Shown piece by piece: positions 1-64,000 of a DNA stretch of 64,000 nt. The notes below the pieces were generated by a model. It did not search any database. It was not told the origin of the DNA and saw nothing but the letters and a program-made list of their open reading frames with translations. How positions within the stretch are numbered: position 1 is the first letter of the stretch; the number at the start of each line of letters is the position of its first letter. The translations under genes and the position numbers were made by a program. Source of the stretch: Haliclystus octoradiatus (lineage: Eukaryota; Cnidaria; Staurozoa; Stauromedusae; Haliclystidae); contig OU744449.1 of assembly GCA_916610825.1 (NCBI GenBank), forward strand, positions 7,460,243 through 7,524,242, given 5' to 3'.

Positions 1-688
1 AGTTAGCTAAAAAGTTATCAAAAATTCAATAATCTGCTCTTTTAAATAGGCAATTAGCAAACATTTAGTCAATAAATCTTTCTTAGTTTCATTTCTTTCT
101 TCACGTTGATGGCTTTTTACGAAATTCTTCAAATTATAGGTAAGAAACATTTTCTTTCCTTTTCAAGTTTTTCCAGTCAGTTTTCCATAATGAATAACAC
201 ACATAAGAACATACAAAATATTATTTAAAGATAAGAATCCATGACTATGTAAGAAAACGATGTTACACATCCACTCTTTTAATTTCAAAAAGAGAAATAT
301 AAATTTCCCGATATCAATTTTTCCTCGCAGCTTTTAGTTGATTTAAAAAAGACAAGTGTAAAGCTCTCGACTCAGCCTTCTTCCGGTGACGTCACGACAA
401 TAGGAGAATTGCATACTTGATCATGGATTGTAAAGATCAGAAAATGCTCTGAAAAAACGTACAAAACATTCACAAATCGGGGTTGGCTATGTTCTAAACC
501 AAATAGTTCATACTTTCCGTGAACTATGCTCTGATAGCACCACTCGAGTCATTCCAGGAGAAAAATCGAAGGCGAAAATTACTCGCCGAGGCGGCTCGTA
601 ATTTTCTGATGCCTTCTCGTTTTCTCCTTACGTGCCTCTCGTGGTGCTATCAGAGCATAGTTCACGGAAAGTATGAACTATTTGTTTA
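1..688. repeat. Direct repeat, left copy (cut by window edge)
   Basis: Nearly identical to 2558-3243, offset by about 2557 bases; the match begins at base 1, so this copy probably extends leftwards out of the window, and it stops at about 688. Differences are scattered single bases and small indels. It carries a perfect TGACGTCA at 387-394 and a 183-bp palindrome at 501-683. No open frame of note. It could be one LTR of a non-autonomous LTR element or one half of a local duplication; no primer site or polypurine tract was recognised. Confidence 0.85.
501..683. repeat. Palindromic (hairpin) repeat inside the direct repeat
   Basis: The left arm, starting AAATAGTTCATACTTTCC, is mirrored by the right arm ending GGAAAGTATGAACTATTT. 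The arms are about 47 bases, almost perfect, around a loop that itself holds inverted pieces (CTCGCCGAGGCGGCTCG). Looks like a small foldback MITE carried inside the larger repeat. Confidence 0.8.
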
Positions 689-711
689 ATACTTTATGCA
701 AATGAGATACG

Positions 712-850
712 GTACTGTCGTCTTGAAGGAAACAACTGTGGATGGTGGGAACATCGTTATTCAAAATAAAAAGTCATTCAATATGACGCACGAGTTATTC
801 AGAATTTTCGTGTATAAAGGGAATAAAATTTTCGTCTTCTTGCATTGAAC
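712..850. repeat. Interspersed repeat, uninterrupted copy
   Basis: This sequence (GTCGTCTTGAAGGAAACAACTG onwards, through ATCGTTATTC and AATTTTCGTGTA) reappears at 17550-17599 and resumes at 22509, where the Gypsy element splits it. It therefore shows the empty target site of that insertion. Confidence 0.75.
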
Positions 851-2557
851 TCTACTAACTCCCCTTGGGAGTTCCATTGTGTAGATCGAACAATTGCTGT
901 CAGTCCCATTGTGTTCGTTCTGGTGCTGACAGCCATTTGTCAATGCAAAATTCGCAAAGTTGAACAGACTATTGATTAACCTTTATATCAAAATGGAAAC
1001 TTCGTTTTTCTTTACGAAAGTAATTATTTTTAAAGTTTACAATGATTTGTAGGCCTATTTTCAGCATTTTTGAAGAAAATTTTGCCTAGGTTTTCGACAG
1101 TGTCCAGGCTAGTAACATGTAAGAACCTTCAAGACATCTATTCCTATATTTAGGGATTTATTAAGCATTCAAGCTCACATACGTTAATATGGTGGAGCAC
1201 GGATGGTAAAACTTACAAATTTAAAATTATTGGAGAAAAATTATCCACAAGGTGGTATCGATAATCATGCTAGCTAAATGATTTTCTCTCACACACACCA
1301 ACAGCGTGCAAAACAATGCCATTCTCTTTCCAAAGTCCAAACGGGCGATTCGCTTTAGTGTTTTGAGACCAAACCAGTGCAACTGTTGCAGCGTGGACCC
1401 AAAATTGAAAAAAAAAAACACACACAGACAGACAGACGGGTCTCTATCAACAAAACCGTTGTTGACTCGATCTTCTTCTCTCCTGATTTCAGTTCAAACC
1501 AAATCGGGACTGAATGAGCTCACTAGATGTTGAATTATAATTTGCACTTGATCTTATCCGCATAATTTCGTAATCATCATAATTTAATTTACACCTTGTT
1601 CTTAATTTCACTTGTTTGAAAACTCTTCTGAAATAGAAGTTAAGGGTAACAAGCCACGTTGCATGCGAACAGATAGTGGAATGGAATACATTTTGATGAA
1701 AGTTCCTACACAGGAAACTCATAGTTCTTAATTTGAGTAAACATTTGCTTAATTTAAGTACTGAAGTACTTGAAATAAGTATTTATTCAATGTTCAGCAT
1801 CCGGCACTTTTTTTACTAGGTTTTAAGACCTACCTTAAAAAAACTCAAAACAAGAACGAAATAATGATTGATATTTTCTCAAATCAAGACAAGGAATTTG
1901 CAATTATAAATCAAACTAAGCATCATTACTAGTAATTATTGATCAAATTGAGCATTATTTCCTGGATACTTCACAAATGCAATTAGAACATATCGAGGAT
2001 CTGCTACGATTTATTCTTGCAATTTGATTGGTTAACGCCAATAACGCCATTTCACCATAGCCGAGCTTGACCCCGTCGATTTCAAGAAATTTATGAAATT
2101 ACCAAACAACCGATAATTATTTAAATATGGCATTATAAACTGGCAAGTAATAAAAAGTAAAAAGCAAATACAGTGAATATTTGTAGAGTCATATACAATT
2201 TCATTGAGTTACTGTTTCATGCAGTGCCTCAGTTGTTCAAAATGAATCAAATGGCTCTGGGTGAAATATGTAAGCTAGTAAACAAACATGTTTAAAATGT
2301 ATAGAAATATTTTGCACAAATTAACAATTCAAAAACAATTTGCCTAACTTTTACAGTATTGATAATTGTAAAAACATAACATTCCCTCGTCCTTTTATGG
2401 CCAGTTTTTTCAAGTTCCTAGATATAAGTATAAGCACTAACTGGCATAGAAAGAAAAGCTTTCGATAAGCTATCAAAACCAAACAAATTCAACCGCTAAA
2501 ATTTCAAATATAAATTAAACCATTTCTCCAAATGAAAGTTAGCAACATTAGATAATC

Positions 2558-3243
2558 AGTTAGCTAAAAAGTTATCAAAAATTCAATAATCTGCTCTTTT
2601 AAATAGGCAATTAGCAAACATTTAGTCAATAAATCTTTCTTAGTTTCATTTCTTTCTTCACGTTGACGGCTTTTTACGAAATTCTTCAAATTATAGGTAA
2701 GAAACATTTTCTTTCCTTTTCAAGTTTTTCCAGTCAGTTTTCCATAATGAATAACACACATAAGAACATACAAAATATTGTTTAAAGATAAGAATCCATG
2801 ACTATGTAAGAAAACGATGTTACACATCCATTCTTTTAATTTCAAGAAGAGAAATATAATTTCCCGATATCAATTTTTCCTCGCAGCTTTTAGTTGATTT
2901 AAAAAAGACAAGTGTAAAGCTCTCGACTCAGCCTTCTTCCGGTGACGTCACGAAAATAGGAGAATTGCATACTTGATCATGGATTGTAAAGATCAGAAAA
3001 TGCTCTAAAAAACGTACAAAACATTCACAAATCGGGGTTGGCTATGTTCTAAACCAAATAGTTCATACTTTCCGTGAACTATGCTCTCATAGCACCACTC
3101 GAGTCACTTCAGGAGAAAACTCGAAGGCGAAAATTACTCGCCGAGGCGGCTCGTAATTTTCTGATGCCTTCTCGTTTTCTCCTTACGTGCCTCTCGTGGT
3201 GCTATCAGAGCATAGTTCACGGAAAGTATGAACTATTTGTTTA
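2558..3243. repeat. Direct repeat, right copy
   Basis: Second copy of the 1-688 repeat. It retains the TGACGTCA octamer (2943-2950) and the palindrome (3056-3238). Similarity ends with the bases TTGTTTA shared by both copies, after which the flanks differ. Confidence 0.85.
3056..3238. repeat. Palindromic (hairpin) repeat, second copy
   Basis: Same 183-bp palindrome as 501-683, with a few substitutions. Confidence 0.8.
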
Positions 3244-3851
3244 GTAATGTATTCTCAAATCAAGACAGGAATGCTAATAATAGTTGTATTTATTGATCAA
3301 ATTGAGCATTTTTCTCTTGAAATTTCGCTAATAGAATTAATGTAATCTCAAATCAAGATCAGACTGCTAATGACATTAGCAATTAGTGATCAAATTGAGC
3401 AGTTTTTTCTAGATATTCTGGAAGTTATAAAAATTTACCATAGAATCATGAGCATATTTTTTTTTTTTTGAGCATAAATTAGCAATATTGCTGTAAATAT
3501 TGGTTTGTGTATCAACATATAAGAACATATCATTCTTCAAATTGAAAAAAATATATGTTAATGGATCAGTCAAAATAAATTTCAACTGCCCAGTTGCAAT
3601 AAAGTAAATTAAACAGTGTAAACGGAGCACAGTAAAAGTACAACATATTGTTATTGCTACTAACTCCAAGTGTATAAGGCGTTTGTGTGCATACAATCAA
3701 TTTCCACATCGATTAGATATAATTTTCAACAATGCTATTATGCTATATATTCATCTCTTTCGGCAAAAAGCGCAATAACAAAACAACCGCAGGAGAAAGA
3801 GAATTGTTTCAAGAATTTCAGTTTATTTCTTGACTGGCTCAAGTCCCGCTT

Positions 3852-3963
3852 TCATTTTGCTGCCTCATTTTCATCATTTTCACTTCCGAATCCATCAAGA
3901 TCGGCGAATTTCAAACAGAAACCACGCACCAAAGCACATCCTTTCTTGTCCGCATAGAAGTTT
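3852..3963 (-). CDS. Last exon of an unrecognised minus-strand gene
   Basis: On the minus strand an acceptor (ATTCGAG before 3963) opens a frame of 36 codons that ends in TGA at 3852-3854. The exon starts with one base of a split codon, which fits the phase 2 donor of the exon at 4371-4641, so both join into one open frame. The encoded tail begins NFYADKKGCALVRGFCLKF and ends in an acidic stretch (DGFGSENDENEAAK). No family recognised. It might be the end of a small beta-rich domain begun in the previous exon; that is a guess from the alternating hydrophobic pattern. Confidence 0.5.
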
Positions 3964-4370
3964 CTCGAATCTTTTATAAGTGAAATCGATGAATTATAAC
4001 TAACACAAACCGTTTGAATCATGAATAACTATTTCATATCGCCATTATTAATAAAAGACATAGAAAACACAAAATCAGCAGAATGTTAGTTTGAAATATG
4101 CTGTGTGCTATGGTGTTTCGTGAAATATTACAATAAGAATTAATAAATAAAGTAATGAAACGTAGCATATGATCGCAAATGTCCGCAAGTGCTTTGATAG
4201 TATTTTATTTGTTCTTGATTGAAAGTATTTTATCCAATTATGTCGCATATTGTATATAACTCATCAACAGTCTTCGCATTATAATAATTACATAACATTA
4301 AACTTCTATAAGGAAAGTTATCTTTCAAAATGGTTTTGGATTATGTCTGATAAAGCTTTTAGGTCTTCAC

Positions 4371-4641
4371 TCAACGACGAATTCAGCACGAAGGGAACAG
4401 ATGCAAGGAGTTTGAGCGCCAGCTTTGTAGTTTTGGACATATTTGAACTTTTCTCCACAACTTTTGCATCCGATTAAGCAAAAACAATCTCTAAAGTTGA
4501 GCAAAACATTTTTTCCTCCAACAATGTCGTACAAATCTTCAAATATTCGAGGATCACTTTGTTCTGTTTCCACTGAATCCATCGTTGACAATAATACGAC
4601 TCTCCTGTCAAAAGATTCAATATGGCATATATTATCTAGGG
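4371..4641 (-). CDS. Penultimate exon of an unrecognised minus-strand gene, four-cysteine cluster
   Basis: Open for 89 codons between an acceptor (ATCTGAG before 4641, phase 1 entry) and a donor (GA/GTGAAG, phase 2 exit). The encoded segment contains a Cys-x2-Cys (GCKSCGEKFK) and, about 20 residues later, Cys-x-Cys (TPCICS), a spacing that could bind zinc as in ribbon inserts of OB folds. That reading is inference; no family is recognised. The join to 3852-3963 keeps the frame and ends in a stop. The neighbouring coding-like stretches at 5.9-8.5 kb on the same strand may be its upstream exons. A 155-codon plus-strand frame across here is the shadow. Confidence 0.5.
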
Positions 4642-5834
4642 CTCAGATTGCAAGAATGAATATGTTTGAAAAGTATAACAGTGACCCAATTGAACGTGCA
4701 AGTATTGACAGAGGCAGCAGAGGGAGGCTAGGTAGTACATATTCTCGGTCAGGATACCCAGATCCCTCGGCAGGGAATACGTTTTGTGCTTCTATCTACA
4801 AGTATTTTACAAAGTTTTTTTACAAACATTTCCCTATAGTAGAGAAAACCTATTGCCAGTCCTCAATATTGAGCTCAGCCACTCTTAAAAAAGTTAAAGT
4901 TTTCGAATGAAAGCAACGATGGTACTGCTTCGTTGTATAGCAAAGCTCCTGTAATGATAATATATGTGATACAATAATCACAACCTTATTTCTAATGTTT
5001 GAAACACGAATAAATCAGTCTCAATTCAAGTTTTCTATATATGCTATGGTGTAAATAGAGGATTATCAGTTTGAGTGATGCCACCCAGACGGCAAAGTGT
5101 CAATCGCTTCTTAAAAATGAAGATTACTATATAGAGTAAAATAATAAGATATTCAGCATAGTAAGGGTAGACTATTATAGCTTCGAACAATGTAGAACAA
5201 CATTGATTCTTACTTTGACCTTCTGTACCTATGATTTCGCATGAGTATCCTCACAATTGCTCAACTGATGTTTTCTAGCCCAAATTGGGAGGTACTGAAA
5301 ATCCTCTATAGATTACAAACAGAATTATCTTACAAATTATTATAAAACCCATGTGCGATTTCAAACAATGGCAGGACTTGGAGCTAGAGCTTGTTCTATT
5401 AAGTTAAAAAAGACAAGGACTGCGTAATGATACTATTTTATGCCTCTATGTGTAATGTAGGTGAATGAGTATAGGTAGGTAGATATGTAGGATCAAGATA
5501 TCATAATGAGATAGATTGTGGTGTCCTTTTAGACAGAGAACACGCTTGCATTTGTTCTGAATAGAACTGATGTTTATTACAACATAACTTACAATATATT
5601 ATACTGAATCATATGAATTGCAGTTACATCATAATTACCGCATGTAAGCGTGCATTAATTCTTAGGTGGCTACTATTTAGATAAATCTCTAAACCATGGA
5701 ATACTTTGCTTATACTTTATCATGTAGATCAGCAATAAAAAAGAAACACAGTTATTCGTGACAAGTACTATACCCAAAATTGGTAACGTTATATTAGTAT
5801 TATAATATCACTCAACCGTATCAAGAATGTTGAA

Positions 5835-5890
5835 TGAGCTGAAAATGCTCATTTTGGTAACGAATCAAAATAAAAAAAACACACACGCAC
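5835..5890 (+). repeat. LINE 3' tail fragment
   Basis: The sequence TGAGCTGAAAATGCTCATTT followed by TGGTAACGA and then AAAAAAAACACACAC closely matches the reverse complement of 19890-19940. That stretch is the 3' end of the LINE fragment inserted in the Gypsy element. This is therefore a second, very short copy of the same LINE tail in the opposite orientation. Confidence 0.6.
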
Positions 5891-5936
5891 CATCAGGTTG
5901 GTAACAGTTAATTTAGATTTGCAACAGTGTCACAAA

Positions 5937-6212
5937 TTAAAAATGTTTTGATATGAAATTCTGTCCAGTAGTCATATGGGTTTCATCGATGACTGCTGTG
6001 ATCCACGGTAATCTTTGGGCTTTCATCAATTTTGTTTTGATTGGCGAGTGTTTTTTTAAAACTGCATAATCTGTAGTAAACCATTTTTTACAGACAACAT
6101 ACTTGTAGTAGTCCTTGTCTGTCATTTCTGTAGTTTCGTTTCCAATAAATTTCGTGAGGTTCAGGCATTTGAAGTCAGTTTCATTTTTCTTTTGTTGTCT
6201 GTATTTTATCAC
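5937..6212 (-). CDS. Possible upstream exon of the unrecognised minus-strand gene
   Basis: Minus-strand open stretch after a plausible acceptor (AACCTGAG before 6212). It encodes a Lys/Thr-rich segment with YVVCKKWFTTDYAVLKKH. No clean donor was found before the stop, so exon limits and membership are uncertain. One Cys and one His resemble part of a C2H2 finger, but the pattern is not complete. Confidence 0.25.
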   Translation of the reverse strand: MIKYRQQKKNETDFKCLNLTKFIGNETTEMTDKDYYKYVVCKKWFTTDYAVLKKHSPIKTKLMKAQRLPWITAVIDETHMTTGQNFISKHF

Positions 6213-6529
6213 CTCAGGTTAGACCTTATGTAGTTTGGTTTTGTAATTTGCGCAGCATATGTTTTGGTCTCATGCACAAATTGCAACGACGATAATAGCT
6301 GCGAAGAAGTGCCTTTCATGGGTTACAAGCAACATTCCTGAGGACGGTCTTTTTGGTGTAATTGATAAAATTTGTGATAACGAGGTTGTCTATTTGAATT
6401 CGAGCTATATGTTTGTCCAGATGCTGTTTTTGGGTTCTTCATGAGGTCTAATTGAAAACTATTTCCAATCTAGATTTCGACACCAATTCAATTACCCTAT
6501 TCAGACAATCGAAGTAATCGTTCAACGCT

Positions 6530-6942
6530 TCAGTTGATAGTGGATGTGATAGGTGTTTGCCTTTGATAAAAATTGGTCATTGGCAGAGCAGGTTGTATAT
6601 TTAATGAGTTTGCTTCAGATGATATACTGCATAATGCAGTTTTGTAGCAGGATTTTTTTCTGGTAGGGAAAACATTATTAATTACGGAAGTCATTTTCGA
6701 CAGAGAAATTAATGGATTATCGTTGAACAAAGAGTCCAAAAGAATGTCCTTATCAATCCAATGAAGACTATCAATATTTTGATGCATGGATCTAGCTTTG
6801 AAATTTTCTCAAATTTGACTTTTGACTTTGTAAATGATGTTTTTAGGCTAGAAAACTTGTCATTGTTTACCTGAACATTGGTTGATTTGTTAGAAACAGT
6901 CACAGTAGAGTCCTTCAAGAAATCTTCATTGTTTTTCAGCAT
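6530..6942 (-). pseudogene. Coding-like, low-complexity stretch with a frame change
   Basis: Two overlapping minus-strand frames (6709-6942 and 6530-6787) read like one Ser/Lys/Asn-rich, probably disordered protein segment. A change of frame is needed between about 6790 and 6830. It may be a disordered middle part of the gene ending at 3852, an assembly error or a relic. No domain recognised. Confidence 0.25.
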
Positions 6943-7699
6943 TTTGATAACATTTCGTTTCTCAAGCTTTTATTTTGTGATTATGTTTAATCTTACGATG
7001 TTTTCAATATTGTTGTTCTGTTGCGGCTCGTGACAGGGGAACAACGCAACTATCTGAGACCAGCTTTTTGGAAAGGATGTTTCATTTATACATGTTTTTA
7101 TAAATATTTTCAAGTGTAAACTCTGTTACACTGATTGGTTGCATAGTTCATTGGCGAGATCATCGAAGTTAAAATACCAATTTCTTGTATTTTCAAACAT
7201 GTGTTTTCTTAATATCAAATTGTAAATATCTGACCTGTTTTTCTAAATTAACAATAGTAAATGTTACAAGTTATCAATTAAAATATATTACAATTCAACG
7301 AACAAATATATCTGTATGATAAATACTTATAATACTTTACAATGCAGATAAACCCACTCGAGTGAAGTGGTGAAGACTTTCAATGCACTACATTTTCGAA
7401 TTACACTGCTCCGAATTCTGGGAAAATTTACACGAACTGATTAAATATTGCCTATCTACCAAAACCAAAAAGGGTTAACATTTTAACTATTGCTAACATT
7501 CGACGTATATATCTTTCTGAGAAAAACACATGCAGAACATTTAGGAATTCATATTAAATCATATTTAATTTCATTGTTGCAAATCAGATGGTATTATAAT
7601 ACTCACAATAATTATAAAATTTATTGAAATTTAAACTTATAATTGTTCTTGGTATTCTTCCAATAAAATTCACCTATCCATGTGCCTTTTCAGCCTCGG

Positions 7700-8497
7700 T
7701 AAATGCATCGATTATAGAATATAACGATTGAAAACTAAGATCTGGGCACGAAATATGTTTTTTGCAAGAGATTTCCGGAAACTCGTGTTCTACATCCGAC
7801 ACAGAATATTTTGTGAGAAAGTTTCTCAAGTGTCATTTCAATAACGCGGTCGAGTGTTCTACTCATTTCATCATTGTTCATATCTTCAAGAAGGTTATAG
7901 CATAAGTTCACTTGATTATTTGATTATTTTAATGTGAATGGCCAATTAAATAGCAGTGGTCTCAGTACTTTGAATTTCTTAGACGTGGAAGGCGATGAAG
8001 AAAATGGCGAACTCAATCGATGAAAGTTTAGGAGAGTGCGCCTACAGAAAGGTTTAAGTTGTGCTATTAAATATTGGTGATGGATTTGCACATCTAAAAG
8101 TGGTTTAACTTTGTCGGTAACCCTTCACACACAATCAAAACACACTGATTTAAATTGTCCATCGATAAAGATGAAAGTATGATCATGGCCAAATGAATCT
8201 GGTGTTCTCAAAAGTTACTATGAATGAGTTTATTTCCTCAGTCATTTCTGGAAATTCTGTGTCAAATATTTTTAACAATTTTGATGTATCCCTAGAAATT
8301 TTCTCGTCAGTAATAAAAACATTTATCTGAAATTCATTGCGTGGATGAGCAACTTCGAAAGGTTTATTTGTTATTTGTTTGGAAATGTGAAAAATAAGCT
8401 TGTAATTAATCATATCAAGATCAGATGGACACAGCAAATACGCTTCAATGTTTCGCAAAAGCCACAAGTCTAATCCATCTGGGATGTAGCAGTACAC
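7700..8497 (-). other. Coding-like minus-strand segments, unrecognised
   Basis: The frame at 8183-8497 encodes about 100 residues beginning with YCYIPDGLDLWLLRN and containing FDTEFPEMTEEINSF. A shorter minus-strand stretch at about 7730-7890 has the similar EHEFPEISCKK. The likeness may mean a repeated domain or two related exons. No family recognised. The rest of 4642-5834 and 6943-7699 shows nothing else that I can support. Confidence 0.25.
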
Positions 8498-10144
8498 AGC
8501 TCTGGTTTAGATTATAACAATACTGATGGAACAATTTTTTTTGTCTACAAATATTACAATTAAATATATGAAGTGAGGTAATTTTCGTACGCAAACGACA
8601 TAGGCATTTAAAAAATCACTGGGAACAAATTAAAAGAAATTCAAACTTTAAAGTAACTGCAACTCAACATTAATTTAAATAATAATGTGAACATCCATAA
8701 TTTGATCTTGTGTAAAATTTATTGTAAATATTGGTGTAACAACGTCGTTATAAATGTAACACACCGACACCCTATATTGTTGCAAATGTTCTAATTTACC
8801 AAACTAGATATCGATATTTATACTATATCTTGTTTATTCTGAGTATTGCTTGCTAAATTTTTGTAGTGTATTTATTGTATTCCCTCTCTTGTGATACACA
8901 CACTATCCGGATTATGTGTTATATGACGAAAATTGTGCTTCTGTATGTCGTAGGCCTTAGGCTGCCTAGCTATATAATGCAAATTGTATTCCTGTCATTT
9001 TGATGCGCAATGATATTTCAGTGAGCCTTTCAGTTTTATTGTGATTTGTTAGTTATGAATATATTTGTAAAAAAATTCCTTACATTAACATTAATTTGCA
9101 AATTGCAAAAGTAATCGAAGCAATATATTGGTTAAATATACCGCAACACATGGTGAATTAAATTGACATGGACACTTAAAGTAAGCTCTATTTAGCATTG
9201 TTGAAGCATAAAACTTCAAACATTTTTGAGCAACGTTGGATATTATAGTATGCAAGTTACTAAGATTGCGAGTCTTAGACTGCTCGGCTCAATTCTTGTG
9301 TCGGTTGAAGATCACGTAACTTCGTTTAGCGACAAATTCAACATAATCTGACCACGTGGCCGAGAACAATAGAGTTGCCAACCCTGTATTCATTAATCTA
9401 TGGAAAATGGGACTTCATGTCTGGTATCCTCACTTATCCCTGCAACTTATATAAGCTATACAGTAACAGAGTTGAAAGAAACCATTATAATCACTGCAGC
9501 GGTGTATGTAACCCCATCCTCAAGGAAAATCACTCCTTCTATCAAAATGATTGGAAAAAGAATTGACAAAGTTTTAAATCGATACCTTTCACTTAAGCAA
9601 TACAGCAGTCAAAGGCAAGGTACGCCTCTTGGCAAACTAAGAGAAGGGAGACAATGCTTGGCTTAACGCTCTTCCTCCAGTACCTCTCGGACTTTTCTTG
9701 ACAGATAAATGACTGCGTATTGCCATATCATTACGTTTGGGCTTGAAAATATGCGAGTAGCATGGGCAATACTACTGTTTTCCGAGATGGCCGTCATAGC
9801 TTGGCATGTGAAAAAATAAGCTAGTAGATGGAAACAGCATGTAGGAGACAACGGCATCATGCACAAAGCATTTATATCAATCAACAGTCCCTCGCTCCTT
9901 AAACCACCTTCTGGCAAAAGATGACGGAAAGAGACCTGGATGAATGATGCAGACTCGTTGATCTAGATGAAAGCCATTGCATATAGTGGGAATTCATCTG
10001 TATTGACTCATTTGCTCCAACACATATCAGTAGTTCATTAACAGGACCCCAAACAACGGCCCATTCAGCCAAGAGGAAAAAGGCTAAACAATATTCATCT
10101 CTGAGTGAAAAGCTTTTCAAGCCAATCGCCGCAGAATGAATATT
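8498..10144. other. Region without a recognised gene
   Basis: AT-rich DNA. 9375-10120 holds several overlapping frames of 60-88 codons on both strands and is less AT-rich than its surroundings, which suggests decayed coding sequence, perhaps of a transposon. I do not recognise a product and call nothing here. Confidence 0.4.
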
Positions 10145-10152
10145 GAACCTTT
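10145..10152. repeat. Target-site duplication GAACCTTT, left
   Basis: Eight bases identical to 11348-11355, immediately outside the terminal inverted repeats. Confidence 0.9.
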
Positions 10153-11347
10153 CAGTGGTTGATCCAGGGGGCGCGACAGGGGCAAGCGCACCCGTCAGAC
10201 TTTTAAACTGTTTGATAGCGCCGCGGCTGTTGTTTTGCTTTCATTCTTTACGAAAACAATAAATGGGAAAACGACTTGTAAATGAAATTTCATCCTGAGT
10301 ACGTCAAATATTTTCGTAGCAGATTGGAAGTAGCAGTACGATTGTTATAATAATCGTATGATTGGACACTAGACTAGAAGGAAGTCAACTTCATTTGACC
10401 AATCAACGACACTGATTTCGCTACCGCGGAAGTAGAGCATCCAATAGGTTGCTTTGATTTCGCTCCCCTCAGATGACGTAGCCTTCAAAGAATTTAGCTA
10501 TGAGCCAATGATAATGCTCTATTTCACATTCCTGACATAGTTCGCCCCCCTCGGCACCCATGAATAACAAAGCTTGTCTTGCTTACTGTCCTGCTTGTAT
10601 TTTCTTTTCTATTTTTGTTATTTTTAAACCCTTGAATCAGTCATCGTCATCTAGCCTCCTTTTGTTAACTTAATTACAAATGGCGCTTAGCGCTGCTTAG
10701 CGAAGAATTAAATTCATAATCATTGTTGGAAGTTAAAAAAATTTAAATGGTGATCTTTCTCAAGATAAAACTGAAAAAGTTTGAAAACATATACTCCAAG
10801 GAGATTTTTTCACATGAGTTCAAGGTGTCATTTTATTTGAACGATGCTGGTAGAAGTTTGTGAATTTGCAGAGTTGCAGTTTGCATCGTCAGGTCAGAGA
10901 GCAAACTCATAAATTCATAAGGTCATCTCATCTCAAATTTGGTGGAAACTTATCTTGGTATCTCATGATTCACGAGGCATCCTTATCCAAACTCAGGAAA
11001 TACTAAACAAGACAAATGTTCTTCTCTCTCTAGGGTACATTGTTTAAATTTGTATTTACTATTTTCTTACAAATGCTGATATATTTAACTTGAATATATA
11101 CTTGTTTTTCTTGATTACAACATTTTTTGTCGCTGTAAATTTGGAAAACTATGAGATAGACCATACTTTGTAGCTACTTGAAAGTCCAATGTGGATATGC
11201 AAAAACGATGCTACAGACATCCTAAGAGGTTTTAAATTTCAAAAATTTTCCGGGGGGCATGCCCCCGGACCCCCTAGATGGGTGGGGCTTCACACCCCTA
11301 CCCCAGAATTCTTGCACCCCTCACATTTTTGGCTGGATCCACCCCTG
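10153..11347. mobile_element. Non-autonomous hAT-type DNA transposon
   Basis: The left end CAGTGGTTGATCCAGGGGG and the inverted right end (reading inwards CAGGGGTGGATCCAGCC) form short imperfect terminal inverted repeats. The 8-bp duplication GAACCTTT flanks both, as is typical of hAT elements. Subterminal G/C runs (CGGGGGGCATGCCCCCGG at the right) form small hairpins. The interior of about 1.1 kb has no transposase frame, so it would depend on a relative for movement. Confidence 0.9.
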
Positions 11348-11355
11348 GAACCTTT
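11348..11355. repeat. Target-site duplication GAACCTTT, right
   Basis: Perfect match to 10145-10152. Confidence 0.9.
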
Positions 11356-11726
11356 GTTCAAGAAAGTGAAGCTTTTCATTGATTAACTTATGCGAACATT
11401 CGCTCAAAATAAAATGACTCTCGATCAAAAATTTTATTTTATCAGAGACTAGGTATTGCTATCCAGAAACGGAACTCCGTAACTATCATGAGAAATTTTA
11501 GTTTTATATAAATATGTACATAGAAATTATGAATATTATTATTTTTTTTAAATTATTTTAGCAAAGTTCTGGTAAAATAATAATGATCTACATTTGTAAG
11601 TACTTAAAAACTTTTTTAAGTTTTTGTTATCAATTAAATGTATTCCAGATTTTGAATATGTATATTCCTGTAAAATATCAACACAATGAAGTATAGAATT
11701 TCTTGCAATGGCATGGACAAAAAATA

Positions 11727-12566
11727 ATTGTATTAACACATGACACGAAACATTTCTACACAGTTTCGAGTAGCTACAGCTAAATGATGAAAAATGGTGA
11801 ATAGGATTTTTTTTAATTTGGACGCGTATAAGCAGAGATAATCAAAGTTTCATATACCCTATTTCGATCATTCACAGTTTTCCAGACTCGAAACGACAGT
11901 CAGAATGATAATAGGGCTTACTATTATAGGAATGAATAAGATGGAATCAGAATTATGAAAATTTACTTTCTCGCGAAATCAAAAGTTTCAAATGTCCAAG
12001 GCAGCTATGCCCACACCCTCAAGACATCTTTTCTGCTTGAAATAGATATAAATATAGGTTTCTATTTATTTGATTTACTTTCTTCTGTCAAAATGTGTGA
12101 ATCACCCTCCGCGGCTTGCGGTTTGGACTGTGTACAAGCTGTTTACGTACACATCACCTCCATTTGTGACAAGTGTTTGTCAGGTGGCTGAGCCGTTTTT
12201 ACAGAATAAAGCTATTTCAACTATCAAAGTCCTTGTATCTCGTGTGGTTCTTTGATAAATGGACTCGTTTCAAGCAGAAAAAGTGTCCCAAAGGTCTAAA
12301 CATAGCTGACTTGGACGTTAGTACTTTCGATTTCGCACAAAAGGAGATACGTTTTGCCCTTTTGCATATAGGAAGCCCTCTTGTCATTCGGACTATCATC
12401 CCGAGATTAGAAAAATTGATTGATCAAAAATAGGGTAGATTCAATACTAAATATCTCTGCTTATACGAGTTCAGCTAAGAATCGTTATCACCATTCTTCA
12501 TCATTTACTTTCAGCTAGTCGAATATGTGTTAAAAAGTGTTCGTGTCATGTGCACTTTAACAATTA
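11727..12566. mobile_element. Long foldback element
   Basis: 11727 to about 12065 is mirrored by about 12245-12566. Matching landmarks are CGTATAAGCAGAGAT at 11825 and its complement at 12450, ACATGACACGAA at 11738 and TTCGTGTCATGT at 12540, and TCCAAGGCAGCTATG at 11995 against the complement near 12300. The arms are about 330 bases and diverged, around a loop of about 180 bases. Short frames in it are by-products of the repeats. Exact ends and a target duplication could not be fixed. Confidence 0.75.
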
Positions 12567-13511
12567 AGCAGTCTGGAAATATTTGCTTGCACTGCCTTTT
12601 CTACTTCCTGTTCCATGCAATGAAGTGTTAGTGCATATATACATACCTAGCTGGAATTGCATCAAAATATGAAAAGACATCATTTTTCACTGCAGCAGTA
12701 CGAACGAGTAAATCAAAGGAAGCCATTGAATAGTTTGGGTTTTCTAGCAATAAAGGAAAATAATTGTTCTGTTGCAGTTAAACGAGTTGCAAGATTTCCA
12801 TCGCGTGAATTTCGAAACGATATTACCATTTGCTTTTAAAAATTGTCAAAATAATTATGAATGTCATGAAGACTGATCATCTTCTGGTATGACTTCCGGA
12901 TTGTAGAGATGTGGTCTTAATTCCTGGCTCCTAATTGGGTTATTATTCCTTTGGCTGACTGTAAATTTTGCTTCGTAAGAACAACTATAACAAGGGGATA
13001 GTGGAAGATCGGTAATTTGTACGGGAGGGTGTCATTTGGAGAATCTTGCTACCATCCAAAATTGCTTGCAGGTTCACTTGAAATGATATGATGAATGAAA
13101 ATGAAATGATACCCCAAATTTGACTGAATTGTTGGATAGCTCATATGCCAACTGTCATTAAGCATCTCAAAGCAAGAGTCTGGGTGAATTAGAGAAGAAT
13201 ATATACTGGATTCCACCGCTGGAAGGCGGAAGCTAAGAAACTGGTGACCATAATTGGAATGTGTGGCCTATATAGAAGTACACTCAGGCATAGTTTATAC
13301 CCCTAGGATAATGAGCTAATAATTGTTTCGACGTAGGCATGTGTATGATTTGGGAATGAGGCAAACAACATTATTTGAATCTTATTATTTGAAGGTTTTG
13401 ATTTATATCAAACATGTCACAATACATATAATCTATATATAATAAAAATTTATGCTCATCTAATAGCAGAAAATATAGTGCACTATATCCTCATCATTTG
13501 ACAGAGTGGTA
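12567..13511. other. Region without a recognised feature
   Basis: No exon, RNA gene or repeat that I can support. Confidence 0.4.
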
Positions 13512-14267
<756 letters not shown>

Positions 14268-14406
14268 ATTACTATAAATTATTATTATAATCTAGAGCTA
14301 TAGTTTAGTATAATACTCCAAGTTTCACACCATATGGCGATCATCAGGCAAGTATAGATTTTATTATTTGCAAAGAGACATATCGATGCACTACATATAT
14401 ATATAC

Positions 14407-14544
14407 CTTTGATATCAAAATGAAGAACATTTAATCCTCTTTCTTTTATTTCAATTCTTTTTCCATTTACAGAAAAAGCCGAAGACGGTGTACCAGCCTG
14501 ATTAAATGAATGTGATTCAACATTTGCTGAAACCATCACTGATC
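14407..14544 (-). CDS. ILEI/FAM3-like domain exon of the left PAN gene (first half of the domain)
   Basis: Minus-strand exon of 138 bases between a clear acceptor (TTTAATTTTAG) and donor (AAAG/GTATAT). It enters with two bases and leaves with one (phase 1-1), with 45 open codons. The segment FSVNGKRIEIKERGLNVLHF fits the start of the ILEI/FAM3 (GG) domain, where a strand is followed by a conserved R-G-x-N-v-v-v motif. Its phase matches the phase 1 end of the PAN exon at 16530-16884, 2 kb upstream on the same strand, so I place it in the same gene. The matching second half of the domain was not found further left. Family assignment is by motif only. Confidence 0.6.
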
Positions 14545-15370
14545 CTAAAATTAAATAACACCATGAAAAGTATACATTTTATTTAAGCTAAAACTTGTGA
14601 ACATTTTGAACAAGTCCCTCTTTATCTATGCTATGTTAAGCGTGGAATCCTTCAAAAAGGGCTAAGTGTCTTACACATGATGTAACAGAATTAGCCTAAT
14701 AATAACATATGAAGAAGAGCCAAAACAAACTCCCAAATTTATTGAAAACGGTGACAAAATCCAAGAATATATCGTATCAGAGTACTAAATTTCCTCTTGC
14801 AGAAATATTTTATTTAAAAAAAATCAACCGAAGGAAGGTTTTCTAAAATATTGATCCGTTATAACTTCAGGAGATTTTTTACCCCCGTCCCCCACACAAA
14901 TTTGCTGGTTTATGATTCATTTTACGATCGCATCGCTATATAACATTCCAATTAGTTTTATCTTAGTTTTCAAGTATTACTTTATTGTCGGGCATATATG
15001 AGAATTTATTTGTGATTTTGGCTTTCCTGTAATTATTTTCCTGACAATGATAAACCATCGTTATTTAAAAACTATGGAGCTCCTTGTGCCAAAATTAGAC
15101 TTGGAACACAATCTCTCAATCTTATTTTTCTGAATAACAAAGTGCTTCAAATCTGAAATGTAGTCTGAAAGTTTCAGAAAAATCAAATCAAGGAAACCTT
15201 TGACCCCGTTTTTCCGAACCTCTTTAAATCATTCTACAAACTTCACAAGCTTTGCAAATGAGAAGTTTGAAAATTGTAATTTCGTGTCAACTGCAACTCA
15301 AGACATATCAGCAATATGCTCAAAGTCAATTATAGAAAATCAAACAAATTCATAAATACCTCACAATAGA
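14545..15370. other. Intron-like region
   Basis: Nothing recognisable; would be intron of the left PAN gene. Confidence 0.35.
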
Positions 15371-15464
15371 TGCTACAAAGACACTTATTCATGCCTTCGC
15401 TACGAGTAATGTAGACTACTGTAACTCGCTATTCAATGGTATGCCAAAGCACCTCATACATACA
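15371..15464 (+). pseudogene. LINE reverse transcriptase fragment
   Basis: A short plus-strand frame reads LIHAFATSNVDYCNSLFNG followed by MPKHLI and then a stop. This matches the conserved block near the end of the reverse transcriptase in CR1/L2/Jockey-type LINEs (usual form: LxxAFVTSRLDYCNSLLYGLP). The sequence on either side is no longer in frame. Decayed remnant, antisense inside the left PAN gene. Confidence 0.65.
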
Positions 15465-16529
15465 TAAATGTTTCTGTTGATGTATAGATATTTCGTTTAT
15501 GGACGAATGGTCGACAGCTGTCATGATCTAATCGTGCTCACTCGTCGTGATCAGAAAATATACATTATGACATCTCTTAAATTTGAGTTTTTGAGCCATG
15601 AGTCAAACCTATTTCCCGAGAGGAGCAAACTACTGTTACTACTGTTCAGACACACGCTAGATCCTGCTCTATTATATGCACTTGAAAGGGGAGGGGGGTG
15701 GTCTTGACGACATTATTAACTCCACTTGACTAAGCTAATGACGCTATGCCTCGTCAATCTTAAGGAATACATTGGCCAAGCTTACTGTCAATTTTTTTCA
15801 AACTTAACAAAATCAACAGAACGGATAGCTGAGAACAAAGCAAAATTCATCGACTTGCGTGTTGTGTTCTGTTTATTGAAGTGACTAATTCTCCAAAATT
15901 ATGTCTAATAAATCAGATAGGAGCTAAAGATGATGATTACAAGGAATTTATATAAATCCAAAAGATATCAATATCAAGGAAACATCAAGTCGGTAGACAA
16001 ATAAATCACATGTATGCTTAAAACATCTAGAATATAAAATATGGTAACAAATAACCATGTTAACGTTAATAGTATAATACAAAGAAGTGAGAAAGGACAG
16101 AAGTCTATTTAGTTACTTATCTCTATATGAAGAGAAATGTTGAGCTCTGACATACTGTGGTACACACTAAGTACCACAAGACAGGAACAAGTTCTACATA
16201 TGACCTGCCATATGATACGATTTAAGTTGACCAATCACGATGAGACAAATTAATGCTATTGATATAGATGATGAATTTTATTAACTATTGATTAGGTCAT
16301 TAAGTTATCTTAATTAATCCGGAATGATGTCATTCTGAAAGCGAGGCTGCTTCAAACATTTTCTAAATATGTTGCCAACATCAATTACGGATACAATCCA
16401 ATTATAAAAAGGAGAGCATAATAACTACAAATTAAACTATGCAAACAAGAAAAAGCAACAACATACAGACGTAAATGATTGAGGGAGATGATTCTAGAAT
16501 AACACTAGTGTCTTTGTTATAATGCTTAC

Positions 16530-16884
16530 GTTCATCTTTTTTGTAATGTATCATGGATGTTTGTCCAAGTCCAGCCATATTACCAGGACCATTTGGATTT
16601 CTCATCATCAAACAATTAACAGAGAACGTATTAATGATTGCAATACCAACGATAGAGCATTCTGTCATAGCCAGGCAAATTTGTAAACACTCAGTTGTTG
16701 AGCCAACGAAGATCTCTTTCAAAATTGCTGAATAACTCTGCAGAGGGGCGTTCAATACTGATGAAATTCGAAAGTACTTGATGTCTCTCATTATTGGTAA
16801 GGTTTCGGAATTAACAGCAATAATAGTGAAGATGTGAAATATTATCCAGGCCAGACTGCATCTGACGAAATGCATATAGCTCAT
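16530..16884 (-). CDS. First exon of the left PAN gene: signal peptide and PAN/apple-like domain
   Basis: Starts with ATG at 16884 and stays open for 118 codons to a donor (GAAC/GTAAGC, phase 1). Residues 1-26 form a signal peptide (hydrophobic SLAWIIFHIFTIIAV core). Residues about 35-115 have the PAN/apple arrangement of cysteines, C66-x3-C70-x5-C76 and C91. The paralogous exon at 36446-36785 has the same layout, length and donor position, which supports both the start and the splice site. PAN domains bind proteins or sugars; the partner is unknown. The next module is probably the ILEI-like exon at 14407-14544. Reading past the donor gives a hydrophobic tail, so a short membrane-anchored form from intron retention cannot be excluded. 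Confidence 0.65.
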
Positions 16885-16989
16885 GACGGTAGTCTCTTCT
16901 AGCCTTCTTCTAACGATTCGTCAGTAATAGAAATTGATAATGCTGTACAAGGAAATCTAACATCAGCTTCCAATTTTAATGTTTTTTAT

Positions 16990-17165
16990 ATATAATCTCG
17001 ATGGAATAAGAATAAACTTTGAGAGATAACTGTATAGATTGCATATGATGCACTGAAATGAAAGTCTACTTGATATGAAATGTGATAACATTAATCAATA
17101 ATTGATCGATTTCATTTGCATGTTCAGAATGCGCACTAAGATGCGCAGTAGCGAAGTTAGTTTTC
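16990..17165 (-). promoter_or_regulatory. Conserved upstream region of the left PAN gene
   Basis: Upstream of the PAN exon, AAGATGCGCAGTAGCGAAGTTA resembles AAGATGCGCGGTAGCAAGTTA upstream of the right paralogue (37055-37080). The shared block shows that the duplication included upstream DNA and may hold promoter elements. No TATA box was picked out. Confidence 0.35.
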
Positions 17166-17599
17166 AAGAAGGATTATTGACATCATTCTAAATATTTACA
17201 AGACCAGATGCTACTTTTTATTCATTTCAAATTTTTCTGCTCAGTAAGAAGTGCAGTATATCCAAATCCCTACAAGTCTGACAGGTGTCATAACTGAATA
17301 ATTGTCAGCATGCATACATTGCATGGTACTTTGTGATAGTGAGATGCTTGACGCGACGACCAATTATTTAATAAACAGGAATTGTTTCTTTTGGAAAATA
17401 TACCAGAAATATAATAGCATTCATGAAAAGGTATATTTATAGTATGATATTTATTGAAGAAAGGGAAAGAAGCAACTTATTCTTTTGATGAATAATATTA
17501 AGATGTTTAGTTGAAAAGCCGTCTGTGAAACATTTCAATTGTACAACAGTAGCGTCGTCTTGAAGGAAACAACTGCATGTGGAGGGAAAATCGTTATTC

Positions 17600-17794
17600 T
17601 GTCGTATATTATCAGAAGTTCACACAAAGAGAACAACAGTCTGCATTGACCATCAAGTATAATATAATCTTTAAGTTTCACATACCAGAATATAGATTAT
17701 TTAATGACTAAATAAACGAGGCCATGTAATAGCCCAAATGAGGCTGCTCCATTATCAACTATTACAAAGGCTGTTAAATAACCGTTATACGACA
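17600..17794 (-). repeat. 3' LTR of the Gypsy element
   Basis: Begins TGTCGTATA and ends TATACGACA on the plus strand, so the LTR has 9-bp inverted ends. About 195 bases and clearly alignable to 22308-22508 with scattered substitutions, so the insertion is not very recent. Confidence 0.95.
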
Positions 17795-17808
17795 ACTTCC
17801 CCTCTTCT
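17795..17808 (-). other. Polypurine tract of the Gypsy element
   Basis: On the minus strand AGAAGAGGGGAAGT lies directly before the 3' LTR, the position of plus-strand DNA priming. Confidence 0.8.
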
Positions 17809-17855
17809 ACGTTAAGATAATAATAATAAGAAAGATTTGTAACTATGTTATACAG

Positions 17856-18759
17856 TCATACATCATTAATGCCATATCGAGACGGTGGCTTAGACACTCT
17901 AGAAGAACGCCTAGGTCCACCATTAGAGGCGTTATCTAAGTCATGGGTCGATTCATTGTCACTCGAGTCAGTGTCATCAGTCTGATTTGAATACCGTTCC
18001 CCATTATTTAAGTTGAGTTGTGCCTCAGAAACTGCAGATGGTAGTCGACAAATTTGATTACTTGAAGCATGCACTGTACGTCCCTCCAATTGCAGCCAGG
18101 CAATGTTATTTGATTTGGGGATTAAAAAGTTAGCGATTTCTTGGGGACTTTTAGGAATTTGACGATATAAAACAGTGTCCCCAGGATTGTAATTTCTAAT
18201 AAATGGCACCATCAAACAATGATCAATGAGCAACTCACCAGGAGACTTACTACGGGCGACTGAGGTAGAGCGGTGAATAAGCAAGATCTTATTTACAAAC
18301 ATATCAAACGAAATGCGTAAATTTGGCTTCCAAGCTTTCATTAGAGGCTTCACGGTCTGGACTGCGCGTTCTGCTAAACCGTTAGATCGCAGAAAATATT
18401 ATGGAGATTTTGATTTGTAGCAGCCATAACTAGCAAGTCAATGGACAATGTCATCATTGATAAATTCACGCTCGTTGTCAGAAACAATATGTTTTGCAAC
18501 TCCAAAGCGGAAGAATAGGGCCGAAAATATACGTGTAATATCCGGGGTGGATCCATCAGGGCATCTAAAGGCTTTAATCCACCCTGTACCTGCATATACA
18601 ATATTTAATACATTGCCAATATCCATGGCCAAAATCCATATACAAACGTTCCCATGGGCCTACTTTCGGCCAAACATGAACATTCCCTGGTGGGTAGAAT
18701 GAGCCTTTTTTAAAACAGTGACATGTAGACTGGGGCGTATATACGGGCTTGACCCGCAA
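17856..18759 (-). pseudogene. pol: Gypsy integrase, core and C-terminal part, frames broken
   Basis: 18574-18759 carries a Cys followed by PWERLYMDFGH, the start of the integrase core. 18374-18632 covers the middle of the core (HIVSDNEREFIND, second catalytic Asp). 17856-18353 covers the end of the core and a C-terminal region with GDTVLYR, ending in an acidic and basic tail (GGPRRSSRVSKPPSRYG). Several stops and frame changes. Confidence 0.85.
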
Positions 18760-18967
18760 TAACTAACATTTCTGTCAAGCGTTAGATTCTCTGAAACACG
18801 ACTATAAGGACGATCGGCTTCTGATGGATGCTTCCAGTCACCAAAAATAATGCGCTTTTTTATGGATGTCCGGCGCTACAGGGTCGCAATCAGTGGCCGA
18901 TTTCAAGTCATTAAAGGTGATGACTGGTTGCAAAAAGGCTTGATTGCAAGAACTGTTCAGAGAAATA

Positions 18968-19234
18968 TTAGCACGATGTCCTCCGGGTCAGCTGCGAAAT
19001 GGAGAGGCCAGATAGAGCATCAGCGTGGTAGATTTCATCGCCAGGCTTGTGAGCGATAGTAAAGTCGAATGCCACAAGCTTAATTGCCCAACGGCAGAGT
19101 CTGGCAGACGCTGTTTTGGGGATAGGCTGGTCAGCGCCAAATAAATGGATTAAAGCTTTGTGATCTGTAATGAGATTAAAATGTCGCCCAAGTAATAGCT
19201 GCCTCAAACGCTCAATACACCACACTATTCCCAA
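18968..19234 (-). pseudogene. pol: Gypsy RNase H and connection
   Basis: Shows GRHFNLITDHKALIHLFG and then FTIAHKPGDEIYHADALSG, the conserved TDHKAL and xADALS blocks of Gypsy RNase H. Confidence 0.9.
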
Positions 19235-19789
19235 TGCCTCACGCTCAATAGCAGAATAATTTTTCCAGCTTGATTCAAAAAGAGAGAAATATAGATAACA
19301 GGTTTGCCCTCTTGAGTTAATACCCCTGCAATTACTTATTCAGAAGCATCCGTGGTCAATGTTGCTTGTTTGAGAAGAGAATAGGGCTGGACAATGGACC
19401 ACTAGATAACTCTGTTTTGAGTCTATCAAATGCTCGTGCACAAGCTTCATTCCAAACAAAGGTGGCATCCCTTTTTCGCAGCATGTTAAGCGGTTTCATT
19501 TTATCTTAAAGGTTTGGAATGAGGCGTCCAAAGAAATTGATTAGACCTATCAAAGATTCAAGCTCTTTTTTGTTTTCCGGCAACCTCATAGATTTTTATT
19601 TCAGTAATTAATTGTTCATTAGGCTGAACGCCTTTAGCAGATAAATTCTATAGCCTAGAAATGATATCTCTTGGACACGCTGCGTGCATTTTGACTCATT
19701 AATAGACAATCGGCGAGACATGAATCGTTCCATAACTGTGTTTAAGCGCTTATCAAGCAATTCTTCTTTTTTTTTGCAAAAATTAATAC

Positions 19790-19801
19790 ATCATCCTGAT
19801 A
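19790..19801 (-). other. Reverse transcriptase YQDD active-site motif of the Gypsy element
   Basis: On the minus strand TATCAGGATGAT encodes Y-Q-D-D, followed by VLIFA. It is separated from the rest of the palm by the LINE insertion and by a frame change. Confidence 0.8.
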
Positions 19802-19831
19802 CGCAAGTGCCTTTCAGACCTTTTAAAACTT

Positions 19832-19881
19832 TTTCGATGACGCACTGAAAATTCGCTGAGCTGTTTCGCATGCCCATTTGT
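19832..19881. repeat. 50-bp target duplication of the nested LINE, left copy
   Basis: Matches 20698-20747 over 50 bases with two differences. It represents Gypsy reverse transcriptase sequence duplicated when the LINE fragment inserted. Confidence 0.85.
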
Positions 19882-20697
19882 GTGTATGTGTGTGTGTGTT
19901 TTTTTATTTGAACTCGTTACCAAAATGAGCATTTGCAGCTCGTTTTACATTATTGATACAAATATAAAATAAGAATAATAACAATGAGTAATAATATTTA
20001 CAACAACAAACAATAATAATATTAGTAATAACAATAGTGAATATAAAGATCAAAACATTGAACAAAAAAAATGAAGAAATTATATATAATAGTGGAAATA
20101 GTAAAAATAAGTATAATAATAATATAATAATTTCAATAATAATAATGTTGATTTTTCTTTTTAATTAATCACGTATGTTAGTTGCTTGAGTATTTTTTAA
20201 CGGCTGCTAATATTCATCAGATGGCACCTTCTTTTCCATCCCAAAGCTGTGACGTATTCTGATAATGTTCTTTTAAAAGTTTGAATACTATGTTTCAGTA
20301 TTGTATGTGGTATAAATTGCCATAGCCTTGTCCAAACTGCCACAAATGACCATCTGAGTGAGGCTGCATGACATCGAGGTGAGACAAGGTTTTTAGGATT
20401 TTCGGATGACGTATATTTGGTAATAGATATTTTGAAGAGGGTGAATATCAAGTTTGGGGTTTCAGTTTTGAGTGTTTTGTGGATTATTGTGGCTAGCTTG
20501 ACTATTGTTCTAGTATGAAGGCTTTGAAGGAGGTTATCTTTGCAATGATTTTTGTAATAAGGAGTAAGTTGAGTGATGGATTTATTGAGTGATGGATGGA
20601 ACTCCACGATGGCAAAGAGAGGGGCTTGATAGCTCATTTTGTATTCTAACGGATTGCGTCCTTCCACTTAAGTAACTTGTTAATAATTTGCATTTAA
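19882..20697 (-). mobile_element. 5'-truncated LINE inserted in the Gypsy reverse transcriptase
   Basis: 816 bases bounded by the 50-bp direct repeat. The minus-strand frame 20197-20667 encodes the C-terminal end of a LINE ORF2, with the usual 'WTRLWQFIPHTI' block followed by a basic FKRTL segment. The 3' end on the minus strand finishes in TAAAAAAACACACACAC, the same tail seen at 5835-5890. Older than neither LTR: it sits inside the element. Confidence 0.85.
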
Positions 20698-20747
20698 TTT
20701 CGATGACGCACTGAAAAATCGCTGAGCTGTTTTGCATGCCCATTTGT
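20698..20747. repeat. 50-bp target duplication of the nested LINE, right copy
   Basis: Partner of 19832-19881. Confidence 0.85.
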
Positions 20748-20749
20748 AA

Positions 20750-20995
20750 CCATGTAACACGATATAATCCTTTGTTGGTATTTATAATTGACAATTCCTG
20801 CGCAAAATCATCTAATTTAACCTGCCAGTATGCAGATTGTAAGTCAATTTTATCGAAATAGTAAACGCCGTTTATTTCTGAAAATATGGTCTCCATGTGG
20901 GGTATAGGATAATCATCGTGTAAGATCTTGCCATTCACATGCACACTAAAATCACAGCACTCATCCGTAAGCCTCCTGACCGCATTTTTACCCAA
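20750..20995 (-). pseudogene. pol: Gypsy reverse transcriptase, palm segment
   Basis: Contains DDYPIPHMETIFSEINGVYY then FDKIDLQSAYWQV, with the first catalytic Asp of the reverse transcriptase. The frame then runs into the nested LINE insertion. The YQDD motif lies on the far side, at 19790-19801. Confidence 0.9.
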
Positions 20996-21462
20996 ACAAC
21001 TATGCTTGCATTCTCCACACCTCCTGATGTGATCGGCTCAATTACTCCCATAGCTTGTAATTTATTTAATTCATTATCTACCGCATCGTGCAAAGGGAGG
21101 GGGACAGGTCTGGCCCGGCTAAAAATTGGGCATGCACCCTCCTTTAGTTTCACTGAGGCAATAACGCCACGTATATAAGGTAACGGTTTTACTTCTATGA
21201 CAAAATCAACATGACCAGAGCAATCAAAATTATGACCTAACAATCCGTATGTACGACTAGGGTCTACAACATAAAACATCACATTTGGTAAATGACTGAG
21301 ATAATTTACATTAAGTTTACAGCTACCTAAACTAGCTAATTCGTGATCGTCATAACACTTCAATTTTTTTCTGGTACATTCCAAGTTTGGGCATCCGATT
21401 TTTTCCCACATTATTTTCGACAGAACAGAACAAGCCGCACATGTGTCATGCAACATTTCCAC
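20935..21462 (-). pseudogene. pol: Gypsy protease and start of reverse transcriptase
   Basis: The segment HDTCAACSVLSK occupies the position of the aspartic protease active site; the usual DTG/DSG reads DTC here, so it is probably inactive. A later VKLKEGACPIFSRARPVPL and GVIEPI mark the linker and the fingers of a Gypsy reverse transcriptase. Confidence 0.85.
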
Positions 21463-21489
21463 TGAAACACCATTAACGAGAGTCTCTTC

Positions 21490-22291
21490 AGTCGTTAATT
21501 ATGATTATCGCTCTGACGGTCATTACCATTGTTATTTTTATAACAGCACACAACAAAATGACCTCTTTTGTTGCAAATCGAGCAGTTCTTGTTAAATGCA
21601 GGACATGCACGCGGTGGATGATTTGTATCATAAAATTTGCATTTCCAGACTTTTTTTGCTATAATTCGGTTTTGAATTAACAGCCCCAACTGCATTAATA
21701 GGTTCAGTCTTTGTAGACACGCTTGTATCAGTAATGAACACCAAAGTCTGATTGTAGAGGTGTACACGCACTTTAAGGTCTTCAAATGTGGCATTTGGGT
21801 ATAGTTTAATATAATCAAGCAGCTTTTTAATCTCTTCTGCAGGATCAGACATCGCTTTCAATTGTGAACAGTCGCATCTTTCAGCAGCATAATTGATTCG
21901 TGCATAGACATCTTCAACTGATTCGTTGTCAGCTTTCTTTAAGTGATAGAAATTTTGTCCTCTCTCCCACTAAAAATTTTACTTTTGGCTCCAAGTAATC
22001 TTTTGCTAGCAAGTAGATTTCTTTATAGGACAATTCTTATAATTTGTTTGGCTTTGCCAATCTCGATAATTTAATGTAGGATGATTCCCCACATAGTTCA
22101 ACGAACAGGTCCGTGACTTGTAGCGCTTCTTGCTTCGTTGTATCTCCGTCTTTTAATTTCTCTCTCATGCATCGTGCATCGAATGCAGCTAACCATGCAT
22201 TGGCCTTTTCAATGTCGTATAATAAAAGCGAACGCTTTTTATCCATTTTCGAGAATTCGATTTGAGACAGTATTATCAAATTCGACACCAT
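21490..22291 (-). pseudogene. gag: Gypsy gag with zinc knuckle, frame broken
   Basis: Minus-strand frames at 22037-22291, 21628-21861 and 21495-21818 together give a capsid-like Leu-rich segment. It is followed by a Cys/His nucleocapsid region (CPAFNKNCSICNKRGHF with further Cys), of the type found in Mag-like gag. Stops and frame changes split it. The likely initiator is the Met before DKKRSLLLYDIEKANAW, just inside the 5' LTR. Confidence 0.8.
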
Positions 22292-22307
22292 ACTCGCAGT
22301 GCTAATT

Positions 22308-22508
22308 TGTCGTATATTATCAGAAGTTCACACACAGAGAGCAATAGTCTGCATAGTCTGCATTAACCATCAAGTAGAATCTAATCAAGTTTCACATACA
22401 AGAATACAGATAATGTAATGATCAAATAAACGAGGCCACGTAATAGCCTAAAGGAGGCTGCTCAATTATCAACTAATACAGAGGCTGTTAGATAATCGTT
22501 ATACGACA
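22308..22508 (-). repeat. 5' LTR of the Gypsy element
   Basis: 201 bases, partner of 17600-17794. It carries a small tandem duplication (AGTCTGCAT twice) that the other copy lacks. Confidence 0.95.
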
Positions 22509-22719
22509 TATTCGGCATAAAAAGTCACACAATACGACGTACAATTTACTCGGAATTTTCGTGTAAGAATTGACTCAAAGTCATCTGTAAAACATGACAT
22601 TCTCCTTGAAATATAATCAATTTAAGTAGGACTTATAATGTAATTCATCCGGGAATTCATCCACTGCGAAGAAAACACGAATACTAGGATCAACTCTGAT
22701 CCAACGTCATTTCATGTTG

Positions 22720-22895
22720 CGTTGATCATCGTGACCTGTCTGCCATGAAATCTGTTGAAATTGGTCTGCAGTGTCGCGGCTGAGATCAGTAAAGAGCGCT
22801 CAAAATCGTTGGTCTTAGCGAATAAAGCCATTCCTCTATAGAAATAAAGGAGTGGTTCCGGTGCCTTCGGTAGGGCGACGCCGTCTACATTACTT
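22720..22895 (+). repeat. SINE fragment, 3' part
   Basis: Aligns to the body and tail of the complete SINE at 54503-54813: ATCTGTTGAAATTGGTCT, GCTGAGATCA, then GGTGCCTTCGGTAGGGCG and CCGTCTACATTACTT. The tRNA-like head is missing or too diverged to see. Confidence 0.65.
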
Positions 22896-24779
22896 CAACT
22901 TTTGCGCTCAACAACTTTCCTTTGAATTTGCATATTGGATTAGGTTGTTTCTACGATAGGGACTGAAAAAATAGCTTAAAGTAGCGGTGCCAATCGATTT
23001 CTTGACAAATGTCGCCGCACTACCTCAGCGGATTTTTCTGTGAGCGCTTATCGCCCTGATCTTTAACCAATCAAAATGCAATAAGTAAGCCTCAATCTGA
23101 GGAAGCTTCCAAAAGCTTTCAATTTTGCACTTTTCCTCCTTTCCCAAAAGTGTTGTGAGTTTTATTGCTTAGACCATGTAAAAGCTGTAAGTAAAAAAGA
23201 CTAGAACGTATTATCTGATTTTTCGAAATAGAGAAACATCTAGCTGGGAGGAGAAACGAAATGGGATTGTAAATATGTCGACTATAAGTGTTGGATTTTT
23301 AAATCTTTTATGCATGATGGATTTCGAATAATCTGTATGTTTACTGCTTAGTTTATTATTTAAGTTTGTAAATTAAGTGTTATGTGATCTTAAGATCAGG
23401 TAGGGATGTGTGATTTATGTTTAGATATATTGCGTGTTGTCCCTTCCTGTGATCATAGCCATGATGTAATTTATGATGTAATGTCAACTCGTAAATTCTG
23501 CCAGCTGACTGCGAGATCGCAGCTCAGCGGTGATTGTTAATATATAGAACAGAATTTGAAGTCATGTCACGGACTCGCGTTTAGAGTTAGTCGAGGACCA
23601 GTGACATGAGAACTACTTGAAACTATTACTGTGTCGTTTATGTCTCCCTCACATCAACCATAGTCTTACATAATCATCAATATATATATATATTCCTGAT
23701 TTTACCGTGGTTCTTAATTGATTTGACAATGCATGTTTGGAGATATTAATTACAGTTTTATTTGGATGAATTATGTCGTTACTGAGATAAAGCACTAGAC
23801 GTGACGTGGCTGCTCAAACCTTCAAATCGATCCAGGCAAATTAAAAACATGATAATATATACAATATTGTATCACTGAACACAAAAAACAACGTGTGCCT
23901 TTCCAATTTACTTGTATCATCATTTAATTTGATATTTTCTAGTAGGTAATTTGATGACATCGATTTTTGAAATAATAGGTTCGCGCCATGATACTACAGA
24001 TTCAACATGATGTAACAGATTCGCAAAGCGCGTGGGATTGAAAATAAGAAATTTTCGAAGTTCGTTCGGGGGTAATTTTACATAATGTGAGCGACTTTCA
24101 TTATTATTAACAGAAGTGTTGAGGCTTTATTTCTTGTAATAAAACATTATTCTTCTATTATTTTATATAAAATCTTCTTCTATGTTTGAACTTTAATCCG
24201 TCTGGTAAATAAAACTACGATATCTGATGATATGCTCAATATAAGGAATGATATGCTCACCCCTACTCGGTTGACATTAATGTAATCAAAAAATCAAAAC
24301 ATTGAGCACGTGGCTAGTGCGAAGCATAAAATAACGATTCATGCTATTCCATTACAAATTTTACTGGATTTTAGTCTTTTATCGATCCAAATAACAAATT
24401 CAATTAACTTTTATTCACCAACAATATTACTTTATACCTCTTAAGCCAGTACGCAGTAATGCATGTATAAAGTTGGACAGCAAATATATAGCGTTGATAC
24501 TTATAATTATACGAATTTGATGTTTATTATTCACATTATATTTCAGTGTTACTGCTTCAATTTTGAAGAGGCATCATATCTAGATTGGTTCATTCTATAT
24601 GTACTCTAGATGTTTAGAATAGCACAATCCACTAAGTATCATAGATATTTCGAATCACGCTTAACACACGCACCGTCCAAATAATGAGTCAAACTAAGAA
24701 CGTGACGTCCAAATCATGAGTCAAGCTATAACAGCTAATATAAATGTGGGTTCCATACCTCAGAAAAATATGACAATTC
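22896..24779. other. Region without a recognised gene
   Basis: Nothing coding seen. 23330-23700 resembles a promoter-like or solo-LTR sequence (stretch with TATATAGAACAG followed by GC-richer DNA), but no borders could be defined. Confidence 0.3.
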
Positions 24780-25601
24780 TAGCCTCATTCCATCACGGCC
24801 CTCATTTCCGCGCGGCACTCCTGTGAGGGCCTAATAAAATTTAAGGTTGAAAAGTGTGCCAGGAACAAAAAATATGGTGTGCCCAATCACAGCGCACCTT
24901 GGTGTCATGTGAGTTACGGCCAGGTGTTGGTTGGTCGGCCTATCGAAGAACAATACAAGTAGGTGTGAACAGAAATTGAAATTAGCTGAATTCAGCTATT
25001 TTGAATTTCAATATTTTGTGAACAAACTGCCGAAGAAAACTAAAAACATCAAGTTTACGGTAATATTTTGGATCAAATTGGAGCAACAGAATCATAAATA
25101 ATAGATAAAATTATCTCAAAGGACTGTATGAACATTAGGAAGGCCTTTTGGGGGCGTAGAAAACAAAATAAAAGGAGAAAAATCATGCTTTGACGGAACG
25201 ATCGCCATCGTTGGAAAATTGTAAGCACTTCCGTCGTTTTGAATCTTGATTTAAATAATCAAAATCAAAGAACTATTTAAAATTAAAGATCAATTCTCCA
25301 ACATACAGCATTACTCTGATTCAAAATTCCATTTCTCCGTAAATATAAAATTGAAAATTGATAATATGACAGAATAAACGATCGAAATATAAACTTTGAA
25401 AGTGATTCAAGCAAGTTTGTTTACATTTTTAGTGTTTTATTCACCAACCAGCGCTCGATAAAACTTCACGTGATACGAAGGTGCGCTGCATGATTGGGCA
25501 CATCATATTTTGATTTCTGGCACATTTTTAACCTTACGAAATTTTATTAAGCCCTCACTAGTGCGCCGCCCTGAAATGAGGGCCGCGATGGAGCGAGGCT
25601 A
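24780..25601. mobile_element. Foldback DNA transposon with long terminal inverted repeats
   Basis: The left arm from TAGCCTCATTCCATC is mirrored by the right arm ending GATGGAGCGAGGCTA. Similarity runs inwards for at least 150 bases through GGCCCTCATTT, GAGGGC and GTGCCCAATCA. The flanks TGACAATTC and TGATAAATC may be a 9-bp target duplication with two differences, which would suit a Mutator-like origin. No transposase frame. A second small hairpin lies at 24975-25015. Confidence 0.8.
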
Positions 25602-27393
25602 TGATAAATCTACAATCTATGCAGGCAAAGGGAGACTTGATTAAATCGAAAGCACCTACTTACATACATCCAGCAATAAACACGAAAACTATTGAAAACA
25701 TTTACAATTTATACTGTCATTATTTTCATCATTATTACTTATATTAATTATAAGTTGCATATATGTACAATTTGAAAGAAAATGACATGTCTGTTTTGTT
25801 TAAATGATGATTGAAGACCGTTAATGATTTTCACTCTACAATATGTTCTTCTAATGAATACCACCACTGGATGGTAGGAAGGAAAAATCGATGCTCGCTG
25901 GACTCAAGGGTGGTGAATTGCTTGATGTGAGTTTGAATCTCTGTTCGCGTAACACGTATTTAGAATTGTCATAATGTAAAGACAATCGCTATCTAGCTTT
26001 AGATCTACTATGGATCTACTAAGGCATGTGATATTTTATAGCCTAATCAGGTGTGTTTTGACTTGTCTCAACTCTAGCAACTCAAGTTGAGAATGCGTAT
26101 AAAGACGATCAGAGTAACTTTGATATTTTAATCTTCCTTGTTTGCAAACTCTCTCTTGTAAATGTTCGTTGTATATTGAAAACGCTGATTCTAGAAAACG
26201 ACGTATATATAAAACTTGTAGACTATACAGATAGACATATACAAATAGACATATACAAATCAGTTAGCTTAGAGAGAAAGCAGCTAAATACTAAATATAA
26301 TCTACACTTGCTCTAGAGACTTCATTGAACAGTGCTTTGATGACTTCATCAGGAGTTAGTATGTTTCCTAGATCACAAACGCGTTCCAATAACTATCTGA
26401 TCGTCGAAATGTCCATATGATGGGTTTATATTTCTATGGGACTACACAAATTATAGATTAGCAAATAATCTGTTCACGCTGCTATGGCAAGAGGATGCAA
26501 GCAATAGTGATTTTCTCAATTATTTTTAAATTACTACACCGTATAGGAGATTATGATACATTTGATCATGCTATACAAAATATGTAATTGCATTGTAAAC
26601 ATTCTACCTGAATTTGTATTCAAATTTATGGTAACCAAACAGGATGACGTTGCGAAGCTCCAAGACACGATTGACAAGACATATGGCTATGAACAAATAT
26701 TTAATAATGGAAAATAATGTTATACTTTGTGTCCCGATCCTTTGAATCTGGTCTATGTAGATATATATATTCATCTACATATAGCAGCAGACAAGGACTT
26801 GTTTATGGCCATTAGCCGGCACCAGTACTGCTCAATCAACAAGGGATTGACATAGGTTAAGATGAGTTAGTCAATGTGAGGAAAAATTCACCAAAAACAT
26901 CTGTGCGCATGTACAAATATATATAGATGTCTATAGGTATTAATAATAATAATACGCAAACCGTGTCGGTGATCAAATCACCATTGTTTCATTATTGTTA
27001 AACTCCTTTTCCGCAGAGCACTTTCCAAACTTCTTATACGGTTCTGGGTTATCGATAGGCCTCTGGCTATCCGACGTTTTGTTTTTACAGTTTAAAATGC
27101 TATAAATTTCTCATAAATTGCGATTAAAATTTCCAAAATCGTGATATTTCGACGGAAGTTATGTGAAAATAAACTGCTTTCCTTGGCTAAATTAATGAAT
27201 TCACTTCTAACCAATTATGTAACACTATCCAGAGAAAAAATACAGTTAATAAAATGGGAAATTTTAAAGAGAAACAAAACTTGAATATAGTACTTTCTTT
27301 TCAAATATTTATATATAGGAATGATTTGTCATAAGTTAAGTTACAGATAATGTAGATAAAATTGTTCACTGAACAGTACACTATCATGACTAC
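25602..27393. other. Region without a recognised feature
   Basis: AT-rich DNA without an exon, RNA gene or bounded repeat that I can support. Confidence 0.4.
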
Positions 27394-27396
27394 TAA

Positions 27397-29417
27397 AGGG
27401 CCATTTACACTGCAGCAAAATAGGCACGGTACTCTTCAATTAACACATCAAAGGTGTGAAGGTGTCAAGTGTTTTTGAGCACGGGCCAAGCAAAAACACT
27501 GTCTAAACGGCTTTTTCAGACATTGAAAAGCGGCACCGTGCCTACTATTTTGATCGGGCCGAGATCATTTCTCGAGGTAGTCTCGGCCCGCTCAAAAAGT
27601 GGACACCGTGCCGTTTTGCAGTAATTATGACGTCATCGTAGAAGTTGCGTCTCTTTACAGTGGAATTCTAAGGTTTTCTAATAAAATCAGTAACAGACTA
27701 AAGATTACCAAAGCTAGATAAGCACATTGAGCATATTTTGTTACGTATTTCTTTTGAAAATTAATGAAGTTTCTGTAGTATAAGGTTTAATTATGCAAAT
27801 TGTAACTACGAGTGTGGAGCGTAAATTTAGATGTGTCTTTTGTCACAGAAATACTGATCTGGCGTGGTAGCATGTTCAGGAGGTGAAAGACTAACCCAAA
27901 TGTATTTGAATTTTGCTCAATGGAGATAGGAATGTAACAAAAATTTAAATATTATAATTGATGAAAAACATAGTGATTTTCAGTTCAACGGAATCCTTAC
28001 AAGTTATTTAACATAATTGAATCTCAATTTATCGAATTTCACCTGTAAAACGTAAAACCATTAAATAATGAGAAACCTATAATTCAGTTTGTAAGTTTTC
28101 AATCTCGGCCCGCGTAAAAATAGGCACGGTCGATCTTGAAAACAGTTTTTAATAAGCTGTGTAAGCCCTGAAAAAAAACAGCACCGTAGTGCCTATAATG
28201 GGGCCACTTTACATTGCGCATGTCTTGAAAAAATAACGCGTGCGATTGCTCTAAGTTTCTCACATGTTGGTAATACAAAATGGCGTCATCTGTTATTGTT
28301 ATGAACAAGAAGATGGAAATATTTGTTTTAAATTTATATGCATGCTTAGATTATTTGAAAGACTTAGGAGAGTATCGCAATTCAAAAGAAATAAATCATT
28401 TAACATAATTATACACTCGTGTTGGGTTTATTCCGAGTGGTTACATATTATTGACTGTTTACTTTAAAAGCGTAGGTCATTGTGGCGTTGTCGAAGAAAT
28501 GGTCAATTACCAAGCTTATTTTTCGTTCTCGGTTTGATATGTCAGCTTGAAAACTTTGATATACAGTTATAAAATATTCAAATGTTTTATTATTCGACAT
28601 AAACATTGTCCATAGCATGCTATACAGAATTTAAGTTAAACTATTTACAAAAGCATGGACGGGTAGATTTTATGTAAAATATCAAAACGGCTTATTATTA
28701 AAATATTTCATATTGAGTCGCTATACTGAAAAGTATAAATTCTGTAAATTTATTATGATCTTTAACATGGAAACAGTAATCTCAAAAACAACAACAAACA
28801 AACACCGAGTGTGAATATCATTTCTTGCATCGCGGAGATGTGTGAAATGCCGTGACGACATGGCTAGAACAATGGCGAGCACGAAGGATAATGCCAGTTC
28901 ACTGTAGGAAAATGCTTCGGAGGGGAATTTTACTCACATTTAGATCTAAAAATAAATAAAAACTGGCCAATCATAGATTTCCCTACCAGGAACTAACTGG
29001 GTTGATGACTTCCTTTCACTATACTCAACGTTATCTTGATATTTTGCTCGCGATTCAACACGCGATATTTTACTTGGCCATACAAACCCTTGTTGATGAG
29101 TTTAAAAATTGACGATGTTTGACAAGCTTGGAGGGGAATTTCTTAGAAGGTAACTAAAATCTAACACCATTTCTATGTTTCGTTTCATGTCAAGATAACA
29201 GAATTGGCTGGGTTGGGATGATTGATAATGCTTATTTATTATAAATAGTCTATTTTGCTTCAAAATGTTAGTATTTTTGCGTGACTTGTGTGATTTTGAC
29301 GCGCCCGCAAATACGCGATGGCTCGATTATTGGCACTACGCGGGCCGCATTCTTGTTAACACCTCGAGTGTTAATTGACGAGTACTGTGCCTTTTTTGCT
29401 GCAGAGTAAATGGCCCT
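27397..29417. mobile_element. PIF/Harbinger-type DNA transposon, probably non-autonomous
   Basis: The terminal inverted repeat begins AGGGCCATTTACACTGCAGC and its right partner is the near-perfect complement. A TAA duplication (27394-27396, 29418-29420) flanks it, the TWA target of PIF/Harbinger. The motif GGCACGGT recurs in both orientations below the ends (27422, 27533, 27604, 28124), perhaps as transposase-binding sites. A perfect TGACGTCA lies at 27628. About 2 kb long; a short plus-strand frame from about 28281 starts with MASSVIVMNKKMEIF, but no transposase catalytic motif was found. Confidence 0.85.
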
Positions 29418-29520
29418 TAAGGATCAGTAACAATGACCTGTCTGCTACTATATTTTCAACTATATATAGTACATACACTTCTTTAAAAACTAAACATTGT
29501 TTTGATTCTTCACATAGAGT

Positions 29521-29900
29521 TCAATCTACAATAATTGGAAAGAACAAAAACATTAATCGAGAACTTGAACCACAGCTAGGATGAAGCACGAATGTATCTC
29601 CACCATTAGTCCCAACTGAACCACCTTTGGGATGAATGCAATTTGCAGTTTGGATGTGTTTGATTAATTCAGATTGTAGATGTTCAAATTTACTATTTTC
29701 TAATTCGCAAAATGTTGTCACAATGATGTTGTAATTGCTATCTGGTGCCAGACAACGTTCAGAAGAGCCAATATAAATTCTACCATCATCTGCAAGACTG
29801 AAGTTATCACATTGTTTTTCGCTTGAACTCAGAATATTTATCAGTACGTTATCAACAATTGCCATGCACACCAAATCATTATCTTTGTGATGGATGGTTC
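29521..29900 (-). CDS. Last exon of the right PAN gene, C-terminal CIHPKGG domain
   Basis: Acceptor TCTTGAACAG before 29900; enters with two bases, 125 codons plus TGA at 29521-29523. The encoded part has several Cys and a pattern DDGRIYIGSSERCLAP, then ANCIHPKGGS and VLHPSCGSSSRL. The C-I-H-P-x-G-G-S followed by V-L-H-x-x-C recalls the repeats of beta-trefoil or similar lectin modules, which I cannot name for certain. It follows the TSP1 exon 0.6 kb upstream in matching phase (C/GA makes an Arg codon). Confidence 0.65.
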
Positions 29901-32900
29901 CTGTTCAAGAGAAAAATATATTTGAGTGGTTACATATATTTACCACCTGTGACAGTTTTATCTAGCGACATATATTCATTATAATTACCTTATTGGTTTA
30001 CAAAATCCTAAACGAATGGCCTTCAACGATTTTCTCTAAAATTTTCAAACCTTGAATAGTAGTGCTTTTCTTCCTTATGTTATTCTTTATCATGTTAGTA
30101 ATTTTGTATTCGTTATAGATAGCAAAAAAGCATGGAACAATCTAAATATTTTTTTATTAGATGACACAAGAAAATATAAATTATTGCTGTGATACTTTAG
30201 ACGAATTTATGGCATATATCATTTCGATGGACTTTCAAGTTCAGAAAGATTCAAAGTTGTGCATAATCAAGAATGATTAACATATATACAAAGATATAAC
30301 TTTAAGAAATGAGATATTGTTTTCGGTTTTATGTGTGTCAAATCAGAATATCGAAAACGTTTCTGAAACTTGCTTCATTTCTATTTTGCGACGTATTCGT
30401 CTATAAATCACAGCGCATAACATGGAAAAATACTCCAAGCTTGATAATAATAAATTGCAGAGTCATTGTGATTGAATAAAATTTAGAATTGTTTCTCACG
30501 TGCTGTACACCGTCTTGTCTCGTGATCATCACTGTTACATAGTTTACCATCATTTGCTGGTGCAGGATTGGTACATGTTCTATAACGGTATTGCATATTG
30601 GTTGTTGGTGTACAGCCCATCCATCTTGACCAATCACTGAATTCCCCATCAACTGGATCAACTAAAAAAATTCAGCAAAAAATATAATTTTGCAGTCTAA
30701 AATAACAAACAGGGAATGAGATATTAGTGTTACTAGTTGAAATAAATACAGAATAAAATGAAATATTTCAGAGGGATTAATATGCGATTTCTGACAGATG
30801 TTATTAATTGTTACTATATTAAGCATGGCTGGTTGATCATGTTATATTGTCTATAGGTTGAAATTACATTTTTCGATGCTGTTATGATGAGATGAGATGA
30901 ACTTATCCACCACATAGAAACCAAATGTTTCTATCAATGATCATATAATGCCAATTTGCTTGGAAGATTTTCTCACTTTGAGACAAATTTTCTTGCGATA
31001 TATAACTGTGTTTTGCAAAATGAATTACTTGGATTGAGTAAGATTGTGCATACAAAATGATTTGTTCCCTGTTGTTTTGGAGTATGGAGGACTGGAGGTC
31101 ACAATCATGACCAATTAAAATTACGAGTTTCCTCCTTGAGCAGCAATAATCATTAGATCAATGTTTAAATTTCTATGACTCCCATTTAGATGAATATCAT
31201 TTGATTTCAAGATAAAGGATGGCGACAAAAAATAAACAGATTTAGGTTTAAACATATGACGTGTCATCCTTATTTAACAATATCTCAGTTGAAAAAACTA
31301 TCGATATACTAGCCCAAAAAGCCTTCAAAGATGACTGGTTCAATCAAACATGCAAACTATCATTAACGTCCAGTGAACTTTTAGAGTTTCTATTATTAGC
31401 AACAGAGAACCAATTGTTTCAATTTGAGGTTGAACTTTTTGAAAAAATTGATGGCATTGCCTTAGGATCCCCTCTTGGACCCTTGATGGCTGATGTCCAA
31501 ATTATTACCGTCGTTATGTCGATGAAACTCTATAGCAGTTATGCCTATGTATTGAAATTGTAAATAATTTTCTCAAATTATTGAATGATACTTCAGAATT
31601 AAATTTCACTCTAGAAATAGAAGTTGAAAATCAAATACGATTTATCGGTATATTACTAAAAAGAGCTAATTGTAGTATTGAAACTTCGGTTTACCCCTAA
31701 CCCACTGACAATGGGTTATTGTTATGTGGACATTCAATACAAGCGGGGGCTACTACTAACGTTGCTTGATCGAGCACACCGTTTATCAACTAATGATTAT
31801 TCAATTAATTCTGAATGTATTACTATCAAAAACATATTTTTAAAACTTAAGCATCCTATGTACTTAATTAATTTTCGTATTTCTTAAGTTTAAGGCTAGG
31901 GTTATATGGACGCACCGAACTCAATTCGAATTAGGTGCGACACCGAATAGCATTAAATTCGCATTTGGGGTTATACAGACGAACAAAATGTCGACGATCT
32001 TTAAAAACTGGCCAAAATGTCACGTGATAGGAAGTAGTTTTCTTGGAATTATGCCGCATGGTTTGAAACCAGAGTGTTTTGTTTGCATTATTTTTCATTT
32101 TCAGCGATTTTTCCGTTCTATTTTGCCTATCTATAGTTTGAAACTTGTATGAAGTAGTAATCTCGAAGGTTTGCAAGCATTTTTACGGGAGACAGTTTTT
32201 GTTTTAGCAAGGCATAGTACTCAGAGCAAATTGAATGCGAATTTCCATTTAGATAACGTATTATGATAAAAGCGACCCCAATTCTAGTGCTGATGCATTG
32301 TGATTGACTAGAAGAAAGCGTTTTTATTGTTTTAAATCATGATTTGGGAAAACATCAGCTTCCCTGTCAGCCATCTTTCAATCATATAAACAAGTCACCA
32401 TAACAACTTCCCAAAAGCGATGTTCTTTCCATCGCATTGCCATGGAAATATTCTTTAAAATGATTTATGATTTGTACATCCCCCGGTTTATTGCCATATA
32501 AGGTAAATATAGGAGCTCAGTCACGGCACCATGAGTGGAATGTATTTAGTTCGGTGCGATGATAGCTCGCTCGTATAATGCGGCGATGAATTTAATTCAT
32601 GGAGAAGAGATCCGCACGTCAAGGCTTGACGTGCGGAGCTAGCTTGACGCACTTAATGTTTTTGAGGAATGTTGATGAACCGAATGATGTTATACGAAGC
32701 GCGCTATCATGAGATTTAATTCGAATGAATGAATCAATTGAGTTCGGTGCGTCCATATAACCCTAGCCTAAGGCCTAGGTTATACAGCGTGCCAGCAGCG
32801 CACCGCGCCAAGGGTGTCGTGGCTCGGTGCTGGCGCGCTGATTTCAGGTTTCAAATCATACAGCGTGCCATGACAGCGTGCTATAATTTGGTGCGTTTTA

Positions 32901-35900
32901 TATGGGGCATGAGATTATTTTTCTTGAGCGCCAAAATTCAACATGGCTGGCGTGAGTAGGAGTGTTTTGTATATGAAGTCATTGCTTTTATCAAATAATT
33001 TAAATAAACGTAGGAGAGTTATGTTGATGTCAACTTTATGTTATCAAATTGATAAGAATGCCGACTTCTAACATGAAAGAGGGCGATTCTTGCGCACGTT
33101 TTGCTTTTATATGGTGAATTTCGCGCCAAAATTTATAAATTATTGGTAATTTATTAAAAATAACGCATAATTAGTTATGGCAATTCCTTTAGTTGTGCAA
33201 TCACTACATTGTGAGCTTATTGCTTGGATTTACGACATTCAACTCAACACCATCTTTAATTTTAAATTCATCACCATGGCAATCGATTCTAGAACGAGGC
33301 GATTCATTTTATTTTAAATACACAACCCCCAGGTTTATCTAAAAATAGCGTTTCCGGTTATGTCTGGAAACATAGCACGGCTTGGCTCGCTCAAAACCAG
33401 CGAGCCAGAGCATTTGGAGCGAGCCAGCATCAAGGCACTGAGCCGATCCAAGTCAGACGAGCGCGCCAAGAGCGTGCTTGAAAAAAATGCTGGCGCGGTG
33501 CGCTGCTGGCACGCTGTATAACCTAGGCCTAAGCTACCTAATAATGTAGATTTAGACAACATAACCCGTAACAAAAGAGATGCAATTAAAATTTTTTGCC
33601 TTACAAAGACAAAGTTTCCGTCAATTCACTACGCCGACAATTGAAAACTCTGACTGTGCGTTCTTTACCTATTCAAGTCTGATTCGTGCGATGCAAGCAA
33701 TGTTTTGACGAACATAGTGGATCGGCAGGCGGTTTACACTTCAAGTACAAACACACAATAAAAATGTCAAAATTGAGGACATCTTTTTTCTGTACTGAGG
33801 AAGTGACCAATAAATTTGATTGTTTAATCCATGAAATGTTATCAATCAAAGAGCTAAATCCGACCCTCAACAATCAGAAGGACTCCGTCCAGTCTAGGGT
33901 ATTTGTATAACTCTACCGAAGTAAATAATACATATTCTTTGTTATATTGTTTTGTACCCAATTTTATAATCACGTAAATTTTTACTATAAATACTTAATA
34001 TGTTTACTATATGTTTAATATGTTTTAAAAATAAATAAATATGTTATTCCTTTTAACCAGAAGATGCAATTAAGCTATTGCGAAACGTTGTTTAAACCTA
34101 AGCCTGTTCATTTTTTGTCGCTATCCTTTATCTTGAAATGTTTTACGAAGTAACTTTTACTGAATCATTTGATTTGTGATAGTAAATAAATAAAAAATTA
34201 ATTATTTTTAACTCTATATGGCTGCTAGCCTGTGTACCTGTCCTGATGTATTTCCTGAAACCATTGGGTCCATCAAAAATAACACCTATATGCTATTGGT
34301 AAATTATTCACACTCTATCACAAAAGATCAATTGTAATGAAATCGCAACTCTTCCTCAATCGCGTCATACTGATCAACAACAACAATGATCTTAATGATA
34401 ATACGACGTAATGCATAAATTATATTCCAAACTCATGGGAATTTGCTGGGCTAAATATCACGCTTTAGTTTACAGACCCTATGGTTTCAGAAAAAACCTC
34501 GGGGCTGGTATTCAGGCTATATGGCTGCGTGAGACAGACTTTTCATTTAGGATTTTTTTTGCGCAATAGCGCCGACTTTAGGGCACTATTGTTCTATCCG
34601 CTACCACTTTCGTGGTAGTATGTTGTGATTGGCTAATAATGCATATGAACAATTGGCAAACATTTTACACATAGAAAATTGAGTAATCACAGGAAACCAC
34701 ACTACGTAAATATTTATTTACTATGAATTCAGTATAAAAACTAAGTATGCGATACTCTGCGCCAATACGCAGACTGACTATACGAAGGAAAATTATGTTT
34801 GCACGCGGGCTAATGGCAGACACCACATGGAAACCAAATGTTCTTATTATCAATGATCATATAGAACAAATTTGCTTGGAATACTTTCCTACATTGAGAT
34901 AAATTTTATTGCAATAGAACTCGAAATCGAAATACTTGGATTGGAAGTCAGTTTGTGTATAAAAAACTTTTTAACTATCGCTTCTGGAGTTTGGAGGTCT
35001 GCAGGGGTCACATGTCCAATCAAAAGTACGATCTTCCTCCCTCAGGAGCAATAATAATTAGATCAATTTTTAAATTTGTAATGGCATATGGTGTTTGATA
35101 ATAGAGTAGCATCTATATTCTTTATTATTCTTCTAACACTTTTACGAATCAGGCTTCAAATATGCAATAACCATAATAATTAGGCATAAAAGCTAAAAAA
35201 ATAACCCCAGGGGGTAGCTCCAGCTCTTCAGGGACGGGGGGGATGTGCCAGTTTGGAAATACGTAAAGTATCCAAAAAACGTTCCAAAATTCTGTTGATG
35301 CTACCCAAAAAGTTTCAGCAGGTTGATTGATTTTAAGTAAATACACAAGAATGATGCAAAAATTTTTCAAAAATTCTTGAAAAAGTCAAAAATAGGATAT
35401 ACGAATTTTGCAAAAGCTCCAAATTTGGAATCTCATAACCAAAACGTTTTTTCTCAGCTTGAATATGGACCCAAAAAAAGTGGCACGTCCCTGTATAGCT
35501 GTCATAGTGGAGTTACCCCCCGGGAAAATAACATACAGAATGTTTACTAATAAGCCATGTTCAACTAATTAACACATTTAGTGAATGTACATTATACTGT
35601 ATACATCTCTATAACCGCTTTACGCCATTAAAGTAATAATTGTATGATTCTGTTTAAAATTCTTTAATAAGCAAACAAACAAAATACAACAAACATCAAT
35701 AATGCATTGCTCTCTCGTCATTCTGTACAAATATAACTTTGAAAACTTGCATACAAAAATGATTACTATGGTAAAATCAATATAGAACTGGTTTCTTATC
35801 TTTCTTGATAGAGAATAGAATAGTTTGTCTTCTATACATTAGATAAATTTGCAAATTTGAAAACAATGATTGAAATCAGTAACAGAAGCATCAATTGCTA

Positions 35901-36785
35901 TCATAAACGTAATGACAGCTGAAAAATGATTGAAAATTACACCTTCCATACACGCTACCATTTTTTTTTTATCATAAACGAGATGGGATAAGATTACTAC
36001 ATTGACATCTTAATACATTCATTTTACTATGTTAGTTTACACAATATAAATAATTTACATTCTATAATTTGAGGCAGCTGTTCTAGATGCCTAGATATTT
36101 AACTGTGGGATATTGTGTGATATGCATATCTAACTATCTATTTCTATGGGTCTTGCATTCATATTTTATTTAGTTCTTCTTTAGATTTAGCTTCATAGCA
36201 GTTTTCTAATTTATAATATTTATTCAATAGTTCTACTCCTTGAAAGGAGACCGAATAGCTGAAATTGCAATGCAAATGGCTGTTTTTATTTTAAAGGCAT
36301 AAAATAGCCATCGCGCCTTAAAGTTGAAAAATGAATGTCATTTTTCAAGCCACAAGTAGCGTAGTAAATCAGTTCATATTTGAAACCGAGCGCAAAGACT
36401 GCTTGTTAATGTTATGCCTTTAAATCTTATCGTTATAAAGCTTACCTTTATCTTGTTTGTAAAATTTCATGGATATTTGTGCCAAGCCAACAACATTAAC
36501 GGGACCATATGCATCTCTCCATAACAAACAATCAACAGATCCCGTATTAATTATTTCAATACCCACGCTGAAGCATTCTGTCATAACCAGGCAGCATTGA
36601 AAACATTCTGTTGCAGATCCTGTATTGAACATCTCTTTCAAAATCATTGTATAGTTCAATGGTGGGGCATTCACCGTCCTGAAGTAATCTGCCTCAGTTA
36701 TGAGGTTGTCAGCGTTAACAGTATTAAGGAAGATATGAAATAGCAACCAGGCAAGGTAAAAAGCCACAATATTATAAATGTACAT
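29521..36785 (-). CDS. Right PAN gene: predicted secreted PAN - ILEI/FAM3-like - TSP1 protein (gene span)
   Basis: Composite minus-strand gene. Exons seen: 36446-36785 (signal peptide and PAN-like domain, phase 1 end), about 31170-31125 and 31005-30911 (second half of an ILEI/FAM3-like domain), 30661-30500 (thrombospondin type 1 domain) and 29900-29521 (Cys-containing C-terminal part with stop). From the 31.1-kb exon to the stop every junction keeps phase. The exon for the first half of the ILEI domain, expected from the left paralogue, was not found, and a Penelope-like element lies directly beside the 31.1-kb exon. The gene may therefore be damaged or need another exon. All modules are extracellular types with phase 1 borders, so a secreted protein of the cell surface or matrix is likely; the role is unknown. 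Confidence 0.5.
30500..30661 (-). CDS. Thrombospondin type 1 exon of the right PAN gene
   Basis: 162 bases between acceptor TTTTTTTAG and donor GCAC/GTGAGA, phase 1-1. The 53 codons read EFSDWSRWMGC, then YRYRTCTNPAPANDGKLC and HETRRC. This is the full TSP1 pattern: two Trp of the W-x-x-W layer, the Arg ladder, six-Cys-type spacing and the NPAP...G turn. TSP1 modules bind glycosaminoglycans and other proteins and are often C- and O-mannosylated at this W-S-x-W. The reading frame with the longest open stretch here is a different, false one. Confidence 0.85.
30911..31005 (-). CDS. ILEI/FAM3-like exon (end of the domain) of the right PAN gene
   Basis: Acceptor CAAAACACAG before 31005; one base, 31 codons, one base; donor ATGTG/GTGGAT. 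The segment reads QENLSQSEKIFQANWHYMII then DRNIWFLC. The closing hydrophobic motif R-N-I-W-F-L-C-G fits the end of ILEI/FAM3 domains (usual form RDxWVFVGGKG). The phase fits the exon upstream (TC/T gives Ser) and the TSP1 exon downstream (G/TT gives Val). A decayed duplicate lies at 34822-34930. Confidence 0.6.
31125..31170 (-). CDS. ILEI/FAM3-like exon (middle of the domain), 5' border unresolved
   Basis: Ends at a donor AACTC/GTAATT (phase 2). The frame reads HRNLNIDLMIIAAQGGNS, resembling the L-x-x-x-D-x-I-V-L-x-A strand of ILEI/FAM3 domains. The upstream border is unclear because the Penelope-like element inserted at 31196-31207, about 30 bases away, and no acceptor with the expected phase was seen. 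Confidence 0.4.
31196..31207. repeat. 12-bp target duplication of the Penelope-like element, left
   Basis: ATCATTTGATTT, identical to 34164-34175. Confidence 0.8.
31261..31887 (+). pseudogene. Penelope-like reverse transcriptase fragment
   Basis: The frame begins at the palm block SSLFNNISVEKTIDILAQ and includes IDGIALGSPLGPLMADV, the conserved G-x-A-M-G-S-P-L-G-P motif of Penelope-like enzymes. After a frame change come YRRYVDET (active-site region, where the usual Y-V-D-D reads YVDE) and then YKRGLLLTLLDRAHRLS. Decayed, with the N-terminus missing. Confidence 0.85.
31894..32768. mobile_element. PIF/Harbinger-type MITE, copy 1
   Basis: Perfect terminal inverted repeats of about 33 bases starting GGCTAGGGTTATATGGACGC, flanked by TAA on both sides (31891-31893, 32769-32771). 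875 bases, no transposase. A near-perfect internal palindrome (CCGCACGTCAAG / CTTGACGTGCGG) lies around 32610-32638. A second, right-truncated copy is at 58660-59443. Confidence 0.95.
32772..33529. mobile_element. PIF/Harbinger-type MITE, second family, adjacent
   Basis: Perfect terminal inverted repeats beginning GGCCTAGGTTATACAGCGTG, flanked by TAA at 32769-32771 and 33530-33532. The left TAA is also the right flank of the preceding MITE, so one inserted exactly at the border of the other. Subterminal arms are rich in GCGCCA/TGGCGC motifs. 758 bases, no transposase. Confidence 0.95.
33540..33910 (+). pseudogene. Penelope-like C-terminus (GIY-YIG endonuclease side)
   Basis: The last frame encodes TSFFCTEEVTNKFDCLIHE and then MLSIKELNPTLNNQKDSVQS, the conserved end of GIY-YIG-bearing Penelope-like proteins (usual xxLIxEMLxIKxLxPxLNxQxDS). 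Upstream codons (C-D-A-S-N-V-L region) have lost frame, so the nuclease is not intact. Confidence 0.8.
34164..34821. other. Intron of the right PAN gene
   Basis: Starts with the right 12-bp duplication of the Penelope-like element (34164-34175). No exon accepted. A small palindrome CCACTTTCGTGG lies near 34604. Confidence 0.4.
34822..35140 (-). pseudogene. Decayed duplicate of the ILEI/FAM3-like exons
   Basis: Aligns along its length to 30900-31206 and continues past the point where the Penelope-like element splits that copy. The middle-exon frame survives (NLKIDLIIIAPEGGRSYF, donor ATC/GTACTT at the same place). The copy of the closing exon has an in-frame stop and a frame loss. A tandem duplication of about 0.3 kb inside the gene followed by decay explains it; alternatively it is an alternative exon set. 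Confidence 0.55.
35206..35524. mobile_element. Short hAT-like MITE
   Basis: Ends CCCAGGGGGTAGCTCCA and, inverted, CCCGGGGGGTAACTCCA, with an 8-bp duplication AAAATAAC at 35198-35205 and 35525-35532. 319 bases, no coding capacity; in the intron of the right PAN gene. Confidence 0.85.
35533..36445. other. First intron of the right PAN gene
   Basis: Nothing recognisable; the expected exon for the first half of the ILEI domain was looked for here and not found. Confidence 0.4.
36446..36785 (-). CDS. First exon of the right PAN gene: signal peptide and PAN/apple-like domain
   Basis: ATG at 36785, 113 open codons, donor AAAG/GTAAGC in phase 1, at the same place as in the paralogue at 16530-16884. 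Residues 1-25 are a signal peptide (AFYLAWLLFHIFLNTVNA). The PAN-like core has ATECFQCCLVMTEC with C61, C64/C65, C71 and a later C86. Compared with the left paralogue, the Cys pattern is kept and an extra neighbouring Cys is gained. Transcription would run leftwards through the ILEI and TSP1 exons. Confidence 0.65.
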
Positions 36786-36959
36786 GACTTTAATTTCAGG
36801 GATAACGTCTTCGATGTATTCAATGATTTTGGTATCAGGGCTTGTATGTATGATGTCGACTAAGGAGTATAAAGATTTGACTTTAATTCGAATATAGAAT
36901 CCCTTTTATGAGATAATAAATATACATATGCCCATCCACAAATAGCTGTGTATTTCTTG

Positions 36960-37090
36960 TGTAAAAATGAGAGTCAAACTTATTGTTCCTATTCAAATTG
37001 GTTTCTAAGCTTGAATGAATAATGCATTTTTTCCTAAATATCAAAAACATATGCGCAAGAAGATGCGCGGTAGCAAGTTAACAGAGATAT
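36960..37090 (-). promoter_or_regulatory. Conserved upstream region of the right PAN gene
   Basis: Contains the AAGATGCGCGGTAGCAAGTT block shared with the region upstream of the left paralogue (17140-17165). Function as promoter is inferred from position and conservation only. Confidence 0.35.
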
Positions 37091-38467
37091 CCGCCATTAT
37101 ATTTCACTGGATTGATAAGGTCGAGTTCTGAAAAACTATGTGATTAGTTGATTATAATACTTAATAGTTATAGTCATTGTGAATCATACCATTCAAATCA
37201 TGTGCAGGCACATAATACTACCAATTATAACCAACTACTTCTTAATGGATCAATCTTCCTCAAGCCAAACAGCCATTTTCAAAATGCGTGATAATTTGAA
37301 TGTTGAAAATGGCCTTTGTATTTCAAATCATCCCAATTTATCCCATTCAAAACTCCGCACGCTTGTCCTTTGGAAGACCCTTTCTACCAAAGTGACCGTG
37401 TTTGATTGCCAGGCATATTCCGTGGTATAGATCGTCTGTTTCCGACTGCTCAAAATGGTCTGAACTTTGAACAGTCTGTGATCTTAGTGACCAACACCGG
37501 CATGACTCGCCTTTGGAACGTATTCGCATGTATTTTGACGATTGCTGATGTAGAGAAAATTTTAATTATAGCCGACGCCAGTTGATTGAAGCAATCAAAT
37601 GTTTGGTTCCTCTACGTCAAATATTATCTTCATTCTCGCTCAGGCTTTCCTCGTTTCTGAATTATCTTGTTTATTTCATTAGACCTAATGATATTGCTTA
37701 ACGTGTGGCTCAAACAGTCAATAATGCCATGAAGGCAAGGAATGAATATGCCATTGATAGGAGGATTAGCTCAGAACACTGAGCAACCTTACTTCAGGTC
37801 TGATCATATTTCATCGACTCCGTTTCTCAGTACCATCTTATGATCGCAGATGGAGTGGGGAAGATTCTCGCAGATATTTCAAAAGGCAGTCATCTTCGTT
37901 GTCACCTTTCGTTGCTGATTTTACTATGGAAGATAGTGTTAATTATGTATAAACATGCTAATAATACAAGGCTTCTCAGTTGCCCGCTGCAGAATATATT
38001 TGTTGCTATAAAGATAATGAAACGGCGTGAACCTGCAGAGACGTGAACCATATTAGCATCTCGTCGCTCCCAATTTGGGCACGCAGGAAGTTAATGATAA
38101 AAACAATGTCAATGCATCGTCGCCTCATTAATCCCTGTCCTGTATAACACGATTTTCTCATGTTTCATTACAGGAGCAAAAATGACCGGCAGGCGCTATA
38201 CGCAATTAGGATCACGTGCATGATTATTGTTTATAACACAATGTTCATTGTTGACATGAACTTTATTACAAATTATGCCTGCGTTTCAAAGCAAGACGGT
38301 TGAATTATACGCTACGCATAAATTCAACTTGAGCTCGCAACGGTTGCCAGTCAATTTTGCCCTTTTAATTACATTAGCGCAACTATTCGCCAATGGCAAT
38401 AGATTTTACTGCTCTTGTAATTGAAATTGTGATATTTATTCATCAATCTTCAAGACTGCATTGCTTA
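37091..38467. other. Region without a recognised gene
   Basis: Short interrupted frames only. Contains a SINE head fragment at 37760-37822. Confidence 0.35.
37760..37822 (+). repeat. SINE fragment, tRNA-like head
   Basis: GGAGGATTAGCTCAGAACACTGAGCAACC followed by a TCTGATCA block matches the first 55 or so bases of the SINE at 54503, including the A-box region; the B box is not preserved. Confidence 0.6.
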
Positions 38468-39119
38468 AAGTGTATACCCCGGATATTGTGAGATTGCTTC
38501 TTTACATAGAGAAGAATTTTCTAATCGTACATGATCTTCTTGTGTTTCTACTTTGCGCGATCATTTCTCCTTCAAAAATGCAGCCAAAGTGACGATTTTT
38601 GGTTAATTTTGTGTCTCACTCTTTTTCCTCCAACAGGAACCCCGTTTATTTTCAAAAAGAGAGTTTACACCGGAAAAAACACTAAACATTTTACTTATTT
38701 GTCTCAAAATAAAAACCGCTAAACCAAATGACAATCTGCTTTCGGAATGAAATTTTCAACGTTCAGCTGAAAATTTAGAGCTATATTTGATCAATTTTTA
38801 AGATCAAGGTAGAGATATTTAAGCCTCTAAAGTCAAAAGGTTTTAGTTTTGTATTTTTCGCACTCAAAAGCTAACACGATTAACACCTCTTTAAGACTTG
38901 GTCGTCTAAGCATAAGTCGGCATAGTTGATGCGTATTAAAAATAGTCACACACCTTCAATAACCAGCAGCTGTAACCTGCTTACACAAAGTCCTAAAGAG
39001 GTGCTAATCGCGTGAGCACTTGAGTGAGAAAAATCCAAAACTAAAAACTTTTGATTTTAAAGGCTTATGTTCTATCTCTATCTAAAGAAGCAATCTCCCA
39101 ATATCCGGGATACACACTG
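38468..39119. mobile_element. Mariner-type MITE with a palindromic core and an internal insertion
   Basis: Ends AAGTGTATACCCCGGATATTG and, inverted, CAGTGTGTATCCCGGATATTG, each next to TA. The interior is a palindrome (38811-38920 mirrored by 38995-39090, with AGCCT, AACACCTCTTTA and GAGTG landmarks). The left arm is interrupted between about 38515 and 38810 by about 295 unmatched bases. Confidence 0.75.
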
Positions 39120-39121
39120 TA

Positions 39122-40169
39122 AAATATTGAAATACCAAAGATTGAAGAAAATCAAATAACTTGATACGGTCCTCTACCATTGGCATAATCCCTTCAAACT
39201 TTGTGATATGATTATTCCAATATACAAGAATGGAGCTAGGTTTATATCCTTTATCTATCCAAATTAAAATCAACATGATAAAAGTTATGCTTCGGCTCTT
39301 TTATACAAACTCTGAATCAATAGCGTCTAAGAAGCTCGGCGAAATGATTTTACATGCCAACAAACGTTCATGGCTAAATAGAATAAATGACTATTTAGCA
39401 AAATTAGGACTATCAATTAAGCAATTAATATCAAAAGATATTTCACATAAGAGCACTCAAAAGCTTCTGATGAATTTGATAAAAATTGCGCTAGAAAATA
39501 GATATGTCCAGAGATTTTCAAACCACCAGATTGTTGAAGTAGAAAACGATAATTTTGCTGACAGAATCGGTAGGAAATTTGAATTTCAATCTTACCTCTT
39601 TTTGACAAATACTGGGCGAAGAAATGCCATTACAAAATTAAGAACTAGCTCACACACACTAAGAATACAAACTGGACGATACAACCAGGACCCTAGACAT
39701 ATTAGAACATGCAGATTCTGCAACAACTGCAATATAGAGGACGAAGCTCCTCTTCTCTTTTTCTGTGCGATCAACGCTACCCTCCGTAAGGAGTTTTATT
39801 GTAAAATGGGGAAGATATGTTCAGGTTTTGCCTTGAAACCAATGAAAGAAAAATTGGTCACTCTTTTCTCAAATCCTCCTCTATGTATTAGCTATCTCCT
39901 TGGTAGCTTTCTTCTTTCTTCCTTCAAGACGCGTAAAACATTATACGACAGTCTTATCTCCATTAGTAAAACGTAATTCTGTAATAGTTTCGATAAGTAA
40001 TCAAGTCACAATTTTATAGACATGTGACATTATATGATACAGTATGTAAATAATCATAATGACAATGATATAATTATAGAAAATGATGACTATGATACAA
40101 TGTATAATAATTGCTATACACCTTGTACTTTTGGTATACTGGCAAATAAATGTAACAACAACAACAACT
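39122..40169 (+). mobile_element. 5'-truncated LINE, 3' end
   Basis: Plus-strand frame 39230-39976 (248 codons) followed by about 190 bases of untranslated sequence ending in AATAAATG and a (CAA)n tail near 40150-40169. The sequence left of 39230 in the same element is out of frame, and the mariner-type MITE abuts it at 39120. No target duplication was identified. Confidence 0.75.
39230..39976 (+). pseudogene. C-terminal part of a LINE reverse transcriptase ORF2
   Basis: The frame contains ELGLYPLSIQIKINMIK, typical of the region after the reverse transcriptase, then RRNAITKLRTSSHTLRIQTG, RHIRTCRFCNNC and NIEDEAPLLFFC. The last three form the C-terminal R-x-x-x-x-K-L-R-x-x-x-H motif and a CCHC-like C-x-F-C ... 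E-D-E-x-H-x-x-x-x-C finger, in which the usual His is replaced by Pro/Leu here. The catalytic part is missing, so the frame is open but not functional on its own. Confidence 0.75.
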
Positions 40170-40506
40170 CGGGGATATACTAAGTCCATTGTGACATTGG
40201 TAATTCCAATATATACTAAGTCCAATCATGGTCAAATGTACTTTGGGATTACCATCGAAAAATGAGCAGTTCCACGTGTACAAGAACAAGAGATAGAATA
40301 TTTTATAATATAGCAACCTTTTTTAAGTGTAATGTTTATCATTTCCACAATGATAATGAATATTTTTCAACCTTTATTTCGATCTCCAGCCAGCGCTCAA
40401 AAAGTTTGCAGTAAACAGGCGCGTTTAATAAATTAATGACTCACAAGAATCTGTCAGTTAGAATAATAAAATCAGGTCTCCAGTGTCCAGTTTAATCAAC
40501 TCCAAT
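40170..40506. other. Intergenic, small direct repeat
   Basis: The phrase ATATACTAAGTCCA occurs twice (about 40174 and 40211). Otherwise nothing recognised. The hAT target duplication ACTCCAAT is at 40499-40506. Confidence 0.4.
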
Positions 40507-41912
40507 CACAGATTATAACGACCAGATACTGCATTGAAAGTCGAATTCATTGTATTTTCTAATTCAATTGCTCTCGGCGGCCATTATGTTTGTTGCCTCT
40601 CGATGACCTGGCTGCAGTTACGCGCTAAAATCGCAACGGAAAAACACGATAAATTTTAACCTATTTTAAACACACCTATTTTAAGGGCAAATTACATGTT
40701 TCTTTTGCGCCCAATTTTCATGCTAAAGGAAAGTAACAGGAAAGCATATCTTCTAGTTTGAGATGATCGTTTGATAATGGTATCTTGTGTCTGGAAGACA
40801 ATATTTTATTGACTTATGAAAGTTGAACAAAATCATTGATTTTACTAAAGAGAAAAACTGGCTATAAATTATGAATACAAGCAGTTTTTTTGATGAATAA
40901 AATTTACAATTACATTGCAAATAATATTTCATATTATGATTTCATTAATTTTTCGAATGTATGTGGCTCTTTACACGAATTTTCCGAGTTTGAAATGCCG
41001 TGGTTTTGGAGTGCGTGTGATCATATTCGATCGAAAATATTGGCACAAACGTAAGCAGTAATTTCCATAAAATCCACTCCAAATAGCCTATTCTTTGACT
41101 GTGATTGCGTTGTTCCAATATATCACCAAGCATCAGTGCATATTACTTTACAGTTTGCAATGAAATTTATGTTATAAACTATAATTATTGTCGTCCTTTC
41201 TTCATTTCAACCGTAGACTTTTTAGGTTTTTGAACTTATGGCATTTAAAATAAATTTGCTAATATCAAAAAGTATAATTTTGAATTTTACATATAGTGTA
41301 TCATCCATGAGTAGCTTGAGAAAGGCTGAATTCAGCTTCAAAAGTAAATTATTTTAAGTATCATTTTGTTGATAAATCCCTAAAATCGTAATGGACAACA
41401 ATGAAATGGGCAAATGTCAAAAATGGTCGTGGCTAGATCAGGGGTAACTCAAGGACATTTTATGATTTTTTATGGATTCTTTTATTTGTATTAAATTTGG
41501 TTTTCAACCGATTTTTAAAATTCTTTTTGCATTTGATACCTTTGTATATTTATCAAAAATCTACCATGTATAATTGAAAAATAAAAAGTTACTCAACTTT
41601 TAAACTAAGCTTCGTGATAAAACTTTTTGGCTGATTAACATTTGTTGCAAGAATTTTTTCATTTTTTTTATTTTAGACATGACAGATTTATAGTAAATAT
41701 ATTAAGGTACCAAATGCAAAAAGAACTTTGAAAATCGACTGAAAACAGAATTTAATACAATTAAAAGAAGCAATAAAAATTCATAAAAATGTCCTTGAAT
41801 TACCCCTGATCTAGCCACGACCGTCAAAAATAGGCAACAAACATAATGGCCGTTATTTGACCAATCACAATTTTCGAACGTTCAGTGCCGTATCTGGTCG
41901 TTATAATCTGTG
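40507..41912. mobile_element. hAT-like non-autonomous transposon
   Basis: Terminal inverted repeats CACAGATTATAACGACCAGA at both ends, with a wider subterminal match through GGCCATTATGTTTGTTGCC. Flanked by the 8-bp duplication ACTCCAAT at 40499-40506 and 41913-41920. 1406 bases including a nested foldback at 41425-41822. No transposase frame. Confidence 0.9.
41425..41822. mobile_element. Foldback MITE nested in the hAT-like element
   Basis: Arms of about 115 bases begin GGTCGTGGCTAGATCAGGGG at both ends and stay similar to the ATTTGATACC/GGTACCAAAT region. A perfect 9-bp duplication GTCAAAAAT (41416-41424, 41823-41831) flanks it, the size expected of Mutator-like transposition. Confidence 0.9.
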
Positions 41913-42518
41913 ACTCCAATACCCTGAAACATATAGGCACAAAGTGACTCAAGACACTATTTCTGTCAATTAATTTAGGAGCATTTAAAATTTCAGGCGC
42001 TACTATGTTTTACGACTCGTTCGCTGTTGACTGTTGACACCCTGCAATACTCAAAAATAAATTTACGTCATCGACGAGATTTTGTTGGCGGTTTCTCTGT
42101 TTTCTGAAACAAAATAAATGCCAAAGGACACAAGTCTTGGCGCATGCCCACATATTATTTGATATTTAATAAAACTGAATGTAATTAGTGTATTCTTTGT
42201 CAGTAGTGTTTGGAGATCAGACTGTTTTAGATAAAATTATAAATATAGAGAATTGAAATATGTATTTAGTAAAATCAAGTAGGTAGGAGGTAGAGTTCGC
42301 AAGTTGGCATTTCACTCTCATCTGTGATAGAGGCCAACCAGAGTTCTCTGAGGCCAACGCAATATGATTGACTTTCATATTTTCAGTTCCATTTTCTATT
42401 TTCATTGATCAATTCTATATAATCTGCATTGATATATCAATTGCTGTGAATGATAGATCTCTCTTATGTAGTTGGAATTGTCAGTGAAGTTAATATTGGA
42501 ATATTACTTATAAGAATC

Positions 42519-42546
42519 ATGCGTCGTGTCGTTTGCACTGGTCTTG
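42519..42546 (+). CDS. OXSM: OXSM exon 1
   Basis: Encodes [10 protein letters not shown], the first strand of the thiolase fold; donor G/GTGAGT, phase 1. An alternative in-frame ATG at 42450 follows directly after a TGA. Confidence 0.85.
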
Positions 42547-45500
42547 GTGAGTAAACATGTAGCAGTTGCCAGGTGGAAATGGAACGAGTCTATGAGCTAT
42601 GACTTCAAATTATTACGCGAGTCGCGAGTCGCGACGCGCTCGCGCGTACAATAACATAGGATATTCTGAGATATATATATATTACAGACAGTGATTTACA
42701 TTGCAAAGTATACGTGACTACAAACTGAAGCTTTACAGTTAACAGAAGAAATAAACTATCTAGGACAATAGATATAACACAATCCATTACATATATCTTG
42801 GTGTTAGGTTGCAAACATTTGAAATTACGAAATATCATTTCAAGAATTGAAGAATATAGATAGAAAATAGCACATGACAAGTAGGCCTAATGTTTACTAG
42901 GCTTAATCTTAAATGGTCCTACTAGCTTTACAAGACCAGCAAGGTTTTTTATGAAACTTGGTTATTGCTTCCTTAGTCTCTTTTTTCTGCAGAGCGCAAT
43001 TTTACATGATTGCCAGATAGAATGCCCAGTTTGCAGAGTTCTTCACATAGGTAAATCATAATGAAATGTCTTCCAACTGCGTACATGCGAACGTGTGTAC
43101 CTGCAAAGGGGAGACCGGTTGACTTTTGAAGCGCGTGACTTCGGACAGAACGGTTCGAGTTTAAATAAAAATGCAATCTCTCAGTATATTAAATACAAAG
43201 GTAAAACATTGCTATTGCCAAAATATTAGATAATTCCATCAAGTAATAAAACAGTAATTATCATTTGAAACTTTGTCCCATTTTGGTGTGTTATTTGTTC
43301 TCGAAGAAAAAGTTCAACAAATAAAACCCATTCAACCAACCTTTTGATATTTTGAATAATTTTGAAGCCAATGATGTTGTGTGCCAGAGCCAATGATAAA
43401 GCTTCGATTGATGTCAATGAACATTTGTTTTGAGCATTAATGAGATTTTAAATTCACTATCCAGAGTCATCCCAGTGTGGCCGAAATCACTCCGTCCAAC
43501 TAAGGCTTAAACAATGGTTAAATAGTCGGTACTCGAATATATTTCACATTCCAACAATCTACCCCTTTAAACATGGCACATTAGCTATTAAATGATATAC
43601 AATTTATTTGTTTCGAGTGAAAAATAAAATAATTACAAATAAAAACCAAAAAGCATCTGATGTATACCCGGTTTCCCCTACTTGTCACATACATTTTCAT
43701 AAATTTTCACCATCCATTTTTCCAGAAACGAGGCTTAAGGCTGTGCAATGTGACGATAAGAAAATGAAAACGAGAGTTTGTAAGCCAAATAACCACAACA
43801 CATTTTTAAGTTTGTAATGGCATAAAAGTTACATGAAAATGATCAGCAATATTTTGGAATTATTTTTACAAACTTTTCTTTCATTTGGCAACATATAGAA
43901 GTTAATTTTAAATTGGAGAAAACTTTAATTAATCAACGACAAAAACGATGATCGATCGGATCTTTGGCAAGGCTATTTCATCATTTAAAATTCACCGAGA
44001 ACAATATTATACAATATAATACACTACGTATTTAGCCTCACAAGGTATGCATTAATGTGTTAATGTATGCCTGCTTCATTTGTTTCAATGAGCTACGAAT
44101 ATATTGATATTTTGTTGATATAGGCCTACAACCAAAGCTGTGATGTGGTATTACTGTTTGGGATGTTCAGCGTTGATATTTTCATGCCTTCTTTGGACAC
44201 CTCTTATTCTATATTCATTTGTGATCTTTTCAAAGATTGAAAGAATCATTTGATATATGAAGACATTTAGCATGTGCCACATTTTATTAAACCTTCGTTT
44301 TGTAACAAGTTTCCATGATTATTTTGTGTCACCATGCAAATGCTGTCAATGTTACTATTTTTCATCTTTTATATGGTTTTGTATTTTAAAGCAATAATTA
44401 TAAGTACAACTTTACATTCTAAAACTGTATCCATAACAACCATGTCATTAAACTTTGTGTAGCAAATGAGTTTGCAATTTCACTACCAAGGGATATCTGG
44501 GGAGAGCGGAGTGAACAGTAGGCCTAACTAATTTTCTTTATCAAACTATTACACAGACGAAATTATTCACACAGAACTCACAACTATGGTAGGCTATACA
44601 ATTGCATAAAGTGCCTGAAATTTATAATACAAAATGAGTTTTCTTCAATATTGCGATTTTGTAAATATGTGTGGTGAAACAAAATGATTGCAAATTTTTC
44701 CATTATTTTGTATAATTTCTTCAAATATGTGGAGTAGGGGAGAGCGGGGTGAAATGGAACGGGGGTGAATCGGAATACACAATTTCTAAAGACTAAAAAA
44801 TTACAAAATTGCAGCAGAACATTGTTCTTATATAGTCTAAACATTGTGTAAAGTTTCATTTCGATACATAAAGTAAATAAAATATTATAAGCCTTTGAAA
44901 ATTTGTACGCACAATGCAAGTCATTCGCTTTTCACATCGCGTTTGATTTTATTTTCATTTGTTCACGCATCAGGTGCTATTGCATACCATTGTGTAGAGA
45001 ATTTCCGTGTTATGACGTAGGCAGTTGTTATTTTCGTCTTTTCCAACAAACTTTGTAGTAAATAGTGTTTATGTTGCAAGATTCACGATGGGGTTGAATG
45101 GAACACGGCGGGAACATTTCAATCACAGTCTGGCTTCACACTGCTTTGTTTTGTTGTTGCTCCGCCTTTGATTTCACACCAAGAAGAAATCATTCAAATT
45201 AATCCATTAAATTGGTTCAATTGCCTCTTTTCATTAGTAAATAGCCTTGTACTATTTCTATAAACCATTGATCGTTTTGTTGTTTTATTTTCAACGTAAA
45301 ATTAATGAGTTTGTAGGCTATTGCCTTGTTTTGACTTATTATTTCCCTCGTGAATCAGTGTGAATTATAATGTAAACAAAACATTTGGATGAGCGGTTTC
45401 TTTGAATTTGACACCTTCGGAAGGAAAGCGACTTTTCGAAGGACTGCATGAAATTAGATGTTGTTTTATTCATATTATATTGGTTAAATCTAACTAAAAC

Positions 45501-48500
45501 CCATTTGAATGATTAACGTTACTCATATTCTCTCAATTATAACTGAAATTTGAAAAATTAACTGGTACGGGAAAATGTTATCGTGTTTTATGGAGACGCA
45601 TTTTTTCGAATGGAAAATAATAATCTTATAAATTTATATTTGGAAGTAAGTTTCTTTATCTATCTAATTTATTATTGTTGATATCAATTTTTAAAGGCTC
45701 AATAGCTATGATACTCAATTTATTTGAACAAATTCGATGAAATAATGGTAAATTTGTGATCATTCCGTTTCACCCCACATTTTCGCAAAATCGCGGTTTT
45801 GAAAAAATGTCATTCTTCCTTTAAACATTGTTTCAACTTTGATTTGACAATATTCAGATATTTTGCATTATAAACGTCAGACAATTTCCTACAAATTGAT
45901 ACCAAAATTGTGAGTTTTGCGTGAGCAGTTTTGGAGCAATAGTTTTTTTAAGAAAATTTGTTCCAATTCACCCCGCTCTCCCCTACTGATAACATTAGAT
46001 AGATAAAGAAACTTACTATACTTTCAAATGTGAATTTATAAGATTATGTTTTTTCGTTTGATTGTTTTGCACACCGCTGTTTGGATAATGTCATGAGACT
46101 CAATTTTACGCAATGTTCAATATTAGCATATAAATTATAGCCTATACAACAACAACAAATATATGAACTGATGTTGATTTCAAATTGCAAAAACTAAATT
46201 GACGATGGCCTACAGTTTCTATTATATTGTAAACTAGGCTCTTTGTTATCTAATATTTACATCCCAAAAATCAAATACTTAAAACTGTAAATAAAAATTG
46301 TGCAAAAATGCCTGAAGCAATTCCGTATTTTTTTTTCCAAAGGCACTGTTACACCACTTGGTTGCACTATTGAGGCGTTTTGGAAAAACTTACTTAAGCC
46401 TGCATGTGGTATTGAGGTCATCAAAACTGAAGGTGAGTGAAACTACATTGATTCTATTTCAGTCAAAGTATGCCAGGGCTCTCTTTTTGATTTCTTGTTA
46501 TTATCAAATAATTTAGACCTAAACGAGTCGCTAAGTAATTATTGTGGACCATGTTTTGTAAAGGATTTCAACATCATTAAATATTCATTTTCAACATTTA
46601 TTTATTATAAAATATATTTTATCCTTCTTCTCAAAATTATGGAAATAATATACTCTGGGTTAACTAGAATATAAAATTGTGGATGAAAAATCGAATATGA
46701 AGTGCATTTAATTACATATACGTCGCAGAGTTTTGCCTGATGATTGCCATGTGGCATGAATCTCGGAGCAGCGAGAACAGTATGTCTCTTTTTTGACTCA
46801 TTTTATTTATTAATCTATTAAAACTCTGAGATTTATCATAGAGCACATACCTACACAAGTGTGAGCAACTATACATTATTTATCTATAATATTATTTATA
46901 TATTTAAATATCTTTTAACATACTCAGTTTATCAATTATTACATATTACATTTTCACTTAAGTTTAATGTTGCACAGTGTAGCAGCATCACTCATATTGT
47001 CATTCGAAATAAATTTAATGTAATAAAATTCAAACAGAAAATAGAAAACCCTTTACCACAAGGCATACAGAACATTGTTATTCAAATAATTCATAAGATT
47101 TGAAAAATCAACTAGAGTGAACTTGTAGAACTGTGATCTAGGCCTACTTGCCACATTCCGCCAATGTTCTCTAATCAGACAAAAAATTATCCTAGAAAAT
47201 TTGTTCCTATGTTTTTTTTTAATCTAATAATATTATTTTAAAAATAATATAAGGGATTATTGTACATTGTTTTAGGTTTGACGGAATTCCCATCAAAAAT
47301 TGGTGAGTAAATTTTGTAAATTATTTCTTCTGAGAACAGTATGCCTATCATCTGCTAACATCTTGTTAAATTTAAACATTATGTTAAAACATTCTATAGA
47401 GTTTCAATAGTCACATCTGCCTTGCGCCTCTGCAACAAGCTATTAATGAAATCATGGGCATTGAATTATCCATGCATTCCACGGTAAAAATAGCCTAATT
47501 TCCTTGAACTAGTTCATTAACTGTCATGAACTGCTCTATAACTTTTATTGGCTCTTCATGAATAGGCTATTTGTATCAATTTCATGCACTCAACAGATAT
47601 TGCTGCATTGGGTCAAAGAAATATTCATACATGAAACTTTTTTAACAGATTTCAGACTATATTTGCCTTTGTAAAAGTCTATTCCTTACATTTTCACATT
47701 AAGATCCATGAAAATTTATCTAGTATCCTAGATTTTAGACTATTTTCAAAGTTGAATTCTCGTGTCTGAATATGGGTGTTTTTATTAACACAACGGAATC
47801 ATTGGAAATTAAAATTAAAAAATGTTTTGTAGATAAGTGTTGATTATTATTTTGTTTTCTGTTTAGCTTCTTTTGTCCCTAGAGGAAAACAACAAGCACA
47901 TTTTAATGAATCATCAGTAATGAAGAAAGGGGTAGGACAATTTTTTCAGCAGAAAGAGGGGAACTTTTTTCCTTTTTTTCTTTTTTGTTTTTCAAATACC
48001 CAATCAAGCTACAAAAACATAGCTAATGATCATTATCTACAATGTTCATGTAGTACAATGGAACACTATGAAAATATCTTCTTTATGTAAGCCAGCGACA
48101 TTCCCATAACGATTATGCAATCAGTAAGCTAAACAAAATGGCAATAATCCATTTGATCAACAATCAATAAACTAAATGCAGCAGGTTATACCTCTATAGC
48201 AGAACTTAACCGATTTGAGGACAATTCACGGATGTCAATGTGTTTGTGTCCATTTTTTTCAAGCTTGAGCTTAAAATGGGTTCAAACTAGTTTAGGGCTG
48301 ATGGGGGAAAATATATTTTTGTGTCCAATAATTTGGTTTACCCTTAAAAAAATGTATGCTACCACTAATTATGCAGTTATGTAGCATCATTTCCCAGTAG
48401 GTTAGATACCCCAAGGCACTCTGCAGGATAAAGACAATTCTTTTTTTAGACTTTTAAACTTAAATTTCACCTACAAAACTGCTGAGTTGTGCAGTTTTCA

Positions 48501-51500
48501 AGTTTCTAAAATAATTTTTGGCACCCAATTTACATTAAGGTATGTTACAATAAATTATTTTACTCCAAAAATCTTTCCATTCTTAATTTCATAATCAAAA
48601 CGGGAAAACTATCACCAACATAGTGGGGCAGCTAACGGAAATCTTACCGCAAATTGTGATACGAGTATAAATTTAATATCAAACGAAAGATAATCGTTTA
48701 TACTTCAAATAGAGCCCGTGACCCCACCCAGATTCAGCCTGAGTGCCGAGAAAATGGCATCCAAAGTTTGGTTCCACCTACGTCCGTCTTGCTAAAAAAT
48801 TGCGAATGTGGTGAAATATTTTTGAGTAGAATATACATAATTGCTATTTTTATTATTGTAATACTATTATTAAGACTCCCACATTCGTTCTACAGCAAAA
48901 TATTGTTTTTATCTATGGTATTGCGCAATTCTACAATTTGCGCATGCGCAGAGTCAAGGCCTGTTAATAAGGCCTATTAAATGAATTATTGATGCTAAAT
49001 TAGCTGAGAAGGCTATAAAAATAGTTTTATATATACATAAGCAAGGCACTTTTACTATGTTTTAGCATTTTTATGAAGATGACTATAAAACATTATCAGA
49101 ATCATAATTATATAGTGCTGTATACTTGGTTTAATTAAGCTATGTAAACTATATCAGTTAAGAAAAAACATTTTATAATGATGTCCTTACTCTTACTATA
49201 TATAATACTTATCAATTAGAATATATTTTTCAAATGGCTGCTAATGTAAGATTCGTTTGAATACGACTTTCCGATCACGTACTATGTGAGTGACTGCTCG
49301 TATAAGCCAGCCTTGGGCTTGCGGCCTGCGCCTGGGGCAACTCAGCCTTCGGCTTCCTCAACTTTGCGTATTTTAATCGCAATTGTTGAGCAGTTCATCT
49401 CATTTTAAGCTGCAAAAATTACTAAACCTTGATTAGCTGAAGGTCTATAGATACACAAGAAGTGAATTAGAAGTTTGGAAAAGTGCGCCGCAGACAAGGA
49501 GTTTAATTAAAAATTGTATATTTCAACCTTGTTATTATCCAAAGACAATTGTTTTCATCCATGGCTTTTATCAGATTGCCTAGAACACGGTATACTATAT
49601 TAAGTAGTTAGTGTTTTATAATTTATTTTATTCCTTTAGCCATATTTAGTATCACTATTATTATCATTGTCATTGTTGACTATTCTTATTCAAATGTTGT
49701 TTTAAATTTTACAAATTATTTCGTTAATCATTTTATAAATTTACAGGTATCTCAAATAAACAAGCATTGATTGCTTCAGGGATTAGAATTATTATGTATC
49801 ACTAATTAACTTTCAACTACGTCGATTTGTATATTATTATTGTCAAGTGTTTTATATGATTAATTAAACATCTATCTATCTCTGGCGTATATCTGCAAAT
49901 ACTTCTAACCCATACCCATGCTTAAAGAAATTATTAATATCGAGTGTCAGCTAAAGTTGATGCTCAATAATTGTTTATATTTTTCGCCAAACCAAGCTGA
50001 TATGAGCCTAGTGCTGAAGAGATATTTTATGATGTCCTGTTTAAAGTCGATAACATTTATTTCTTGTATAAATGCTTCGGTTGCCTCTGGACTTGAACGC
50101 CTGCCAAGCGTCCTGTTTGTATAGAAGTCTTCTCCTTCGTCCAGTCCGGTTACAGCCTGGTGAACGTTTGTCTATCTTTTCCAACCTCTGACCACCGCTT
50201 TCATTTTCAAATCTCAAACTTTGGAAGCGAAGATATAGCATGGGAATAGAATATGAAATGAATAGCAATGCAATTACTTGGAATGTTATATATAAGTTTA
50301 CTGTCAATGGTGATTGAACTCCTGATATCTGTATTTGGTGCGCTAGCCCAGAAGAAAGGATGTGTGACACAACCAAGTCTTTATTCATATGAATAACTTC
50401 TATATCATCGTAATGGACATTCAATTGGGATTTTACTTCATGAGCGGGACATCCCACCTTGGCAAGACAATATATTCATATAAACAGACTTTGGTGGACC
50501 AGCCACGTTGTCATTTCATCTACGCAAGTCGCAAGCGAACTAACATATAGCTTTGGATACCAGTCACCATTTGCAGTGCACATGACATTCCAGTAGTAAT
50601 ACTATATCGAGATTAAATTCAGCTGCAGTTCCTTATCTGTTATTTAATTTTCGAAAAGCTGAAGATACAAAAACGAAACTGGTAAAAAAATGAGGGCCAA
50701 ATCGTCTCCCTATATGTCATGCTGTGCCGTTGTAGTTACTTGAACGTGGGAAAAAAACTCCCATCTAAAATCTAAAGAGGCGGTAAAAACAGGCGGTAAA
50801 ATAGCCCTTCTGGACAGGGTCGCCGAAAGGAGGTTAAGCGATAGCCTGGGGCTATGCAAATTATATTGCTCATGAGATTTTGTTGCTAAATTGTGATTGC
50901 AGCTATGAGATTATATTTGTAAAAACAGTTTTCTATTGGGAAGGGCACGGTTTCTCGTCGGTCCTGCTTCTCGGTGCCATACCCGACTTGATGTCACGTA
51001 CCTCCACAGATGTAAAGTCTTGCAGTCATTACTTACCCAACAATTACGAGATAATATGCTTTCAAATCATTTGATATGTAACGCACAGAATGGTTTTTAT
51101 GCTGTCGCTAAACTTGTACACAATTGTTGCATTCATTAGATAGACTTCACACTCCCATACTAAGTTTTGAAACAAATTTTGGGCAATTTTGAGACGAAAA
51201 ATTGCAAAATGTACACAAAAATTACAATACCGAAGCTCCCAAATATGCAAATGTCACACCTTTGTTTCGGACAAAATTGACTAAACACTCCAGTCAAAGT
51301 CCTGTAGTTACGGGCTGTGGTCAGAGCACATAAAGTTTATATAGGCGTCTGCTACTAATTTAAAGGATTGGATCCTCGTCACTGGCATGTAACTCCTGCC
51401 TAGTGAAAGAGATGAAGAAAGGAAAATCAGACCAAAAATTCTTCATTATAAAATTATTAAAAATAACAATAATCGCCAAGAAGCAGAGTATGAACAAGAT

Positions 51501-54500
51501 AAAAAGCATTGCCAGAAAAACGGATTATTCAATAACTGTTTCTGCTTCCAAGTATTCTTTACATATTGTAAATCTAAATTAGTATTGCTGCACTTTCAAT
51601 ACTTAACATTAAAATAGCTCCTAATAAAACCATAATTACGTTTCTGGCGTATGATTATTCCATCATTCTAATTGTATTACCATATTTCTATTCTTATACT
51701 TGTTTAATTTGATATGGTATACTGAGAGTAAACGTGGGAGGCAAAAGCCCTATATTTTCATCTTTAATATAATTTGTTTACACATATCGGGATAGACATA
51801 CATAATAAATGCTAATTGAATAGAAAATGTCTTGATTGTGTAGAAAAACATCAACTTTTCAGTCCCTAAGCCAATTCAATATCAATACTACATATATAAT
51901 CATTAATAACGCAAAAATTCCGAAATTCTGAAATTTGTACTGCGCATGCGTATATTTATCATATTGCGCAATGATATAGTTTTACACAAAATATTGCTGT
52001 AGAACGAAAGTGGGAGTTTTAATAATATCATTATAATAATAAAATTAGTAATTATGTGTATTCTATTCAAAAATCTTTCACCACATTCGCAATTTTTCAG
52101 TGAAATGGACGTAGGTGGAACCAAACTTTGGATGCCATTTTCTCAGCACTCAGGCTGAATCTGGATGGGGTCACGGGCTCTATTTGAAGTATGAACAATT
52201 ATCTTTCGTTTGATACTAAAATTATACTCGTAGCACAATTTGCGGTATATTACTGATTTTGAACCTTTATCTGCCCCACTAACAGGTGAATAACTAAATA
52301 AATATTCTTTGGTCTTGGTGACATAAAATATCAACTATTCAACTATTTCAATTCAAAATGAATAGAAATGTATGTTTCTATGGTAACATCAGACAATCTC
52401 TTTTAAGAAATTATATCCATGTTGCTATGGACTCCGTGCTGTCTCAAGTATCAATTTCTTTGAACAACTGTAATATGTAACTGTAAACTGTGATTGAAGA
52501 TTGAGTGTCTGGGTCCGTTTAACGTACGAAAACCCAGAAAAAAACAATAAAAAGGTTCATGAATGTTTCTAAATGTCATGAACTCAACACATTTCTTCTA
52601 CCAGTAAATTTCCGGGGTATCCGTAAATGACTGTTATGCACACACTTTATTGTTTACTACGTAATACTCTTGTAATTGCTGTCCTAAAACATACTGGACT
52701 AAATTATAATATCTTGGAGAACCATAATAGTATTAATCATATTTCAATTTCAGGATAGTTCTACAATGACATTGCCTATCCTCTTTGCTCTTCATGCTGC
52801 ACAACAAGCACTCGACGATGCTGATTGGCTATTACCTGCTGACGAAGAAAAGATTAGTACAGTATGTTGTCTCTGTAAACTATTTTTGCCTGCAAATTCA
52901 TTTTTGTATCTGTAAGTTTCTATTTATTAATTGTGTAATAAAGGTGAGCGATAAAATAAAAATTTGCTCAAGCATCGTCTATGTTATCGCTCACTTTTAT
53001 TAGGCCTACACAGATTCATATCGCAATAAAATAAATGTTGCCAATATTGCCAAAATACTGTTAAGTCTGAGAGTTTGCAATTGATACATTGATGTAGATA
53101 CGTTTATCCAAGATGATGTATGATACGCTCACACTTCCATGTCATCTTAGAATAGAGGGGTACAAACAATCTGCAAGCTGAATCGGATCACATCTGAAAT
53201 TCAAGATATAATCTGATCTGGTCCGAGGATTTTCATTATAATAAAAAAAATAGAAACAAATTTTGTAGCCTTTAAACAATTTTGAATGTTGAAATATAAC
53301 GGTGTTATTGAAGGTGATTATTACTCATATTGCCACTAAGTTTCTTAATAATCAATATTGCCAGGATATTGTTTGATGAAATCTAATGATAAATGTTGTT
53401 AACAACAATGAAAACTGCAAAATCAATGTAAGTATACTCAGAAAATCTGATTAAAACCTACAGAAATATGTCAGTCCAATCAAATGTGATCTTAAAGCTG
53501 AAAGTGAATTCTGTTCAATTCAGATCTGATTTGAATATCACTATCTTAGAGTGTACCTTCCCTGTTAAAAAATCCATGAGTTCATGAACGATTTATGAAC
53601 TTCATGAACAGTTCATGAACAGTTCATGTACAGTTCATAAGCACTTCATAAATCGGTTCATGAACTGGCTTATGAATGTGAAGTTCCCTGAAATCTTTTG
53701 AACTGCTGATGAACTGTTTATGAACAATTAATGAATGATGGGCAGTTTCACGTCAATTAACTCATGAGCGTTCTTACAGGGGCTGACTCCACTGCAGAAT
53801 AACTTTATCGTAATAAAGACCTTGACCTCCTCACTTGCAAGAAAGCAAAATCATAATAACATTAATTTTGAAATATTAAGGTTATATAAATATGTTTCAT
53901 TTCAAGGGAGTTGCTGTAGGCTGCGGTATTGCTGGTTTAGAAGATATCTCAGCAACATCTGAATTGTTGAGAACCAAGGTTTGTCAATCAATTTTCTGCA
54001 CATTGATTCGTCATCAGTTCATTATAATTAGACTGTATGTTCCCAATTCTCAATTTATGGGCAGATGTGTCCATCAGTGAGCACATCTAGCCAAACAATT
54101 TCCATGAATTTTATCAAGATCAAAACAGATGTCCATGCTACATGCTGTTACTGACATGCTGCTATGTTGAAAGCAAAATAGCATGTTAAAGCGATTCTTT
54201 AGCAATTTTGGAAAATGTAAAGCTATTATGCAGATTGTAGTGAAATTCAGATAAGTAAAATTCTGGTTTTTATGCATCCTTGTATTAATGCCCTATTAAT
54301 TGCTTTTTGTCCTGTCCTTCTTAAATATTGCTGGATAAGTGCAGATCCATATTAACCAATGATAATTTGTAATTTAAATTATTTAATTTTGACTTGCGCT
54401 AAATCAGGTTGAACACTGTTGTACGTTTATGATTGACTCAATTCATCTACGCTAGAATACGATCTGTGTAATAAACTTTATCAGGGAGGTTTAGATTCAG

Positions 54501-57500
54501 AAGGAGGATTAGCTCAGATGGCAGAGCAACCGAACTTTTGATCTGATTGATCGACTGTGGTTCAAATCCCCTGAAGGTTAGCTCAGCCTTGACTTTATCC
54601 AAAACATCAAATGATTACCATCTGAGGATGGGGATGTAATGATCCAAAGGCTTTTGCATATCTACTGTGAAATCTTTTGAAATTGATCTTCATTGCCACG
54701 CCTGAGATCAATAAGAATCATTTAATATCATTGCTCTGAGTGAAAGGAGCCACACTTCTAGGAATAGAAAAGTGGTACTGGCGCCTTCAGTAGGGCGTTA
54801 CCGTCTCATTTACTTAGATTCAGAACCTGTACAGGTTCTTGTACAACTCGCTCATTGCGCATAAATACTGCGCATCGGGGGAAATCCCTTTGCTCTAAAA
54901 CCTGTACTGACCCCCTTTTCCGGAACACTTTACGGTGCAAAACATATGTTCATGTGTTCATGTTTTGATTTATTTTTAATTTGTTTTGGTTTCATTTTGG
55001 CTTTCAAATAAAATTATACACTCACTGATAATTGTCACCATATAATTTCTACAAAAGATTAAAATTAATCCTGAACAAATATCAGAATTTATTTTGACCT
55101 GGAAAGCCATAGACTTAACTTTCACAGACTGCTGATCCCATTGGCAGACTTCAAGAAAACACGTTGCGACCATAGACATCCATAATGGTTGCTGCAAAGT
55201 CAGAGTTTCTTTTGCGAAAAAACGCATCTTTTGAGCAGTTTCTGATACTAAACGAAACGTGGTTTTCTCTGATAAAAGAGCTATCTGTAACCTGCAATCT
55301 CAGTTTCAATATTCATGAGTTATATTGCCTGTTTCTATTAAATCGTTTCCAGAAGTAAATAGCATGTTTTGAATTTTTTATGTTTCCTTGTGTCTTGGAG
55401 TGATTTTAGTTACCACATTATCAAACTTTTATTACAGCCAATTTTACCAACCATTTAGCTGCCTATTGTAGTTACTTGTCACCCTCTATTTGCAGCTCAC
55501 TTTTCTTGTATTCTAATTGACTTTGCTCCATTTCTAAATTACAGGGATACAAGAGGGTTAGTCCATATTTTGTTCCTCGAATACTATCCAATATGTCTGC
55601 TGGTCATATAAGCATTAGATATGGTTTCAAGGTAAGACACTCTATTATAAAAGAAGCCAATGACATTTTAACAACAGCTTGTGGCAACAAAGTATATATT
55701 TTTGATATAATTACCACAAAAGAATAGATCTTTCATTGAGAACTGTTTTGGTTGTTGTTTTCAAGGTGCTGCATAATGCTTCTTTCTGTCAGCATAATGT
55801 TGAGATTTTGGCTTTCAAATAATTCTAACTTATGTAGGCCTACCCCTGAGAAAAACAGTTCAGGAGTTCATGAACAGTTCATGAACGTTAAATGGCTCCA
55901 ATTTTCCTGAACTGTTCATGAACGGTTCATAAGCTGTTCATGAACAGTTCATGAACCCTCATAGACAGTCCATGAACAGTTCATGAACAATTCATGAAAA
56001 TTTGAGGCCATTTAACGTTCATGAACTGTTCATGAACTCCTGAACTATTTTTGCAGGGGTAAGCCTATACATAGGTATAGATTAAGATTTCCACATAAAT
56101 TGATTTCACAAGCGTTAAATTGTCCCACCATTATCAAAAGGTGGTCAGGGGCTCACTGTGTCCATGAAGTTACAAGGGAAGATTTATGATCCTTTCATCA
56201 ATGACAAACAGTTCTCAAACGTATGAATTGTTTTCCACAGATAATTCTATTGTTAGAGGCTTTTATAGAGAAACATATTTCTATTACATTGTAATCTCGC
56301 TAAGATAATTTTTCTGATGCAGCTAAAAATCATGATATTGAAAGGTTTGTGAATTAACTGGAGTGAAATAATTGAGTTTGATAGGAACTGCTTTCGAAAA
56401 TTAATGAACCCTGATCCTGATATTAACAGTAGTGAATATTAATGGGCTTCATTATACTATAAGCATGTCAATACATCAGAAATGTCATTTTTCTAAGCAT
56501 TAACGTCACTTATTTGTTCTACAAAATATTTTTCTTTCTGGATTTCATTAGGGACCAGTTCATTCTGTCTCCACTGCATGTGCTACGGGGGCTCATGCTA
56601 TTGGCGATTCAATGAGACTAATTAGAAACGGTGATGCTGATGTGATGGTCTGTGGTGGAACTGAAGCATGCATCAATGAACTTAGTCTAGCTGGTTTCAG
56701 CAGGTATGCTTGACGAATTTCAAATTATTAATCATTATTTTTATCTTGAACATTTATAGGCTTTCAATTCCATAAAATTTTGAAAAACAAACGTAAATAC
56801 GTAGCTAATATGAATTGTTGATTTCCTTTTATGGGCCAAAGAATTGATCGTTTAAATTTTGTATCATGTGATAATATCAAAGAGGAAGCAGTTAGTTCCC
56901 AAGATTCTAAATTTATCAATTCATGTTGAAATTTTGATATACCCCTACAGCTACAGAGCATGTCTATAGACGTTAAATTGCTCAATTCCGTAAACATTTC
57001 ATGAAAAGTCTTTGAGGTTAGGTTCATTTGAAATTATATATTGATTTTTCATAAAGTTTCCATAAACGTAAGTAACTGTTCATGAACTATACATGAAATG
57101 TTTGTGACTTTTTATGAAATGTTCATTATGTTTGACAAGTCAAAATCTAATGTTGCCTGGATATTTTCACAATTCTTGTAGTCTAGTTTATCTCAGTCTA
57201 ATTTTGTGTATGTTGTTTGAGTGTGTAGGTTGCTGGGAACTTTACTTTTCATTCTTTAATTATGCGAACATTTCCCACAAAATGAATGATTTAGAAGGAA
57301 AGCTTGGCTGCTTACTCATTATAAAGCATAATTCAAAGTTTGCATTACCCCTGTGAAAAAATTGGTTGAGTTCTCAAACTTTACAAACTATCATGAACTG
57401 TTCATGAACACCTTATAAATAGTCCATGAATAGTTAGTTCATGTACAGTTCATAAAAGTTGAATAGCCCAATTTTTATGAACTTTTTCATGAACTATTTG

Positions 57501-60500
57501 TGAACTGTTTTTACAGGCTTGAGAGATTTCCTTGGAAAAGCTGATTTCCATGTTTCAAAACAAAGGAAATTATTCTGAAATACTGGTTTGGTATTGTTTT
57601 GGTATTTTTCTGTGGTTTTTTCTCTCTTTTGACTGAGCTTGACTCTCATGTCACAGTGTCTACAGGGTGTTCATAAACAGTAAAATGAAAACTAAGCCAT
57701 TTAACTTTCATGGACTGTTTTCACAAGAGTGTTCACTAGTACCCCTGCAAAAACTGTCCAGGAGTTCATGAACAGTTCATGAACGTTAAATTGTCCCAAA
57801 GTTTCATGAACTGTTTGTGAACTGTTCATGAATTTTTTATGAACTGTCTGTGAGGGTTCATGAATGTTTCAGGAAAATTTAGCCATTTAACGTTCATGAA
57901 CTGTTCATGAACTGTCCACATGTGAACTCCTGAACTGTTTTTCGTAGGGGTAGTATTCTACCCTGCTGTTCTATATACTCATGTGTTTTGTTTATACATG
58001 CATTTGAATCTCAGTTGAATCTATCTAATTGACAAATTAACCATGCAGATATGTTGACTTACATTAAGGCAGTACATCAATTATCATCTGTCTATTATCA
58101 ATTATAGTAGTTTGTTTGTCTCATGTTAACACGACCGCTGTAGACTATTCTCTAGCTTAATTTTTTTTTAAACTTAAGTAAAACAGCTTAATTATAGAAA
58201 ATTCAATCAGATAAACATTCATAATCCTTTTTTGATAAATATATTTCTGGTAAATCGTTACAGAGCAAGAGCGTTATCAACTGGTTTTAACAATAATCCA
58301 TCTGAGGCATCCCGTCCGTTCGATAAAGATAGAGATGGATTTGTTATCGGAGAGGGAGCTGGCATCATTGTATTAGAGGTACAATCATCTTTCTATATTA
58401 TGAGCAAATTTGGTTGAGTTCATAAATCGGAAATTCAAATATATTTAGATTTAATACCGATATTTTCATTTATCTATTTGTTTCAACATTTTTTTAATTT
58501 CATAAAATTAAACACAACGATTTTACCAATTTATCATTGCAAATGATTTTGTAAATAAAGGATTAAAATATAGATCATCACACCAAATTATCAATAAAAA
58601 TGATGAAAATAATGATGTTAATGTATAATGGATAAATACTGTCTATATAAATTGTCTTAGGCTAGGGTTATATGGACACACCGAACTCAATTCGAATTAG
58701 GTGCGACACCGAATAGCATTAAATTCGCATTTGGGGTTATACAGACGAACCAAATGTCGACGATGTTTAAAAACTGGCCAAAATGTCACGTGATAGGAAG
58801 TAGTTTTCTTGGAATTATGCCGCATGGTTTGAAACCAGAGTGTTTTGTTTGCATTATTTTTCATTTTCAGCGATTTTTCCGTTCTATTTTGCCTATCTAT
58901 AGTTTGAAACTTGTATGAAGTAGTAATCTCGAAGGTTTGCAAGGATTTTTACGGGAGACAGTTTTTGTTCTAGCAAGGCATAGTACTCAGAGCAAATTGA
59001 ATGCGAATTTCCATTTAGATAACGTATTATGATAAAAGCGACCCCAATTCTAGTGCTGATGCATTGTGATTGACTAGAAGAAAGCGTTTTTAAATGTTTT
59101 AAATCATGATTTTGGAAAACATCAGCTTCCCTGTCAGCCATCTTTCAATCATATAAACAAGTCACCATAACAACTTCCCAAAAGCGATGTTCTTTCCATC
59201 GCATTGCCATGGAAACATTCTTTAAAATGATTTATGATTTGTACATCCCCCGGTTTATTGCCATATAAGGTAAATATAGGAGCTCAGTCACGGCACCGTG
59301 AGTGGAATGTATTTAGTTCGGTGCGATGATAGCTCGCTCGTATAACGCGGCGATGAATTTAATTCATGGAGAAGAGCTCCGCACGTCAAGGCTTGACGTG
59401 CGGAGCTAGCTTGACGCACTTAATGTTTTTTGAGGAATGTTGAAGCCTACCATGAAACAACTCCATCTCATAATTTTTTGCTTGTTTTGTTTTCTTGAGC
59501 ACGGAATTTACAAAGACTCGTATAAAATTGATTCAAAAACTTTTGCGAATCACTTGTTCACTTTTTGAAATTTGTGAGGCAACTTGCCAGTGTTCACTGT
59601 GAGAAAATAGTGAACGATTGAGCAACCAATCAGAATGCAGATCATCGAATAGAACCCTAGTCGGTTTCGACTAATGTCAAATAGACTTTCACGTTTCATG
59701 CCAAAAAATTACAGGTAAAATTTTTAACTTTCAATATTCTTCAATGTTACTTGTTTTCTTAATATAGTTTGTTGAATGATATCTTTTAACATTTTGCATG
59801 TCACACATTCATGTGTCAACAGATTCCTGAGGACACATAAACTAGAATAAAATGGGCAAAAATAACTGTGCAATTGATTATAGTCTAGAATGGTATAGTA
59901 GCAAAAACCATTCAATGCATGTTATTTAATTATTCATATGTATCACAATGCTATTGACAGGCTATTTCCCTCACAGGAATTAGAACATGCCAAGAAGAGA
60001 AATGCTAAAATGTATGCAGAAGTTCTTGGCTATGGAATGTCAGGTGAGAAAAAGATTTGTTTTACGAAATCTAATTGTCAAAGTTATACATACTTCACCT
60101 CCAAAATCAAATTCATTGACATTAAATTGCCCTCTATTCGTAACGGTTCATGAAAATTCTGAATTTGTTTTAGCCTTTATGAATTCTCCATCAAACTTTG
60201 ATCAATGATGTTGTTTTTATGGATAAATGAATTGTAGTTGTTGTAGTCAGCAGTGCGTAGTTGAATATGAATTTCTTATTCATGTTTTGCCTATATACGG
60301 AATCAAATATAGATTTGTTTGTCTGAAACTGGATGCAAAGTCAGAACAGATCATTATATATTATGCATTTATTTGTGAATTCTCAAATTTGTCATAATTA
60401 GTTCATGATATGTGCATGAGTTTTCACTGTTCATGAAATACTTATTAAAGGTTTTACTGTAAGGGTTCCTGCAAAAATATTTCACGACTTCATGAAAGTT

Positions 60501-62885
60501 TATGCGCAGTTCATGAACTGACATATTAAATTTACCAGCTGTAGATAATATTCATGGATTGTCATAAAAGGTAAATGAACTGTCAACACAAATTCATAAA
60601 AACTTGGCAAACAATTTTTTGGCAACAAGTTTCAAAAGGATTATTCTCACTTGGAGAAGGTTACATGTATTGCAAAGAGAAGTTTGACTTACTCAAGCGT
60701 AAATCATTGAGTTCTAAATCTAAGTGTCTGATTTCTAATCTCATAAAAGTTAACTGAACCTTGCTTTCATACCCTAGTGAGTATCGTCAGTTTAATGAAA
60801 AATGTTTAAAATGGGTATCAAATATGCTAGAAATGTAATTTGATTCCTAGTAATTTGCTTTTAATGTACATTTCCCAAGTATTAATGCTTTTTGCAGCAT
60901 ATGTTACCACTTGTTTCCTTTAATTGACTACCCCTGCAAAATAATTCAGTCCTGGATTTCATGAACATTAAACGACCAAATTTCCATGGACTTTGTCCTG
61001 AGGAGTTCATAAAAATTGGACCAATTAACGTTCATGAACTATGTTAACAAGGGTATTGACAATTACTACTTAAATGATATTATTAATGACTGTCATTGCG
61101 TGTTCAATTAAAACTGAATATCACTATTTGAAACTTTAATATAAATTTGAACTTGTAAAAATATGAAATGCAGCATCTTGAGGAGTTGAAATATAACAAT
61201 AAGTTAATACTGATTTATTTTTATTTTTTCAGGTGATGCCTACCATATTACCGCTCCAAGTCTGGATGGTAACGGTGCAAAGCGTGCAATGAAAGCGTGT
61301 CTGCGTGATGCTGCATTGAACCCTAATGATATCAACTACATCAATGCTCATGCTACATCAACACCAATAGGTATATATAGGATGGATTATAATGTTGAAG
61401 GGATTTGAAGAGTTTGATGTTTGTTGTGCGATCCATGCAAAAATTAAAAAAAATTAAAAGAAAATTCTTGTAATTAAAACCAAAAATATAGCTAGGTTAA
61501 AAATTAATAAATAATTAAAATAATGAAAGTTCTATCTACTATGAATAATAATATTTGAATAAAAATTATTCTATAAAATTTAAAAAATATATCTACATAG
61601 CACGATCAAGATTTTCAAGATATATTTCTAGTTGTTATGCTCATGATGATCTGTATGAGTCGTAATAAAGAATAGGCCTACGGCTAATTTATAATTCAGT
61701 AGAATTTACAAGCAAGGAAGTACAATAGCCATATAGTGTGATAATTCTAATGTATATGCAGCATCTCTCATTGAGGTAAAATCAAGTAGTTTTCTAATAA
61801 TTGATCTCAGCTACCGTAATTGGTGTTTACAGGAGGCAGCTATACTGGCTGCTACCTGACTGCGCATGCTCAAATCTGAACGTATCTGAACTCTAACTTA
61901 CGGTTTTGAATGGAGATCGATATCTGCAAAATGAACTGCTGGTGTGGAGTATCATTTTGCTCATCTCGAGACGATTTGAAGATAGCCATTTGTGAATTAT
62001 TGTAATGCATTCAGCAATCTTTTATACAACTATCGATAAATATATATATATACCCGCCCGTTATCACCTTTAATTTGCCTGACTTTATATTGTAAAGTGC
62101 TATTGAGCAATTTTGAGAATAAAGCTATAGAAATAACTATATTCAAATTGCCGTCTATTAAAATTTTCGGAATGATACATGGAGTCTTTTTATGTAGTTT
62201 TATGTTGATTCCAGGAGATGCCATTGAAAATAGAGCAATCAAGAGTTTATTTGGTGAACACTCAAAAGGGATACAGATCTCCTCTATCAAAGGTAAATGC
62301 ATATTCATAGCCAGCAAAATATGATAACATCAGTTATACAAAGTTACAACTTTTATTCAACCAATGTTACTGGTTGGAATTAAGTCTCTAATATATAGAT
62401 ATATTAAATGTAGCCCTGATCAGATTTTATACAAAGCAAATAATAAAAATAATATTTTATATAAAAATGTTAATAGGGTACAGTTGAACTCGGTTAATAT
62501 CCCCTCTTTTAATGTCCCACCTTGCTTAGTATCCCCACTTAAAACTGATTTCCATTTTCAATTCTCCATATAAACTCTCATATTCTTATCTCGCTTAATA
62601 TCCCACCTCGCTTAATGTCTTGCTTTTTATCTGTACCAGAGGGGGGATATCAAGCAAGTTCGGCTGTATACATTATACATTCTTATATTAAATAATGACT
62701 AAGAATGCATTGACTAAGCAGAAAATCCTTTGTGGTTATCGTATTAGTATAGTAAATCATTTTTATCGTTTCAATTTTCAAAATACTTATTGATTATGAT
62801 GATCTTTACAATAGGGCATGTCGGTCACCTTCTTGGTGCTGCTGGTGCTGTCGAATCCATATCAACAATATTAACTGTTTACAAG
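42519..62885 (+). CDS. OXSM: 3-oxoacyl-ACP synthase, mitochondrial (gene span, 3' end beyond window)
   Basis: Beta-ketoacyl-ACP synthase II type condensing enzyme of mitochondrial fatty-acid synthesis, which joins malonyl-ACP to acyl-ACP and feeds lipoate synthesis. Thirteen exons: 42519-42546, 46343-46432, 47276-47302, 47867-47931, 52754-52861, 53907-53978, 55545-55631, 56552-56703, 58264-58378, 59977-60043, 61233-61370, 62215-62292, 62815-62885. Together they give 1098 bases or 366 open codons with every phase agreeing. Catalytic residues: C169 ([10 protein letters not shown]), H310 (NAHATSTP), K342 and H347 ([13 protein letters not shown]), spaced as in E. coli FabF (C163, H303, K335, H340). 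The last 50 or so residues, with the GFGGTN loop, should follow to the right. The frame opens at the TGLG motif; an in-frame ATG at 42450 would add 23 residues that look little like a transit peptide, so the true start may lie in an upstream exon. Confidence 0.95.
42598..42645. other. CpG-dense patch after OXSM exon 1
   Basis: GCGAGTCGCGAGTCGCGACG followed by CGCTCGCGCG stands out in AT-rich DNA. Position 50 bases inside intron 1 would suit a promoter-near or regulatory patch; nothing more can be said. Confidence 0.3.
42646..44736. other. OXSM intron 1, left part
   Basis: No exon or bounded repeat accepted. A GGGGAGAGCGGAGTGAA motif at 44500 resembles the ends of the element at 44737. Confidence 0.4.
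44737..45983. mobile_element. Mariner-like non-autonomous transposon in OXSM intron 1
   Basis: Ends GGGGAGAGCGGGGTGAA(A/T)T in inverted orientation, each next to TA (44735-44736, 45984-45985). Variants of the end motif also occur inside (GGGGTTGAATGGAACA at 45090, TTTCACCCCAC at 45768). About 1.25 kb; no transposase. Confidence 0.75.
45601..46070. repeat. Inverted repeat straddling the right end of the mariner-like element
   Basis: About 65 bases at 45601-45668 (AATCTTATAAATTTATATTT ... AGTAAGTTTCTTTATCTATC) reappear inverted at 46003-46068, outside the element. Either the element border is not at 45983 or a related repeat lies next to it. Confidence 0.55.
46343..46432 (+). CDS. OXSM: OXSM exon 2
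   Basis: Acceptor TTTTCCAAAG. Encodes [17 protein letters not shown] and the following GIEVI segment, as in FabF-type enzymes; phase 1-1. Confidence 0.9.
47276..47302 (+). CDS. OXSM: OXSM exon 3 (27-base micro-exon)
   Basis: Acceptor TTGTTTTAG, donor TTG/GTGAGT. Encodes LTEFPSKI, the short linker between helix and AFVPRG loop; phase 1-1. Small, but both neighbours need it for alignment length. Confidence 0.8.
47867..47931 (+). CDS. OXSM: OXSM exon 4
   Basis: Acceptor TTCTGTTTAG. Encodes [15 protein letters not shown]; the donor is GGG/GTAGGA, phase 0. Confidence 0.85.
48623..52279. mobile_element. 3.66-kb terminal-inverted-repeat element filling OXSM intron 4
   Basis: Arms of about 340 bases (48623-48960 and 51935-52279) are highly similar in inverted orientation, beginning GTGGGGCAG and including TAGAGCCCGTGACCCCA and ATGGCATCCAAAGTTTGG. 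Both ends abut TA. The 3-kb interior has no recognised transposase but includes host-like exons on the minus strand (50041-50620). Confidence 0.8.
50041..50620 (-). other. Possible captured exons inside the TIR element, unrecognised
   Basis: Two minus-strand segments look spliced. About 50600-50517 follows an acceptor CGATATAG and reads [11 protein letters not shown] then LATC, with a possible donor TGC/GTAGAT. A second begins after CTTGCCAAG near 50464, reads [20 protein letters not shown], and ends at CCATTGACA/GTAAAC. Both joints are phase 0. The first resembles the end of a Sushi/CCP module (C-x-x-x-G-x-W ... C). Open reading beyond the donor gives a hydrophobic stretch that I do not count. 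Confidence 0.35.
52754..52861 (+). CDS. OXSM: OXSM exon 5
   Basis: Acceptor CAATTTCAG. Encodes [20 protein letters not shown] and a DEEKIST end; phase 0-0, 36 codons. Confidence 0.9.
53558..53782. mobile_element. GTTCATGAAC-family MITE, copy 1 (OXSM intron 5)
   Basis: Starts near CCCTGTTAAAAAATCCATGAGTTCATGAACG and ends TTCTTACAGGGG. Between are repeated TTCATGAAC palindromes with spacers. More diverged than copies 2 and 4, and the TA borders are lost. Confidence 0.65.
53907..53978 (+). CDS. OXSM: OXSM exon 6
   Basis: Encodes [20 protein letters not shown] and LRTK, the conserved GVxxGxGxGG-like strand (here G-C-G-I-A-G); phase 0-0. Confidence 0.95.
54503..54813 (+). mobile_element. tRNA-derived SINE, complete, in OXSM intron 6
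   Basis: 311 bases flanked by the perfect 12-bp duplication TTAGATTCAGAA (54491-54502, 54814-54825). The head is tRNA-like with an A box (TAGCTCAGATGG, 54510-54521) and a B box (GGTTCAAATCC, 54559-54569), i.e. an internal RNA polymerase III promoter. The body ends GTACTGGCGCCTTCAGTAGG and CCGTCTCATTTACT. Fragments of the same family lie at 22720-22895 and 37760-37822. Confidence 0.93.
55545..55631 (+). CDS. OXSM: OXSM exon 7
   Basis: Encodes [20 protein letters not shown] and RYGFK, the dimer-interface helix; phase 0-0. Confidence 0.95.
55843..56059. mobile_element. GTTCATGAAC-family MITE, copy 2, complete (OXSM intron 7)
   Basis: Flanked by TA (55841-55842, 56060-56061). Begins CCCCTGAGAAAAACAGTTCA and ends, inverted, CAGGGG after TTTTTG. 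Almost the whole 217 bases fold on themselves: GGAGTTCATGAACAGTTCAT on one side, ATGAACTGTTCATGAACTCC on the other. The palindrome GTTCATGAAC recurs many times. Confidence 0.9.
56552..56703 (+). CDS. OXSM: OXSM exon 8, active-site Cys
   Basis: Encodes [13 protein letters not shown] with the nucleophile C169, and [18 protein letters not shown]; ends in phase 2 (AG/A gives Arg). Confidence 0.97.
57348..57517. mobile_element. GTTCATGAAC-family MITE, copy 3 (OXSM intron 8)
   Basis: Starts after TA with CCCCTGTGAAAAAATTG; right end degraded to TTTTACAGG. Carries several TTCATGAAC-like palindromes. Confidence 0.6.
57742..57950. mobile_element. GTTCATGAAC-family MITE, copy 4, complete (OXSM intron 8)
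   Basis: TA at 57740-57741 and 57951-57952. Ends CCCCTGCAAAAACTGTCCAG and, inverted, CCCCTACGAAAAACAGTTCAG; 209 bases, same inner layout as copy 2. Confidence 0.9.
58264..58378 (+). CDS. OXSM: OXSM exon 9
   Basis: Encodes [28 protein letters not shown]; the last block is the strongly conserved RPFDxxRDGFVxGEGAG. Confidence 0.97.
58660..59443. mobile_element. PIF/Harbinger-type MITE, copy 2, right end missing (OXSM intron 9)
   Basis: Nearly identical to 31894-32675, differing at a few positions. It starts GGCTAGGGTTATATGGACAC after TTA but stops 93 bases short of the right terminal repeat, where the flank changes to AGCCTACCATG. The high identity implies recent spread. A 81-codon minus-strand frame is shared by both copies, but has no recognisable function. 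Confidence 0.9.
59977..60043 (+). CDS. OXSM: OXSM exon 10
   Basis: Encodes [20 protein letters not shown], phase 0 to 1; the neighbouring longer plus-strand frames read a different frame. Confidence 0.95.
60931..61053. mobile_element. GTTCATGAAC-family MITE, copy 5, shortened (OXSM intron 10)
   Basis: TA borders, CCCCTGCAAAATAATTCAG at the left and AACAAGGG at the right, and AACGTTCATGAACT near the right end. 123 bases; looks internally deleted. Confidence 0.65.
61233..61370 (+). CDS. OXSM: OXSM exon 11, first catalytic His
   Basis: Encodes [20 protein letters not shown] and [10 protein letters not shown] with H310; phase 1-1. Confidence 0.97.
62215..62292 (+). CDS. OXSM: OXSM exon 12
   Basis: Encodes [19 protein letters not shown] and ends in the SSIK segment carrying K342; phase 1-1. 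Confidence 0.96.
62481..62666. mobile_element. Pogo/Tigger-like MITE in OXSM intron 12
   Basis: TA-flanked (62479-62480, 62667-62668). Ends CAGTTGAACTCGGTTAATAT and, inverted, CAGCCGAACTTGCTTGATAT; 186 bases. Internal tandem-like phrases TTAATATCCC(A/C) and CTTAATGTC. Confidence 0.85.
62815..62885 (+). CDS. OXSM: OXSM exon 13, second catalytic His
   Basis: Encodes [18 protein letters not shown] and LTVYK with H347; donor AAG/GTAAGA in phase 0. The next exon is outside the window. Confidence 0.96.
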
Positions 62886-63516
62886 GTAAGAAGTAGATCC
62901 CATCTTGAGATTGCATATACCTGTTGAGGTGAAAATCTCCAGGATAAATAAAGGTTTTCGCTTCATTTATATATAATCATAATTTATTCAATGCTCTAAC
63001 TTGAATTCCATCATGCTCTTTCAGCAGTGAGCTAATACTACTTACACCAATACATGAAAACTCATGAAATGTCGTTGCCTTTCATGTCACATTTTAATAT
63101 CGTAAATATGTACGTTTTGATGGATTAAAAAATTTATCGTTTTCACTTTTTAACAATTTCATGGTGTTTTCACAACATTTTCATGCCCGGGGAGTAATTC
63201 ATACTTTTGTCATACGGTGACTTTATATTCCACCTTTCGTACCTTTTTCAAAATTCATTAAAAAAATGTAGGGTCTCCTTTTTTATGATCTGAAACATTG
63301 ATGGTCATCCTCTCAAAGCTCTATTTGAACAACTCCGTTGAACTATGCTTTTGTTGTTGTTGTTGATTGTCTCATTCAAAACCGGAATTAAGTAAGTAAG
63401 GTTATTCAAGTTAGCGCCTTCAGAATACCGTTAAAACTTAAATCAGAACATTTTCAAAATTTAGTAAACCTAATTGAGTCCAGGATGTTTAAATATAACC
63501 AGATAAGATAAGCGAA

Positions 63517-64000
63517 ATGAAAAAAGGTATGAGTAAATTGTCGGTTAGGAGTAAAATGCTTAAGGAGTATAATTCACTATTGGAGCGTCAAAGTTGGGAG
63601 TTAGTGTTACTGCCGAAAGACAAATATGTAATAGGTAATCGCTGGGTGTTCAAATCAAGCATGACAAAGCCGGGAACATTGAACGGTATAAAGTACGTCT
63701 GATTTCTCAAGGCTACAATCAAATATTTGGAGAAGGCTCTTTCCAAGTGTTTACTTTTTAATTCGTCGTGAGCTAATTCGCACTCTGATTAGTATGGCAG
63801 TACAGCACGATATGGAAATCCATCAAATGGATGTGGAAACAGCTTTTTTGAATGGCCAACTTCATGATAAAATATTCATGAAGCAGCCAGATGGTTTTGT
63901 TAAACCTGGAGAAGAAACCCATATGATGTTGAAACGATCGCTCTGTGGCTTGAAGCAATAACTTCGATGTTACAACAAGGTTCTACGTAACCAACTTATA
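63517..64000 (+). pseudogene. pol: Copia (Ty1-like) reverse transcriptase fragment, runs off the window
   Basis: The frame reads LKEYNSLLERQSWELVLLP and NRWVFKSS; after a frame change come ISQGYNQIFGEGSFQVFTF, then MEIHQMDVETAFLNGQLHD, MKQPDGFVKPGEE and KRSLCGLKQ followed by a stop in place of the usual next codon. This is the standard order of Copia reverse transcriptase blocks up to the region before YxDD. At least two frame breaks and one stop make it a relic. It lies within the intron after OXSM exon 13 on the same strand. Confidence 0.9.

Follow-up and report, generated by a model that had tools for sequence, protein, structure and literature searches.

Two putative secreted-protein genes of Haliclystus octoradiatus, probably of one family, with a common 5' unit and different 3' modules

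The window, by which we mean the whole stretch of 64,000 nucleotides analysed here, corresponds to C5:7460243-7524242 of a 262-Mb animal assembly in 33 contigs, across which searches were made at the exon level. Joins between exons were deduced from the DNA, on the basis of splice signals, phase and recurrence. Two gene models result, both on the minus strand. Gene A (window 36785-29521) reads signal peptide, PAN, TSP1 and beta-trefoil, then a stop (a slash marks the splice junction):

36446..36785, minus strand: gene A exon 1, signal peptide and PAN-like domain, with the ATG at 36785 and a phase-1 donor (g/gtaag)
30500..30661, minus strand: gene A exon 2, TSP1, phase 1-1, with acceptor ttttttttag/tt and donor c/gtgag
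29521..29900, minus strand: gene A exon 3, predicted beta-trefoil R-type lectin, with acceptor gaacag/ga and a tga stop at 29521-29523

The three exons are open, their splice signals are intact, and both introns are in phase 1, the first being 5.8 kb long. Gene B (window 16884-4367) has four exons and reads signal peptide, PAN and ILEI, then a stop; its introns 1 and 2 are in phase 1 and intron 3 is in phase 2:

16530..16884, minus strand: gene B exon 1, signal peptide and PAN-like domain, with ATG and phase-1 donor
14407..14544, minus strand: gene B exon 2, first part of ILEI, phase 1-1, with acceptor ttttag/ga and donor g/gtata
13512..14268, no strand assigned: AAT microsatellite of about 252 copies, within gene B intron 2
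12647..12743, minus strand: gene B exon 3, middle of ILEI, phase 1 to 2, homologous to gene C
4367..4604, minus strand: gene B exon 4, last part of ILEI, with acceptor gacag/g and a tga stop at 4367-4369

In both genes, exon 1 starts with an ATG, encodes a hydrophobic leader and a four-cysteine core, and ends in a phase-1 donor whose position corresponds between the two. The preliminary description of this DNA had already recognised the same layout and donor position in these two minus-strand first exons (36785-36446 and 16884-16530), which are 53% identical over 112 codons. In an alignment of 14 relatives, which includes one exon of the classical type discussed below (C4 33.14), the four cysteines are invariant. 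The hydrophobic cores of the leaders score 2.0-3.1 (Kyte-Doolittle); from their sequence, we infer that proteins of the A/B type are secreted. The exon 1 domain appears to be PAN-like, an assignment that is weak for single members: the best Pfam PAN scores of single exons of this kind, hereafter type 2, are 14.8-16.8 bits, below the cut-off of 21.4 (gene B, PAN_1 14.8 bits, E 0.026), and gene A exon 1 has no Pfam match. In the aligned set, in a scan listing the PAN families alone, PAN_1 was found at E up to 0.1 in 11 of the 14 members (best 5.8e-5), gene A not being among them. The PAN profile matched zero PDB chains at E up to 5, and Foldseek returned nothing significant for exon 1 (best E 0.75) from a poor model (pLDDT 64). 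By the refuting condition set earlier, an HMM search without a hit, the PAN reading would fall for gene A exon 1 taken alone but not for the family. Matches at C1, C2, C5 9.18 Mb and C4 28.9 Mb (E 3.5e-4 or weaker) were excluded from the exon 1 family; several of them are retroelement frames.

The ILEI reading, for its part, holds up: the spliced product of gene B (275 aa) scores 31.2 bits against Pfam ILEI, above the cut-off of 27. The phase 1-1 ILEI-like exon had been noticed before, its last base being the start of the range then described (14407..36785), and exons 3 and 4 fall outside that range. Exon 2 has homologues in gene C and at three C4 loci. The genome search with the last ILEI exon gave 23 matches, of which 14 have E up to 4.4e-7, the other nine (E about 0.09, long open frames) being dropped as chance. 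Gene C, to the left of the window, is a third copy, with four exons as in gene B and a product of 272 aa; its Pfam ILEI score of 18.2 bits is under the cut-off, and, like gene B, it ends with ILEI and a stop. The family was rightly described as tandemly duplicated, and its two signal-peptide/PAN first exons as paralogous. At C4 31.70, another copy with four exons like those of gene B reaches 29.4 bits, again above 27.

Pfam ILEI is what gene B and the C4 31.70 copy have in common with the FAM3/ILEI proteins (FAM3A-D, the POMGnT1 stem and C. elegans FAMP-1). Unlike that of the single-domain FAM3 proteins, the ILEI domain of gene B follows a PAN exon, and it comes without a glycosyltransferase part (comparison set as given in the portion of PMC9802357 used here). 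The order PAN, ILEI-N, ILEI-C on one strand occurs at eight loci, namely genes B and C on C5, C4 31.67, 31.70 and 31.78, and C7 20.69, 20.74 and 20.77, the three C7 copies being nearly identical. The middle ILEI exon was read at three of the eight; a PAN exon lies upstream at all eight, so that the single-domain FAM3 architecture was found at none of them.

The TSP1 exon of gene A (30661-30500), another phase 1-1 exon correctly picked out earlier, scores 24.9 bits against Pfam TSP_1 when taken alone (cut-off 21.6), and 21.0 bits, slightly under the cut-off, within the spliced product of 293 aa. The preliminary description went further and proposed proteins in which PAN, ILEI and TSP1 are joined, which is not supported: ILEI exons were found in gene B alone, TSP1 and the lectin in gene A alone. 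That A and B form one architecture uniting the three modules is suggested by the presence of all three exon kinds within 23 kb, on one strand and with compatible phase-1 junctions, so that TSP1 could in principle be joined to ILEI by skipping the lectin exon and gene B exon 1. We regard this as highly improbable, given where the genes stop, B and C after ILEI and A after the lectin; because of the stop at 29521-29523, ILEI cannot continue in frame behind the lectin exon. In gene A, searches of the C5 stretch yielded no ILEI exon, and in genes B and C neither a TSP1 nor a trefoil exon. An 8-sequence profile, applied to open segments of at least 25 aa at E up to 0.01, detected no TSP1 on the C5 stretch besides that of gene A, and the PAN-ILEI stretch at C4 31.69-31.71 (31690500-31709999) contained neither a TSP1 nor a trefoil exon; two further TSP1 probes missed gene A's own TSP1 exon and are uninformative on a second one. 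Moreover, PAN-TSP1-trefoil and PAN-ILEI recur apart in the genome. A candidate ILEI piece inside gene A, at 34292-34146, was rejected: it pairs with an inverted copy on the opposite strand, and both ILEI profiles missed it.

The last exon of gene A (29900-29521, with stop) had been described as containing cysteines, its fold being left unnamed. Sequence comparison and structure prediction both indicate that it encodes a beta-trefoil R-type lectin domain, so that an unclassified cysteine module is excluded. With phmmer, it matches PDB sequences of MITSUBA-1, a MytiLec derivative (E 1.7e-9), and also CGL, Mytilus lectins and SaroL-1; a 21-sequence trefoil profile reaches E 3.3e-22 against PDB. 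The AlphaFold2 model is a beta-trefoil of 12 strands (pLDDT 91.7, pTM 0.85). Foldseek gave 32 matches for it (E up to 0.001), CBM13 ranking first (TM 0.76), with ricin also matched and mussel lectins including MytiLec at TM 0.66-0.71. Pfam Ricin_B_lectin stays below its cut-off of 29, both on gene A (19.7 bits for the exon, 17.6 spliced) and on relatives (26.5 and 25.2 bits).

The beta-trefoil is common to gene A, the mytilectins (MytiLec, CGL and SeviL-type; SaroL-1) and other R-type lectins, the MytiLec-type mussel lectins being the closest by sequence. An HPxGG-type motif is the sugar-binding motif of mytilectins, where it stands in each of the three subdomains; in gene A, inspection finds it in one of three, the third only, where CIHPKGG resembles the HPKGG repeats of MITSUBA-1 and CGL. 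Sugar binding by the trefoil is therefore not assured. Mytilectins are either proto-type (trefoil alone) or chimera-type, with a C-terminal pore-forming domain after the trefoil (PMC10744619, in the part consulted). The gene A trefoil is, unlike theirs, the last exon of a PAN-TSP1 gene with a signal peptide, there is no space in it for the C-terminal pore-forming domain described for most mytilectins in that part of PMC10744619, and PAN-TSP1-trefoil-stop fits neither type. On motif and architecture, we thus rejected the classification of this lectin as a mytilectin.

Type-2 PAN-TSP1-trefoil occurs at four loci: gene A, C4 31.31, C4 31.34 and C4 31.36. More broadly, 17 trefoil exons were found on the C4 and C5 stretches searched, and 12 of them are preceded on their own strand by a TSP1 exon within the stretch, which was mostly 1.5 kb. 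In the genome TSP1 search, the best 150 of 1432 candidates were scored, so that counts are lower bounds. The trefoil genes at C4 33.09 and 33.14 have a different, classical PAN first exon 4-6 kb upstream, a type with at least 150 scored matches genome-wide (the best 150 of 220 candidates). At C4 31.273, 31.288 and 31.330 lie PAN-TSP1 units for which no trefoil turned up ahead of the next PAN exon or trefoil gene; these could be truncated genes or first parts used alternatively, and the modules may therefore be connected in other ways as well. One could see the clusters as pools in which first exons and 3' modules are both alternatives, one promoter-PAN unit being spliced to several of the latter. 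All intermodular junctions are in phase 1, and several of the trefoil-less C4 units precede trefoil-bearing ones; each tandem unit, however, runs in a gene-like order of exon 1, modules and stop, and we consider such pools quite unlikely. Extracellular modules carried on phase-1 exons, with exon shuffling as the theme, were a correct element of the first reading. A keyword search of open-licence literature found neither PAN-ILEI nor PAN-TSP1-trefoil, which is weak evidence of absence.

The modules of gene A point to different relatives. Among the matches listed, its TSP1 is nearest to C4 30.87, 33.09 and 33.14 (52-57%) and its trefoil is 46-49% identical to the same three, as against 29-32% to D1-D3, TSP1-trefoil genes on C4; a further genome search behind this comparison considered the best 150 of 658 candidates, again giving lower bounds. 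Exon 1, in contrast, is 53-54% identical to B and C, 22-28% to D0b, D1, D1b, D2 and D3, and 16% to 33.14. Trees, which carry long-branch warnings, place the gene A trefoil with 30.87/33.09/33.14 at 63/22 and group the PAN exons of A, B and C at 82/91; they agree in direction with a mixed gene A but place it weakly.

Such a mixture might also arise if exon 1 of gene A were left over from a decayed PAN-ILEI gene, the TSP1-trefoil part belonging to another first exon or being a fragment. The kinship of this exon with the PAN-ILEI genes B and C and the length of intron 1 are compatible with that origin, as is the classical PAN exon with which the nearest C4 TSP1-trefoil relatives, among the matches listed, begin. 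Yet tblastn located no classical PAN exon in C5 7440243-7524242 (best 150 of 220 genome-wide), all exons of gene A retain open frames and intact splice signals, and in the C4 genes at 31.31, 31.34 and 31.36 a span of 4.5-6.3 kb holds type-2 PAN, TSP1 and trefoil together. A decayed gene is therefore unlikely in our opinion, and we retain gene A as a single gene.

Discordance is most direct in pairs of copies. Between the C4 neighbours D1 and D2, TSP1 and trefoil together are 85% identical in amino acids (pS 0.11), exon 1 only 30% (pS 0.72). Genes B and C have the opposite pattern, with 90% in exon 1 (pS 0.07) and 58% in ILEI (pS 0.40). None of 5000 codon permutations reached the D1-D2 difference, and none of 5000 the B-C difference; for D2-D3, exon 1 and the rest are not significantly different (405 of 5000 permutations reach the difference). 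At the DNA level, D1 is a mosaic, similar to D2 from 31316529 on and to D0b and D1b upstream of 31315326. About eight 127-bp tandem repeats fill 31315326-31316343, wholly within the phase-1 intron 1, and the D1/D2 switch lies in this intron, adjoining the repeat. The near-identical 3' half of D1 and D2 extends into the 3' flank. In B and C, the block of high identity takes in exon 1 together with about 450 bp of upstream sequence, and tapers off a short way into intron 1. By sequence comparison, the history of exon 1 thus differs from that of the modules downstream.

Crossing over is one route to this discordance; the alternatives are gene conversion and a strong constraint acting on exon 1. 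The B-C block, which includes upstream sequence and ends early in intron 1, does resemble a conversion tract. Constraint meets a difficulty in D1 and D2, where the pattern is reversed, exon 1 being unrelated and the 3' half with its flank nearly identical, which constraint on exon 1 cannot yield. Taken as a whole, the proposal that conversion or constraint, rather than crossing over, accounts for the discordance appears possible and somewhat doubtful.

We favour, as the probable reading of the locus, two distinct genes for secreted proteins, both members of one family, which share a 5' unit and differ in their 3' modules; glycan binding and exchange of exon 1 are proposed. The common 5' unit would consist of upstream sequence, signal peptide and the PAN exon with its phase-1 donor. 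Swaps would come about through gene conversion or unequal crossing over that terminates within intron 1, whose phase-1 junction would preserve the frame. R-type lectins bind sugars. For the ILEI side, the portion of PMC9802357 used here reports binding of GlcNAc and other sugars by FAM3C, the POMGnT1 stem and a worm FAM3-like domain. By analogy, the ILEI and trefoil modules are plausible candidate glycan binders.

The sea urchin Sp185/333 genes, to which the present family may be likened, are tandem genes for secreted proteins, associated with microsatellites, for which duplication and conversion have been proposed (PMC3091723, in the part consulted). In that part of PMC3091723, element patterns vary inside one exon, whereas the swaps proposed for the present family would involve entire phase-1 modules, differing in fold, behind exon 1. 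That the 127-bp and AAT repeats have a role in exchange is a guess.

The leader would direct secretion, and a swap would alter the target of recognition, with secretion and the expression unit kept constant; mucus, extracellular matrix or immune recognition would be likely uses. The family is probably secreted, glycan-binding and diversified by exon 1 exchange in tandem arrays. More speculatively, and with less confidence, exon shuffling may be ongoing, a promoter-signal peptide-PAN exon being repeatedly re-paired with different sugar-binding 3' modules (ILEI, TSP1-trefoil) through a repeat-bearing phase-1 intron 1, to give a large, combinatorial innate recognition repertoire. Evidence of exon shuffling usually comes from proteins that are ancient and finished. 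With tandem copies that differ by few silent changes and a switch point located in an intron, module exchange could be followed here as a recent process.

Several repeats and duplications lie in and beside the window (negative positions are to its left):

window 13512-14268, microsatellite with about 252 AAT units, within intron 2 of gene B (the PAN-ILEI gene on the minus strand)
window -598..697 and 1978-3252, direct duplication of 1.3 kb, 96.5% identity
window 31893-32675 and 58659-59443, repeat of 785 bp, 98.3% identity
window 53579-57875, arrays with units of 11, 22 and 32 bp around the palindrome TTCATGAA

The 1.3-kb direct duplication lies between the end of gene B and the start of gene C, the third, PAN-ILEI copy. 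The interval between gene B and gene A, the PAN-TSP1-trefoil gene, contains decayed pieces of a Ty3/gypsy-like retroelement (window 17856-21969, minus strand). Four of the eight open frames tested in this stretch gave any match. Two domains exceeded the cut-off, RT_RNaseH with 62.6 bits and an aspartyl protease with 32.9 bits; RVT_1 and rve scored below it.

Exons for secreted modules are highly abundant across the whole genome: genome-wide searches scored at least 150 TSP1 exons among 1432 candidates and at least 150 classical PAN first exons among 220, and 53 of 55 trefoil candidates were matches. On contig C4 (31272859-31332610), three PAN-TSP1 units are found at 31.273, 31.288 and 31.330 Mb; no trefoil was detected 3' of any of them, up to the next unit. 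On contig C7, among the matches listed, TSP1 exons at 8.90-8.92 Mb are paired with others at 8.97-8.98 Mb, with a spacing of about 65-66 kb, as if one large block had recently been duplicated.
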